Below, piece after piece: positions 1-64,000 of a DNA stretch of 64,000 nt. The position numbers and the translations under genes are program-made. The DNA is from Perkinsus chesapeaki (lineage: Eukaryota; Perkinsozoa; Perkinsida; Perkinsidae). The notes under the pieces are model-generated. The model made no database searches and was not told where the DNA came from. It saw nothing but the letters and a program-made list of their open reading frames with translations. The stretch is taken from NCBI GenBank assembly GCA_013115145.1, contig JAAPAO010000022.1, forward strand, positions 1-64,000. Reading direction: 5' to 3'. The first letter of the stretch is position 1. The number at the start of each line of letters is the position of its first letter.

Positions 1-946
1 TGACACGGCCCATCTCGGCCAACTTATCATCAGCCAGCTTCCTAGCTTGAGGAGTTCTCTTGATCTGGGGAGGGAACAGGAAATACAAGATGATAGGTGC
101 ATATATCAAAGGCAAGATACCAACTGGTGCCATGCTATAAGCCCATTGACCCCAGTTGATGGTTACACCAACAGCTTCCATGAAGTTGGCCATCATAGCA
201 TTCCAAGCACCTCCAGTTAGCCAGCAAACAGAGGACGTGGTATTGGCAACAATCTCAACCATGATCATATAAGTACCAATGGACCTCTGAGTGCCAAGAG
301 CTGGATCAGACTGGAAACCTTCCTTAAGCAGAGGCTCTAAGATAGGAAGCAGAATACCCGCACCTCTTGCAGTGGACGAGGGGATCGCCGTAGCCAGAAT
401 GAATTCGCAAATACAGAAAGCATAGGCGAGTCCAAGAGTAGTAGAACCAATATACTTTAGAATAATGAAACATAATCTCTTACCCAAACCGGTGGTCACG
501 AAACCGCTGGCGATGAAACATGCGAACACGATCAACCATACAGTATCGTTTCCGAATCCGGATAGAATCTGCGAGGTTGTCAGGATATCCGTCAAAGTGC
601 AGAAGCCCAGCGAAAGCAGACATACACCAGACATGGCAATCGGCTCGGTAACAGCCGCAATGATAGTGACCACGAACGTGACGAATACTTGCCATGTATG
701 CGGGCTAAGATCGCTTGGATGGACCCACCATAGTGCCAATATAATGACAATCAACAAGAGTAGAATAGGGATGTTGATACCGGGCCACTTCTTGTCGTGC
801 CAGTCGATACATTTCTTAATATGTTTCCCACAGGGAACTCTGTCCCACTTTGACGGAACTGTGGTCTTTTCCTCGACGGAAGGGGACACATTGTGCGAGA
901 TAGGAAGTACCATCCTAGTAGCATCTGGAGATGGTAGAGTGCTCAT
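1..946 (-). CDS. DASS-family anion transporter 1 (3' end beyond window)
   Basis: The frame opens at an ATG at 946 and stays open to base 1, so about 315 N-terminal residues are present and the C-terminal half lies outside. After a polar N-terminus come hydrophobic segments (ILALWW, TWQVFVTFVVTI, VWLIVFACFIASGF) and the first signature IPSSTARGAG, where characterised family members have the substrate/sodium-binding loop. Family knowledge: DASS (SLC13, plastid DiT-type) carriers move dicarboxylates or citrate across membranes; the substrate here is unknown. It is the last gene of a minus-strand tandem array. Part of it (about 287-590) is almost identical to gene 2, unlike its flanks. Confidence 0.9.
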   Translation of the reverse strand, partial: MSTLPSPDATRMVLPISHNVSPSVEEKTTVPSKWDRVPCGKHIKKCIDWHDKKWPGINIPILLLLIVIILALWWVHPSDLSPHTWQVFVTFVVTIIAAVTEPIAMSGVCLLSLGFCTLTDILTTSQILSGFGNDTVWLIVFACFIASGFVTTGLGKRLCFIILKYIGSTTLGLAYAFCICEFILATAIPSSTARGAGILLPILEPLLKEGFQSDPALGTQRSIGTYMIMVEIVANTTSSVCWLTGGAWNAMMANFMEAVGVTINWGQWAYSMAPVGILPLIYAPIILYFLFPPQIKRTPQARKLADDKLAEMGRV

Positions 947-1791
947 TCAAAGAGTAAAATCCAAAGTTAGGCAATTAACTACTGCAAAAACGAGTTCCTT
1001 CACATAAAGATGAAATGACGGTTCATTTACAGCCGAGCCAACACACACCAAAAAAACTGTATGTCCCTCGATAGAGGGTTGCAACATGCGCCCTATGGCC
1101 AAGACTAGACAAAGTAGTTCGAGTTCCAATGAAAATGAGAGATTTATACTCATTCATACAACATTCTACATTTACCAACTAGCACTCCCTATCTCCAGTC
1201 GAAACATGCCTTAGCCTATCTCTAGTATACTCGAACGCAACACATACTAGAGCTTTAAAGTTTTCTGGCGGGAGAAATGGTTGTTGTTTTAAACAAACTA
1301 GCAATAAACTCCACACTGATCGCTCAATAGGCGATCGTCGTCATCATAATAGAGTACAATAGACCGGGACACACTAGACAGTCCCATGGGCAATAAGAGA
1401 GCCCTACTTCTCAAACCCGTTCTCACGGGGATATAAAGAATAACAGCTGCTTTCTATCCGAAAGCAGGAGAAACGTATTGAAAACAGATCACAGTAGCCT
1501 ATATTATAGTAAAGCAAGTAAACACTGTCACTACGATATCCTAATAACCAGAGAACCACAACGAGGATGGAAGAATGCATTCCTCGACGACGTCGTTCAC
1601 AGTCCTAAATACTAACGAGTCATGAACTTAGCAGTACACGATTCAACAGGGTCACATACGGCCACACGTTGACGTGTAGAAAAGAGGTTATGAACAAGCA
1701 ATATAGCGATACAGTGCAAAACAAGGGATTCCGAGAAGCGAGAAATATGCTAATCAGAAGCCTCGGAATGCAGAAACTGCTGGCATTAAAT
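947..1791. other. Spacer between transporters 1 and 2
   Basis: No convincing coding potential. It must contain the 3' UTR of transporter 2 and the promoter/5' UTR of transporter 1. I see no clear RNA gene in it. Confidence 0.5.
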
Positions 1792-3363
1792 TTACCAGAA
1801 TCCAAGCAACCACCAATATCCCCAGCATACAGTGTTGAGGACAATAAGGTTAACAATCATGACGATCAAACCTTGCAACCACCAACGTTCCATGGGCACG
1901 TAACCCAGGTTGTAGTAAGGTGGATTGGTAGAACTTGTGTACTGGGTAAGATGACCAGATAAAGTAGTGTAAGCAAGTGCACGCGCGCCTAGCTGCATTG
2001 GAACGCCAGCTCTTTGCATAATCTGCAAGAATACTGGGAACATAGCGGACACATGCGCAGTGATACTTGCGAAAAGGTATTGCGACACGTAGAAAATAGC
2101 CGTACAGATCCAAACACTGGCGTAGGCAGGAACGCTCGACAAATCAATTAAAGTAGCAAACCACTCGAAGAAACCAGTTTCCTTCAACTCAGTGGCCAAC
2201 ATTAGCAACACACCGAACCAAAGGAACAAATCCCATGCTCCCTTATTGGCTACAATATCCCTCTTGACATCGATAATACCAGTCATTAGCAAGACGCTTA
2301 GACCGAGAATTGCTACACCAGTGGTGCTATAGGGAACAGTATCGAACGAAGAGGATACAATCCAAAGGATAATAACCATTAAGAAGACCAAGGCCATGAC
2401 GATCTCGAATGCGCCAATGCGACCCATCTCAGCCAACTTGTCATCAGCTAGTTTCCTTGCTTGAGGAGTCTTCTTAATCTCAGGTGGATAGAAGAAATAC
2501 ATGATCAGAGGACCATAGATCAATGGAAGAATGCCTGGGGGCGCCATACTGTAAGCCCACTGACCCCAGCTAAGGTGCACTCCGACATCTGACATGAAGT
2601 TAGCCATCATAGCATTCCAAGCACCACCCGTTAACCAGCACACAGAGGACGTGGTATTGGCAATGATCTCAACCATGATCATATACGAGCCAATTCTCCT
2701 CTGAGTGCCAAGAGCTGGATCAGACTGGAAACCTTCCTTAAGCAGAGGCTCTAAGATGGGAAGCAGAATACCCGCACCTCTTGCAGTGGACGAGGGAATT
2801 GCCATGGCCAGAATGAATTCGCAAATACAGAAAGCATAGGCGAGTCCAAGAGTAGTAGAACCAATATACTTTAGAATAATGAAACATAATCTCTTACCCA
2901 AACCGGTGGTCACGAAACCGCTGGCGATGAAACATGCGAACACGATCAGCCATACAGTATCGTTACCGAATCCGGATAGAATCTGCGAGGTTGTCAAAAT
3001 ATTAGTTACTGTACAGAAACCCAACGAAACTAGACATATGCCAGACATGGGTAACGGCTCAGTGACTGCTCCAATAATAGTGACCAAGAACGTAACGAAC
3101 ACTTGCCATGTGTGGATACCCAAGCCACTCGGCGGGACCCACCACAGAGCCAAAATGATAATGATCAGTATTATCAGAGTAGGAATCTTGATGCCTGGCC
3201 ACTTGTTCTTCTGCCAGTCAGAGAACCTCCTCCAATAGGTGATACCAGGAATCTTATCGCATGTCCTGGTCCACCATGAGGCAGGCTTCTGCTCTTTTGC
3301 AGGACTATCAGATTCAGAAATGGGCAGAGTCGGTTCTTCAGATTTTATAGATGAACCCGGCAT
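1792..3363 (-). CDS. DASS-family anion transporter 2
   Basis: Intronless, 523 aa from the ATG at 3363. The frame also opens 26 codons upstream (3441), but the downstream Met gives MPGSSIKSEEP..., matching the acidic starts of paralogues 3 and 4, so I prefer it. It has the typical two-repeat DASS layout: first signature IPSSTARGAG, WLTGGAWNAMM in the middle, SITAHVSAMF, second signature SGHLTQYTSSTNPPYY, and the C-terminal GYWWLLGFW end shared across the array and with plastid 2-oxoglutarate/malate translocators. Length fits the family (about 500 aa). Predicted multi-pass membrane carrier; location (plasma membrane or plastid) cannot be read from sequence. No obvious transit peptide is visible. 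Confidence 0.93.
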   Translation of the reverse strand: MPGSSIKSEEPTLPISESDSPAKEQKPASWWTRTCDKIPGITYWRRFSDWQKNKWPGIKIPTLIILIIIILALWWVPPSGLGIHTWQVFVTFLVTIIGAVTEPLPMSGICLVSLGFCTVTNILTTSQILSGFGNDTVWLIVFACFIASGFVTTGLGKRLCFIILKYIGSTTLGLAYAFCICEFILAMAIPSSTARGAGILLPILEPLLKEGFQSDPALGTQRRIGSYMIMVEIIANTTSSVCWLTGGAWNAMMANFMSDVGVHLSWGQWAYSMAPPGILPLIYGPLIMYFFYPPEIKKTPQARKLADDKLAEMGRIGAFEIVMALVFLMVIILWIVSSSFDTVPYSTTGVAILGLSVLLMTGIIDVKRDIVANKGAWDLFLWFGVLLMLATELKETGFFEWFATLIDLSSVPAYASVWICTAIFYVSQYLFASITAHVSAMFPVFLQIMQRAGVPMQLGARALAYTTLSGHLTQYTSSTNPPYYNLGYVPMERWWLQGLIVMIVNLIVLNTVCWGYWWLLGFW

Positions 3364-3611
3364 TGTCGAGATGAAAAAGAAACGAAATAAAGTTTGCCTG
3401 ATAACAATTAAGCATTGCGAATGAACAAGCTCACTAAACACACTAATACGGTGTTATGGAGTCTGCCCGCTAACAGCAGTGCTAGCAATCGACACAAAGC
3501 TTGAAAACTGTCCCCCAAGTGGAATCTATTGAGTGCGATGGAATCGAACGGTTTGAAATATGCGCGCGCCATTTCGAGCGACTTCAGAACGTGTCACCAC
3601 GCAGAAACACG

Positions 3612-3636
3612 AGTGAAGGCCGTGGCATGCACGCAT
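3612..3636. promoter_or_regulatory. GCATGCACGCAT motif beside a GGCCTTCACT motif
   Basis: GCATGCACGCAT lies at 3625-3636, about 265 bp upstream of the transporter 2 start. Next to it, AGTGAAGGCC (3613-3622) is the reverse complement of GGCCTTCACT, which recurs twice upstream of transporter 3 (about 6529 and 6649). Similar GCACGCATGC motifs occur upstream of transporters 3 and 4. Candidate transcription-factor sites: GCATGC cores are known targets of apicomplexan ApiAP2 factors; binding here is inference. Confidence 0.4.
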
Positions 3637-3641
3637 ACCAA

Positions 3642-3662
3642 TAGTCTATTGGCAATAGACTA
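3642..3662. repeat. Perfect 21-nt palindrome upstream of transporter 2
   Basis: TAGTCTATTG, one central G, then CAATAGACTA: 10-base arms with no mismatch, about 280-300 bp upstream of the transporter 2 ATG and directly beside the GCATGC motif. A dimeric protein-binding site is more likely than an RNA hairpin because there is almost no loop. Confidence 0.5.
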
Positions 3663-4629
3663 ATACGAATAATCTCACATGAAATTGAGAACTGCACATC
3701 CTACCATCGCTAGGAACAAACACAACAGCTGCGGCCTTCAGCTCGCGATATCACTTCGTGACTGCTGACGCGCGCGTAGTGTGCGCCCCCGGCATGACAC
3801 CATTCTTAGGCCACGTTGCTCCCCACCGTGTTTGCATACTGGGGCTGCCTCAAGCTTGCAAGGCGGGTCAAAAGGCACGGTCTCCCAAAAAAAGGGAATC
3901 TCAACCGAGGTAGAACCGCCTATCGACAGTCGAGTCAAAGATGAGCACAAGTAGTCGTAGCTATGCGACCATCAACTAACATGCCTGCGATCCATATGCT
4001 ACGAGAGCTTAACCGCAAGTGACTTGAGGGCCCAAAATCTGGAAAGCTTCCCGCATAGAGTACTTGCACAATACGATATAGGCCCACAGACGACTGAACA
4101 ACGCAAATGATAAGATGCCCACCACAGAACCAACCCCATATAACTCAAACTGATAACAACTCAACAATATACTACTGAATCTTGTATGATAGTTACCTCT
4201 GGGGGGTGTGAGCTGTTACGGTACTAACCTGCAACAGTGTCACAAGATTTGTTATGCAAACCTTCCGCTAGTACAACAACAGGTAAGAGGAGGAACGCTT
4301 AAGAACCTATTTACGGAAACTATCGTAGCTCGATCTACTAGTGACAGGATACGGATTCCCAGTCATAGTTGAGGTACACCTTTACGATGGTTTCGCAATG
4401 CTAGTCAATAACTAGCAACTAAAAGAACATACAGTACACAATAAAGTTCTCAAGCATGAGATTTGTTATTGTCACGTGATCCAGAAGAAGGAACAGTAGT
4501 AGAAGAGACAGTAAATAATAGTGCGATACACTATGTGTCATGAACAAAGGGAAGAGACAAGAGAATCGTCAATCCCAACTATATAGTAATGATACGGGTT
4601 ATAGAGTCCGGTATTCGGTTTTAACCAGT

Positions 4630-6186
4630 TTACCAGAAACCCAAGAGCCACCAATAACCCCATCCGATTGTGTTGATATAGACAATGTTGCAACCCATGA
4701 CGCAAACACCTTGGAGCAACCATGTCGATAACTTTACGTATCCCATAATATAGTATGGGGGGTTAGATGAGGATGTGTAATGGGTAAGATGCCCAGAAAG
4801 AGTCGTATATGCCAAAGCACGGCATCCAAGCTCCATAGGAACATTGGCATGCTGCATGATTTTCAGGAACAATGAGAACATAGCGGAGACATGTGCAGTA
4901 ATTGATGCGAAGAGATACTGTGAGACATAGAAAATGATCGTACAAATCCACACGACCGCATATGGAGGAAGCGAGGAGAGATCAATCTTAATGGCCAACC
5001 ACTGGAAGAAACCAGTATCCTTAAGCTGGGTGGCAATCATAAGAAGAACACCGAACCAAAGGAAAAGATCCCAGGCGGAAGTGTTCTGAACGATATCCTT
5101 TTTGACGTCGATAATGCCAAGCATTAGCAACATAGAGACACCCATGATAGCCACACCGGTGGTGCTATAAGGTACATAATCGATCATAGAAGAGACAATC
5201 CATAAAATGATAATACCGATGAAGACGGAAAGCATGGCAATCTCTTGCTTAGACATACTGCCCATCTCAGAAAGCTTTTCGTTAGCAATGTCCTTGGCCT
5301 CGGGTGTCCTCTTCACCTCCGGAGGGACCACAAGGAAGACGATCAAGGGGGCGTAGACAAGAGTGATGATGCCAAGAGGGGCCATGCTATAAGCCCAGCC
5401 ACCCCAACCGATGTTAACACCGACATCAGCACAGAACTTTGCCATCATTGCGTTCCAAGCACCACCAGTAAGCCAGCAAACAGATGAGGAGGTATTGGCG
5501 ACGATCTCGTTCATAACAAGGAAGGAACCGATCTTCTTTTCGGTACCCTTTGCAGGATCGGAGCCGAAACCTTCCTTCAGCAAGGGGGTAATAATAGGCA
5601 GCAAAATACCGGCGGCACGGGCAGTTGAAGAGGGAATAGCAATGGCCAAGATGAACTCGCACAAACAGAAGCCATAAGCAAGACCAAGAGTGGTGGATCC
5701 GAGATACTTCAGAATGATGAAGCAAATTCGCTTACCAAGGCCACTTGTGACGAAACCACTAGCAATGAAGAATGCCATAACGACCAGCCACACAGTATCA
5801 TTACCGAAACCAGAAAGGACCTGATCGGTCGATAAAATACTGGTGACGGTACATAAACCCAGGGCACAAATACAACTGGCAGACATTGGCAAAGGCTCGA
5901 GCACGGCAGCAAGAATGGTAACCAGGAATGCCACGAACACCTGCCATGTGTGGGGTTCCAAATCAGATGGATGCACCCACCACAATGCAAGGGCCACGAT
6001 GATGAGGAATATGAGAAGGGGAATATCGATACCCTTCCACGTATTCTTCTGCCAGTAGTCGAACTTCTCCCACTGCTGGCCCACCCATGTCTTCTTGAGG
6101 CTGTTGTTACATCGGGTAGTCCACTTCACGGGCTTCTCCTCGTGTACATCCGACTCGTAGACAGGAAGTTCTTCTGCCTCGGACAT
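4630..6186 (-). CDS. DASS-family anion transporter 3
   Basis: Intronless, 518 aa, starting MSEAEELPVYESD. Signatures IPSSTARAAG and SGHLTHYTSSSNPPYY, and the GYWWLLGFW end, are all present, so the protein looks complete. It is the closest relative of transporter 4: nucleotide identity is very high through the middle (for example 5540-5720 against 7990-8170), while N-terminal tails and 3' ends differ. Acidic cytosolic N-tail, then about a dozen hydrophobic segments. Substrate not identifiable. Confidence 0.93.
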   Translation of the reverse strand: MSEAEELPVYESDVHEEKPVKWTTRCNNSLKKTWVGQQWEKFDYWQKNTWKGIDIPLLIFLIIVALALWWVHPSDLEPHTWQVFVAFLVTILAAVLEPLPMSASCICALGLCTVTSILSTDQVLSGFGNDTVWLVVMAFFIASGFVTSGLGKRICFIILKYLGSTTLGLAYGFCLCEFILAIAIPSSTARAAGILLPIITPLLKEGFGSDPAKGTEKKIGSFLVMNEIVANTSSSVCWLTGGAWNAMMAKFCADVGVNIGWGGWAYSMAPLGIITLVYAPLIVFLVVPPEVKRTPEAKDIANEKLSEMGSMSKQEIAMLSVFIGIIILWIVSSMIDYVPYSTTGVAIMGVSMLLMLGIIDVKKDIVQNTSAWDLFLWFGVLLMIATQLKDTGFFQWLAIKIDLSSLPPYAVVWICTIIFYVSQYLFASITAHVSAMFSLFLKIMQHANVPMELGCRALAYTTLSGHLTHYTSSSNPPYYIMGYVKLSTWLLQGVCVMGCNIVYINTIGWGYWWLLGFW

Positions 6187-6450
6187 AGGAAATATAGAAA
6201 GTATCGCACTGAAACGAACAAATAATAAACCTTTCGTTTACGCTAAAACTAGCAATTTCTAGACTTCAGCGGGAGAGCAGCACACAATTCTTGTCTCCGG
6301 CCAAATAGCTATCTCCAGTTGCACGCAAGCGTCCACGGTGATCTGTCTACAAGCCAAATTTTGCCGAGGAACCTCGGAGTTTCGGTGATAACCACATTTC
6401 TATGAAATCAGACGGCGTTCGCTCCCAGATTGAATGGCGACGCAAAGCTC

Positions 6451-6464
6451 TGTGCATGCGTGCA
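6451..6464. promoter_or_regulatory. GCATGCGTGCA motif
   Basis: TGTGCATGCGTGCA, the reverse complement of TGCACGCATGCACA, about 265-278 bp upstream of the transporter 3 ATG: the same offset as the copy upstream of transporter 2. Candidate shared regulatory site. Confidence 0.4.
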
Positions 6465-6608
6465 GTTCCGCCTAACGCCCCTCAGAGCGTTCTACTGAAC
6501 CACAACATCCCATCTATCAAAGGACACGGCCTTCACTAACGAAGTGTCTGCAAGGAGAGTAAGGACTATCGAATGCCGTCTCTGTTACCGAAACAAACAC
6601 GAAATGGA

Positions 6609-6624
6609 TTTGCACGCATGCACA
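6609..6624. promoter_or_regulatory. TTTGCACGCATGCACA motif followed by CGCGCG
   Basis: TTTGCACGCATGCACA with CGCGCG a few bases downstream. A second composite of GCACGCATGC plus CGCGCG occurs at 34363-34386. Candidate regulatory element about 430 bp upstream of transporter 3. Confidence 0.4.
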
Positions 6625-7084
6625 AACACGCGCGAGGCATTAGGCCTTCACTGAGAGGCCGTCCAGTGGGGTCAATAAAGCTCACCCCGTCCTCAATCAC
6701 TGCAGGACAGAGCAGACGCATATCAAGAGTAAGCTGGAACATTGGCAACTGTTCTCCTAAAACCCCATTGTATAACACAAGTCAGTATGCTAATAGCTGT
6801 GTGATCAGTCTTCAGACGTTTTCAAACCGTCTCTTAATATACGACCGGTGCTGATAAGAAACAGAGAAAGTAACTTATATAATAAGGCTCTCGCGAGGCC
6901 CGCAAAGTTGCAACTGCGTATAAGCTTCACGGAGGTACTAAAGAATAGTACAACAAATTGGAACAGGAGCGAAGTTCGCTCAGCGAGCGCTAACTTTTTG
7001 AATTAAAACAAAAATAAAGAGCCTTGTAGATTACAAGCCTCGACCAATAATTAGAGTGATGCTTCCGAGGAGGTTCTGCGTAGC

Positions 7085-8638
7085 CTACCAGAAGCCCAAG
7101 AGCCACCAGTATCCCCAGCCGACGGTATTGATATAGACAATGTTACAGATCATTACAACAACACCTTGGAATAACCAAGTTGACATCTTTATGTATCCCA
7201 TGATGTAGAACGGAGGGTTAGATGAGGATGTGTAATGGGTAAGATGTCCTGAAAGAGTCGTATATGCCAAAGCACGGCATCCAAGCTCCATAGGAACATT
7301 GGCATGCTGCATGATCTCGAGGAATAGAGGGAACATAGCGGAGACATGTGCAGTAATTGATGCGAAGAGATACTGTGAGACATAGAATACTGCTGTGCAA
7401 ATCCACACAGCTGCATAAGCTGGCAGCGAAGATAAGTTGATCTTAATGGCCAACCACTGGAAAAAGCCAGTCTCCTTGAGCTGGGTGGCAATCATGAGGA
7501 GAACACCAAACCAAAGGAAAAGATCCCAAGCGGAAGAGTTATTAACGATATCCTTCTTAACATCGATAATGCCAAGCATTAGTAGCATGGACACACCCAT
7601 GATAGCCACACCGGTGGTGCTATAAGGTACAAACTCGATCATAGATGAGACAATCCATAAAATGATAATACCGATGAAGACGCAAAGCATGGCAATCTCT
7701 TGCTTCGACATCCGGCCCATCTCAGCAAGCTTGGCGTTGGCAATGGTCTTTGCTTCGGGGGTTCTCTTGATTTCCGGAGGGACCACCAGGAAGACGACCA
7801 AGGGGGCATAGATAAGAGTGATGATCCCAAGAGGAGCCATACTATAAGCCCATGCACCCCAGGCAATGTTAACGCCGACCGCAGAGCAAAAGTTGGCCAT
7901 CATTGCGTTCCAGGCACCACCAGTAAGCCAGCAAACAGATGACGAGGTATTGGCAACGATCTCGTTCATGATAAGGAAAGCACCGATCTTCTTTTCGGTA
8001 CCCTTCGCAGGATCGGAGTCGAAACCTTCCTTCAGCAAGGGGGTAATAATAGGCAGCAAAATACCGGCGGCACGGGCAGTTGAAGAGGGAATAGCAATGG
8101 CCAAGATGAACTCGCACAAACAGAAGCCATAAGCAAGGCCAAGAGTGGTGGATCCGAGATACTTGAGGATGACGAAACAAATTCGCTTACCAAGGCCACT
8201 CGAGACAAAACCACTAGCAATGAAGAATGCCATAACGACCAGCCACACAGTGTCATTACCGAAACCAGAGAGGACCTGATCGGTCGATAGAATGCTAGTT
8301 ACGGTACAGAAACCCAGGGCACAAATACAACTGGCCGACATTGGCAAAGGCTCGAGCACGGCAGCAAGAATGGTAACCAGGAATGCCACGAAGACCTGCC
8401 ATGTGTGGGGCTCCAAATCAGATGGATGCACCCACCACAATGCAAGGGCCACGATGGCAAGGAATATAAGAAGGGGAATATTGATACCCTTCCACTCGTT
8501 CTTCTGCCAATTTTCCCATCTCGCCCACACGTGACCGAACTTTGACTCGCGAAGTCGACCAGTCGTTCGCGTCCATGCGGTGGTCGGCTTCTTGTCGTTA
8601 ACGTCGGACTCGGTGAGGGGTAGGCTACCTTCGGACAT
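7085..8638 (-). CDS. DASS-family anion transporter 4
   Basis: Intronless, 517 aa, starting MSEGSLPLTESDV. Signatures IPSSTARAAG and SGHLTHYTSSSNPPFY, and the GYWWLLGFW terminus, are intact. Near-duplicate of transporter 3; differences are concentrated in the N-terminal about 45 residues and scattered conservative changes. The cytosolic tail contains acidic ESD motifs conserved with 2 and 3. Presumably a recent duplicate with the same or a closely related substrate. Confidence 0.93.
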   Translation of the reverse strand: MSEGSLPLTESDVNDKKPTTAWTRTTGRLRESKFGHVWARWENWQKNEWKGINIPLLIFLAIVALALWWVHPSDLEPHTWQVFVAFLVTILAAVLEPLPMSASCICALGFCTVTSILSTDQVLSGFGNDTVWLVVMAFFIASGFVSSGLGKRICFVILKYLGSTTLGLAYGFCLCEFILAIAIPSSTARAAGILLPIITPLLKEGFDSDPAKGTEKKIGAFLIMNEIVANTSSSVCWLTGGAWNAMMANFCSAVGVNIAWGAWAYSMAPLGIITLIYAPLVVFLVVPPEIKRTPEAKTIANAKLAEMGRMSKQEIAMLCVFIGIIILWIVSSMIEFVPYSTTGVAIMGVSMLLMLGIIDVKKDIVNNSSAWDLFLWFGVLLMIATQLKETGFFQWLAIKINLSSLPAYAAVWICTAVFYVSQYLFASITAHVSAMFPLFLEIMQHANVPMELGCRALAYTTLSGHLTHYTSSSNPPFYIMGYIKMSTWLFQGVVVMICNIVYINTVGWGYWWLLGFW

Positions 8639-9553
8639 GGTTGAGGTTAGAAAACCACTGAAGGTAAGAGCTCAACGACTGGAAAGGGAGAAATTCCGCG
8701 GTTCAACTTGAAGTTCGGAGAAGCTAGCCCAACGCAAAAGAACGGCTGTCTTCGCAGGCTCAGCTATTTGAATTTGCACGCATGCGCAACTGCCGTTTTC
8801 GAAAGGGGGAGTCCATGCACGAATCGACCCCATCGTGATCAAGTAGAAACTCTCGAGCTTCAACCAAACTGGCTACAGCAGTAATTGAGCTCTGATGGTG
8901 TGGCGGTGAGGGCATTGAACAAGTTGCAGCCAGCAACTTGCAGTGTAAGTCCCTTTTTCCAGGGCAGCGGTGTCGCTCGCCGTGCAAGCAAGGGATTTTC
9001 AAACCAGTATGAAGTATCTTGTTTAACTGCGTTACTGCGAGGGTATTCCCTTTGGAAATTATTGCCCATCAACACTTGACGCGAATGGCCGAGAGAATAC
9101 TGATGCCCTGGAAAAGTAGCTTCACCCACGCAAGTTACATGCACCAATCGGATCATAGCTTATCTAAGCGGAGGTTAGCACGATCCTAGGCAAACGCAAT
9201 GGTCACCCTGCCCACCATTATTGCCACATTCCTCTACAACACTTTCAACACAAAGAGCAGATGCATAGTTGCTACTATAGATAAACTTATCTTGATGTAC
9301 GGCTCGACGAACACCGCCTTCAGCAATAGACGACGGGCCGAAACTACTTGAAGAGTAATTGGTTACTCAGTATGCTGCGTCAAAACAAGATAACTGGTTC
9401 TACACTGGATCCCAGTGTATAGAGAGGCAGCTCTTAATAATTGAATAATCGAGGTAAAGAAAGTAGAATGTTATAACAGGCTATACCATATAGCTAGGTT
9501 CGGATGAACTTTTATAGAATACAACTAAAGTTAAAGAAACTAAATAATGAGAA
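8639..9553. other. Spacer between transporters 4 and 5
   Basis: No gene supported. One GCACGCATGC-type motif at 8773-8790, about 135-150 bp upstream of the transporter 4 start. The remainder shows no recognisable feature. Confidence 0.5.
8773..8790. promoter_or_regulatory. TTTGCACGCATGCGCAAC motif
   Basis: Near-palindromic TTGCACGCATGCGCAA, 135-152 bp upstream of the transporter 4 start; matches 6609-6624 except for one base over the core. Candidate transcription-factor site. Confidence 0.42.
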
Positions 9554-11257
9554 TCACTGCTCCCAGTAGCCTAGCAGCCACCAGTAGCCGAAACTCACAG
9601 ATATAAGCAAAACAAAGTTTACACACATAACACAGGCGCCCGTTATCCACCATTGTTTGTTGGTAACGTAACCGAGACTAAAGTATGCCGGGTTAGCAGC
9701 TGAGGTATAAGGAGTTAAATGCCCAGACCAAGTGCACAGAGCCAGAGCTCGACAGGCAACTTGCGGGGGAACTCCAGCAGCCAGCGCTACTTGAAGCAAT
9801 GCGGGATATAGAGCTGACACATGAGCCGTGATTGAGGCAAACACGTACTGTGTAACGTAAAAAATTAAGCAGACCACCAAAAGGCAGGCATAGGGCGGGA
9901 GGGAGCTGAGATTTATAAGATCAGCCAACCACACCCAGAATCCTTTGTTCTTCAATTCCGAAGCTAACATAAGTAGCACAGAGAACCAAAGCAATAAATT
10001 GAAAGCACCTTTATCAGTTATGATATCCTTCTTGACATCGATAATACCACACAGCAACAGAACAGCAACGCCCATAGCTGCAACGCCAGTAGATGTGAAA
10101 GGGAACACTGTTTTCACAATGGATGAGAGAATCCACAATAGGACCATACCAATGAAAACCACGAGCATGGTGATTTCTCTGGCGCGCATAGGCCCCATCT
10201 CCTTCAGCTTCTCTGTGGCTAGCTTCGGAGCCTCGGGAGTCTTCTTGACTTCAGGAGGATATACGAAGTAAACGATGAGAGGAATACAAGCCAGCTGTAT
10301 TATTCCTGCCGGAGCTTGTGAGTATGCCCAACCGACCCACGATAGGTTAACGCCAACATCGTTCATAAATTGCACCATCATGGCATTCCAAGCACCACCA
10401 GTGAGCCAGAAGGCTGCTGCCACGGCATCAGCACTGATCTCGACAAGAACAATGTATGTGCCGATCCGCCTCTGAGTACCCAAGGCAGGATCCGATTGAA
10501 ATGCTTCCTTCATTAAAGGGTGGAGGATAGGCAAGAGGACACCGGCTGCCCTTGCAGTGCATGAAGGAATAGCCAACGAAAGGACCAGTTCGCAGAGGCA
10601 GATGCCGTATCCAAGGCCTAAGGTGGTAGAACCCACGTACTTGAGGACCATGAAGCACATTCGTTTGCCCAACCCAGTAGCAGCAAAACCACTAGAAAAG
10701 AAGAAGGCAAACATAACGAGCCATACAGAGCTATTAGCGAAACCAGAGAGCATCTCATCTGTAGTCAGAACACCAGTCACTGCACACACACCGAGACTAA
10801 CTAAACATACACCAGCCAAAGGTAAAGGCTCGACGACTGCAGCGACAATGGTGCACACAAATAGCACGAAAACCTGCCACGTATCAGAACCAAGGCCTGC
10901 AGGTACCAACCACCATAAGATGAGACCAAGGATGAAGATTGCGGCGACCTGAGGTATGTTCGCACCGGGCCACACATTCTTATGCCACTCTCGCAGCTTT
11001 TGCCACTTCCCTTTGATACCAGTAGCAGGCTCAGGTTGTTTTTCGAAGTTGTCCTCTGTCATAGGCAAGACCTCAGAAGCGTCGGTTGAAGCGCTCTTCT
11101 TATGCCAAAACCGCATACGATCCCAGCGACTGCTCTTGCTATTGCTCGAAGTCTCGGATACAGCCTGACAGCTACCAGATGACGAATCCGTAGCTGCGCT
11201 CGACAGAGGCAACGGGGCTACCCCCTCGGGTTGCAAGACCTTACAGGCTCCACTCAT
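9554..11257 (-). CDS. DASS-family anion transporter 5
   Basis: Intronless. From the ATG at 11257 (MSGACKVLQPEG) it is 567 aa; an ATG 11 codons upstream (11290) is also in frame and cannot be excluded. It has a longer Ser/Lys-rich cytosolic N-tail (about 95 aa) than copies 1-4. Signatures are IPSCTARAAG and SGHLTPYTSAANPAYF; the first has Cys in place of Ser. It ends GYWWLLGYWEQ. The membrane core aligns throughout, so it is probably functional, with a different pocket composition from 1-4. Confidence 0.92.
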   Translation of the reverse strand: MSGACKVLQPEGVAPLPLSSAATDSSSGSCQAVSETSSNSKSSRWDRMRFWHKKSASTDASEVLPMTEDNFEKQPEPATGIKGKWQKLREWHKNVWPGANIPQVAAIFILGLILWWLVPAGLGSDTWQVFVLFVCTIVAAVVEPLPLAGVCLVSLGVCAVTGVLTTDEMLSGFANSSVWLVMFAFFFSSGFAATGLGKRMCFMVLKYVGSTTLGLGYGICLCELVLSLAIPSCTARAAGVLLPILHPLMKEAFQSDPALGTQRRIGTYIVLVEISADAVAAAFWLTGGAWNAMMVQFMNDVGVNLSWVGWAYSQAPAGIIQLACIPLIVYFVYPPEVKKTPEAPKLATEKLKEMGPMRAREITMLVVFIGMVLLWILSSIVKTVFPFTSTGVAAMGVAVLLLCGIIDVKKDIITDKGAFNLLLWFSVLLMLASELKNKGFWVWLADLINLSSLPPYACLLVVCLIFYVTQYVFASITAHVSALYPALLQVALAAGVPPQVACRALALCTWSGHLTPYTSAANPAYFSLGYVTNKQWWITGACVMCVNFVLLISVSFGYWWLLGYWEQ

Positions 11258-11444
11258 TGTAAGTATCGAATAGGAACTGTCAGCTGTCAAATGTCGCGTT
11301 AAAACGTGCTAGCGTGCCTGAGAGCTACTGAGCTGCGATGGCCCACGTAGGGGACAACTAACACAAAACTTTCGAAGACAAAAAATATTGAATTTTACGG
11401 TAGCTGGTAATTGATGTGGCGCCCTTGAGCGCATACTAAGGTTA

Positions 11445-12974
11445 TCAGTAGCCAATGATGCGCCAGTAGCCGAACCCTATTGTGCAGAGAACGACAAAAT
11501 TGATAGCAAAGAATACAAGCCCCATCGTCCACCATTGCTTAAGACTGACATAGCCCAAAGCGAAATATCCTGGGTTCGTGGAAGAGGTATACGGGGCAAT
11601 GTGCCCAGCAAGGGTACAGAAAGCCAAAGCCCGGCAGGCCATTCCAGCTGGTACATTGGCCTTGATAGCAATCTCGAGTAGAGGCGTGAAAAGCGCTGAA
11701 ACATGCGCAGTGATCGATGCGAATCCATACTGTGTGATATAGAATATGAAACAAACCAATAATAAAGCTGCGAGAGGGCTTAGCGAACTCAGACTCCACA
11801 GCCCGGCCACCCAGGAGAAAAAACCCTTGGCCTTAAGCTGGGCCGAGAGCATCAGTAGAACGCCAAACCATATTAAAAGGTTGAAGGCGGCCTTGTCGGT
11901 GGCTATGTGCTCCTTGACGGAAATAACACCCAAGAAGAGTAAGACAGCAACGCCCATCCCGGCCACACCAGCAGCGCTTAGCGGTATAGTAGTTTTGAAG
12001 GTCGACGACAGGATCCAAAGAAGCACCACGCCAATAAATGTTGACAGCATGGCCTTTTCTTTGATACTCATTGGTCCCATTTCCTCTAGCTTCGTAGTAG
12101 CCATTTCAGCTGCCTCGGGCGTACTTTTAATTTCGGGTGGAAACACCAAGTAGACCACGATGGGTACCAACGCGAGCGGCACGAGACCTACTGGGAGGAG
12201 AGCAGTTGCCCAACCAACCCAGGATAGGTGTTCGCCTGCCACTTCTTCCATCAGTTGAACGGTCATAGCATTCCATGCACCGCCTGTCATCCAGCACGCA
12301 CCAGCAATAGCATTAGCAGTTATTTCGACCAATACAATGTACGTGCCAATACGACCTTGAGTACCAAACTCAGGATCAGACTGAAAAGCCTCTGTCATCA
12401 ACGGCTTCAGAATGGGCATTATAACACCCACAGCACGCGCGCTGACAGACGGTATGGCAATAGCAAGGAGCAGTTCACAGAAACATATACCATAGCCAAG
12501 CCCAATAGTGGTAGCACCCAGGTACTTCAAGACGATGAAGCAAAGACGTCTACCAAGTCCAGTGGCCACGAAACCACTTGATAAGAAGAACGCAAACATG
12601 ACCAACCATAGGGCTTCGTTGGCAAACCCGGAGAGCATCTCTGAAGTTGTCAGAACACCGGTAGCGGAGCAGATGCCCAGTGCTATGAGGCACATTGCCG
12701 ATATTGGCAGAGGTTCGACTATCGCACCAACTATGGTGAAAACGAATAGAGCGAACAAATGCCATGCCTCCGTAGAGAGCCCAGAAGGAGAAGGCACATT
12801 CCAGAGGAGTAGAAAAACGACTAATACACCAGCGAATAGCAGAAGGTTTGCTCCCGGCCAAACGTGCTGATGCCAGTGCCAAACGCGACGCAAGACTCCA
12901 GCGGAGGGAGGGCGCTCCACAGTTCGCGCCTGAGAGTGAATGAAGGGCTCGTTAACTGATCCTTTCAAAGTCAT
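11445..12974 (-). CDS. DASS-family anion transporter 6
   Basis: Intronless, 509 aa, the shortest complete copy. First signature is IPSVSARA, identical over these eight residues to my recollection of plant plastid dicarboxylate translocators (IPSVSARAGG); second is AGHIAPYTSSTNPGYF, with AGH instead of SGH. C-terminus is GYWRIIGY, shorter than its paralogues. The combination suggests substrate divergence within the array. Confidence 0.92.
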   Translation of the reverse strand: MTLKGSVNEPFIHSQARTVERPPSAGVLRRVWHWHQHVWPGANLLLFAGVLVVFLLLWNVPSPSGLSTEAWHLFALFVFTIVGAIVEPLPISAMCLIALGICSATGVLTTSEMLSGFANEALWLVMFAFFLSSGFVATGLGRRLCFIVLKYLGATTIGLGYGICFCELLLAIAIPSVSARAVGVIMPILKPLMTEAFQSDPEFGTQGRIGTYIVLVEITANAIAGACWMTGGAWNAMTVQLMEEVAGEHLSWVGWATALLPVGLVPLALVPIVVYLVFPPEIKSTPEAAEMATTKLEEMGPMSIKEKAMLSTFIGVVLLWILSSTFKTTIPLSAAGVAGMGVAVLLFLGVISVKEHIATDKAAFNLLIWFGVLLMLSAQLKAKGFFSWVAGLWSLSSLSPLAALLLVCFIFYITQYGFASITAHVSALFTPLLEIAIKANVPAGMACRALAFCTLAGHIAPYTSSTNPGYFALGYVSLKQWWTMGLVFFAINFVVLCTIGFGYWRIIGY

Positions 12975-13787
12975 GGTCGTTGGATGAGAAACAGCTGAAA
13001 GTAGAAGTAGGATGACTGGGTGCTAGCGCTGCGTGCTGAAGCACCCACAACGCGTGGCTCTTGGATGATAGCTGGATTGAAGCCCCTCTGTAGGAATCTA
13101 CGCATTATTCGGTCGTCAATTCGATAATATTGTATACTGTGTTTTCTATGAGAATGTGTCAGTTGCCGACTTGACTGCCTCAGTAAATCGATAGATGTTT
13201 ACCATATAGTGACGTCATTTCACACACATTCGAAATATCGACAGTTGTTGCCATTAAAAATAATTCTGTGTGTTGTAACAAAAACCATACAGCTAGGCAG
13301 CGTAGATGACATAATCTCTAATTCGTTGGCCGTTTACGACCTTCGCGCCAACGCCGTTCAATGCGGCGAACCCGCGAGCCTTGTGCGACCTCTCTCGTAC
13401 TACGACATTAGCACTAGCTCGGGGTGTTCTGGCGGTTGGACGAGAACTATAATACGGAAGATATTCAAACGATAGTCTCTTAGGCCTGGTCACTGCCTGT
13501 TAAAGTGCGCGTCTGTATACTCAAGACCAATTGGTCAACTCGACAGGATCTGCAATTACTCGACAGCGTGAAGCTGTCGAGTAAAACGTGAGAAATAAAT
13601 GATTAATAAGAAGAGAAATACGTGATTCCGTGGACTCGGACTTCTGCAGACCTAGTCTCACTGAGCACACGCACACACCGAGTGGTGCCATCAACAAAGG
13701 ACTGAATAAAAGCGATGTAGGCAGCATCGCTATAGAAAGTACAGCATAGCCGCATCATGGACATTTGGACAACGCCAAGGATTCGGA
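12975..13787. other. Spacer between transporters 6 and 7
   Basis: No gene supported. Contains a perfect 10-bp-stem hairpin at 13558-13582 on the 3' side of transporter 7. Confidence 0.5.
13558..13582 (-). terminator. Perfect hairpin, possible 3' UTR structure of transporter 7
   Basis: ACTCGACAGC, loop GTGAA, GCTGTCGAGT: ten perfect base pairs with a 5-nt loop, about 205 bp downstream of the transporter 7 stop. It could be a 3' UTR stem-loop or a protein site. There is no adjoining U-run on the minus strand to make it a bacterial-type terminator, so this is a structural call only. Confidence 0.35.
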
Positions 13788-15380
13788 TCATCGCCAATAG
13801 CCAAGCAACCACCAATAACCAAAACCAACAGAGATAAGTAAAATGAAGTTCACGGCCATCACCGCGACACCGACCAACCACCATCGTTTCGATGATACGT
13901 AGCCAAGGCCATAATATGACGGATTCGACGTGCAACTATATGGGGTTATGTGTCCAGCCCAAGTGCAAACGGCTAATGCACGAGCAGCGACTTCAACGGG
14001 AACACCTGCTGCGGAGCTAATCTGAAGACAAGCGGGGAAGAGGGCAGCGACTCTGGCAGTTATTGAAGCGCAAGCATACTGGGACAACGTGAATAAAAGA
14101 CAGATGATGACAAGACAGGGATAAGGCGATAACGAATGCAGATCTATTCTCTGCGATAGCCATTTCCAAAATCCGGCCTCTTTCAGTTGATCAGCGTACA
14201 TAATGAGGATCGAGAACCACAGTAATAAATCAAATGCACTTTTGTCCGTTATGATATCTCTCTTGACATCGATAACCCCAAGAATGAGCAATGTTGCAAC
14301 CCCGAACATAGCCACCTCAGTAGTGGTAAACGGGAAGATATTATTGAGAGAAGACGATAAAATCCATAGAAGAATAACCAGAATGAAGACCACCAAAAGG
14401 GCCTTCTCTGACAAGCTCATCCGACCAAGCTGGCGAAGCTTGTCACTGGCGACCACAGGTGCCTCAGGAGTTCGCACTATCTCTGGACGACAGAGGACAA
14501 AGATGAAGAGCGGCATTATTGCCACAGCGACTATTATAATAGGAGTTATTGAATACGCCCAGCCGAGCCAAGTCAGGTCCACTCCGACGTCGGACATGAA
14601 TTGGACCATTAGGGCGTTCCAAGCTCCAGCAGTTAACCAAGATACTCCTGTGATAGAGCCTGAAGCATTCTGCACCATAACGACATAGACACCTATGCGC
14701 TTCTCGGTCCTCATAGCAGGATCTGACTGGAAGGCCTCTTTAAGAAGTGGCTCGATAATAGGCAAAAGTATTCCAACGGATTTGGCTGTTGCCGATGGGA
14801 TACCAAGGCCCAATATCACCGAACATAGACAGATGCCATAGGCCAGGCCAATGGTCGAGGACCCCAAATACTTGAATACAATAAAGCAAATGCGTCTACC
14901 AAGCCCGGTAGCAAGAAAAGCGGACGATATAAAAAAGGCAAATATGACCAACCAAACCGCCGAGTCCGCGAAGCCTAGAAGAATCTGTCTTTCAGAGAGC
15001 GCGCCCGTCAGCGCGGCTACAGCAATGCTGACCAAGGATACCCCACTGAGGGGCAGTGGTTCAAGAATAGCACCAACTATAGTACAGAGGAATATCACGA
15101 AGATATGCCATGCGGTAGAACTGAGCCCTGGGGGGACAAGCCACCAAAGAATAAGGCCAAGCAGGATGATGGCCACCGTGGCAGGAATTTTGGTGCCGGG
15201 CCAGATGTTCCTATGCCAATAAAGCATACGTTGCCAAAGGCTCATTTTTGGCATACTGGTCATGATGTGCGCATCGCTGTTCGAGGTACTTTCGTCCTTG
15301 TCAGGGTCAATAGCGAAAACACTCGAAACAGCAGGGGGAGAGTTGCCCACAGCGATATGAGGCATGGTAAAGGGGGACAC
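13788..15380 (-). CDS. DASS-family anion transporter 7, divergent copy
   Basis: Intronless, 530 aa. The most divergent member: first signature IPSATAKSVG (Lys for Arg), second AGHITPYSCTSNPSYY, SITARVAALF where the others have SITAHVSA. It ends GYWWLLGYWR. The N-tail of about 50 residues is Ser/Asp-rich. All membrane segments are present and no frame break is seen, so this is a functional paralogue with altered pocket residues rather than a pseudogene. Confidence 0.9.
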   Translation of the reverse strand: MSPFTMPHIAVGNSPPAVSSVFAIDPDKDESTSNSDAHIMTSMPKMSLWQRMLYWHRNIWPGTKIPATVAIILLGLILWWLVPPGLSSTAWHIFVIFLCTIVGAILEPLPLSGVSLVSIAVAALTGALSERQILLGFADSAVWLVIFAFFISSAFLATGLGRRICFIVFKYLGSSTIGLAYGICLCSVILGLGIPSATAKSVGILLPIIEPLLKEAFQSDPAMRTEKRIGVYVVMVQNASGSITGVSWLTAGAWNALMVQFMSDVGVDLTWLGWAYSITPIIIVAVAIMPLFIFVLCRPEIVRTPEAPVVASDKLRQLGRMSLSEKALLVVFILVILLWILSSSLNNIFPFTTTEVAMFGVATLLILGVIDVKRDIITDKSAFDLLLWFSILIMYADQLKEAGFWKWLSQRIDLHSLSPYPCLVIICLLFTLSQYACASITARVAALFPACLQISSAAGVPVEVAARALAVCTWAGHITPYSCTSNPSYYGLGYVSSKRWWLVGVAVMAVNFILLISVGFGYWWLLGYWR

Positions 15381-15560
15381 TATTGGATAAAACAGTTACC
15401 GACGAAACAGCTGCACTGGCTTATCTCTCGCTACTCACCCAACCTCGCAGGGCTTTGAATGAGCTCACTGAACAAAACACGCAATTGATATAGTGACAAT
15501 ATCCATCTGCAGCAAATCGACCAGACGAGTGGCCTGAAGACCTCCAGTCAGTCTGAGAAC

Positions 15561-17141
15561 TCAGTTCTTCCAATAACCTAATATCCACCAATAACCAAAC
15601 CCTACAGACATCAACAATGCCATATTAACCACAAAGAGTATAACGCCCATAAGCCACCATTCCCCGGTCTTAACGTAGCCCATGGCAAAGTAAGGTGGGT
15701 TAGATGATGACGTGTACGGGGTAAGATGACCAGATAGTGTGGTATAGGCTAAAGCTCGGCATCCCATCTCCATAGGTACACCTGCTTGCTGCATAATAGA
15801 CAGGAAAACAGGGAACAACGCTGACACATGAGCGGTGATAGAAGCAAAGGCATATTGGGTTGCATAGAATATAAAGGTGATAAGAATGGTAACAGGGACT
15901 GGTGACATCCCAGACAAGTTGATAAGAGACGCGAACCAGTCAAAGAAACCCTTTTCCTTGAGTTGGGTAGCCAGCATCAATAACACACCGAACCATATAA
16001 GCAGATCAAATGCTCCCTGATTGCTGACGATATCGTCCTTGACATTAATAATACCCAAGAACAGCAGGCAGGCTACTCCTATAGAAGCTACGTCCGTTGT
16101 CGAGAATGGAAATATATTCTTCAGCATCGAAGACAATATCCACAGCAGAACAACGACGACGAAGACTATCATCATTTGGATTTCTCTCGGGCTGATCGGT
16201 CCCATCTCCTTCAGCTTGTTTTCGGCAATGCTGCGCGCCTCTGGTGTCTTCTTGATCTCTGGTGGGAATACTAGAAAGATGACCAAGGGCGCGACAGCCA
16301 AGGGAAAGATGCCCACCGGGACCATACTGTAGGCCCACTCGACCCAGCCGACATTCACACCAACGTGTTGCATAAACTGAGCCATGAGAGCATTCCACGC
16401 TCCACCGGTCAGCCAGCTTATCGACGAGGTAGCATTAGCCGTAATCTCAACTAGGATAAGATATTTCCCTATAAGCTTCTCCGTTCCCTGCTTCGGGGTG
16501 GAGCTGAAGCCCTCCTCCAGAAGCGGCTGGATAATAGGCAGCATAATACCAGCCGCTCGAGCGGTTGATGATGGTATAGCGATGGCCAGGATGAACTCGC
16601 AAAGGCAGAAGCCGTAGGCGAGACCAAGAGTGGTAGTTCCGACCAGCTTCAATACGTAAAAGCAAATCCGCTTGCCTAAGCCGGTGGAGACGAAACCACT
16701 AGAGATGAAGAAGGCGAAGACTATGAGCCATACCGTATCGTTGCCGAAGCCCGAGAGCATCTCCTGAGTAGTTAGAGTTTGAGTCAGCGCAATTATGGCC
16801 AACATCACCAGGCATACACCAGACATAGGCAACGGCTCCATAATTGCTCCCAAGATAGTGACCAAGAAGAGCACAAAGACGTGCCAAGTCTGAGCAGCCA
16901 GACCCGATGGAACCACCCACCAGAGCGCCAGGGTGACAATGACCAGGAGAAGGCTCTCGAAGAGGTTAGCGCCGCGCCACTGTGTTTTATGCCAATACCA
17001 CATCTTCTGAAACATATTCTTCTTCTTAGGTATGCCAGTCTCTGGTGCTGGCAAGGCGTCAACATCGATAGTGGACATAGACCTTCCACCAGAGGGCCTT
17101 CGATCTTCACTTATAGTAGCTGAGGGGCGACGGACGGCCAT
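15561..17141 (-). CDS. DASS-family anion transporter 8
   Basis: Intronless. From the ATG at 17141 (MAVRRPSATISED) it is 526 aa; the frame extends to another ATG at 17216, which would add 25 residues resembling a signal peptide (FLLVLLLCLNSL). Signatures IPSSTARAAG and SGHLTPYTSSSNPPYF; C-terminus GYWWILGYWKN. Its start lies only 35 bp (17216) or 110 bp (17141) downstream of the stop of the MSH1-like gene on the same strand, so its promoter must overlap that gene's 3' end, or its mRNA matures by trans-splicing. Confidence 0.92.
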   Translation of the reverse strand: MAVRRPSATISEDRRPSGGRSMSTIDVDALPAPETGIPKKKNMFQKMWYWHKTQWRGANLFESLLLVIVTLALWWVVPSGLAAQTWHVFVLFLVTILGAIMEPLPMSGVCLVMLAIIALTQTLTTQEMLSGFGNDTVWLIVFAFFISSGFVSTGLGKRICFYVLKLVGTTTLGLAYGFCLCEFILAIAIPSSTARAAGIMLPIIQPLLEEGFSSTPKQGTEKLIGKYLILVEITANATSSISWLTGGAWNALMAQFMQHVGVNVGWVEWAYSMVPVGIFPLAVAPLVIFLVFPPEIKKTPEARSIAENKLKEMGPISPREIQMMIVFVVVVLLWILSSMLKNIFPFSTTDVASIGVACLLFLGIINVKDDIVSNQGAFDLLIWFGVLLMLATQLKEKGFFDWFASLINLSGMSPVPVTILITFIFYATQYAFASITAHVSALFPVFLSIMQQAGVPMEMGCRALAYTTLSGHLTPYTSSSNPPYFAMGYVKTGEWWLMGVILFVVNMALLMSVGFGYWWILGYWKN

Positions 17142-17251
17142 TCCGCAGTTCAACGCTGCACTCCCAAACTTTAACGAATTGAGGCACAACAACAATACCA
17201 ACAGGAAACAGTACATGCAGTTGGTAAATTGGCGAATGGTACAAAGTATCT

Positions 17252-20200
17252 TCAGCTGTCTCCATTCAACAGCGGAATAGCCGAGCTCCTATGAGCACCG
17301 TCTCGGGCCGAGACGAGAGCCGCGCCCTTGCCTTGAAGGAACCGTATCAATGATGTCTCGATGCTGCGGGCCTCTCCTCGCCCTCTGGCCAAGATGCAGT
17401 CAACACCAGAGATAGCATATTCCTCTTCAAACCGCTTACGGTGCTGCTCTAAACGCTGCGATAAGTTCTCAGTTTCTCCAACGTAATATCGTCGACCACA
17501 GCTGCTCCGGATTGGGGATAGCTCTAGCACGTACACAACCGGACTGGCCTGATACAGTGGCGGTGGCATCGACTCTGGCGTGGTGAGGTGCAACAGGCTT
17601 TCCAAATGTCCTTGGCTAGACACTGCCAGTATCGCCGCCTCCAGGTCTATATCCGGTTCATCGTCAGCAGGCAAAGGCGACCAGCGCCGGTCCATGTCCT
17701 CACCCTCGAGAGCCCCTCGGAGCTGCATTGCCCTATGGACCATAGCAGCCGGCAAACTAGCCTTACTAGCCGTAAAGATGCCCATAGAGTTGCTGCAGAT
17801 CCCGGGCTCTATCTTATACGTTAGTCTCCGAGACGGACAAGGATCGCCGTCCCCGGCCGGCACCTCCTCAACTCGCATCCTCCACTTTGCTATCGACCCT
17901 CGGATTTCCTCCGACAAAACCCGTAGAACTTCAATCTGCAGATGGGTAGCCCACAAGCACGCCACACCGTCCGTGACGAACCTCTCCAACTGACTAGCAG
18001 TCAGAGCTGCCCCGTCCAGAGGAGATGTCGCGCGCCCAAATTCATCAACCAAAACCAACGCCTTCGATCCCGGCCTCGAGGAGTCTCTGTCCACCACCTT
18101 CAACGTAGCGCACTCCAACGCATGAGCACTGAGTTGGTCCGAAGGCCGATCCCCTCGCGGAAACATGACAAGCAGATCCGTCAACCTACTCATGCTGCTT
18201 CCCTCCCCACACGGTGAAAAAAGCCCAGTGTTGGCCGTCAACGCCGCCGCACACACACTCCTCAGGAAGGTACTTTTGCCTGACTCATTGCACCCTGTCA
18301 AAAGTGCAAGCGACCGCCTAGCCAAGCTGAAGTCGTTAAGCCTTGCAGTGCCCCTCGGCGGCCCCTCCATCCAGTACGGTTTGAGGCCCTTAAGCTCCAT
18401 CTCTACTCCATCATCACCTTCAATCAGATCCGCCATGTTCCATCCTCGCCGCAGTGAGTTCTCTGTGTGAAGATACCCAAAGGTCAGCACCACGCACCAG
18501 TGAGACGCTGCTATCAGCGCTCCCAGTCTCCCCGACAACTCTCCACAAAGATCTCGGAGCATCTTTCGTGACCGTGACGCCGCCCTATCGCACGCCGCAA
18601 CATATTTCACCGCTGCCGACTCCACGCCTTTGGTAGTCCAGTACTTAGACGCTGCTTCGCTCCGCCCTCTTCCCCTACCAATTTTAGGATGATAAAATGC
18701 AGCCGCCCCCCTTCCCCCCTCCCATGGCCGTCGCCGCAGCGCTACGGTATTGCGAGCGCTCTCGAACACAGCAGAACTCGCAGCGGCCTCCAACGGCCAC
18801 TCGCTAGCCATGGCCCCCAGCAGACCTTCTCGGGCCTCCTCAACCTCTGTACAGTCAACCTTCACTGCGCCCATAAATCCGCCTTCATTTCGCTGGATGA
18901 TTCCTTCCGGTAACACCGAGGCGTCTCCCCCCGCCGGCCCCTCTTCACCGTCAACAAACAGCACTTTCCGAATGGCCCCGATAGAGTCCACGCAGCCTTG
19001 CCTCATGCTGCCAATATCACACCCGCTCTCCGCAGCCACGATACGGCTTACGGCGGCCACGACCTCCGGCTCATCTGCCAGCAAAATATCATAGGACTTC
19101 ACCACAGCCGTGCAACAGTCGTAGACATCTCGAAGCGAGGATACGTTAGCCGTGCCGCTTTGAAGGTATTGGACCTGATAGGAAATCTTACTCCCAAGTG
19201 AGTAGCTTATGTGACTGTCGAGGGTCGCGAAAGCTCCCGAATACTTCCACTCGTAGGCCACCCTATATAGAGCAATGACACTACAAGCTGGTCACTCCTG
19301 GAAGCCACTGCAGTATGAATAGTTGTCCCAAGACACTACAGCATGGAAGTGAAAAGCTAAAGCAATGAGGATGCCAAGTGTACAAGGGGCGCCTTGCTAC
19401 AACCTCGAGACACACAGAATTACACGGCAAATGACCAGAAAATGAATGATCGCCACTCAACAGTGTAAAAACACAACGGTATAAAGGATGGCATTCCAAT
19501 TTGAGGTCCCAATACCCTTTCCTTTCCCCTTTAGTAGTACCATCCTTGCCACATTAGTCGGCTTAAGCTGCGGCAGTGGCCTCCTCATAGTCCTCAGGAA
19601 CAACAATAGATATCTCATATCGTCAACATACACCCCAGCTGGCGGCCTCAGCAACCATCTGCGAGCGAACCGAAGTGTGTGGGCCGGAGCCGTGGAGGGG
19701 AGGAGACTGTGTATCTGACAAGAGTCCAATCAGTAGGGGCGTAGAACGCTCATCATTCCTCTATGTAGTCTATCTCAGTGAAACAGAAGAGAGCTCTTGA
19801 ATTATTCATTTTATGGCCACTAATGCCAATGCCAAATGGAGTGGTAAAATGTTTCCGGGCACTGAGGTTTCAACACAGCGGAGGAGGATACAAGCTACTA
19901 TGCAAGGTGCCGTCAAGCGAACTAAAACTGGCAAGGTGAAAATGACCGATAAATAGAGAGCCTCACGACACTGATGACTACTGATGCTTCGGTGAGAAGC
20001 AAAGACCACGAAGACCCCGAATCTCCGACTCTCCCAACAGAGCAACTTCTATTTCAAAAAGCCTGATCTAGGTCTGAGGCTCTACTCTAGCGCATAGTTG
20101 CTTACTAAACCGTCATTGGTACAACAAAATGCGAGTACTACCAGATTTGGCACTCCTCCACCAGCATCCACGCTGCCTCTCCCAAATGGATCACTATTAT

Positions 20201-21562
20201 CTCTAACTTGTCTATCTCCAGTAGATATACCAATACAATTAGCAGCATCAGCATAGGGTGGAGCCAGCCCCCCACAGGCGGCCTTCACCCCTCCGGACGC
20301 CCTACCAGTACCCTCTACTGCTCTGAACTCCAGCTCTCTCGCCGAGCCTTCCGAAGGCAATGCAGCTTCCTCAGCAACCTTCTGCAACAACACCTCCAGG
20401 AAGGACTCTTGGCTCTGCTGGGGCTCTAGAGATTCAAGAGATACTGTGAAAGCCGATGCCAACGGTAACTGAGCAAAAGAATGAGACCGTTTGAGTGTCC
20501 CAGGACGACACAATCCTATTGTCCCGTTCCTAGTAGCCCTCAGTGAGCCCTCACCTGCTCACTTTCAGCAGCCTCTACTGGGAGCCAGTCAAGTTGCGCT
20601 GTACTGAGCTCGGGTGGCACCATAACCGGTAGAGCTGTCGCCTTATACCACGCTGATGCCTCCGCCAACAAGCCCATTACCCCCTCTGGAGTCAACCCGC
20701 TGCTTAGACAGTACTCTCGTGACTCCAACCATACCTGAAGAAGCCCTCGTTGTTCTTTATAGGTTCGGAATATCTGCCGCTTGAGCACCGTCATTTCTTA
20801 ACCGATTCGCTCTCGAGGATGCCCTCTTCTATGCTATAAATGCAATCAATGGCTGCTCTTCAATGCTTGCAAGAAAGCCACAGCAACCTTCTGACACTTA
20901 CTCGAAGCACTTTCGTCTACCATTACTAGATTATGTTTATCCCAACACCATCCTACCTGTACAAGAGTATATGTCTCTGTGCCCTCCATCAGGTCTCGAT
21001 AAAGCCCAACTCTAGGAGCGGCTGGACGCTCCTCATCACTAAGAACGGCCACTATACGTACTTCTCGGCACGAATGTTTGAAGAAGCAAGTTTCAGCCAG
21101 CAACTGCGACCTTTCCCCTTCAATGCTCCTACCGGATAGACAGGTCTTCGCTGTTGGCCAAAGTGCTCTGGGCGGCCACACCTCCACTGATGTAATTGGG
21201 ATTCGCTGGAGACACCAATTGGGAGAGGTACCTGCAGATATTCTAGCGGAGCGAAGCATTTCCCGAATACACGTTTTACCTCTGCTTGCCCTTCCTCTTC
21301 CTTTCCGGTCCCTTTGTGAAATCAGATTCATTAGCCTCTTCATAAACTGCAGCCGAGAAGCCTTTTTCCGTTAAGGAATCAAGAACCATCTGTAGTTGAT
21401 CTTTCCTACCAATGAAGTTACTTACCATTCCACTCTCCCAGTGTCCTACCGGCAACCTGCTCTGGGCCGACCTGCCATAGGGTTGAGCCCACAGTAGTTG
21501 ACAAGCATCACAGCATCGACCCCATAGGTCTCGTAGAAGTCGCCACACCGTACCAGCTGGAC
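17252..21562 (-). CDS. MSH1/MutS7-type mismatch repair protein with C-terminal GIY-YIG domain (multi-exon, 5' end unresolved)
   Basis: The terminal exon (17252-19262) encodes the MutS lever/ATPase and nuclease parts: Walker A as TGCNESGKST (about residue 322 of this exon), Walker B VLVDEFGRATS, WATHL, then a GIY-YIG domain (VYVLEL...YYVGETENLSQRLEQH...IETSLIRFL). Upstream exons match plant MSH1 in order: near 19560-19729 (LRPPAGVYVDD), about 20082-20513, 20846-21343 (RYLSQLVSPANPNYISG), and 21450-21562 with LVRCGDFYETYGVDA, the mismatch-binding F-Y-E motif. A 44-nt intron at 21406-21449 restores AGCRKDQLQMVLDSLTEKG. Plant MSH1 protects mitochondrial and plastid genomes; a similar organellar role here is inference. 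Walker A lacks the usual Pro and Met (GPNMGGKST). Some exon limits and the start codon are not resolved. Confidence 0.85.
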
Positions 21563-21766
21563 CTATTAAAGAAACAAAGTTACCGAGACACGCAAACTAG
21601 GAGGAATTCCGAGGTCCAGTAACGCAAGCGACGATATCACCATTAACAAAGATGTCATTCACAGCGTCCTCTATTCCAAGTGCCTGCTGAATTTTCAGAA
21701 CTCGGCGTCAAGCACACCGAAAGGTTTGGAGAAACAACTAAACACGAGACGCGAACAATCGCCCAA

Positions 21767-22003
21767 TCATCGAGAGGCTTGGTTGCTAGCTTTCATGGTT
21801 CGAGAGTAAGTCGGTGGCACGAGGCAATATCCCTGCATGTCAATACCAATCTCACGTGACGCTTCGGTTCCAGGTTGGATCTCGACTCTGAAGTCCCCTT
21901 GATAAACTTTCAAAGCATTATGGGCGTTCTTTGTGTAACCGACAGCGATGCGGCGAGCTGTTATATTCACATCGTCAAGCAGGTCGTCTATCGCCCATAA
22001 CAT
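21767..22003 (-). CDS. Unidentified open frame upstream of the MSH1-like gene
   Basis: 78 codons from ATG (MLWAIDDLLDDVNITARR...). No family recognised. It lies on the same strand upstream of the first MSH1 exon I can place, so it may be a 5' exon of that gene (with a further possible exon at about 21610-21700 encoding NDIFVNGDIVAC) or a separate small gene. Codon composition resembles coding sequence but there is no decisive evidence. Confidence 0.35.
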   Translation of the reverse strand: MLWAIDDLLDDVNITARRIAVGYTKNAHNALKVYQGDFRVEIQPGTEASREIGIDMQGYCLVPPTYSRTMKASNQASR

Positions 22004-22752
22004 AGGGAAAACACTCGAGTTTAGGTGCCGAAGAAGCTTAGATTCTAGGCCTTAGAAGACGTGACATGGCAGGCGCCTTTTGAATCCAGGTGCCTCTTGG
22101 GATCATCTTGCGATCTACCAGAGCCGCTAAGGGTCTCTCATGATCAGGGTCTCATCATGACTCACGCGGACTACACTAACGTGAGACAGGAAGTTCGGAG
22201 ATCGCTTTGGGGTCGTTCCGACTCGGAACTTCCGAGATATGATGGCGTTCTCCGAAAGAATTCGTGACGGATTATCCGTCAATGAACGTATCACTGCAGT
22301 CTGCCGTATCCTCGGTGTTTGTGTTGGGGTGTACCCTACGATTTCCCTTATCCCGCATACGCCAGGAGAAATCCGGGTGAGAACTAAATCTATACCCCAT
22401 AACCTAATCACAAGGGCCTTCTGCTTTAGTTACAACTCCGCCCAATAGTTGTGTCCCTTCTTGACGAACCTGACTGGTTACTTGGTGTACTCCTCGGTGT
22501 AATGTGAGTGAAGCATACACCGACATAGTTCCGCTTGATAGAAATCTCGTGGGTCGTTAACATCCATGTGGTGATGGGTTACCACCGACAGCTGAGACGT
22601 ACCCAGCACCAGTCGAGCTGATCCTAAGATCCATGGAATCCACATTCTCTGGGATGTGACAAACCATATATACTAAAAACCATAGAGTAAGTCATTCCCA
22701 AATCCTTTTATAATTTTTCAAGCAGAAATAAATTCGATACAACCTCTACTTC
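22004..22752. other. Gene-free spacer rich in inverted repeats
   Basis: No credible coding frame. Contains an imperfect hairpin (22189-22204 with 22219-22233) and a perfect 17-nt palindrome (22265-22281), listed in the findings. Probably the promoter region of the MSH1-like gene. Confidence 0.45.
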
Positions 22753-25700
22753 ATGTTTATTCCTGCCAGCTCCGCCAATACTACTGATTCCGGTCGCATC
22801 CTTTTTCCTTCTAAGGTAAACTCCAACAGAGATCCATTCCCTCCTGTCCGCCTAGTAGTCGGCGGCGTATATCCAAGCTCATTAGCCTCCAATGAGAGCA
22901 TTGGTATCTGTACTATTATTCTCATTCAGCCAGTAACCATCACAATCCTACCAATTGAAGTGCCGATGGCCTTTGCATTCTCGTGAGCCATCTTCTACAC
23001 GCCCCAGCAACCCCCACTGAAGATGATGATGCCACAGAGCTAAAAAGCCTCTGGCCACTAGGGCCCACCAGACCGACCCAAAACATCCCTGTAACACCTT
23101 AACCAAACCTGTACACCTAAGTGTCTCACTAAACCAAACACAGACAACTGTTCCACATCAAAGTAACATTCATGCTCTCGTCCAGCCCTATGGTAACCAT
23201 CTTCATTCCCAGCATGGCTCATCCCTCCTGTCGAACCTCGGTTATTAGCACACTGCTGCCCTGACTCTTCCGTCGCTCCTCTTCCTCCTTCTTTGACTTC
23301 GCGGCTGCCGCCGCCTTCGCTGCTTCTAGCTCCAGTCGGGCTCTCAATGATGGATGCTTCAATATCATTGATGCCCTAGGCAGCCAGCCCTCCACAACAC
23401 CTACCAAAAAAGCGGAGCGAAGCCAGAAAAACCGAGACTCTACCAGGTCTGGTGTTCTTGATGAAGGCCACAATCTCAGCGCTGCTAACAGGAGGATGCG
23501 TTATAACGTCAATAGATTCCACCTGAAGCCCAGCCAGTTCAAATTAACCTTGACAGCGTCCCGATTACCATCTCCCTCAATTCCATACTCTCCTTGAACT
23601 CCTCATCACTTATCCTTTTTGTTAGCTCCTTCACAGTGTTAAATGTGATGTCACCAGCAGCCTCTATGACCCTTTTAAGATAGTCCAAGACATACACCAC
23701 AGCCGGTACACATATAATCGCTCCAGTATGGACACGAGCTGTTTCCCCAACAGGCCCGTTATCCGCCGCTGCCACCGCTGCTGCCTCATTAGCAGCCGCT
23801 ACCTCAAGTCTTATCAATCCCTCCAACCACTTCAATGTACTCTCGTACCTGCCCAACCCCATCAAAGCCTTCTAAAGATCCCAAGTGTAGATTTTGAACA
23901 CTTATATTTTCCCTATAGATGATGCCTCAGATACATGCGTACGTTGAACCGCCTTGACCGGTGGCCAGAATATTCACCCCTATCCTGGCTGAGGCACAAA
24001 TTCAGGAGCGAGCTAGCGCCACACCAAGACCCACCGACCAATAAATTGGTGACAACAACTTCGCTGTTTAAACCTCCCTTCATTACCACTCTCGCCTCTC
24101 TCGTGACCTATCCGACTCATAATAGTCCTCCAGCATCCTCTTCTCATTACCAAGCCGCAACCGTTGTAGTGCCACCTCGGGGCGTCTACATCAACATTAC
24201 ATAAAAGCAAACCGCATTGAGATGTTACCGAATAGTCTTTGCCAGAGACCGCTCCTCAGAAGGGTCTTTACGCCTCAACAACTTGGCAAACTCAGCATCA
24301 ATCCCCTCTTCGAATATCCGTCGCCTACGTCCACAATGCCCTACGCTATATCACCCTTACCCACCTTCTGGCTGCGTTCCTTCCTCTGTCTAGATCGAGG
24401 AAACGTAGAGTGCCAATCACCTTATCAGCCTCTCTATCAAACTTCTCTTTATGCCCCTGACACACCGTAACAGTTATCGCGCTACTCCCTTTCCTCAAAT
24501 GCACCACTAACCACGGCACGAGCCGTGTCAGTCGTCTGGAAAGTTGCGGACTGCCTCGATCTCATCACATTCCTTCACTGCTCCGACCTCTCACAGAGAG
24601 CCAATGCCCAATCCCCCATCCCTTATTACCCTTAAAGTTGCCATCATGCTATCGTAAGCTATAGTGTCCTCGAGACCCGTCCTCAACGGTGTCTCGATTT
24701 CCGGTAAATAAAGGTCCGAGAACCAGGACGAGCTAGTTAATGCTGCCCGAAACGGTCTTTCCGTCGCCGGCTCCTCTATAACAATAGGCTGCGGCCTGTT
24801 CCCCTTCTTCATGCTCCCCGACATAGTGCTGCTTGCTTGGGATGACGTCCCGGTGGCTTTTGTCTGCAGAAATACAGCTAAGCCGTACCCTAGTGAAAAC
24901 TACTTTGAGACGTGCTCGACGACGAGAAACTGCAAATCAAAAGTTACAAGACCGCAACAACGACCTTGCACGACTACGCCGGCCAGCTAACCAATCTTTC
25001 CCACAGAATCCCGATTGCCCCGAGTAACTGCCAACCATCACAGCCTGGTAACATTTCCCTTCATCCTCCAGCCCATATAACTTATTAGACCTCCTAAACC
25101 GTGCTGCCCTACTCCTATCTCATACATCATCATCCAAGACAGGACGCAGCTAGCCCCATCCATTACCTCTTTGATTTCCACCTGCTTGCTAGCCGCCAGC
25201 AAGGGTAACATAGGCGGCCCTCCACCGCTGCCTACCGAGCCAACCGATAGCCTCCGTGGGCTTGAGCAAGGTGTGAAGTTTAGACTGCCTCTTCGTGGAG
25301 TTGCCAAGCTCGAACGTCTCGAGCTCATGCCTCCCAGACTACTCCGTCGGCATTGTAATGCCTTCAACCGATAAAGCCAAGAGCCCCTTCTAAGACTAAC
25401 CTGAGCCACTAAAGCTAACGTGTGCTTTTGGCAACACTCACCTTTCGCCGAGACGGTCGCCGCACTGGTCGAGGCTCAGATACCAGGAAGTATCTAGGAA
25501 GCTCCATGATATGCAATATCTTCTCCTAGGTTACCCCTTGGCATTCATTTCCTTCTTTTTCTCATCCTGTACCCTATCAAAGCCCTTCTCTATCCTCACC
25601 GTCCAGGGCTCCTCCTCAGTTGACTTGCGTCCTCCTTCACCCTACAATTATAACGCTGCTTCTACGGTGAACATCTACGTCTACCTCCCCCGCGGCGGCA

Positions 25701-26847
25701 GCAGCCGCAGCTGCTATTGCCTCCCCCAATCTCAACAGTTCATCCTCATCACCGGTAGGTTCATGTGCCCTGACCAACCCTGGCAACTACCAACCATCAA
25801 CAAGTATGCCTCACTTGAGATGCGCCTCGACTCCCTGCAATTCTATCGGAAATGCCTTCAATGTCCGATCCGCGGCCGAATTGTAGTGAAGCCTAATGTT
25901 GGCTAACCTAGCCAGAGACTCCTGCCTCAATGGTCTCTTTGTTCTGTGACATCGGTTACATAGCACCCTCTTCACCCCCTATCCAGAGCAATTCCAGCGG
26001 AAAAGTCGGTATGACATCTACCTCATCAGCAACCTTCCGCCCAGTAAAGACCCTAAGCAGCTCCTTATACTCCTCATCCTTCTCCATTCTATCATATAAC
26101 TCCCAGGGCAGCCTAGCCGTACCAGGGTGCCGACCAGCACACCGAGCACAGTCCTCTAGAGATCGATGCCTCCTCGTATCAAAGCCATAGGCTCGTCCGG
26201 GGAACTTGCTCTCCGCTGCCTGCACCCGTCTGGCACTTTCCTTCGCTCCTTGTCTGATGGCCACCATGGCAAGATCAAGTTTAGGCAACACGGGCTTAGC
26301 AGGTCGCCGATAGTAATGTACAGGTCGAACGAATCTTTTACTGACACAAAATACCGCCTTCAACCTAAGATTCAAAGTACCTCGGCTTTTTCGCTTCTGT
26401 CTTCTCTCTCCCACGACCTCCAGTGCCTCTACTGCCCATTGAGCCACCTACCGTCGACACCGTCGCCGAAGACGCCGCCACACTCCTTGGTGTGAGATTG
26501 GACCCTCCGCTTTTCACGCCTATCAGTCATCTTAAACTTCTCTTCCAATCCAACCTTACTCTTTGAAGCTTTTGGTGTCTGAGCCATCGTCACAACCGTA
26601 ACCTCCTCCCCCTCCTGGCCATCTTCGCCTAATCCACTCATACGACCTACCAAACCCTCCTCCCACTAGATCTACCTTGTCTCGGTGACCTCGCATATCT
26701 CCTTGTAATAGCCTCCACCCTCTCTATTTGCACCATATGTTCATGGTTCAAAGTGTCCATGTCCACCGGAGCTATCTTCTCCATATCTCTCGCAGTGAAC
26801 TGTGCCGTAGCATGCTCATCATCTTCTATGAAGGGTTCGTCAAACAT
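22753..26847 (-). CDS. Hypothetical low-complexity multi-exon gene
   Basis: Likely start MFDEPFIEDDEHATAQFT at 26847 and likely last exon ending LAELAGINMK at about 22753. Exon-like open stretches on the minus strand in between include 25956-26447 (basic, with RAYGFDTRRHRSLEDC), about 25650-25770 (poly-Ala flanked by acidic residues), 25170-25409 (repeated RRSSL, RRGSL and RRLSV motifs, consistent with basophilic kinase sites), 24591-24824, 23539-23865 (helical, VLDYLKRVIEAAGD) and 23219-23473 (charged coiled coil ending KKEEEERRK). I do not recognise a family, and exon joins are not resolved, so this could be two genes. An extra 5' exon near 27150-27262 (VNIGDVFVQLEGSC) is possible. Confidence 0.45.
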
Positions 26848-27483
26848 ATACAGGAACTAAAGGCGGCAACTGCTGACTACTATCACCAGCGATAAGTACC
26901 ACTAGCATCTTACAATACATCTGCTCCCAATCCACGCCCTTTACGCAAAGAAGGCCCATGTGGGCTTTAAATAGGAGTTATTGGCAGACTCTCAAAAAGG
27001 AGAACACTCGGCTTTATTCACACCCATCACACCTATTGCATGACCATCTACTTCATCGTCCTCGTTGTTTACAATTGCCGACGACGACGAAAGCCGTTAC
27101 GATAGTCGGATGGCTTTTACACATCTCCGAGCACTTGCCAGAATGTCCGCTACTCCTGGGAGATATTCCAGCATAATACATCTCCGCAACAAAACGGCAC
27201 CCCCCATCCCTCTCCCACACACGAGCCTTCCAATTGAACGAACACATCACCAATGTTAACACCGCGGAAACCTAGACATCAATAATACCGACATCGAAAT
27301 CACGCATTTTTCTTAACAGTAGAGAAAGTAATCAACCACAGAAAGGGTTGTTGTTGTTGCTGCTGCCACCACCACCACCGAACACCACACCAGTAGCAGC
27401 TCCGAGGCGACGGCAACAGCAACAGAACATCAATAGTTCAGGAGACTGAAACTATGACAGTTACTATAAATTGATATTATTAT
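26848..27483. other. Spacer with short trinucleotide runs
   Basis: Between the hypothetical gene and the transaldolase stop. It holds short GTT, GCT and CCA repeats at about 27348-27380 and possibly a 5' exon of the upstream gene; otherwise nothing recognised. Confidence 0.4.
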
Positions 27484-28722
27484 TTACTCAGCCAGCTTGG
27501 CGCGGACCAAATCCTTCAGCTTCTGGAGATCCTTGTTGAAGTTACGAAGACCCTCGGCCAACTTCTCAGTGGCACATGCATCCTCGTTTAACATCCAACG
27601 GAACTCGGCCTCACTAAGTTGAGGAAGCTTAGCCTCGTCGCACACGGCATTCTTGGCATCTAAACACCTCTTCATGCCGGCGACATCAGAGTTGTCCTGC
27701 AACTCCTTCAAGAGCTTAGGGGAGATGGTGAGCTTATCACAGCCGGCTAGTCCGCGAATCTCATCAGTATTGCGGAAGGAAGCACCCATAACAATGGTGT
27801 TGTAGCCGTACTTCTTGTAGTAGTTATAAATCTTTCTCACAGATTGGACACCAGGATCCTCGTCCATGGAGTAAGAGGTCTTACCGGTGCTCTTCTTGTA
27901 CCAATCGAGGATACGACCAACGAAGGGGGAAATGAGGGTTGCACCAGCTTGAGCAGCTCCGACAGCCTAAAGAGGAATCTTAAGTTGGAGCGTGCGTGAT
28001 ACTAGTAAGGTTAATTACCTGTGCGAACGAGAAGAGAAGGGTCATATTGCAATGAATGCCTTCCTTCTCAAGCTCACTGCAGGCCTGGATGCACTCCCAA
28101 GTGGAGGCCATCTTGATCAAGATACGGTCACGAGAAATACCCATAGACTCGTACCTAGGTATACAATATTTTCATACCGCACTTTCCTCGAGTCTTACAT
28201 CTTAATGATCTTTCTGGCCTTGTTAACACTGGCCTCCTTATCGAATGACAAGTTGGCATCACACTCAGTGGAAACATATCCATCAACAATTTGGAGGATC
28301 TCATAACCGAAGCTCACGGCAAGCTGATCACAGACCTAACAACAAAGATTTCCGAGGTCGATTTAGGCAAAAGATTCTTTCAAGGTTACCTCATCAACCA
28401 GGGCTTCCCCGGTAAGGTTCTGTTTCTTAGCATTCTCAATAGCCTTCTTCATAACATGGTCATATTCGGGCATCTGTGCTGCCTGATAAAGTAAAGTGGG
28501 ATTAGTTGTGGCGTCATCGGGACGGAACTGCTTGATCTTATCGAAGTCTCCTGAACGTTCCACCATTAACAATTGAATCTCATACCGCTCCTTACCTGTA
28601 TCAGCAACAACAGAAGTCATAGTCTTAAGCATGTCCAGCTGATTGGCTGGCTCATCCTTTCGGGCCTTCTTGGGGGATGTAGTAGCGGGATGCTCACCAG
28701 CAAGATTCTTAGGGGAAGGCAT
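27484..28722 (-). CDS. Transaldolase
   Basis: Five exons: 28722-28596, 28550-28390, 28335-28199, 28154-28019 and 27966-27484, all with GT-AG borders; joined length 1044 nt, 347 aa, one frame. Class I transaldolase of the pentose phosphate pathway, exchanging dihydroxyacetone units between sugar phosphates in the cytosol or plastid. Visible signatures: [13 protein letters not shown] near the N-terminus and [16 protein letters not shown] carrying the Schiff-base lysine, then [26 protein letters not shown] and [12 protein letters not shown] polar about 37-residue N-terminal extension ([10 protein letters not shown]...) precedes the catalytic domain; it is not clearly a targeting peptide. Confidence 0.96.
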
Positions 28723-29003
28723 ATCGATTATAACTATAAATATTAATCACTAAAAAGATTCATAATAGGTCAACAGAAGTAACCAACCAACTCAGATCCC
28801 ATAACCGATCTACATACCATTAAAAGCCCCTTACTTTCCCACTAGCGTCGTCTTCCATTTGCACAGCCAAGGCTTCGGGCGTGCGCGCTCGAAAAACGCG
28901 GAGCGAAGCTTATCGGCGAAACTTTCAGGATCCCTTCCTGCTGCCGTGGCCGTCGCCGCCGTTATTGCTTGTTAGTCTTTATCTACTCTTCTTCTTATTC
29001 CTC

Positions 29004-31010
29004 ATGTCCTGCCTCACCAGCATCCCCTCTTCTCCATATAAGAAGAACTCACCATCACCTTTAGCGGTCACTGTAACTACATCTCGTCGAAGTCGCCGTC
29101 TTAGCCTATCATCTGTTGAAGGCGCCAAAGATGTAGCTGATAATGATGATAACAGGTTAGTACTGCACGCTTCGACCTAAGATACCCTTGTCCTTCTCAG
29201 AGGCTATGTGTCCTGCAGCCTTTTAGATCTACTGGCAAGTAACGCTCCCCATAACAAGGAAAATCGCCATAGTAACCGTCATTTCTACTCTCATAATCGA
29301 TCACGTGGTCACCATTGTAACCTCTTTTGTATCTTTCCAGGTGGTAACTCTGGCTCCTCTCCTAGCCCTCCTGCGGGCAAGAACCAAGCCAAACCACGCC
29401 GCTCCTCCTCGCGCCGCGGCAGCCGCCGTTTCTCGATCGGTTCCACTACCGACAAGATGATGCACAAACAAGAGAGCTTCGGCGATAAAGATTTGTTGTA
29501 GGTTGATTGGCTTACCTCCCCTGAAATGATACTCCTTTTAGAACTCAAGGTGACTCGGAGCACTTCCGGTCGAGCCTTGTCGGTTTCGCGTGTAAGAAGG
29601 GGCTGAAGCCCGTCAGTAAGTCCATCCCTAGGCCTATCAGCCACTTGTGACTATCTACTACCAGGCCCCAACCAAGACTCCTTCCTGGTCATTCGAGTTG
29701 AAGGTGATGTGTCTATTTATGGTGTATTTGATGGTCACGGCAAGAAGGGCCACGATGTGAGTAACTTCGTAAAGGAGCATCTGCCAAAGCATCTGGTCGG
29801 AGTAAGTCCACCGCCGCCGCTGCCCCGTCAAAGCCATTGTCTCATTGCCAGCATCCGCTGTTTCGGTCTGACCCCTGCGTGGCACTACGTGAAGCCTTCC
29901 TATATACCCAGCAAATGTTAGAAAAGACCACACGGGACGGCACTCTGGACGCTGCAGTTTCGGGGACTACCTGTGAGACCTCCTCATGGTGTCTGGCAGT
30001 AGGCCTCGGTGTTAGGCACTATTGTTGTCCACTTTGAACGGGATGAGATATCCCCAACCGGCAACCAATGCCTCTACGTTGCCCATGTTGGGGACAGCCG
30101 TTGTGTGCTGGCTCAACGAGCTGCTGCCGGTGGAGGCCTCATCGCGGTAGACCTCACCCAGGATCACAAGCCGGGTAGATGTGATTGCCCAGCAGCTCAG
30201 CCATCCGTGGCTATCAGATCTTCCTTTGGAACGTGCCCGAATTATAGCGCGGGGCGGTGCGGTCCACAAACGGCCGCATGATGTCAATCATCGCGTCTAT
30301 GTCCAAGGGAAGGCCTACCCAGGTCTGGCCATGTCTCGAGCTTTGGGTAACTCTAACTCGCAGCTCTCCTCGATGCCTATCCAAGTCTGCAGGTGACCTT
30401 ATTGGTTATTACGACGCTGGTGTCTCCGCTGAACCGGAGACGTGCCGCCGTGAGCTCAGGAACGAGGAGCAAGGTGGCCCTGCGAGGTAGAGGTTGGTAT
30501 CAATGCCGCTCTTCAGAAGAGGCCGACTCCACTGCCCCCAGCTCTCCGCCAGCTGGTGGATCCTCTACCGGTGGCACCCCATTCGTCAGCCCAGCTAGCG
30601 AATCGTCACGACTACTTCCTCCTGGTCGTCTTAGCAATGGCAGCAGCACTAGCAGTGGCCGCCGCAGTCTCGGTGTTTTAAGCCCACAGGTTGACATAGA
30701 CGTCAGGAGCGTCGATCGCAACGTGGACAAATTCCTGGTGAGCGTCGTCATCATGCTTGTCAGCGTGATGATTATCAGGTTCTATGCTCCGACGGTGTAT
30801 GGGAGTTTATATCCTCACAGGAAGCCGTTGACTTTGTGTCGCAGTACACACCACAGCACTCGATGGAGGCAGCTCATGACCTTGCCAAGGAGAGCTGGAG
30901 GCGCTGGATTCATGTGAGGGTACAAGGTTATTGATAGGAATATCGGGCTTGGTCAGGAGGAGGATGGTACAGTTGTTGACGACATCACAAGCGTGGTTAT
31001 CCATCTTTAA
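29004..31010 (+). CDS. PP2C-family serine/threonine phosphatase
   Basis: Eleven exons joined in frame: 29004-29155, 29366-29497, 29542-29615, 29665-29801, 29852-29972, 30016-30174, 30218-30346, 30393-30473, 30517-30737, 30779-30913 and 30957-31010; total 1395 nt, 464 aa. PPM/PP2C motifs appear in order: GLKPVSPNQDSFLV, YGVFDGHGKKG, VSGTTCTIVVHF, VAHVGDSRCVLA, LTQDHKPDLPLERARI, GLAMSRALGDL, FLVLCSDGVWEFISSQEAV and DDITSVVIHL; the metal-binding aspartates are kept. The N-tail is rich in RRSS/RRGSRR motifs. A Ser/Pro/Gly-rich insert of about 70 residues (encoded at 30517-30737) sits before the KFLVLCSDG strand. Exon 1/2 joining is the least certain border. None of its introns carries the tRNA-like motif. 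Confidence 0.95.
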
Positions 31011-31366
31011 TTTCACCCTCCACCACCACCAGTCTTCGCTGTACCATACCCGCCGCCTCCACTTTTACTATGAAGCATTCCTATTTTTGTAACCATTACT
31101 ACTACTGACGATGATTGCTGCCAATCACTGATGCATTTGAAACGTATGATAATAATAATAACCGTTAGCTTCCTTTGTACAGTAATAATAATATGAAGCT
31201 CTATTTTACTATCTATTGAAGCTTAAGTGTACCATGGCTACTGTTAACAGTTTCATCATAACCTAACAGTAGCATCTTTTCTACTGTCTCATGGACTGTT
31301 CATGACATTTACTGAAGATGTTGCGTAACCAGTTGGGATGAGCAAGATAATCGCTGCAGTGCAAGA

Positions 31367-32843
31367 ATGATAACAGTAATCGCTGGCAAAGAGAGATACA
31401 CTTGTAAGGTCGAAGGGGATACGAAGGTGGTAGAAGTTAAGGAGCAATTAGAGCCCCTTACAGGCGTCCCGGTAAACATCCGTATGTTAAAGTGAACGTA
31501 AGGGGGTCGTGACTCAGATAAAAGGTCAAAGGTTGCTAGTAAAGGGGAAGGAACGTGAGGACTCTTTAGTGTTATCATCAATAGGGATAAAAGAGGGATC
31601 GAAAGTGATGTTACTATTCACTAAGGAATATCAGGTGACCAAGGGAAGCCAGGCTGTCGAAAATTGAGCAATGCACTTTCGTCGGTTAAGTGGTTAGTAA
31701 AGAGTTCGCCCGTAATCAGTCGGGAAGTGGTTAGCACGCTGATTGTTATGCATCACCCGCGCGGCATAGAATTGCGAAATCCGGTACAGTTTTTCGGCTT
31801 CTTTCTCGGGGACGGCATACAGGCCACATCGCGCACTTTTATGTGCTAATCTGCTCTCCATTCCCATGACCCTTCAGGTTAGGGAGTTTTCAAAACACGC
31901 AAATACGCCACAAGAGAAGCCACTACACCAAGGTATATGGCAACAACCGGAGCTTAATTGCAGGCTTGATGGTTAGGAATTTCCAGAGTCAACGAAGCGC
32001 CGCCAGTGGTCGACATCACCGTTGGAGAGGGCGACTCTGTAAGTCTGGTGTTCGTCTGTTGGGTTGGTATAAACGAGCACTGTAGGTCTACGCTGTGCTC
32101 AAGATAAAGAGCGGCTCGAAGGAACATGTTGGCCGGTACCATGTTAAGTGTATGTCCGGCGAGGTTACAATGGAGAGCATCAAGGCAGCTATAGGGAGAG
32201 TGACAAGTGAGGCTCAGTGGACAGTACCGCGAATATGTATTGTTCAGATGTGAGAGCAGAATATATGCGGTTACTTGCGAAAGGCAAAGAAGTAAAATTA
32301 GTCTCAAAGGATTCTTCCGCTTACGATAATGTAAGGTTGATGGTAGCACCGCTGTCAAAGAGGTAACAGCTGCTGGCAGTTCTCTGGAAATGTTAATGCT
32401 CTTCAAGTACGGGTACCACATGCAGGTGAGGTCACCGGCTATCTTAGCTCAAACTCTCCGATGCAGGTTGAGGGCTCAGAATGGCTCAAACAAAGACAAG
32501 GGGAGTTGGATGCTCTTAAGGCAAAGCTAGATCGTATGGAGAACTCCCTAAGCCATCGGGGAGGGGACTTGGCGGAATTCGTGGTAACGCACTATTGAAC
32601 AATGGTTTAACAATCACTGCTTACTCGACCTTAGATGAAACTGAGAAAGCTTGGTGAGCTCGTTGGAAGCTATTTGGAGTCTGTTGATCATGTACGTCTA
32701 TCGTAAGCCCTGAATCTGGAGTCTGGCTCCTTCAGGTAACAGTGAACGACTCTCTAATGCCAGAGATGAAGCAATTGAAGGAAGATCTACTAGCTGCGGA
32801 CCGCAGAGTGAAAGAGCTGAATTCGCGTGTTCCTCTAGTGTAA
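31367..32843 (+). CDS. Ubiquitin-like domain protein with C-terminal coiled coil
   Basis: Exon 1 (31367-31471) and exon 2 (31518-31634), separated by a 46-nt intron, give an N-terminal ubiquitin fold: MITVIAGKERYTCKVEGD, VKEQLEPLTGVP, then IKGQRLLVKGKEREDS and SIGIKEGSKVMLLF. The last exons (about 32464-32583, 32635-32691, 32736-32843) encode a charged helical region (EWLKQRQGELDALKAKLD; MPEMKQLKEDLLAADRR). This layout recalls BAG1-type co-chaperones, but I cannot confirm a BAG domain. Middle exons between 31635 and 32460 are unresolved; a degenerate tRNA-like stretch lies at about 31681-31720. Stop TAA at 32841-32843. Confidence 0.75.
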
Positions 32844-33129
32844 TTTGCTTAGTTGAGAAAGACTTGTGTTCCCCCGGATGTACTTCGTTCAAAAAAATCG
32901 CGTACCCGTTTCCCACTTCGCACTGACACTCGATACTCGACACAACTCGACAAGTCTGTTGAAAACAATCTGGAGTCGCTCAGTTATGAAGAATAATCTA
33001 ATTCATAACAACAGCGACGCTGCTCCAGAATACGTGCTCGGGAATGAGACTGCCGTAACAACTGGTATGATAACAGTGTGAATGACCCCTCAATCACGAG
33101 GGCACCGTGGAAATGCGTAAAACTTGGGA

Positions 33130-33546
33130 TTACTTAGGAAGGTTAATCCTCATTGTGTAGCATCTGGTGAGAACTTTAGTCTCATTGCCAATAGTCAGAA
33201 CAAGGGTGTCGTCATCATTGTTGTGAGTCATGGCGGCGAAGTCGTCCATCGTGAAGGGCATACCATCGAAGTCGCGCTCCAACACACGAGGCTGGATCGA
33301 ACCAGTGCACCAATGATAAAAGTACTCAACGGCCTCGTAAGACTTCTGCACAGAGTAGGATCCTCCCCATCTCTTGCGCCAAAGATTGTAGTCTAGAGAA
33401 GTACCGTTCCAGAAGGTTACCTCGTGAGAATTAGTAACAAAAGTGCTAACCTTCACCTCACCACAGTACTGTCTGGGAAATGAGTCAAGGAGAGCGGAGG
33501 CAACAGCTAGGCTACCAAAGACAAGGGCGACGATACGAGAGGCCAT
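33130..33546 (-). CDS. Small secreted protein, function unknown
   Basis: 138 aa in one exon. Starts MASRIVALVFGSLAVASALL, a standard signal peptide with likely cleavage near residue 18-20. The mature part has three Cys (QYCGEV, HWCTGS, TRCYTM), N-glycosylation sequons (NGT, NET) and many aromatic residues (VEYFYHW). No family recognised; probably lineage-specific, secreted or vacuolar. Confidence 0.7.
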   Translation of the reverse strand: MASRIVALVFGSLAVASALLDSFPRQYCGEVKVSTFVTNSHEVTFWNGTSLDYNLWRKRWGGSYSVQKSYEAVEYFYHWCTGSIQPRVLERDFDGMPFTMDDFAAMTHNNDDDTLVLTIGNETKVLTRCYTMRINLPK

Positions 33547-35078
33547 TGCAACAGAGTAAGCTGTAAAACTGCGTAAGAAAGGTTTAAAATACGATCAACA
33601 CAGTCTGCTAACACTGAGCTTCAACCCAGCGGTGGCTGAGAGACCACCAAAGTTGCGTCAAACAGGATAGTACTAAGCATCTCTTTAATAGCTGCGGCTA
33701 TGAAGCCCTACCTGAACTTCAGTAGCCTGCAATCTGGCGAGTTCTGCTAAGGAACAGTTTCGTTGCGACGCTGAACAGCCCCTCTACGCATGTCACCGCT
33801 GTGACCGTGACGGGCGCCACGCTGTCTTTTCTAGCAGGGCATGCAGATTCGAGCAGAATGACTTAACTCATGGGAGCCTCGCAGTCCCTTGGAGTTCTCT
33901 CCTGAACTTCCTTGGCGCTTCACAGAAACTGAGAGTAAGTTAGAAATTAACTACGATTTACTGCCGATTCTGAGAACTCGGAAGGAATCTGGATCGGGAC
34001 AGGTTGGTCGGTCACCACTCATGACATCTCATCTGTGAAGTATCGGAGGCAGCCGAAAAAGGACTGTGTGCGAAGGTGTGGTTTTCAAAGTCAGCAGGTG
34101 GGGGAAGGTCGATTGATGGGGCAATAAAACCAACGAAGGAGAGGATCCAACGATGGTGATCGAATCAAAGGAACATATTTGCCTTGAGGCAAATACGCTA
34201 CGATGGCTGTAGCATACTTACTAGCATAGACTGTAGAACAGTCTATCACTATCTCAATGACTCACAATCTCAAATCGTTCAATAAGCTTGAAACTAATAA
34301 AGTCAAATCTAAGCTTCAACCTCTCCCCCCCAAAAAAATGAACGGCTGGCGGTGCCAGCCTAACACGCATGCACAACCTTGCGCGCGGGTCTCTCATGAA
34401 CAAAGTCATAGTAAGCCTCTCCAAATGGAGGTCCTTCACACATCGAATGCGGGATTACCGGAGGGAGTCACAAAACTTAACCCGGAGCCCAGAAGCCGGG
34501 ATCACTGGGGTTCAAGACCTGTATCCTCATCTGACCCCTACTGCTAAATTAATGTACCTATTCGCGAAATTGATTTTCTTATTCACTAAATTGGTGGCCT
34601 TAAGCTCGAAGAAGATTTCTGAAAGGTAAAGTGCACAGAGACTGACTTAGCCTTTGATAATAAATACAGCTACTAACTACTTTTTGAAGTAGATTACTTC
34701 TTTACGAGTAGCGGCACGGGCCTTCGACCTCAGTCCACTACACTATTTTACAATCTAAAATTAGTCCAATCCACCACACTCGGCCAGTTCGCCACTTCAG
34801 CTGTTTCAGGCGAGAGATTTATCATAATAACTCCACGCTGAATAGTGAAAGCTTTGGGATTCATGCAGCACGATGCGCGTCGCTCTCTTCAGTGTGCCGT
34901 TCTTCTGCAGTTCCCGTTTGCCGCATAAGCAGCCTATCTATTAGGGAAGCCCCTCCCCGTTTGAGGGACATTGCAACCAACTCGTGCATCCCATCCTCAT
35001 CGCCATCTAACTTGACAGATATCCGATATAGCAACTGGAATCCATCGTACGGATAGCCTTGAGAGCAGCGGCGAGACG
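33547..35078. other. Long spacer with one GCATGC/CGCGCG composite
   Basis: No supported gene. ACACGCATGCACAACC at 34363-34378 is followed by GCGCGCG (about 34380-34387), like the element at 6609. Nothing else recognised. Confidence 0.4.
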
Positions 35079-36672
35079 GTGAGCAGAGGTGGCTTCGTCA
35101 TCAGACAGTCGGCTGCGGCGGATCGTCTTGGACGTGCTGATGCCCTCTGGCCTGACCATACCTGCGACAGCGCTATACCATTTTATGTATCGTTGCTACG
35201 CCACTCGCCTCGCCCTTGGGGAACTCGCGTAGAGGGCGCCTTGCCAACCGATAGCTCCTTGACCGTGGGTCTCTCGTAAGTCAAGGCATTGGTGTGCTAC
35301 ATGGCATCGCTCTCCATCGTCGCACTATTTGCCTACTGTTGATCCACCACCTTCCAATGCTAAGGGAAGGAAGCGATTATTTTCCGCGCGCTGGAGCCTC
35401 TCCGTCAGTGCGCGGTCTTTGGTTCCTATTAAACGACTTGCAACATAACGCCTTCATGAAAGCAAAGCTTACCGCTCACAGTCGCTAGTAAGTTGAGGGC
35501 CGCACGGATCTTACTAGACCACACAGCCGTGGCGTCTATTGACACTCTAAAAACACGCACAACTCTTACGCGAACGACGCAGTACAAGTCCAATTTAGTT
35601 GCCTGTAACTCGGTGCAGCCAAGCTGTGTTGGAGGCATAGGAATCCGAGAGGCTGCAGACTGGGAAAAGACCAGATCTTCACCCTGAGAGACTCCAAGGG
35701 CTGTGGTGTTCAGTACTTCATCTCTACCTCCTATCGACCGACACTGTCACTATGGCTGGCGAATTCGACACCTTATATTTGCCAGCCTTGTGGAGCGGAG
35801 CTATCTCAGTTACCGCATCTTCATGGGCGTCCTGGGCCGTTGCGATGACTTCCGGTGCAGGGACTGGAAAAGGTTGAGCTCGTACTATCTCGGATGCGCC
35901 CAATGGAGCCGATGTATTGTAGAGGACGTTCACCGCTGCTGCTCCGAGCCACCTCACTTGCGGTGTTATCGACACGTGCCGTCTCTGATTGACGTATGCT
36001 AGTCAGCTGGAAGATGCCGGTTTCGGCTCTAGTAGACTCTTCCCACTCATGGTCCTCATCGTGATGTTGAGAACCCTTCAGTGCAGCACCCAAGTCTTGG
36101 ACCTGCAGCTTTCCATTGGAATTGCCTTAAAATGGGGATGACGATTGACCAGGGCACCGATTTCACCTATAACGATGAACCATTGACCATCATCATCCGG
36201 ACCGATCGACCTGAGGCTCCATTAGTATCCGAAGCTACTGCAGCGGGGCCTCACAGTGCAGTGGTGGTAGAGCTGGATGAAGGCCCAGCGCTGTTCCAAG
36301 CATATATGCAATACCAACGCGAGGATAATTCGGGACTGAGCGGTGCGACAACTGTTTCTCGTCAAATGAACGGGCACCTTGCTCTCCAGAGAGATATAGC
36401 TCCCGATCGGTCGGCAGCAATGAGACAGAGTAGTCTCGGGTTGGGAGATGCCCAAGCTACAGTCTGAGATTGCGAGCGACGAGGATAATCAGCCAGCTTC
36501 GAGTTCCTACAAGGAGAGGGTATTTAAACTCCGACAGACGCGCTTCCATTTTGAGATGCTGGAAATCATATCTGCGCTGGAGACTGAGGCCTCCGGCGTT
36601 TTGCGAAGAAAGCTACATGACGCATTGGCAGTCCTCACCGGCACTGGCCAGGAAGATCTCTTCGTGCTTTAG
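35079..36672 (+). CDS. Hypothetical multi-exon gene (exon limits uncertain)
   Basis: The best exon is 36470-36672, ending RRKLHDALAVLTGTGQEDLFVL before a TAG, helical (FHFEMLEIISALETEASG). An upstream open stretch (36081-36467) encodes MGMTIDQGTDFTYNDEPL... and AAGPHSAVVVELDEGPAL. Further exon-like stretches occur back to about 35079. No family recognised; convergent with the WD40 gene downstream. Confidence 0.4.
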
Positions 36673-36861
36673 GGAACCTGGACAGGACTGGGTCTGGAAA
36701 AAACGCTCTCAGGCGATAACCCTCGATCGGCGGGGATAGTGCAATGTTAGTTATCCCAAAGCCCTCCTGGTGGAGCCTGAACTTCGCCTTGGTAACTGGT
36801 GAGATAACAGGCGCAACGGGAATGTCCGATGTAGCAGCTGAGGTAAGCATGACGGGTAACC

Positions 36862-39800
36862 GAGCTGTCCTCGTTTACATTGGGTGGAGATGTTGATGTG
36901 ATGCACCTTCACGAGGCCGTCCCAACCAGCTGAGATCATCCACTGGTTGTCATCGAACTCTGGTGCTAGTAGTGAGCTAATGTCTCGCTCGTGAGGCTCG
37001 AACCGTAATAGCTCAGAGCAAGTGTGGGTGTCACAGACGACTACCTGGGAAGTCCAGGTTGGGATGGCTTGAGAATACTGTTGTCTAGGAACCATCGCAC
37101 CTCCCCTTTTGCATTGCCGATATAAATACGCTTCTGATTAGGCGCCAAGACAGCCGCTGTGATCTCAGATGAGGTGATATCCTTCGCAGTGCGCAAGTGC
37201 TTTCCTGAGTCACAATGACTATTACTATAAGCCACGCTCACATACCGGATGCTGCGGACCAAAACCTTATATGGTGACCAGATACCGTCAGGAATGTCGC
37301 AGTATCATAGCAGTACTCGACCTTGTTAACCTACGAGCCTCAATGGAACATTGTCGTCAACAGTGAACGCACTCCGAGCACGTCAGTGACATCAGCCTTC
37401 TCCCTGTTATCATTTTTATAGTTGTAAAATAGAATTCGACCATTGCTTGTACCAGCACATAGCCTCTAACAAGATCTTACGTGATCGGGAATTGCAGTGA
37501 GAAACAGAGGGGTACCGAGTATTCAGGGATATAGCAGATCGTCTTCAAGTCATGTAAAGGAGCGATACCGGCTAGTGAGGTCCCTGACAAGGGGCTTTTG
37601 CCACATCGCTATTGGTGGCATCGATTGCGGTCCCAGAATATGTGCTTAGTGGTGGAGCCAGTCAACGAAAGTGCCGGACATTAACGAAAAAAGCAAGGGC
37701 GAGAATCTTCGGAGTAGCATGAGGCAAAGAGTGGACCTCATAGTAAGAGGGGAATTCGGTCGCAGCCAGTGCGTCAAAGGCGGAAGGCTAGGAGCAGAAC
37801 GTCACCCTCATCCCACCGAAGGGTGAGTCCACGCTTGCTGGTACTCCCGCGGAGCCTCCGAAAGTTTGCACGCACCTGAGAAGAACACTTTGTTCCGAGA
37901 ATCTACTGCGGATAAGACTGATCTTATAGATGCTTATCTGAAGTTGCGGACATCCCATAGTTTTATAACACCACTGATATCCGCAGTTAGAACTTGGGGT
38001 GTACCCAGGACGACCTCCAAACCACAGAGCGCGCGGCTGTGCCCTTTGAGCCTACACACAGAGCAGTTGATGAACTGCTAAGGAGCATGATATGGAGGGG
38101 TGAACATGTTCTTGCCTGAAGATGGGCTTCTTTTCGACGTATGGGTTCCAGACTAATGCATCGTGGTCGAGCCCAGCACTGAATATGCAATGATACGGCC
38201 GATTGTATGCGACAGAATGAACACCTTTCTTGTGACCTGAATACGCCAGAGCTGTTCTACAGACCAGATGGCCAAGACAGGAAGCACTGAGGTCACCTTT
38301 CAGGACTTTCCTCGGTTTTAGAGTAGAGACGTCCCACATAAGGACAGTGCTGTCATCGCTTGCGGTAGCTAATAGGCTCATGTCACTTATACGTTCCATT
38401 GCATAGATAGGCCCTGAACCACGACGACGTCCTTTTGGTGGCATCATAAGAGGAGGCCGACCTTCATGGTAACCACTCCGCGTCGCGTCTATCTTCCAGC
38501 CCTCTAAATCCCAGCGGCTCAGCGAGCCATCAACTCCGCCGGAGAACAGAACTGATTGGGAGAGATACTTTCACCTCCGCCGATCGCCTAGATACTCGTG
38601 TTGTGAGGAGAGTGTGCTCCGATATCGTCGTCCAGATCCGTATTAAACGGGAAAATGGACATTTGTGTCTGCACGACCGATCAGCTCTTCAAGAGTAGTC
38701 GCCCTCACGCCTTTCGAAACTAGTCGAGCTCGCAGCCTCCAATCCACGGACAAGGAAGGGCTATCGTCCACCTGTTCACCCTCGGCGTCGTTCAGCCGAT
38801 TGCCATAACTTTCATCCTTTGTAGATTGATATTTGTTCGCTACTTTCTGCAGCAACTGCATTGCGTAGACCGCAATGATGGGTGCTTACGGATATGCTCC
38901 AGAAGGATAAGGTTTTGTCGGTTCCAGAGGAAACCACTTCGTCACCAACCTCGCGCGCGGTGATCACGTTGCCTCGATGGCCCTCCAACTGAACGCGCGT
39001 TACAAAGCGCCGCACTTCATCAGATGGACAGCTACCTCAGCAAGGAGACCGTAGTTTTCTGGGTGATAGATCTTGATCAGGGGAGAGCCGGTGGTGAGGC
39101 ATAGCAGCATGTCCGAGCTTTTGAGGTACGACAGTCTCTCTATAGAATCCTGCAGCCATGGAATGTGGCAGCTGGATGGTCGTATTTTAATACCGCGGCC
39201 CTTTTTTGCTGGATGAAGGCGCTGCTCTGATCGTACGTCCTCAATGGTTCCTTACGGTCTTCGTGACCTGAGGAGCCGATGCTATTGAGAGCTGACTTGG
39301 TGCACGCACCGTCATCAGCGGTGATATCTTCTTCTGTCAAACCGAGTTGTGCTTCACGAAGGAGGTAATCACTGAAAACGATACGACACTGAGACTCATT
39401 CAGGATTTGTTCGAGAGGATAGTTCATCAGACAGGTGCCAGCGTTCCGGTAGCCTTGATGAAATGCCTGGAGTTTCCCCTACCTCAACTGGTCCCAGGTT
39501 AAGGATTCCGTGCTATGGACATCAATACGTTCGAACCTGATGATAGCTGTTGCCTTGGCATACTTTCTAAAGGCTGTCTTTCACAGTTGATGAGCGGCAC
39601 AAGCCAGTTGGGCTGTCCAGAGCGAAAGGGTAGAGTCCTCCGGAAGACCAAGGTGGTCCAGTGTCTGACCAGAGTTAGTCCAGATGTTGCTCTTTGGGGC
39701 CCTTAGAACAAGTGGCCTTCGGGGCCTCAACATGGACTGACCTGCTTAGAGAGTAGTGCTGATTGGGACGTTTGGTCGTCATGATGGTCAGAGCAAAGCA

Positions 39801-40010
39801 GCACCGCTTTGACGAATTCTGGTGCGTGTAACAGACCACTAAGGTCGAACGCTGCTTGAAGCTTTCCGAGGAGATCGACCCGTAAATGCGACAGCACCTA
39901 GCGATTCGGACCCACTTTCTGAGTTCCCGATCAGCGACGTACCACACGAGCTGGGTCCGCGACCGTCCTCAGTAAAGTGAGGATCTGCTCATTTAGGCGG
40001 GTTGCCTTCT
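36862..40010 (-). CDS. EF-hand/WD40-repeat protein (WDR49-like), exon limits partly resolved
   Basis: The N-terminal part has calmodulin-like helices: DLLGKLQAAFDLSGLLHAP (about 39860) and an EF-hand-like segment around IRFERIDVHSTESLTWDQL (about 39480-39550), then MNYPLEQILNESQC (39427). WD40 blades follow: GSPLIKIYHPENY, joined by a 35-nt intron to RRFVTRVQLEGHRGNVITA and SGTDKTLSFWS (38890-39015), then MSLLATASDDSTVLMWDV, GHKKGVHSVAYN and FSAGLDHDALVWNPYVEKK (38100-38400), and FDDNQWMISAGWDGLVKVH (about 36890-36950). The EF-hand followed by WD40 order resembles WDR49/EFCAB8-type proteins, often axonemal; that role is inferred. The C-terminal end is not fixed. Confidence 0.7.
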
Positions 40011-40267
40011 GAGGTGGTCGAGAAGGATGTGGCTCTAGGGTGATGGACGCCTGCGGTCGACTCTGACTTGCAAGAGATCAGGAGTGCCGCCCAAGGATAG
40101 GAACCGCTTAACAGTGTCAAGATCAGTGTCTCAGAAACCACTTGTTATGAAACAACATATAAATCTGATTTTGAAATATCCCCTACGTGCCGCGGGGTAG
40201 TAGAAGACTCTGGAGAAGGTAGCCATGGCGTGACTCACGTCTGAACCATCTAAGACTATTCACGACA

Positions 40268-40800
40268 TCAAACTTCCACTGGAAGCTGCGAGCAGTTTAC
40301 CTGCTCAGTGGGTCGTTTATTTTTTGCCTGATCGTCGAATAGCGGATCATCATTGTCTTTCATCACGGGCATGTATCCATGCCTCGAGGGTGACAAAAGA
40401 GCGCGATGCCCATCAATCGCCACTTGGGTTGATTGGAGGTCAATATCGTCCAAGCCTGACCGTTTCATCGTGACCTTAAAGTGGGTACTTGATGTGGTAC
40501 TTAAGGCGGTTGTGAGGTGACGCCGCACATTCCGCGTTGTATCCTGCTCAGCAGCGGTCCCATCGACAGACTCGATCGTCTCCATTGGCCATAAACGACA
40601 CACTAATACTGCTAAGTGTGGTCCTTGTGAACTAAACGAGATGTAGAGCATGAAGCCTGACGCTGTCAAAATGCAACAGTCCTATAGTCATCTTCAGAGA
40701 GTTTCTTAATCTCCTCTGAGATAAATGCGAATCTCCGGGCATGCTGGGCCAATAAAGCAGCAGCATTTACAGCTATTTCTGACGCCGAACTCATTGCCAG
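40268..40800 (-). CDS. Unidentified exons upstream of the WD40/EF-hand gene
   Basis: A plausible start is MSSASEIAVNAAALLAQHA at about 40800, followed by RRFAFISEEIKKLSEDDYR, then (next exon, 40268-40620) VRRHLTTALSTTSSTHFKV and HGYMPVMKDNDDPLFDD. Same strand as the WD40 gene, so this may be its 5' end or a separate short gene. No family recognised. A long GAT repeat lies just upstream, probably in the 5' UTR. Confidence 0.4.
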
Positions 40801-40838
40801 CTCATGCTTCAGGCGACGATGGCGATAAACATTGTGAC

Positions 40839-40886
<48 letters not shown>
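40839..40886. repeat. (GAT)16 microsatellite
   Basis: Sixteen perfect GAT units followed by interrupted copies to about 40905. On the minus strand it would read as poly-His (CAT) if translated; it lies just upstream of the likely start at about 40800, so it is most likely 5' UTR or promoter. Confidence 0.95.
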
Positions 40887-41491
40887 CGTGATGATGATCG
40901 TGATGGTACAACTTGGGGTGTGGTACAGTTGTTATCCCGTCCAAACTAACTCCGTAATGAGGCATTATCATATTATACCTGTCATCATATATCTACGCCG
41001 TTCTTATATACCGACGTTATAATAATACCCCACCTCAGACATTCACAGTATGATACCTTGGATGTCTAAGGTGCAGCAATCATTGATTACCCTCCGGGAT
41101 TATCAAATAGCTGCGGGCCTGCTGCCATCAAGTTGTTCGACGTTGGGTGACCGATCCGAGTTGTCGGGCTGAGCAAGGGGGATGGGTGATAGTATCATTG
41201 ACCGAGCCCTATAGCCCACTGCGAACGCTGTACTCACTTCTACCGGGTGAGCACACTAGGAGTTCAACCCCTCTACAAGGTTTTTATCGATGCGCCCAAC
41301 TGGGTCAATCCTAGGTATAAACTCAGATGTGGTGAAAGTAAGTATCGATATGACGTTGCTTTCACTATGGGGCGCATCAATGCCGATGCTCTATGTTACC
41401 TCAAGGCCGTACCATGAAGATGAAAGGAGAAGTATCTTCTCTAGACACCCACAGATTTGCCTTGTTACTTCTACTATGCGTTCCCCTGACC

Positions 41492-41758
41492 TTACTCTGG
41501 TTGCACGCCCGGCACATGGCCCGTGCCCGGTATGAAGTCGGGTGTCATCCGACCAGACAGCCAGTGGCCATTAGCCTTCGCGATGTGGTCAAGCATTTCC
41601 TGCCCGTATCTTGTCGCCTCTATAGCTTCGTGTGCGCTTAACTGTCGAGATGATGTGTCAGACAAAGGAGTTCTCTCCTCTCTAACCTCCGCTCTGAAAG
41701 ACGCGCTTTTAGCCGCATCGCTCGCTGCGTGGATCGCTTGCAGCACTTCCAACCCCAT
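41492..41758 (-). CDS. Small unidentified open frame
   Basis: 88 codons, MGLEVLQAIHAASDAAKSA..., amphipathic and Ala/Glu-rich. It lies in the gap downstream of the POLD4 stop. The composition looks coding but there is no homology I recognise; low confidence. Confidence 0.3.
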   Translation of the reverse strand: MGLEVLQAIHAASDAAKSASFRAEVREERTPLSDTSSRQLSAHEAIEATRYGQEMLDHIAKANGHWLSGRMTPDFIPGTGHVPGVQPE

Positions 41759-41974
41759 AGCCGCACAGAACTGAATGAGGTGCGTTAACGTGGCGCGCGG
41801 TTTTATCCTTTAATGACAACTAACCCAACAAAAAATGACTACTTCACACTTAAGTATTTCATCACCGTCAAAGTGACAGCCACGGGCGACTACTTGCCGT
41901 CAAGGCATAAAAACTCTCGGAATACGCTGCGTTGAGGAAATGCAAGATGCATCAAGTAGGGCAAGCGGGCTTTG

Positions 41975-42581
41975 TCAGTTATAGAGCTTCACCATATGCT
42001 GATCCAACACAGAGAACTCATCCAATTTCTGTTCTATATGGGCCGGTGTCACTTGCTTGTTAGCCTCGGCGACTCTCTTCAACGCCCGTCCGACAGACTC
42101 TGGAGGGTTGAGGCCTGACATCATTTCTGTACATTATTGCCCCGATGGCGACGAACCCCCCTCACCGAATGCCTTCGCTCGCTCATAACGCGCTTCTCTG
42201 GAAATGCCACAGCATGGCCCGAACCTGCTCAAGTGATCAGCTACCAGTCGACGTATTTCTGGCGCACCTCAGATCGAGGTCGAACTTCCTCAAGATGAGC
42301 TCCTCCACAACTTTGCAGTCCGAATCTGTGCTCCACGAAAGAACGTTAGTGTCCTGAAACGACCGATGAACACGCATGGCATGCGTCGCATGCTGCCGCG
42401 ACCGTACCACACAAGTTAGCGTCTGGGAGCCGGCTTCGCTAGTGTCGTCGGCCACGCTGACTTTATCGCCTTTGTTGTTGTTGTTATCATCTTGCCCAAA
42501 GTCCAACCTTCTCGCCAGAGAGTTGGAGACCTCCTTCTTTATTGGATTAGGGTTTGGTCGCTTCTTCGGTCGAGCAGGCAT
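41975..42581 (-). CDS. DNA polymerase delta small subunit (POLD4 family)
   Basis: Three exons, 42581-42268, 42224-42166 and 42114-41975, joined in frame to 170 aa. The N-terminus is a basic, disordered tail (MPARPKKRPNPNPIKKEV...) with an Asn run; similar small-subunit tails bind PCNA. The C-terminal core matches POLD4: VVEELILRKFDLDLRFGPC, CGISREARYERAKAFGLNPP, ESVGRALKR, closely following the human pattern LRQFDLxxxYGPCxGIxRxxRWxRAKxxGLxPP. It ends DQHMVKLYN. Role: stabilises polymerase delta and its PCNA interaction in the nucleus. Intron 2 (42115-42165) has a weak GGTTCGTCGCC sequence resembling the tRNA-like introns. Confidence 0.85.
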
Positions 42582-42821
42582 TTACCTACCTATGAGGAGG
42601 AGAGGTTCTGAATTGATAACACAACCTTAGGAGGACGTTGAAAAGCAGCAGTAAATGTTAACGAACAGGAACTCTTTTAAGAATGATTCTTCCCCTTTGT
42701 TGTGTGTAAGGAAGTGAATGAAGGTATCGATAAAGTAGAGGAGGGTCCTCTCATCCACTCTATTGACCGCCTTGGTCCTGCCGGGGAGATGGTTGAAGCA
42801 AATGACTAGCTATGATGCTCG

Positions 42822-45800
42822 CTATAGCTCGACTAACTTGAGGATGAGCTGTACGAGCAGTGATTCGAACCTGCGCCATCCACTGAATAATCCACCAGTA
42901 TAACCAAATGCACTATTCCCACCGTGTTGGGGCTTTTCGACAGGTCCGTGTCTATCCTTAACATGCAGGCCACTGCAGCATTTCTAGCATTTGGCCCCGA
43001 CTGCCCAGGCTGTGGCGTCCTCGTCAATAGTGTACCTACATGCCACTATCTCATACCGCTCCTTCCTCTAATCATCATCACCTGCAGCCGCTATCGTGTG
43101 AACGCGACCACCCGCGCCGTTCGCCATCGCATCCGGAAGGGCAATTAAATGGAAGTTGAAGGCGTTGCTTACATACCTGATAAGAAATCGATCACCAGGG
43201 CGCGCGCTTTTGTCATCGCCCACCCTTCGTATTGAGTGTATGGGACCTTGGCTTGACTGGTGACCATCGCCTCTCGTCCGCCAGTTTGCATCTCCTGCCA
43301 AAACTGAAGGAACTGCTGGGCGGAAATCGCCGCTGGAGCAATGAACTTGGTCAATACACCTGAGCCAGTGAGTTGAAGTGCGCACTCGGAAGAATAAAAG
43401 ATACTCACATGGTAGTGTCATTGGGAGCTGTTTAGCGCCTTGGCCGTTAACATCAAATGTTACGAGGAATCTTGGTGGTTGCAGGAATGGGCGTAGGCAC
43501 TCCACTTGAATGTATTCGACCTAAATCTGCCCGCTCAGCGCCGAAAAGACGACGTAGAAATTCACCCAACCTTCCGGAAGGGCGCTCCTAGTGAGATAAC
43601 TCCGCCATGAAAATCAGAGCGTTTCTCCCACCGTAACCTGGCCATGGCCGATCGAAATCAGCAAAGTAGCAGAAGACGCTAATACTGCTGCGAGTGACGG
43701 ATTTATGCTACTTTAGCGATCTTAGAAAAAGAGGGAAATTTGAAAAGATGAGGCAAACGCGGAGGAGGAAAGTAAAATGTCTAACACAACGCTTCCAAGC
43801 GAGCAGGCGTGAGTGGCGCTAAACGGATCACATAAACCAACAACTAACATGAAGACGGTTAGATAATATAACACCTGCACTGCAGTCGCTATCTACTAGA
43901 GCGGAGAGCGTGATCTCCATCGACCTACCGCTTGTTGGCCAGGTTCCAACGTATTGGGCTGCAACGCTGTGGATCTGACTCTAAATCCACCAGTGGTATC
44001 TGGCGGCACCTGAGAGAAGGAGATGGATGATAGGCGGAGCGAAGTTGATATACCTGAGTTTTGATGTTGCTAATAGTGACATCTTCTCCCTTGTTGATAA
44101 ATTGAAGAGCTAGCCGACCAATACCATGACCGTATCTACCAGCATCTCATACCGACTTTTCCACAAATAAGGCCTACTCTGCCTTCATATTAATATGTAG
44201 GGAGTTAGACTGGAAGAAGCTGCCTTGATTCGACACGCATAGCCTTTTCCAAAGCACCCCTGGCGGTACCGGCCCTAAAGCAACATATACACCATTAAGG
44301 AATGCTGCATCGCTACGGCTGTCGTCCTCATCATCGTAATCACTTTCATCCTCAGATTCATCAGAACTCACGCTACCTTCACTAGGTGGAGCTGGACCCG
44401 CCAGACCGGCAACTACTGGCGCTGGTGACGAGCCCGGAACCGCGTTCTGAAAAAGTTGCATACTTCTAGCACGGGCAAATTGTATAGTGAATCGGAAGGC
44501 TCCAGAACAAATAGTTGAGACAAGAACCCTACATATGAAGATGAGCTGGTAGAAATGGTAATTCTCACAGTACTGGAATATACCTGTGTGCACGCCTATA
44601 GTGCTCGAAACCCCCCAAAAAACTGATCGATGTTTTCATCCACGAACAGCAGCAAGCGGCGTATGGCGGCACAAGTGAGAAAGGCCACCGAGAGACATTC
44701 CAACTCTAATAATACAGCTACTCCCCAGTAACAGAGCTACTCATGAAGCAACATCTGTTTCAGTGACCATTTATTACCAAATCCTTGCCAGGTTTATTAT
44801 TGGACAATAGATTCTCATCCTGTTTAACATCTCCTTGCTGGTACACTCCTCCTTCAGTAGCAGCCGCCTATCCACCAAATACTCCCCATTTCTACACCTT
44901 CGCTCCGCCTACTACCTCCTCCAATTGCTTCCTAGTAGTAGCTCTCGTCTTACCTTGCGTCTTAATCCTTTGCTTTAACGGATTGTTTTCTTGAGCCTGC
45001 TTTTAAATGTCATTAAACTAATACCACACTTTTCTCAAACTCACTTCAATAGGATATACAGGCATCATAGCTAGTGTAGTCTCGACCATAGCATCTCCAC
45101 CAATCGTAAACAGCCGACTCAGCTCGCATGCACCTACGAATCTTGAAATCTTACCAAATCTTACATTTCCTCAATGTCCTACGTTGCTGCAATCCACAGT
45201 CGAGCGAATCCTGATAGTCCTCGAATATTAATAGAACCTCATCCTTAAGGTCTTTATCGTCCGGATTAGCATTTAACAGTTTAGCGTAACACATCATCAT
45301 TATACACTTAGTTTCAGCGCTAACTCGATTGATGTGCTTTTGCAACAACTACCAAATAGGCAACTTAATAAGAAAAGTTGAGGAAAAGTTGGTATTACAT
45401 TCACTATTTCTAGAGGCGTTGTCTTGCCCGCATTCACCAAGAAGTGGCCGAATTCTCCCATTAGATACGCTGCAAGCTTTATGAGAGTCTCATGAGGGTA
45501 CGGGGACGACTGGCCTGAAAATCCAAAATTCATTACCGAATTTTCTCGGGAAATTTTATAGGAAGCCATAGAGGTATCCAAAATACAAAAAAGAACTAAA
45601 AACGTCCATTTCGCATCCGACGTATCCGAAGCCTTGATAGATAGAAGTGTTCGGTGAGATAACTTCGGAAAATGTTTTCATAATCTACACCACTTCAGTA
45701 GGGCCACCAGATTGAATTAATCCTATCCAACTAGGTTGAGTTATAATCCCCTTCTCCCCTCCAATGCAACACTACAAGCTTCCATTGCTTTCTCCGCTGC

Positions 45801-48800
45801 ATACTGCTGTACTATATCCAATGTACCATCATCCGCATCTTTATTATCAAAGCCAGTAACAACTTGAACCTTTAATAAAAGATACGCATTGTCGCACTAT
45901 AAAGATTCCTTTCCTACCACTCTAAACCACACATCTTCACTCACAGATTCTGGACTGTACTCCAACATTTTGAAAACGACATCGACATACCAAGTCGGAT
46001 CAGGAGCGTTCACCTCTGCCAAAATGGCTATCTTTAGTATCTGAATCAGTATCAGTAAACCAAGATCAATGGAAGAATCTCTCGTGCTTCCATAGTAGTA
46101 GTTTCACTTCCCTCACCGGCAGTGCGGCTGCCCATGAGGTTGATATACAATGAAAGCTTTGTTGGACTGTGAGTGTTAAGAGAATATTCTACTTTTAAAC
46201 CGCATTACAATCACCAAATAATATATAAATAATAAATAGCATAAATAATAATAATAATCGATAATACAATATTGTGTAACACAATAACGGCAAATAGTCA
46301 TCATACTCAACGTGCTCCTAATACAGCTTTTATCAATCCGAGAGAGAGCTACGTCGAAGGAGATATACTATAATCCATTTCCAACATAAGCCTCTTTTAG
46401 TGTACAAGTCCGTTGAATCCAATGCCTCCCTCCCCCCATCCTTACCAGTTCCTCATGTATCCCAGCAGCTGCGCTTGGCTCACTCTCCCGGAATTTATCG
46501 ATACTTGATGGCGCTGGACGGGGACCAGCTAAAGGACAACACACAGTTGAAACAGTTGAGCAACTACAAGTACTGATAAGATACCACCCATTGGTCGCAC
46601 TATTACTGGTAATAATTCAATATTACTTATCACACCAGCGGCGCATCATGGGCTACAATTTGGACGCATTGAAAGAATGGAATACCACACCCTCCAGCCT
46701 CCCCTCTCTTCGCGTTAGAAGAAATGTCGGAGATTTATATCAAAGCTACGCATCAACCTAAGGATTCTCGTAAAGGGTCAGATTATGGTCCCAAGTGGGA
46801 CTGCCAGCCAAGCAGCTATCCCCAAAGTGAGGAAGTGCAGCTCCGCTAGGTAGTGAGATAATACGTGATCTAAGCCAGGACCGCTTATCTTGAAGGATAA
46901 TGAATTCCGAGCCATGTCAAAGTTGCGCAGATCCGTTAGCCACTTCGCTGCTTTCCCAGTCTATTACATGTACTAGCCAGAGCCTCTAGGAGCTCATCCA
47001 CAATAACTTGCCAGTTGCTTGGGTTACATATAGCGTAGAGAAGATTCAATGCCTGTCGCTGAATGGAGGGGTCGCTTTCGTGCAGCTGTTTTACTATAAC
47101 GGTCTTATACCTGACCATCGACCCCTAGACCCTTGGTTCGAATCCCATAACCATCACTACTTATCAAAAAGATTAAGTTGATGTACCCAATCTAGATGAG
47201 GACCACTCCCTTTACTTGTCATCGAGCTGCTCGCTGCCGTAGCCATCCTCGCCATAGCGTCCATTGCAAGATATCGGATATTAGCCTCCTTAGAGGATAT
47301 AAACCCACCTAAGACACACCACTGCACCCCTAACCCTACATCCCCCCTCCGCAGTAGTACTACTACCAAGCAGTTGGACGCAGGTGCGGCGATTATCAGC
47401 GTTGCATTCGTCGCCGAGATGGATTATGAGATTAGTTGCCTCAAACAACACTCCATTCTCAGCATTGGAACGATTCACTCTTTCCGCGTCGGCCCTACTG
47501 GATCCGCGGTTCTTTTTAAGCGGTCCTAAAATCCAGGCCGTGGGGTTCGAACCCGGGATCTATACTGAACTACCCTTCTTTGAAGACGCCTTAGGGATGG
47601 ATTGATCCTGGATTTCCATTACAGCCTTGCCTAGTATCTAAGCTTCAAGCGTGCTCATCACATTATCGAAAAGACTCTCTGTACTCTTCCCAAAACTTCG
47701 TTAAGTCTGTATATGATGGCATCATCGAAGCACGTCATAACCGGGAAGAACTGTAGGCATCGAAGAAGCTTCGCCTGTAGAGAAATAAAATGCCTTCAGC
47801 GTGGATCGAACCCGGGGCCTTTCGATTACTACCTGTAGCCACGGTGCTGGTACTCTATAGTAAACATAATGGCTCGGACACTCCCCAGTGACCATCGCCG
47901 AAAGCGCCACGACAATTCCAGGTATAGCTGGAGTCCACTCTACCGGTGGAGTCGTTCCTACACGTGACCTCAAGTCGACCTATTTCGTATCTTTCAACCT
48001 TCTACCTGCTTCCAAGATGCCACCCAACAGACCCGCCGCCGCCGTCAGCATCCCCACATCCTTCTCGTTGCTAAGTATGTCATTTATCTTATGGGACCAT
48101 TCCTCGGCCGACATAAGATCTTCAGGACCTGTCTCCCGGTATCTTACGCACTATAAAGATTTTCAATATTACTATCAACTTCCCTGTAAAACCGCAACAG
48201 GCACATACAAGCCTTCCTTTGTACATACAAAGTAGCTCCAGTGTTCTTATCGAGAAGCCTAACAGCAGCAGCAAGCACTAAGCACCGTCAATATTAGACT
48301 CAACTCCCCTTGAAAAAGAGCTAATACGCTTTGGAATGCTAGTGGGCGAATATACAGCAGAAACCTCCATATTTTCCCCGTGTACTCCGCCCCGGACATT
48401 TGATATTCCCAACTCGCTTCTAGATGGTGCGGCATACAGGCGATACCCCTCCTACTACTACCTTGCAACATCCCTGTATAGGTTTTCAGCGAACTCGGAC
48501 CCACCAGTGTTCGCGATACAATTGAGCGCCAGTGCCTGGACATGCTCATTGTTGCTGGCAATATCAGCCTTGCAGGCATTCACTATCAACCGCAGGACCT
48601 GAACGAATTACAGATGTACTGGCCGCGCGGATAAGGCAGAAGGCTTTCATCCCATAGATCCCCGGGTCGAATCCCTCTTATTACATCATTATTATCCTGT
48701 AGTAGTAAGGAGCAAGCTATATAACCTGCATTCTTTTCACTGTATTTAGTAGAGCTGATCAAACACCATGATAAAACCTATTAAACTACGTATCCCATTT

Positions 48801-49199
48801 CACCTGCATAAATTAACAGCTTGTATGTGACCAAAATCTATATCATAACCCAGCATATAAGCATAGATCAACTTCCATACATACTTCTTTTCATCGTACC
48901 TGATAACAGTAATCTTTATTACGACTATATATCATAATCAAGCCTTCACAGCGATTTTTATTGTTTAATGCCGTGTTGTCCACCACCACCACCAACAACT
49001 ATATAGTGTACTCCCCCTCCCTATAGTACCCTTTAAGCCCTTTAGGACTGGCAAACTTAGTACGAATCTTAGCTAGTTCCTTTTCAACTCTTTGATTCTC
49101 CGCCTCCTTATTAGGGCAGTTCCTAATGTATTGTTATTATTTATATTATTAATGCCACTATCACCTTATATCCGATACAAATACAGTGAGGCCCTTCAT
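42822..49199 (-). CDS. AP-2 complex subunit alpha (alpha-adaptin)
   Basis: Start [12 protein letters not shown] at 49199; exons 49199-49165, 49122-49030, 48899-48804, 48754-48685, then from 48598 and on to the stop at 42822-42824. Joined N-terminus: [58 protein letters not shown]; then [86 protein letters not shown] and [12 protein letters not shown]: the alpha-adaptin trunk. An acidic hinge (about 44200-44420) precedes the C-terminal appendage ([18 protein letters not shown]...), ending LLILKLVEL. Function: cargo selection and scaffold in clathrin endocytosis at the plasma membrane. Exons between 43.5 and 46.9 kb are only partly resolved. At least five introns contain tRNA T-arm-like sequences, listed separately. 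Confidence 0.93.
42849..42904 (-). other. tRNA-like intron A (AP-2 alpha, last intron, 56 nt)
   Basis: GT...AG intron fixed by the joined protein [12 protein letters not shown]. Contains ATTATTCAGTGGATGG (D-arm/A-box-like) followed at once by CGCAGGTTCGAATC (T-arm/B-box), with no anticodon arm, in sense orientation. The B-box on the forward strand is at 42862-42871. Confidence 0.8.
47111..47160 (-). other. tRNA-like intron B (AP-2 alpha, 50 nt, antisense)
   Basis: The intron joins NLFD(AA) to (G)YKTVIVKQL with correct phase. On the opposite strand it reads GGTTCGAATCCC (47135-47146), so the T-arm is antisense to the gene. Confidence 0.8.
47526..47573 (-). other. tRNA-like intron C (AP-2 alpha, 48 nt)
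   Basis: GTAGTTCAGTATAGATCC then GGGTTCGAACCC (47543-47554) and ...TTTTAG. Splicing joins ASSKKG to [16 protein letters not shown] in phase. The donor GT begins the D-arm-like GTAGTTCAGT. The GGGTTCGAACCC core is itself a perfect palindrome. Confidence 0.82.
47775..47832 (-). other. tRNA-like intron D (AP-2 alpha, 58 nt)
   Basis: GTAGTAATCG...CCCGGGTTCGATCC...TCTACAG; splicing joins VPAPWLQ to [10 protein letters not shown], matching alpha-adaptin exactly. T-arm in sense orientation, forward-strand 47803-47813. Confidence 0.85.
48599..48684 (-). other. tRNA-like intron E (AP-2 alpha, 86 nt, antisense, longest)
   Basis: Splicing joins LLLQDNND to [12 protein letters not shown]. On the forward strand it resembles a decayed tRNA 3' part: an anticodon-arm-like GGCTTTCATCCCATAG, then ATCCCCGGGTCGAATCCC (48657-48674). 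It shares TAGATCCC-GGGT-CGAA-CC with intron C. Confidence 0.75.
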
Positions 49200-49682
49200 G
49201 GACCCGCTGTTCCCTATAGGAAGCCCCGGCATATCTTAACGGTACAAAAAAACTACATAATATCTTAGCTCCATCCGGTGAAGATTCACGACAGCTTGAT
49301 CAGCAAATTGAGGATTAACCCGCCAAACAACAGATGAGGGAAGATGCCTTAACATGAATTCGGGCGCGCGCGCAAGATTTATAGCGGAGCGGAGCTGCGA
49401 TTTCCCTCTTCACTCGGGAAAATGACGTGTTCATTGATCGCGTGCTGCAAGCCTGGCTCGGCAAGTAGATCCGTATCGCATCGGTCATCAGCTTCAAATC
49501 ATCGGTTATCATCTAGAAGGATTACGTAAGAATCTGGAGTTGACCCTGAAGGATAAGACGAAGAAAAGATTTATTGAAAATGGCCTTTATTGTGAATAAT
49601 TACTTGGGACTTTTTGACACACTCAAATTCATCGTCATCTACATGGCCTTGCAGTGTTGTTCTGGAAGTTAGCCCGCTCCAA

Positions 49683-51200
49683 ATGGGGTCCGTCTATTCC
49701 TTCATCACTGGTGGGCCTCTAATAGCGGATATTGACTACACTGACACAACAACACCAACAACAACAACCAGCAGCAGCAACAACAGCAACAAAGATTCTA
49801 CCCCGAAAAACAACATCACTTTGCCAGCTGACTTCACAACGTGTAACACAATTGCCGTGATAGGGGGCGGTGCGATGGGATGTGCTGTCGCTTCATGGCT
49901 TGCTATATTGGGGAATACTGTAAGGATCCTGAAGCTGCTGGTTCTTACCCCCTTGTATATTAGGTATACTTGATAGAGTGCAGTACGCCACCCTCTGTTG
50001 TTGAAGAGAGGGTCAAGGCGAATCTACGACAAGCTTGGGGGATCTGTAGCGCGGTTTGGCCAGATCTTAACCTCACACGGGACGGCCGCCCCGGCACTAA
50101 AGATTCCTGTGAACCTGAAGCTGCCGCGATCGATGCCAGTTCCGATACTGAGGGTTCTGGCCGGAATATCGATGACATTTTTGGAACGCTCGAGGAGTGC
50201 AGCGGTAGAGTGCACTGGTGAGTATATGAAGATGAAGTATAACCTTTTCATGCTCGGTTTGACAGCTATAATGCGTCGAGTCTCGACAAAGTGGTAAAAG
50301 ACTGTAAAGTAGCCATCGAGGTGATTTCTGAAGATTTGAAAAAGAAGGCACAACTTTTTATGGAATTGAGGAAAGCCAGTAGTCTTATTATTCCATTCAA
50401 CCTCAATGGTATCTTTCCATCATCAACCTCAGATCCTAATATGTTATTGACTACCAATTCATTGTCACATTCTCCTTTGGATATATCGCGGAGTGCGGGC
50501 TTCCAGGAGGGTGATGTTATTGGCCTGCGATGGCTATGGCCCATTTGTTGGATACCTCTTGTTGAACTCACTAGTAAGCAAGATCACTTATAAGTAGTTT
50601 GTATTCATCATCATCCTCCTCCTCCTTTCTCAGCTCCTTGTATCGAAGCTCTGTCCTATAAGGCAAGCCTTGCATTTGTGAGATCCCAAGGTTTAATTGG
50701 CTACTCAACAATATCGTTACATCGCTGGCGTATGCCTATTCACGACACCGATGCATTATTCGACTTTTTCAAGTTTTCCGTGCAAAGAACAGCACGGTGG
50801 AAGCTGAAGCTTGGAGGTATCTTGCGCCCTTCTCACCGCTCGTCCAAGCGCCGCTTTTGCTGATGCTGCTCCTTCTTCTTCAGACATCCCAAACTCCTTT
50901 ATAGCTGCTACAGATTTGTGTGTGGCTTGTCTTTCGCAACCTCCGGAGATTATTAATGTTGGGGCATGTGCCCATCTGTGCTTGTGCGAGCAATGCGCAA
51001 TAGAACTATGGCGAAGGTACACCCCTATTAATCCATCTCCTAAGCTCACACCCGCCATCCCTTCTATTAGGTCATGCCCACGTATCTGTAATATAGGGCA
51101 CTCTGTTGGACCATCCTGCCCGCTATGCCGTAGGCCTCTTCAACCCGGTAAACTGCTGCTCGACGCTGAGCACTATAGGCTTGTTGCTCCTAACTCATGA
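49683..51200 (+). CDS. 3-hydroxyacyl-CoA dehydrogenase-like domain fused to a C-terminal RING finger
   Basis: Seven exons, 49683-49919, 49964-50217, 50266-50378, 50433-50573, 50634-50816, 50884-51016 and 51071-51200, all GT-AG, join in a single frame (1191 nt, 396 aa). A Thr/Ser/Asn-rich N-tail leads to a Rossmann NAD-binding motif TIAVIGGGAMGCAVASWLA, then KDCKVAIEVISEDLKKKAQL, NPNMLLTTNSLSHSPLDI and VIGLRWLWPICWIPLVELT, matching the HCDH N-terminal domain. The usual C-terminal helical domain is absent; instead a short linker leads to a RING-HC of the MUL1/IAP type: CVACLSQPP, CAHLCLCEQC, and after a short insert CPLCRRPLQP. This suggests a ubiquitin ligase with a dehydrogenase-derived sensor or scaffold; activity is unproven. 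An earlier in-frame ATG (49614) is possible. Confidence 0.85.
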
Positions 51201-51388
51201 GCACATCTTGTACCTTTCGTTATCATTGGCCTCAATGGCGGCTAATCCTTTTATCGTCTACTCCTTTTCGGGAGAAATGTCCCATTTTCTGTGCGAATCT
51301 TTTCAAGTGTTCAGCACCACTTTCAAGCCCACAATAGTCTTTACGTTCCCAGCCGGCTTCTCAGTGCTCTGAGTCTTGTGTTGATCAT

Positions 51389-53113
51389 ATGCGGGGCGCC
51401 AAAATGCCGATGAGCATTTCCACAATGCTGAATGAACTCGAGCCGCTCACCACCGGCAACAGTACTAGCAGCAGTCGCTCCAAGGGACAACAGTCATACC
51501 TACATGAGAGTATCTTTGAGGTTGATTCCCGGCCACCCCAGCGACACGAGAGCTCGACTTTTAACTGGAGCTCATGCGGTGGCCTCCTACTCATCACCAC
51601 ATCATTTTGGCTGCTTGCTTGGAATGAGACTGTTAACTCCCCTCTAGAAGCCTCACTGGTCTACGCCTTCCATCATGCTCGGAATGCCTCTTGTGATTTT
51701 GTGGATGAGGCCAACACCGGTGACCTAGTCTGGCTTAGCTGTCCTGTCATATCGATGCCGATGCTTGCCGAGCTCGCTCCCTCAGATATACAATCAGCTC
51801 TGAGCCAGGCCGGTCTGGAGGCTCGTGGTACCCAGCTGGAGTGGACGGTAGAGATGCTGCAGTGGACTGAAGAGGAAGTGTGCCGAGGATCAACAAGGAG
51901 GAGCGAATGCCTTTATACCTACTCCAAGGAGTTCACACACGTCGACATCGACCCAACTCACTTTTATTGTGCGACCAAGATACGCACCGGTTGCTCCACT
52001 CTCGCCCCATCTGAGCGTCCTCCAGTGCGCCTGGCGCAACTGGGCCGCCCCGAGACCCTTCATGGGATTGTGAAGGCTCCTGAGGACTCCGTGGTGATCG
52101 GTAACCCGAGGAACGGTTATGTGCTAAACTCCGCTTTGGCCGACCAGATCTCTGGTAAAGCTCAAGTTCAGCTGATCGATCGGGAGGGAGCAGCTGCGCT
52201 TCTCGGTGCCGATCGTGACCTCTATGTCGACTTCACACTCAACGAGTCATTTGCCCAGACATATGTGGCTTCGCCGAGGATTGGTGATCTCCGTTTGAGA
52301 GTGTCGGTATCATCGGCAGACTTCGTATCTTTGGTTGCCAAGCAAGAGCTCTCTGGCCACCTGGGTCCCTATTCCATACCCGGCCTCAGACGCTCTCTAC
52401 CTGTCGAATGGCTTATCGATGGCCGCCACGCAGATCTCCACTCTTTGTTGAAGCACCATAGTAAAGCGGACTTTGCCTGGTTCTGGCGCTTCATGGGCAT
52501 TTTGTTCCTCTGGCTGGGTGCTGCCCTTCTACTCTCCCCCCTTGGGGAGACAGAGCCCGCATGTATGGCCGTCCTGTGCGTGGCCTGTTTTGCCGGTGCT
52601 GTCCTATCAGCCCTCCTTGCCGCTGTTGGCATTGGTCTCTTCGCCTCTTTCCCTTTTGAACTTTTAGTAGCTACTCTCGGCGTCGTCGGTGCCGGTATCT
52701 CCTGGCGCGCTTATAAGGCCAGTTGGCTCGACCGTGCCCACTACTACCAATACTACTACGGCGGTCTCTATGATGATGCCTCCTCCCCTGTGGCCGGTGA
52801 AATGCCTCTCATCAGAGCAGCCGCCTCGGTGACCCAGGAGGACCCGTACTGGTTTGAGCGTCGCTTGGATAACAGATGTATCGAATCGAGCGATGATGAA
52901 GATGACGACGAATATCAAGAGACAGGTGAGACCATGGCATCTCTAACATCGCCGAATTTTTTGCAAAAAGGAATCAACCAAGGATTGCCCATTTTGGGAG
53001 TTACGCTTAGGTGTAATCAGTCCAAGACTAGTTTTGTTTCAGATGGTCTGTCCAAAGATACTAACAGTCGACCTTCGCGGTATCTTCCGCGCATCGACCC
53101 TCCCAGTGAGTAA
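51389..53113 (+). CDS. TMEM43 (LUMA)-like membrane protein
   Basis: One long open frame of 574 aa. A hydrophobic segment near residue 65 (GGLLLITTSFWLLAWNE), a large lumenal domain with TQLEWTVEMLQWTEEEVC, and three C-terminal membrane segments (FMGILFLWLGAALLLSPL; FAGAVLSALLAAVGIGLF; LLVATLGVVGAGISW) follow the TMEM43 plan, as does PRIGDLRLRVSVSSADF. Family knowledge: ER/inner nuclear envelope protein. An acidic Asp/Glu cluster (SSDDEDDDEYQE) follows the last membrane segment. A possible donor (GTGAGACC, about 52926) near that cluster may mean the last about 60 codons are partly intronic. The start may be at the first or second Met (MRGAK or MPMSI). Confidence 0.85.
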   Translation: MRGAKMPMSISTMLNELEPLTTGNSTSSSRSKGQQSYLHESIFEVDSRPPQRHESSTFNWSSCGGLLLITTSFWLLAWNETVNSPLEASLVYAFHHARNASCDFVDEANTGDLVWLSCPVISMPMLAELAPSDIQSALSQAGLEARGTQLEWTVEMLQWTEEEVCRGSTRRSECLYTYSKEFTHVDIDPTHFYCATKIRTGCSTLAPSERPPVRLAQLGRPETLHGIVKAPEDSVVIGNPRNGYVLNSALADQISGKAQVQLIDREGAAALLGADRDLYVDFTLNESFAQTYVASPRIGDLRLRVSVSSADFVSLVAKQELSGHLGPYSIPGLRRSLPVEWLIDGRHADLHSLLKHHSKADFAWFWRFMGILFLWLGAALLLSPLGETEPACMAVLCVACFAGAVLSALLAAVGIGLFASFPFELLVATLGVVGAGISWRAYKASWLDRAHYYQYYYGGLYDDASSPVAGEMPLIRAAASVTQEDPYWFERRLDNRCIESSDDEDDDEYQETGETMASLTSPNFLQKGINQGLPILGVTLRCNQSKTSFVSDGLSKDTNSRPSRYLPRIDPPSE

Positions 53114-53214
53114 TTTCTGGTAACATAATTTAGCCATGTAGAAGCCTTTCCACGGTACACTTGGCCATTGAGTTCCTTCAATACAAGAAACCCCCTCCGA
53201 AAGGATTACTGTTA

Positions 53215-54611
53215 ATGCTATCCACCACCGCATTCAGTCACACCATTGCTCGAAGGCTATTCGCCTCAGCAACATCAGGGGCGGCGGCGACGGCCATGGC
53301 CCCTCGTATAGTAGCACTCGACGCGGCTACGTTGAAGTTGCCCAGTGACGCTTGGAGGAGCCTCAGCGCCCTCGGTGACCTTTCTCTCTATGAGGACACG
53401 ACCACACCGGAACAGGCTATCGACAGAGCGAAGGTGAGCACATGCGTGCAACTTCTTCATACCACACTCCTCTCAAATCAGGATGCCGATATACTACTCA
53501 TCAACAAGGTTCCGCTGGGTCCCGATGTCCTCGGCCATCTTCCATCGCTGAAGATGATCAGTGTCATGGCAACAGGTCTCGTGGTCCACCCCGGAATATC
53601 GGTCTTACTGTGCTTTTGCTGCTGCCCTGCTAGGTTACGATAACATCGACATCCGTTCCTTGAAGTCCGGGCAGATAGTCTCCAACGTGCCAGATTACAG
53701 CACTAACTCGACGGCCCAGCAGACCGTGGCTCTCATATTAGAAATATGCAACAGTGTCGGTATGCATAATGCTGCAGTTCACGCTGGCGAGTGGTCCAAG
53801 GAGGGCCTCTTCTGGTACGTGAGGCCCTTCTTCTCCATATATTATATCACGGTCAGGTTCCGCAAGCACGAGATGCTCGAACTTGGCCCGGAGGTTACTA
53901 TCGGTATAGTGGGCCTGGGTACCATTGGCACAAGGTAGCTGCTGTCTCCCAGCGCCGCCGTTCATTCGAAGCTATCTGTGCTGCTGTTAGAGTCTACGAG
54001 CTGCTGCGTCCCTTCGGATGCCAGTTCCTGGCGTGGTCACCGGACACTAGGAAGGAGCTTCCTCAACTAGTTTATACCGATGATGTTGGTGAACTATTCC
54101 AGAGATCCAGTAAGAGCTATTTCAGAACAGGGCGTATCTTGCTGTGCATGCGTGCATAATATCAGACCTGGTTACACTTCACTGCAAGCTAACTCAACAG
54201 AACTACGGTTTCGTAAATGGTCCCCTCCTGCACCGAATGCAGCCTGGCTCAATCCTAGTCAACGCGGCAAGAGGCGCGCTAGTCAACGAACAAGACCTAG
54301 CCGATGCCCTCAAGTAACAGTACCACCAATAACGTCACTATTGTTTGTCAGTTGCGGTCACCTTGCAGCTGCAGCAGTTGATGTGGTTTCTCATGAGCCT
54401 ATAAATGACACTAACCCATTGCTTCAAGCCAAGAACTGCATTATAACCCCTCACATGGCGTGGTAGGTATATCCCCACCGCCGCTACCGTTCTAGAGGTA
54501 TTCTTGCTTAGGACCGCCCCTGAGGCTCGTCAACGCTGCCTGGCCATCGCCACCAGCAACGTAGAGGCCTTCCTGAGCGGCAATCCATCAAACGTTGTTG
54601 CCTCCGGTTGA
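53215..54611 (+). CDS. Hydroxypyruvate reductase / glycerate dehydrogenase (D-2-hydroxyacid dehydrogenase family)
   Basis: Eight exons, 53215-53433, 53482-53575, 53634-53814, 53857-53934, 53991-54109, 54166-54313, 54352-54462 and 54512-54611, join to 1050 nt (349 aa). N-terminal MLSTTAFSHTIARRLFASAT looks like a mitochondrial presequence, with a second Met (MAPRIVALDAAT) at the enzyme start. Signatures: VTIGIVGLGTIGTR (NAD loop), ILVNAARGALVNEQDL (catalytic Arg), AVDVVSHEP (Glu) and IITPHMAWTAPEARQR (His), as in glycerate dehydrogenases; it ends GNPSNVVASG. Converts hydroxypyruvate or glyoxylate to glycerate or glycolate. The intron at 54110-54165 contains a GCATGCGTGCA motif. Confidence 0.95.
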
Positions 54612-54745
54612 GGGGAACATTTCAAGTAAAATGTCGTGCAGACATCTGTGACCCTTACTAACTTTTTGTGTCTTATTTCTCATCTTTTCATCGAATTGTG
54701 TTGTCAATCTCCTCAAAGCTCCTCTCGTAGCTAATACTACTCACA

Positions 54746-56804
54746 ATGCCAGGGCAGCAGGCCACCGCCTCGACAGCAGCGCTGTTCCTGGCCTTTACCC
54801 TTATCGAACACATCCTCGGTAACTCTCTGAAGGGCTCCCTCAGTCAGGCTGTAAGCGTGTGGCGACCGGAGGGTAGCGCAGCGTTCTGTTGGCAGGCGAT
54901 GGGCAAAGAAACGCCCTCCGCAGCTGATGCTAGTCAAGGAACTTTTCATGAAACAGAGATGGCCCGTCTTATAGATATAGACAACACTCGTCCTATGAAG
55001 GTAGGTCGCTGGTTCGATCCCGGCATACAACATCCTTTTAGTTCCTGACAACTGAGAAGCTCCGTGATGGGTATAAGGGTCACACCCTATCAGAAGTCTC
55101 GCCAGGGTAGGTCACCTCCATACAGCAATAGTAACTTGCTCGACCAGGTCTCCGCCTACCAACCGTTTCGGTGACATGATAGTCCCCGACACTCTCCTAG
55201 AGGGCGCTAATCCAGCGTGGGAGGTCTGGCCACACCCTCCTGGACAGTCATCTGAGATACTGTACGACAGCAGTCACGTATTAAAATTAAAGTATTTATT
55301 TTCGATAGATATGAGTTTGATCACTCCGCCAAAGCGTGTGTTCGCTCTGTTATTATGGAAGCGATAAAGCATGTATCTGTTGCGGTAAGGAAGTCCCTGG
55401 TTCGATCCCCGGCTGAGGCATCTCCCCATCAGGCACCATGCATCACCTTTATTGATGCCGAACATCATGACCAACCTGTCGGAGCTCACACCCTTAAGAT
55501 CAAGGGTGAAGATTCTGGCTGTTACGCCTCCCTGGGATATTCCAACACCCACGAGAATGTGTTAAATCTCGGTAAGCGGACAGCAGCAGCATCCAGGCGC
55601 TGTTGCTGTGAATGATGCTTGGACAGGCCGTGGGTGCATGAATGTTGGCACAGCTATACACCTATTAATGCACGTTCTTGGTGTAGCTCATGAGAATCAG
55701 CGTCCAGATAGCGAAGCTTATATGGAGGTGAGTTCCCATTGTGGTGGTCGGCGGCGGCGGCCACTTGAACGAGACATCCCTGATTAGACCATTCCCAGCC
55801 ATATTGAAAATGGGGTCCTTCAAAACGAGGAAGCTATGAAGGTCAACTTCCAGTAAGAAGGCAGAGAAATGCGATCATCGACTGTTGGTCCTTAATTCAG
55901 AATTTTCCAAGGAACAGGAACAGAGTGGGAGAGGGCAGTTCGGGGTAAGTATGCGGCATGACCGCGCGCCGAGAAATGTCTCTGTAGGCATAGCTTACGA
56001 CGTCGCCAGCGTGACGCATGGAGGACCCTGCTACTATTCGGCTTCTCGCTTTGAGAGAGATGGCTGCTCGAAAACACTCGTCCCTCGGGCGGTAAGCTGT
56101 GAACGTCTATCTGAGTGAGGTGGTGTATTTCAGGACCTTGGTAGGACCGCATCAGAAGTAATGGGCAATAGAGCCTTCTTAACTGCGCATGATATTGCAT
56201 TACTTAGAATAATGTAAAAACCAGAGTTGCGGTTCAATTGATGATAAGCAGCATTCCCATCAGGTATGGATGTGGTGGACACTATCGCAGTGGAGAAGCA
56301 TACGTCGCTGCCGCCTCTAACACAGTGTATGATATATCTGGCAAAGCTCTCTTAGAGCCGGTGTCGGTAGGTGCTTTCGAGCAGCTTCTCAGTACATAAT
56401 TGCGCTCCTCTGTCAGGTATTACAGCAATGCTTATTTACTGACCAGGAAAGCTTCGCTGACTGGGGAGCTGAGGGAGACCTCGAGCCATTGCAAAGGTCG
56501 ACGGTCCCAGTAGAACAACACACCGAGACCACTGCGGCCCCCTCCAATGGCAACCTCCGAACAGGATACGAGACTATAATGATGGGCGTTCTTGTGGTCG
56601 TTGTCATCAGCCTGGTAAGAAAAAGTCGGTGTATCATACATTGATTTTAATTCACAGGTGGTATTTGCTGCCTATGTTACGAAGGATCGATGGTTCCCAA
56701 AAGTTGAGAAGACCAAGGAGAGCATAAAACGCATCACTCATCGATCACGGGAAGAACAGGATGAACCGCTAGTCTCCGAGGAGGACGATCGTTACGATGA
56801 ATAA
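54746..56804 (+). CDS. Astacin-like (M12A) type I membrane protein with altered active site
   Basis: Start MPGQQATASTAALFLAFT at 54746 (signal-peptide-like). Exons include 54746-55000, 55042-about 55107, a third ending about 55280, a fourth ending 55384, 55433-55571, 55627-55727, and later ones to TAA at 56802-56804. Astacin landmarks: SVIMEAIKHVSVAAPCITFI, SGCYASLGY, RGCMNVGTAI then HLLMHVLGVAHENQRPDSE, and AYDVASVTHGGPCYY. The zinc helix keeps three His, but the catalytic Glu of HExxH is Leu (55662-55664), and the Met-turn SxMHY reads SVTHG. A C-terminal membrane segment (IMMGVLVVVVISLVVFAAYV) and an acidic/basic tail follow. Probably a pseudoprotease at the cell surface. Two introns are tRNA-like. 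Confidence 0.85.
55001..55041 (+). other. tRNA-like intron F (astacin-like gene, 41 nt)
   Basis: GTAGGTCGCT then GGTTCGATCCC (55011-55021) and ...CTTTTAG. Splices ...NTRPMK to FLTTEKLRDGYKG. The B-box starts 10 nt after the donor; the donor GGTAG matches the end of a tRNA D-loop. Confidence 0.85.
55385..55432 (+). other. tRNA-like intron G (astacin-like gene, 48 nt)
   Basis: GTAAGGAAGTCCCT then GGTTCGATCCCC (55399-55410) and ...CCCATCAG. Splices AIKHVSVA to APCITFIDAEH, matching the astacin fold. Confidence 0.87.
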
Positions 56805-57759
56805 GCATGAAATGGCCTCATGGCATCTGATGTTACCAAACATTGCATGTGTTGATTTATACAGTATGACACCAACATGAATTATGCGCTACGTGAGAAG
56901 TACGAGCTGCTTATGAGCTAGGAGGCCCTGAGCTAAGGACGCCTCTAGACTAGCCGGCTTAACTCTTTTATTTTACGCTCGATGGCTCGAGACCCGGATG
57001 CGTGGTAGAAGCGCTGGTAGAAGCTCGATGGACCCCCCGCCGTGTCCATGACGAGGTTCGAATAAAAGGTCTGCTGCAGAGCGCCGACACAAATTAGCAA
57101 CCAGTCGAGGTTAATGGTGATAGGATGGCAGCAGTGCCTTTATTGGGTTCGTACTGTTACCATTTTGGTCCATGCGAGACAACGCGTATGTTGATAGTAC
57201 TACAAGTGGATGTTTTCACTGAAGGAAAATGTGTCCAATGGACATCCGATATTTTTTGCACAAAAGTCTGATTGACGGGAGAGTTGTTTTTCCCACTACG
57301 GATCGTACGTGACAAAAGTACCGAATAGTGCCGCACCCGATAGATATATTAAGGACGTCGAAGCGGAGGTCATCGCTTCTTGCGCGGATAAGACTAACCC
57401 AAATCAGATGATGAAGTGAGAGAAGATCTTTATTAATGTAATGTCGATGATTATACGTGTACCGTGCGTCATGTTACAATACTATAATCATCATATACGA
57501 CAAGTTAGTTAACGGTTGGATGTTGAGGTAGGAATGATAACCTGACGACGACGACACAATAGCAATAAAGATCAGTGATGCTTCATTTACCTCCAGTAAC
57601 TGCAGTAGTTCATTGCTCTTCATGGCATGCATATGTTAGACTCCTCATCGAGGACGCTACCATCCACTTCGGCATCCGGAGAGCAATCCACAAACACATT
57701 CTCTATCGAGAATAATCAAACGATAGCAACGCGGGCCGCTACTCACCAGCTTTAATGTT
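56805..57759. other. Spacer downstream of the astacin-like gene
   Basis: No supported gene. One T-arm-like GGTTCGAATA at about 57055-57064 lies outside any intron I can define. Confidence 0.4.
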
Positions 57760-57769
57760 TTGGTTCATT

Positions 57770-58600
57770 TTTTGCTTGTATGTGTAAATCTAAGGCATCA
57801 CCATCATTAGTAGTCAATCCCTCTTGGCTCACCTCTTCATCCAAAAGCTCATCAAATTTCCAGTTGCCAGTGCTCCCTCGTCGTCCTGTTTTATCATTAA
57901 TTCGGATGTAATCCCTAATAACGATTTCCAGTCAAACGAGCACACTCTGGGCCAGGGTCTCTGGCACAGCTGATGAAGGCAATGAAGGTTCAAAAATATA
58001 ATGTACAGTGTAGTTATCATCCATCAAATGACTAGTTGGTTTTTCCCCAAGCGACTTCCAAAAACTCTATCTTTGAAATTGCCATCCTGAGATTTGATAT
58101 CGAAATTTTTCTATTGAACTCTCTGACGGATATGCATCATGTCTCAGATGAGCCATGCCAGGGCTACTTGAATGATTGTGTGTTGGGAGGATCCAGCTGT
58201 CCCGAGGCCACGATGTCACCGAACACCCTGACATCAAAGACATAAGGACAGTTGCGGCAAATGTGTTACTGTCGGATATCACAACTTGGTATCCTGTCAC
58301 CAAAGATACTGTCGGGGTCGGTACTGGATTGAGCAAGAACCATAGACTGCCATTTCATAGACCACGCTGGAATGTGCTGACAAGATACTTTGCGCACTGT
58401 GAAGATTTCCCTATCCCTTACTTTATGCCTTGCATCCTCTGAATGCTCATCAGTGTCTTCATCATATTCCGATATAGGATACCTGAGCATCGCCTTAACC
58501 ATGAATGCCAAAGGAGGAGCTATCAACTACTGGTCATCAAACCGTGGAGGGGAGTCTAAGCTGCGCAATCGTTTGACCTGTGATAGAATGCAATGAGTGG
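57770..58600 (-). CDS. Unidentified minus-strand exons
   Basis: Exon-like pieces: one ending LDLHIQAKNEPKH before TAA near 57765 or, in another frame, SELMIKQDDEGALATGNL; and 58330-58590 with APPLAFMVKAMLRYPISE and EYDEDTDEHSEDARHK (acidic). Frames and joins are unresolved and no family is recognised. They may be the 3' end of the gene that includes the minisatellite intron. Confidence 0.3.
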
Positions 58601-59089
58601 CGGCCACCAGAAGCACCTTGCCGCCCGTGATTGTTATCCGTGCAGTATTCTTGCTGACTGTTGTTGATAGTAGCACACGGCGGCCCGATCCGACATCTTC
58701 GTGGGAGGCTGAGACACAGGAGACTACTGACGCTATTTACACAAACCTAGAGTTTATTCATTCCCGCGTGGGGATGATTCCACTCGTTATGAAACCCCTC
58801 TAAAAAATATTACAACCTATGATATCAGGCACTGTCATTACTACTACTTAGACCATCCAGAAATCACACTGGCAGCAAAATCGAAGGAGTTATAGAATGA
58901 TATGTTGACCTATTATTATAAGTTAATTATTTTTTCTAAAGAAGACTTCTTTGCGGTGTGGTCGAGAGGTAACCAGCTTACGTTTATCACAACCAACATC
59001 GCTGTGGTGGCCGCTCCCTGCTGGAGGTATTGGGGTTGAGAAAACCTTGGACACTTCATACTCACTCGGTAGGCTCTCTGTAGAGATAT

Positions 59090-59527
59090 TTAATTAACAA
59101 TGTGGACTGGGCTTACCAACTGCACGCTTAACGTCAAGATCCATTCCGGAGCCTTTTTGACCAGCAATAGGAGAAACTGAACAGGTGAAGATATACCACC
59201 ATTGCGAGGGGGCTCGATTGAGCATTGGAGCAAAACAGGGTAAGAATACTGTACAGAAATAGAGTAAGAATACTGTATAGAAATAGAGTAAGAATACTGT
59301 ACAGAAATAGAGTAAGAATACTGTATAGAAATAGAGTAAGAATACTGTACAGAAATAGGGTAAGAATACTGTACAGAAATAGAGTAAGAATACTGTACGG
59401 TCTCACCGTTATCTTCATTTCCGTCCATCATCTCAGCAATACTCTTCCTTCCTCTGGCCCACACTGGTGTCGGTGGATCCTCTACAGATGGGCTAGCATC
59501 TGGAAAGTAACCTGATAAGCATACCAT
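59090..59527 (-). CDS. Exons flanking a minisatellite-filled intron, gene unidentified
   Basis: The upstream exon (59407-about 59510) encodes DASPSVEDPPTPVWARGRKS and AEMMDGNEDN; the downstream exon (about 59117-59176) encodes SPIAGQKGSGMDLDVKRAV. A donor GTGAG at 59406 and an acceptor TTCAG at 59177 bracket a 230-nt intron largely made of 24-bp repeats. Splicing gives NVSPIAGQ in frame. No family recognised. Confidence 0.55.
   Translation of the reverse strand: MVCLSGYFPDASPSVEDPPTPVWARGRKSIAEMMDGNEDNGETVQYSYSISVQYSYPISVQYSYSISIQYSYSISVQYSYSISIQYSYSISVQYSYPVLLQCSIEPPRNGGISSPVQFLLLLVKKAPEWILTLSVQLVSPVHIVN
59240..59398. repeat. 24-bp minisatellite, six full copies and one partial
   Basis: Forward unit GTAAGAATACTGTA(C/T)AG plus AAATAG(A/G), in tandem; copies differ by one or two bases, with TACAG and TATAG versions alternating at first. 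On the gene's strand each unit contains a pyrimidine-rich run ending (A)CAG, that is, a potential 3' splice site. Confidence 0.95.
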
Positions 59528-60138
59528 ATCGACACTTCGTTTTCAACCATCTTGACAGAGTGAGTCCCAACGGAGACCAGCGACAACCATAGTGACCTCT
59601 CTTTCAAACAATTGTGAGGGAGTGGAGGGCGGGACGGAATCAATGAGACACTCAGACTCTCTGCAGTAACGAGCCTGAAACTCTTAGACCTCCAGTATGT
59701 TAGAGCTATTATCCCGTATAATCTATACATTTCACAATAGGCACGTACAAAAACAGACTCCTATTCCCAATGTGGCATGTGCCCAACTGACCTCGGTTCA
59801 TCTGCCGCTTGACCGATGCTGACATGGATGCCGTTGTGTTGGTACGAGTCATGTGATGAGGGGCCGCTGACAACTTCTTAGCCTTAACAACAACCAATAG
59901 ACTGCAGCCGCTATACCCAACTAACCTACTTCAAATTTGCTGGCCAAGTCCTTTACTCTGGATCTCTGTGTATCAGCCCCACCAATGGTCATCACAGCAG
60001 CAGCCGAGCACTGATAATAAAGACTATGCTATTGAAGTGGCAAGAAGGAGGACTTACCGATGATTGGTCATTAAACACTGAATGATTGCCGATAGACCTA
60101 ATAAATACGAAGCACTCCGCGTCTTTGCGCTGTCACCC

Positions 60139-60330
60139 TTACAGTAGTTTGTCCCCGGGTGATCTTGAAATTGGCCTGGACGCTGTAGCATTACCCATAG
60201 CCGATGGCCCCCCAGTAGCATGCCCTCTGGAGAGATCTTCCTCGCTCTCATCGTTCATGCTCGAACAGCAGAGAGAGTCACCGGGCACAGAGGGAGCTGG
60301 AAAAGAAGCTTCATGAGGGAGAATAGCCAA
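60139..60330 (-). CDS. Unidentified minus-strand exon
   Basis: Open frame with ASFPAPSVPGDSLCCSSM, NDESEEDLSRGHATGGPS and ASRPISRSPGDKLL: Ser/Pro/Asp-rich linker-like sequence. Same strand as the neighbouring exons at 59.1-59.5 and 61.4-61.9 kb; probably one gene, joins unresolved. Confidence 0.35.
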   Translation of the reverse strand: MAILPHEASFPAPSVPGDSLCCSSMNDESEEDLSRGHATGGPSAMGNATASRPISRSPGDKLL

Positions 60331-60843
60331 GTTGAGATGTCACGTGGTGGATTGAGCAACGGTGCTGTCATAACTGTTGGCTTTGTCGGTACTGCCACAC
60401 CACGGCTCTCCAACCATGACGGCACTTGATGGACTATATCATCCAGACTGAGGTGAGAGACACTCATGACTGGTCGAAAGTGCCGGCAAAACAAACTTGA
60501 TATTGAATATGTAATATACATTGTAGAGGATGTATTACAGTCAGAGCTGAAATTGTCGATATTTAATTCTCCACAGAAGGATAATAGCACTAATACTGCT
60601 ACACCGCGCTAGCATCCTTGATGATATTTCGGACATGGCCGTGTGAATGGTCCGAACGAAATCGATCTTGGCATGCTCCTCGAGTTTTACCGCCTCTTTA
60701 TAACTCACCAGCCATCGGCCTCTTTCATAGAGGACTTCAACTCGGACTGTAGTGCAGCTATACCAGCATCACCAGCGTCAGCTAGACAACCGAACAGAGC
60801 TGCTAGATCAACCTTCCTAACTGACTCCCGCCTGAGCTGACTG

Positions 60844-61086
60844 TTAAATGACATTTAATGTATGAGCCGACAAAGGCCTAATAACAGCACAAGTAAGAAT
60901 CTTCGGCGATGCCGCAATATGAAGTTTCATGACGAACTTTGGACGCCACGATGAAGCTTCCAACGCGTCAGTTACAAAAATGCCCCTCAACCTGTTGGAA
61001 GTCTGGCGGACTTCATCACCCGACTCTGCGAAGAGCCTCGGACTTCCGCGAAAATTGATCATGAATATTCTTCTTTCACCAACCAA
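60844..61086 (-). CDS. Unidentified minus-strand exon(s)
   Basis: Open frame containing RRIFMINFRGSPRLFAESGD and GIFVTDALEASSWRPKFV, ending HTLNVI. No family recognised. Mixed polarity suggests a folded domain. Confidence 0.35.
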   Translation of the reverse strand: MVGERRIFMINFRGSPRLFAESGDEVRQTSNRLRGIFVTDALEASSWRPKFVMKLHIAASPKILTCAVIRPLSAHTLNVI

Positions 61087-61355
61087 TGCAAGCGAGCAAA
61101 TTTCCGGAACTCTTCAATGAGAATTATGATGCTGTTGCAGCATCCACGCGCCTCGTAATCATCAGGTAACATTAACAACAAGTTCAAACTCTCGCAGAAA
61201 CCGGCTCTGCTAGAACACAATGATAAAAATGTAAGTTGCCATGGCGTCGTGTACTGCTATTCCTCTGGCAGCAAGAGGAGCAGCTCTGTACGGTATCGAT
61301 TGCGGTACACGGAAACTTGCGGAGTGACCACCTGTACAGTGAAATGTCCATCACT

Positions 61356-61897
61356 TTATGCTATATGCTCTACCATCCGCGGCATCAAGTCTGCTATTGA
61401 TGTGGTGTGGCGGCCAATAGTGAGGAGGAGGAAGTGGTGGTAGCCGACTGTGGAAAAGACGAGCTCGAATGCTTCACTGGGTGGATCGTCATGTCTCTCG
61501 GTCATCAAGAAGGAGTATCGATCCTGACGGGGCAACAAAGATTCGAACCTCCGACCTTACCAACTAGAGACGGCCGGCTCTCCCTCGCTACCATTCTTGC
61601 ATGATCCTGCCAGTCTATGCCCTCAGTCTTATCCACAATGCATTCTGTATTAACTGGATGTACAAATCTAGACACCCCACTCATCGCACTAAAGACGTCA
61701 ACATGAATAATGCATCGGTCATCCCCGAGCTGCTGCCCCCCACGAAGGGACCTCACACTCCCCCCCGACCGAAGTGAACCTGCGGCCTGGTCAGAATGAG
61801 CATATCGATACCCTTTACCGTTGAGATCATTTCCTTCCAAAACCGTCGGTAGAAATGATGACGAATTAAACCGCCCCAAAATCAACGGATAGGCCAC
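61356..61897 (-). CDS. Unidentified two-exon segment around a tRNA-like intron
   Basis: Exon 61565-61897 (MAYPLILGRFNSSSFLPTV... to VARESRPSL) joins in phase 0 to an exon from 61523 downward (DRYSFLMTERHDDPPSEAF). The first exon is open from the ATG at 61897, so that may be the gene start. No family recognised. Confidence 0.5.
61524..61564 (-). other. tRNA-like intron H (61.5 kb gene, 41 nt)
   Basis: GTTGGTAAGGTCGGA then GGTTCGAATC and ...CCCGTCAG. The first bases (with preceding TCTCTA) read TAGTTGGTAAGGTCGGAG: a D-loop joined directly to a variable loop/T-arm, as in a tRNA lacking its anticodon arm. Forward-strand B-box 61540-61549. Frame-preserving (SRPSL/DRYSF). Confidence 0.75.
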
Positions 61898-62170
61898 ACT
61901 GCTGCTTTCGGAGTATATCTACACGAGGTCTTCATTTCGTGGCGCGCGAAGTTTACTAACTAATTTACCGCTGTACGTGGCCTTTCTCGTGCCAGTACTG
62001 CTGCAAGCTCTTGCATAGCATGCCCGCTAGGATAGTTGTAGACAGATGCCGCCACTCGGACACAAAACAGGCATGCCTGAGAACATGAGGCAGCAGCTTG
62101 CCGGCCAAAGACTTCAAGACACTACTCCAAACTGGATAACACTATTGCTATTAGCCGCATCAATCGGGAA

Positions 62171-62236
62171 TGTGGTTCAGCGGTAGGACTCCATGGTAGA
62201 TTCGAACCCACGACCATTGGCATGACAGACCAACAC
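62171..62236 (-). other. tRNA-like sequence I, probable intron start
   Basis: On the minus strand a donor-like AAG|GTGTTGG (62236) is followed by GTGGGTTCGAATC (62199-62211 forward), a T-arm. On the plus strand the same stretch has TGTGGTTCAGCGGTAGG (62171-62187), a D-arm/A-box-like sequence. The acceptor is not certain. Confidence 0.5.
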
Positions 62237-63032
62237 CTTATCCCCTCTCACTGTAGCAACTGTTATTCCAATTAATCCCGTCCTCAACACACATGTCCTC
62301 AACAATCGGTTCCTCGCCATAATTACCATGGCCTTCGATCCCACTGACCTGTACGCTTCCGGGCCATACCGCCGCCCGAACGGTGATAAATACGCCAGCA
62401 CTCTGACAACCAATGGTAAATTAGCCAAACAAACACAGAAATTTCAGCTCTATCAGATTTATTTTCCCGCACGCCACGAAATGATTGGCTCGATCGAGCT
62501 ATTGCTACTACCTATGAGCTCCTCGTGCAGCTATCAGTGTTAATACGAGTAGACTGGGGAAGATGAATCTGAGCTCCTTGTGGGGTAAAAATGACATCAT
62601 TGTTACTGGTGCTATATACCATACCAATAACAATGGTATTAGAGGTACCTGATCATCACATTAATTGGCGGAAATGTGGTATAAATTCTCCTATTCAACA
62701 CTGAACGCATGGAAGGCCGAAAACGGCGTTCATTAAAGAACCTTGCCGCAGTAGTAGCAACTAATAATTTTTACCATCATGGTATGTTCCAAGTTCCACG
62801 TTCTGATCCGTGCAATTGAAAAGTTACGCAAAAACCGGATCTGCGAACCGGCCTAGTTCGCACTGTATGAAAGTGTTCCAAGCTCATCGGACTCGACCGC
62901 CACCCACTTCTTTTTTTGGAGCGTAACGAAATTATAGAGTTTATTAAAAAGCAGAAATAATCGAAGATATGTCCCGGGTGGCTTGCCAGTACGTATAATA
63001 ACTTACCTTATGCTCTGGCATGCCTGTAGGAG

Positions 63033-63338
63033 GTGGTAATGCAGCGAACGGTAATAACAATATCAATGGTCCAAGACCCTGATGATCGAAGATCAACTAC
63101 TCCCTGGGATTCCGACGCCACCACCTACTCGTATAGTGGCATTGGTGAGGTACCAATGCCACGGTTGAACCCCCCACAAGTAGGATTTATTCTCGACAGC
63201 ATTGAACCAGAATACCCAGCCTTCTGGCCACATAAGGCCACGCTGCCACATCTACATAGAATGCCATCAGACAACCAACACTTTAAATGGTCCTTCCCTA
63301 CCAAGGAGTCCAGAGGTATGGACAATACAATACCGTAG
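63033..63338 (+). CDS. Unidentified plus-strand exon
   Basis: Open 101 codons with TISMVQDPDDRRSTTPWD and FILDSIEPEYPAFWPHKA; composition looks coding and it ends near a possible donor. No family recognised. Confidence 0.35.
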   Translation: MVMQRTVITISMVQDPDDRRSTTPWDSDATTYSYSGIGEVPMPRLNPPQVGFILDSIEPEYPAFWPHKATLPHLHRMPSDNQHFKWSFPTKESRGMDNTIP

Positions 63339-63633
63339 ACTACCGCCTTCAGCCCACTCAGTACCACTACTATCACCGACGTTAGAAACTAAGACTACAG
63401 CGTCACGGTTACACTGCCGAGTTTGTACCGTCTGAGCCTTCCAATGGAGCACCAAATCACGAACGACTATCTCAAGGCCTAGAACGGCTCCAACTGCCAG
63501 GAGATCGCAGCGGAACACTAGAGCTGTGAAGACCTTACAGCTGGATGGGTACATGATGGAGACAATTGGCTTACCATAACCTGCATGGCGGAGAGCCGCT
63601 TGCCTTCGAGGTAGAGCGACAAGGCGAATGAAC

Positions 63634-63885
63634 CTAACAGATGGGTTTAGGTGGAAATCGAAGATTGTTGCTACTTAAAATGAGACCGAATGAATTAGGC
63701 AGCAGTCTTGTATAGTAAAATGATAAATGGAAGCATCCTGTGATACAGAGGGTTATTAGTACCTGCCGATGGGGATAGTAGTATCTGACGATACACTGTA
63801 CTCCCCGTACTGGAAGGGCAGGTTTGGTCTCATCTGGACAGGCATTACGTATTCGCCTTAACGCTGCTGCAGCTGCTACCGCCAT
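63634..63885 (-). CDS. Possible 5' exon of an unidentified minus-strand gene
   Basis: MAVAAAAALRRIRNACPDET, then VRGVQCIVRYYYPHRQ and a GTACTAATAACC donor with an acceptor 25 nt later (CACAG), continuing DASIYHFTIQDCC. A very short intron if real. No family recognised. Confidence 0.35.
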   Translation of the reverse strand: MAVAAAAALRRIRNACPDETKPALPVRGVQCIVRYYYPHRQVLITLCITGCFHLSFYYTRLLPNSFGLILSSNNLRFPPKPIC

Positions 63886-64000
63886 AACCCCTCGAACTAC
63901 GTACCTTATGCACGACGCCAGTAGGTGTTCAGTAATGTCCCGGTGTAATATTCACTCGAATGACGTACACTTCCATTCGGCACGGGCAAATGAGGCGAGG

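Follow-up and report, generated by a model that had tools for sequence, protein, structure and literature searches.

Short elements scattered through the genome of this Perkinsus relative, resembling the 3' end of a tRNA gene and apparently spliceable in both orientations, probably behave as introners, a reading to which we give a probability of roughly 0.6. The family is dispersed, its copies extend over whole introns in either orientation, and protein homology runs across the junctions. According to the proposed mechanism, an element of ~36 to 45 bp, whose sequence recalls the 3' half of a tRNA gene but which does not fold like one, would land in an exon and be spliced out whole as an intron, usually 41 to 60 nt long. 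In the sense orientation, the splice sites would come from GTAAG or GTAGG ahead of the element and from the T run with the AG after it (GTAAGCGAAAGGTCCCTGGTTCGAATCTATGCAAGTACATTTTTAG). In the antisense orientation, a donor (GTAAGATGYC-like) would arise from the T-run end, and a pyrimidine stretch and acceptor (CCTTTCGATTGTCAG-like) from the AAAGG side. If the element is spliceable both ways, an insertion in either orientation could therefore be removed and tolerated.

Element introns in the window

The window is the whole 64-kb stretch of DNA analyzed here. The initial annotation listed eight segments with GT..AG ends, each containing the motif GGTTCGA[AT][CT]C or a one-base variant, and a check of the sequence agreed on all eight. 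It was also right about orientation, as the matches at 47135 and 48664 are antisense and those in the remaining six introns are sense.

42763..49232, minus strand: AP-2 complex subunit alpha gene, carrying five element introns
42849..42904, minus strand: AP-2 alpha intron, 56 nt; B box sense, GGTTCGAATC at 42862-42871; GTTATA..GTACAG
47111..47160, minus strand: AP-2 alpha intron, 50 nt; B box antisense
47526..47573, minus strand: AP-2 alpha intron, 48 nt; palindromic GGTTCGAACC; end ATTTTAG
47775..47832, minus strand: AP-2 alpha intron, 58 nt; sense, GTAGTAATCGAAAGGCCCCGGGTTCGATCC..GGCATTTT..CAG
48599..48684, minus strand: AP-2 alpha intron, 86 nt; antisense, B box with one mismatch, GGGTCGAATC
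55001..55041, plus strand: astacin-gene intron, 41 nt; sense, GTAGGTCGCTGGTTCGATCCCGGCATACAACATCCTTTTAG
55385..55432, plus strand: astacin-gene intron, 48 nt; sense
61524..61564, minus strand: probable intron, 41 nt (or 61524-61560 from GTAAGG); sense
62199..62208, minus strand: exact motif in the same gene region as the 61524 intron; candidate intron

The AP-2 alpha proteins of P. olseni and P. marinus (72% and 68% identical) match the flanking exons of all five AP-2 introns. At 47775..47832 the homology breaks in the DNA and is continuous in the spliced protein, and at 47526..47573 the alignment of the spliced protein to P. olseni is gapless, these residues being absent from the P. marinus record. 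At intron 47111..47160, P. olseni residue 420 is placed at 47160 and again at 47112. Around 48599-48684, where the tRNA-like body appears by eye to be longer than in other copies, the DNA is 45 codons longer than the P. olseni protein, equal to two called introns of 49 and 86 nt. The boundary of 42849-42904 is approximate, since the second AP-2 match begins 22 bases within the intron.

Two loose local runs, the second looser than the first, were made with a gene finder that had no information on the motif. Six of the eight introns were called exactly in the first loose run (47111-47160, 47526-47573, 47775-47832, 48599-48684, 55001-55041, and 55385-55432). The introns at 47526-47573, 47775-47832, 48599-48684, and 55001-55041 were called in both, 47111-47160 fell within a 105-nt intron in the looser run, and 42849-42904 was called in neither. 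Strict parameters, adopted after a first setting fused everything into two genes, were applied to the window and C1, and this run called no gene at the three element-intron places in the window.

Flanks of 60 nt on both sides of 55001..55041 are open solely after splicing. The length of 55385..55432 is a multiple of three and the segment is open when unspliced, so that frame is uninformative and the evidence is homology: an astacin match crosses the junction at an E value of 7.7e-4 (a short piece, below the curated cut-off), and the whole gene model matches at 3.8e-14. Splice scores and the loose gene model are the support for 61524..61564, which did not pass the 60-nt open-frame test and was replaced by 61524-61560 in the looser run. 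It lies in or adjoins an Alg9-like mannosyltransferase gene, with Glyco_transf_22 in an upstream exon block of the model.

The exact motif occurs at nine places in the window (33294, 42862, 47135, 47544, 47803, 55011, 55399, 61540, and 62199), and 27 matches are found when up to one mismatch is allowed, whereas shuffled sequence gave 10.96 on average and 23 at most. The first 41 kb had been described as motif free, which the exact match at 33294 on the minus strand contradicts; this match looks like chance, as it lies in a stretch that appears coding by eye and does not belong to the tRNA-flanked set of 72. The flank of the motif at 62199..62208 contains a reverse-complemented A-box-like string.

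Coincidence of element and intron across the genome

In the 35.4-Mb Perkinsus-related genome, GGTTCGA[AT][CT]C occurs 2242 times, compared to 279 for the reversed pattern and 331, 188, and 202 predicted by Markov models of order 2, 3, and 4, a count far above chance. Markov models were used alongside the reversed pattern, since base composition and mirror hits make the latter unreliable as a control for one-mismatch counts. The figure of ~1300 one-mismatch copies is a rough estimate, with the share of motif types drawn from listed places. Our sample comprised 86 motif copies judged by ARAGORN not to be tRNAs, and 10 further matches that are real tRNAs.

Called GT-AG introns contained 42 of the 86 copies, in both orientations, compared to about 6 expected. 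At a score of at least 8, sense calls accounted for 28/86 (null, 3.5) and antisense calls for 14/86 (null, 2.3). Splice sites are packed just beyond the ends of the element (62 copies), and element introns have a median length of 49.5 nt (range, 29 to 71), the median of 389 called introns being 48 nt. Element introns are thus about as short as other introns, so that the element is the intron.

Reading frame and homology point to splicing of these segments in the cell. After splicing, 32 of 39 introns had 60 nt of open frame on each side, compared to 8/39 when unspliced, 22.0/39 with the acceptor shifted, and 20.6/39 for displaced deletions (the 3 of 42 called introns outside 36 to 75 nt were left out). 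In addition to the five AP-2 alpha introns, Pfam homology crosses the junction in 12 element introns, with matches to ion channel, DUF726, astacin, TCP-1, PAP2_C, adenylosuccinate synthetase, Sof1, GCV_H, kinase, NAD kinase, RRM, and uridine kinase. These came from 30 scanned spliced peptides (20/36, 9/27, and one spliced by eye), the others having no match or a weak or one-sided one, and 12/30 is not a rate because the peptides were partly handpicked, some for a domain recognized by eye. A coding-based test of intron status did not separate motif copies from random positions. The 105-nt flanks of called element introns had a mean coding score of -0.08, which resembles uncalled DNA (-1.66) and not called exons (5.49), but these scores were given little weight because the coding model is weak outside strongly biased genes.

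The family is also a small one among introns. The strict run called 389 introns, 355 on C1 and 34 in the window, and 5 of these (all on C1) had the motif with up to one mismatch, compared to a shuffle mean of 3.2; the expected B-box excess over shuffled introns was thus not clear in this run. Scoring of the whole element identified 3 of 316 called introns of 40 to 120 nt at 15 bits or more and none after shuffling. A search for decayed copies among ordinary introns found a score shift limited to a few strong ones. The anticipated genome-wide family of B-box introns exists, as a minority class.

Nor is the family confined to introns, as 44 of the 86 copies had no intron call at a score of 8. 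That about half of the sampled copies lie outside called introns is what would be seen if a tRNA-derived SINE-like repeat had been put into preexisting introns, which are a natural refuge for repeats and are sometimes longer, such as the 86 nt at 48599. We consider such colonization improbable. A 36-bp insert in a 48-nt intron predicts more than 80 nt, whereas the called medians are 49.5 and 50 nt, with the qualification that search windows limit very long calls and long element-bearing introns are undercounted; splice sites also crowd just outside the element. Where the initial annotation left intron gain and colonization by tRNA elements side by side, the close agreement between intron length and what the element needs favors gain by insertion, while the tRNA wording needs amending. 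Because the introns are only about element sized, they were probably gained by insertion rather than colonized when older. Gain is probably also a better description than loss.

The elements may have spread by insertion, perhaps via reverse transcription, and the genome contains 56 RVT_1 (reverse transcriptase) matches at an E value of 0.001 or below. Transposition marks used to recognize introners (target-site duplication, terminal repeats) were not found, nor were inverted or direct repeats at the elements. Such duplications and terminal repeats are not known to be required of all introners. A search of the same genome for empty sites with spliced junctions (30/40) returned 38 matches, all at their own loci.

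Element anatomy and possible sources

Read linearly, the element consists of an AGGTC variable loop, the B box GGTTCGAWYCC, seven variable bases, GRCA, and a T run. In 72 of the 86 copies the flanks also fit a broader tRNA-3'-end signature made up of variable loop, B box, C72-A73, and T run, with a score above 99% of random positions (leave-one-out). Among 63 copies, the conserved block starts near tRNA position 42 to 44 and stops at the T run, past which no conserved body or 3' tail was found. One subfamily shares the 17-nt core AAAGGTCCCTGGTTCGA, which occurs exactly at 37 places and, when one mismatch is allowed, at 106 (control, 1). Of 41 core matches, two were set aside, L185 because it is a tRNA gene and L186 because its mismatch falls within the B box. 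The remaining 39 copies include 25 called introns (null, 3.0), of which 19 are antisense and 6 sense. Although 33 of the 39 have an identical core, positions 63 to 69 differ in all 39, which we count against the family reading because simple copying does not predict it.

The much stronger conservation of the B box and core than of adjacent bases, the use of both orientations as for a DNA-level site, and the absence of RNA structure would also suit a motif selected for function, either as a TFIIIC-binding B box on chromatin or as a splicing-related signal, and tolerated in noncoding introns. This explanation seems unlikely to us, as it accounts neither for the shared 17-nt core and anchored GRCA-T run nor for copies that fill whole introns. 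Transposition by reverse splicing, in which spliced intron RNA re-inserts and is copied back, is disfavored and very unlikely. The near coincidence of element and intron and the lack of target-site duplications agree with it, but reverse splicing keeps orientation, whereas the same core is an intron both ways, and copies also lie outside called introns.

Resemblance to tRNA is in the linear signature. T-stem pairing is at chance (107/216 pairs, compared to 109/111 in real tRNAs) and no RNA fold of the core was found, so the earlier T-arm label does not apply. The copies fit 51 distinct tRNA 3' ends, which do not sample all isotypes, no better than column-shuffled sequences do, and as they are copies of none of the 51, "tRNA-derived" finds no support in that form. 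The covariance-model check that had been suggested gave 0 matches to any Rfam family (RF00005 included) for 20 element loci up to an E value of 10. No hidden acceptor-stem partner was found upstream of the element, and inspection of two tRNA-Val genes by eye did not reveal the core; a tRNA-Tyr at L185 is one base away from it. An A-box pattern with up to one mismatch lies 25 to 50 bases upstream in 17/86 copies (the other two 25-base bins hold 5 and 6), making the A box a feature of a minority of copies. The 10 real tRNAs and this minority might have pointed to genuine tRNA genes, to tRNA pseudogenes, or to chance as the cause of the motif excess. Counts, ARAGORN, Rfam, and Markov models led us to reject these sources, as the 86 copies are not tRNAs, their T stems are unpaired, a common A-box pattern is present just 107 times in the genome, and chance would give about 190 to 330 of the 2242 motifs.

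Under the introner reading, the elements may still descend from tRNA or Pol III-type elements. More tentatively, and with less than even odds, fragments produced when tRNA-type Pol III transcripts are cleaved in the anticodon or variable loop could be a continuing raw material for new spliceosomal introns of this lineage, with success depending on splice signals both ways. The T-run terminator would then work as a pyrimidine tract before AG, and the reverse complement of a tRNA 3' end would open with the donor-like GTAARATG.

Relation to known introners, SINEs, and tRNA genes

The question of how new introns arise is an old one, and among sources of mass gain introners have the best support. 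A family with a tRNA-3'-end-like body would be a new type of intron source, splicing in either orientation would offer a simple reason for the survival of insertions, and the repeated core would make intron gain countable and datable via comparison with DNA of other Perkinsus species. Perkinsus is an oyster parasite, and Amoebophrya, a parasitic dinoflagellate, is its distant relative.

Like tRNA genes and RF00005, the elements carry the linear signature at positions 44 to 62 and 72 to 77; unlike them, they have no T-stem pairing, no covariance match (20 loci), and no conserved 5' half. With tRNA-derived SINEs they share a tRNA-type B box, dispersed copies, and reverse transcriptases in the genome, but most lack an A box to accompany the B box, and the body and 3' tail that characterize such SINEs are missing.

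Introners and introner-like elements have been described in Micromonas, Aureococcus, fungi, and Amoebophrya (survey, PMC9860276, whose main text does not contain the words "tRNA," "SINE," or "Perkinsus"). The portion of PMC7789003 available to us describes no tRNA-like introner, and the literature searched yielded no description of a tRNA-3'-end-like introner family spliceable both ways. The same portion reports repeated introns in Amoebophrya, likewise a myzozoan parasite (PMC7789003). The noncanonical introns of Amoebophrya bear repeats, inverted as well as direct, and their splice sites are unusual, whereas the Perkinsus introns are GT-AG. Unlike the known introners, the Perkinsus elements have a body resembling a tRNA 3' end and share just a 17- to 30-nt core. 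Like the introners in the available portions of PMC3488318 and PMC7789003, they are similar repeats that form whole introns in many unrelated genes, nearly coextensive with the intron and reaching almost to both splice sites.

Dispersal of the element through the genome

The tRNA-3'-end-like elements, about 36 to 45 bp long, are most likely introners: dispersed sequences that turn into whole introns where they insert. The initial annotation's observation of introns bearing a B box was confirmed and strengthened. Across the whole genome (35.4 Mb, 884 contigs), the motif GGTTCGA[AT][CT]C has 2242 matches (1105 + 1137) compared to 279 for the reversed pattern. Markov models (orders 2, 3, and 4) predict 331, 188, and 202 motif matches and 461, 262, and 316 control matches; order 3 comes nearest to the observed control count. 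GGTTCGATCC alone occurs 841 times versus 53. Allowing one mismatch in the motif yields 9852 matches versus 6682, and after correction for composition and other-strand mirror matches we put the number of true one-mismatch copies at about 1300. By contrast, a common A-box pattern has only 107 matches, largely sets of identical tRNA-like strings; what has been amplified is the 3' end of a tRNA rather than complete tRNA genes.

At least thirteen GGTTCGATCC places cluster within about 17 kb (contig C48, 19037-36311). In contigs C63 and C202 (42766-43686), AGGTGTAGTGGTCGGCAC recurs at spacings divisible by 21 bases and is probably a minisatellite.

Element copies as predicted introns

All eight GT-AG segments claimed to carry the motif or a one-base variant in the window are present in the sequence.

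Reported introns of the window
42849-42904, AP-2 alpha
47111-47160, AP-2 alpha
47526-47573, AP-2 alpha
47775-47832, AP-2 alpha
48599-48684, AP-2 alpha
55001-55041, astacin
55385-55432, astacin
61524-61564, adjoining an Alg9-like mannosyltransferase

The window holds nine exact motif places, one of which, at 33294, contradicts the statement that the first 41 kb has none; it sits in seemingly coding sequence and has the look of a chance match. Seven introns had been described as fixed by frame and homology. AP-2 alpha proteins of Perkinsus align on either side of each of the five introns in that gene, and astacin homology runs across 55385-55432; the boundary of 42849-42904 is placed only approximately by the AP-2 alpha protein match. 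For one pair of AP-2 introns, the surplus of DNA over protein equals the summed length of both introns exactly. The spliced protein matches AP-2 alpha structures (E 5e-71) and is 72% identical to that of P. olseni and 68% to that of P. marinus; a transmembrane protein of the genome shows 58% and 62%. Proteins of the genome are thus nearest to those of Perkinsus, and the source is taken to be a relative distinct from both species. The intron at 61.5 kb, said to be set by frame alone, failed a 60-nt open-frame test and is a candidate whose support comes from splice scoring and a loose gene model.

A gene finder of simple design, which learned from long reading frames and was not supplied with the motif, recovered six of the eight reported introns to the base in one loose local run and five in a second; a strict run called no gene at their places. 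That strict run, which misses genes such as AP-2, called 389 introns (355 from contig C1 and 34 from the window). Five of these introns, all on C1, contain the motif with at most one mismatch, compared to a mean of 3.2 after crude shuffling, and therefore the strict-run count alone gives no excess; two of them, at 171 and 266 nt, are long and of doubtful status. A whole-element score of at least 15 bits was reached by 3 of 316 introns and by none after shuffling, with no shift in the score of the remaining introns. Element introns are a minority of introns. Elsewhere in the window, at 1792-17216 (-), seven similar long reading frames of 509 to 578 aa stand in a row, membrane transporters by eye, in contrast to the many introns of other genes.

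Copies were sampled from 100 listed motif places (contigs C1 to C20) and from the window; this gave 10 matches lying within tRNA genes and 86 further copies. Donor and acceptor scores are highest directly outside the element, and a summed splice score of at least 8 is reached by 28 of 86 copies as sense introns (relative to the gene; 3.5 expected from displaced positions) and by 14 of 86 as antisense (2.3 expected). With the segment cut out, the frame stays open for 60 nt or more to either side in 32 of 39 cases, versus 8 unspliced, 22.0 with the acceptor moved one or two bases, and 20.6 for displaced deletions. Two results speak against the copies being introns: a coding-based test did not separate motif matches from random positions, and sequence flanking the called element introns has scores closer to those of uncalled DNA than to those of called exons. 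Insertion of the element into already existing introns is argued against by length: a 36-bp insert would make an intron much longer, but element introns are of ordinary size (median, 49.5 nt versus 48 for the 389 called introns).

Thirty spliced peptides, part of those available and partly chosen by eye, were scanned with Pfam. In 12 a match runs through the splice junction, and in 9 of these 12 the intron length is not divisible by three; the remaining peptides gave no match, or weak or one-sided matches only.

Pfam matches across element-intron junctions (L numbers are genome loci)
Ion channel, L048, antisense, 3.3e-16
DUF726, L120, 5.5e-21
Astacin, window, 7.7e-4
TCP-1, C1:11904-11950, antisense, 7.4e-9
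PAP2_C, L099, 9.7e-16
Protein kinase, L178, 4.3e-16
RRM, L174, 3.4e-8
GCV_H, L170, 1.4e-17
Adenylosuccinate synthetase, L156, 4e-38
Sof1, L172, 2.7e-27
NAD kinase, L150, 2.3e-12
Uridine kinase, L040, 1.6e-5 (peptide spliced by eye)

Anatomy of the copies and likeness to tRNA

In a subset of 63 copies, the conserved block (A44 G G T C48, the B box, C62, G70 G C72 A73, and then TTTT) starts near tRNA position 42-44 and ends at 77; sequence outside it is little conserved. In 72 of 86 copies the flanks, scored leave-one-out without the B box, rank above 99% of random positions, and thus the likeness to the 3' end of a tRNA is genuine and reaches well past the motif first noticed. From this likeness a tRNA origin is probable. 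The proposal of tRNA-derived, introner-like introns is partly supported. T-stem pairs 49-51/63-65 form at chance (107 of 216 in 72 good copies, versus 109 of 111 in real tRNAs of the genome), an Rfam search of 20 element loci gave no match, and no RNA fold of the core was found. Copies are no closer to 51 distinct tRNA 3' ends than column-shuffled sequences are; they resemble each other slightly more than shuffled sequences do, and A-box-like strings occur in a minority only. The copies are tRNA-like in linear sequence only.

L192 (C92:17820-18020) has a paired T stem, and its 66-72 stretch has an exact complement upstream, GTCATCG; the locus could form either a mini-tRNA lacking the D arm or an inverted repeat, and by eye is also readable as an antisense intron. 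At window 62173-62230, a B-box copy beside a reverse-complemented A-box-like string resembles, by eye, two tRNA-like pieces head to head. L129, L130, L131, and L185 look like tRNA-Tyr genes whose anticodon is followed by a short intron; three are Thr or His according to ARAGORN, and L185 is Tyr.

The 17-mer core AAAGGTCCCTGGTTCGA, which marks a subfamily, has 37 exact genome matches, 106 with at most one mismatch, and one control match. Forty loci (33 exact, 7 one-mismatch) yielded 41 core matches; omitting L185, the tRNA-Tyr gene, and L186, with a broken B box, left 39 copies, 33 exact. Introns were scored in 25 of 39 at a threshold of 8 (3.0 expected) and 29 at 7 (7.4 expected), the 25 comprising 19 antisense and 6 sense.

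Examples of subfamily introns
L166, antisense, GTGAGATGTCGGGTGCCGGGATCGAACCAGGGACCTTTGGGTTGTTAG
L158, antisense, GTAAGATGGTGGAGGGTGGATTCGAACCAGGGACCTTTGGGTTTTTATTAG
L180, sense, GTAATCGAAAGGTCCCTGGTTCGAATCCCGGAGAGGGTATTTTAG

In element orientation, conservation begins at position 32-33, whose CT corresponds to the AG acceptor on the opposite strand, continues to 62, and returns after a variable stretch at G70, C72, A73, and the T run. Positions 63-69 differ in all 39 copies (L148-L187 minus L185 and L186), any two differing at a mean of 4.8 of 7 bases (random, 5.25). Simple copying does not explain why the seven bases that separate the identical core from the anchored GRCA are variable.

Proposed spread of the elements and known introners

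Reverse splicing of intron RNA as the route of spread is argued against by the finding of one core as an intron in both orientations. The genome has 56 reverse transcriptase matches; no target-site duplication was found at element copies, and no empty site among the 30 of 40 spliced junctions tested. As introners, sense copies would supply the T run directly ahead of AG, and antisense copies a donor-like GTAARATGYC and the CCTTTCG pyrimidine stretch before AG. Because splice signals would be present in both directions, we propose that insertions in either orientation survive.

The comparison drew on parts of PMC9860276, PMC7789003, PMC3101222, PMC3443670, and PMC3488318. Within the open-licence literature, no paper on introners with tRNA-derived or tRNA/B-box sequence was found, which is weak evidence of novelty; titles and abstract openings among the matches listed included none on intron gain from a tRNA-derived SINE, and the matches listed for Perkinsus introns, tRNA genes, and genome described no such elements. 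According to the portion of PMC3101222 used, P. marinus introns are GT/AG and 39 to 1622 bp long, mostly under 100. The tRNA-like elements are most likely a variant within known introners.
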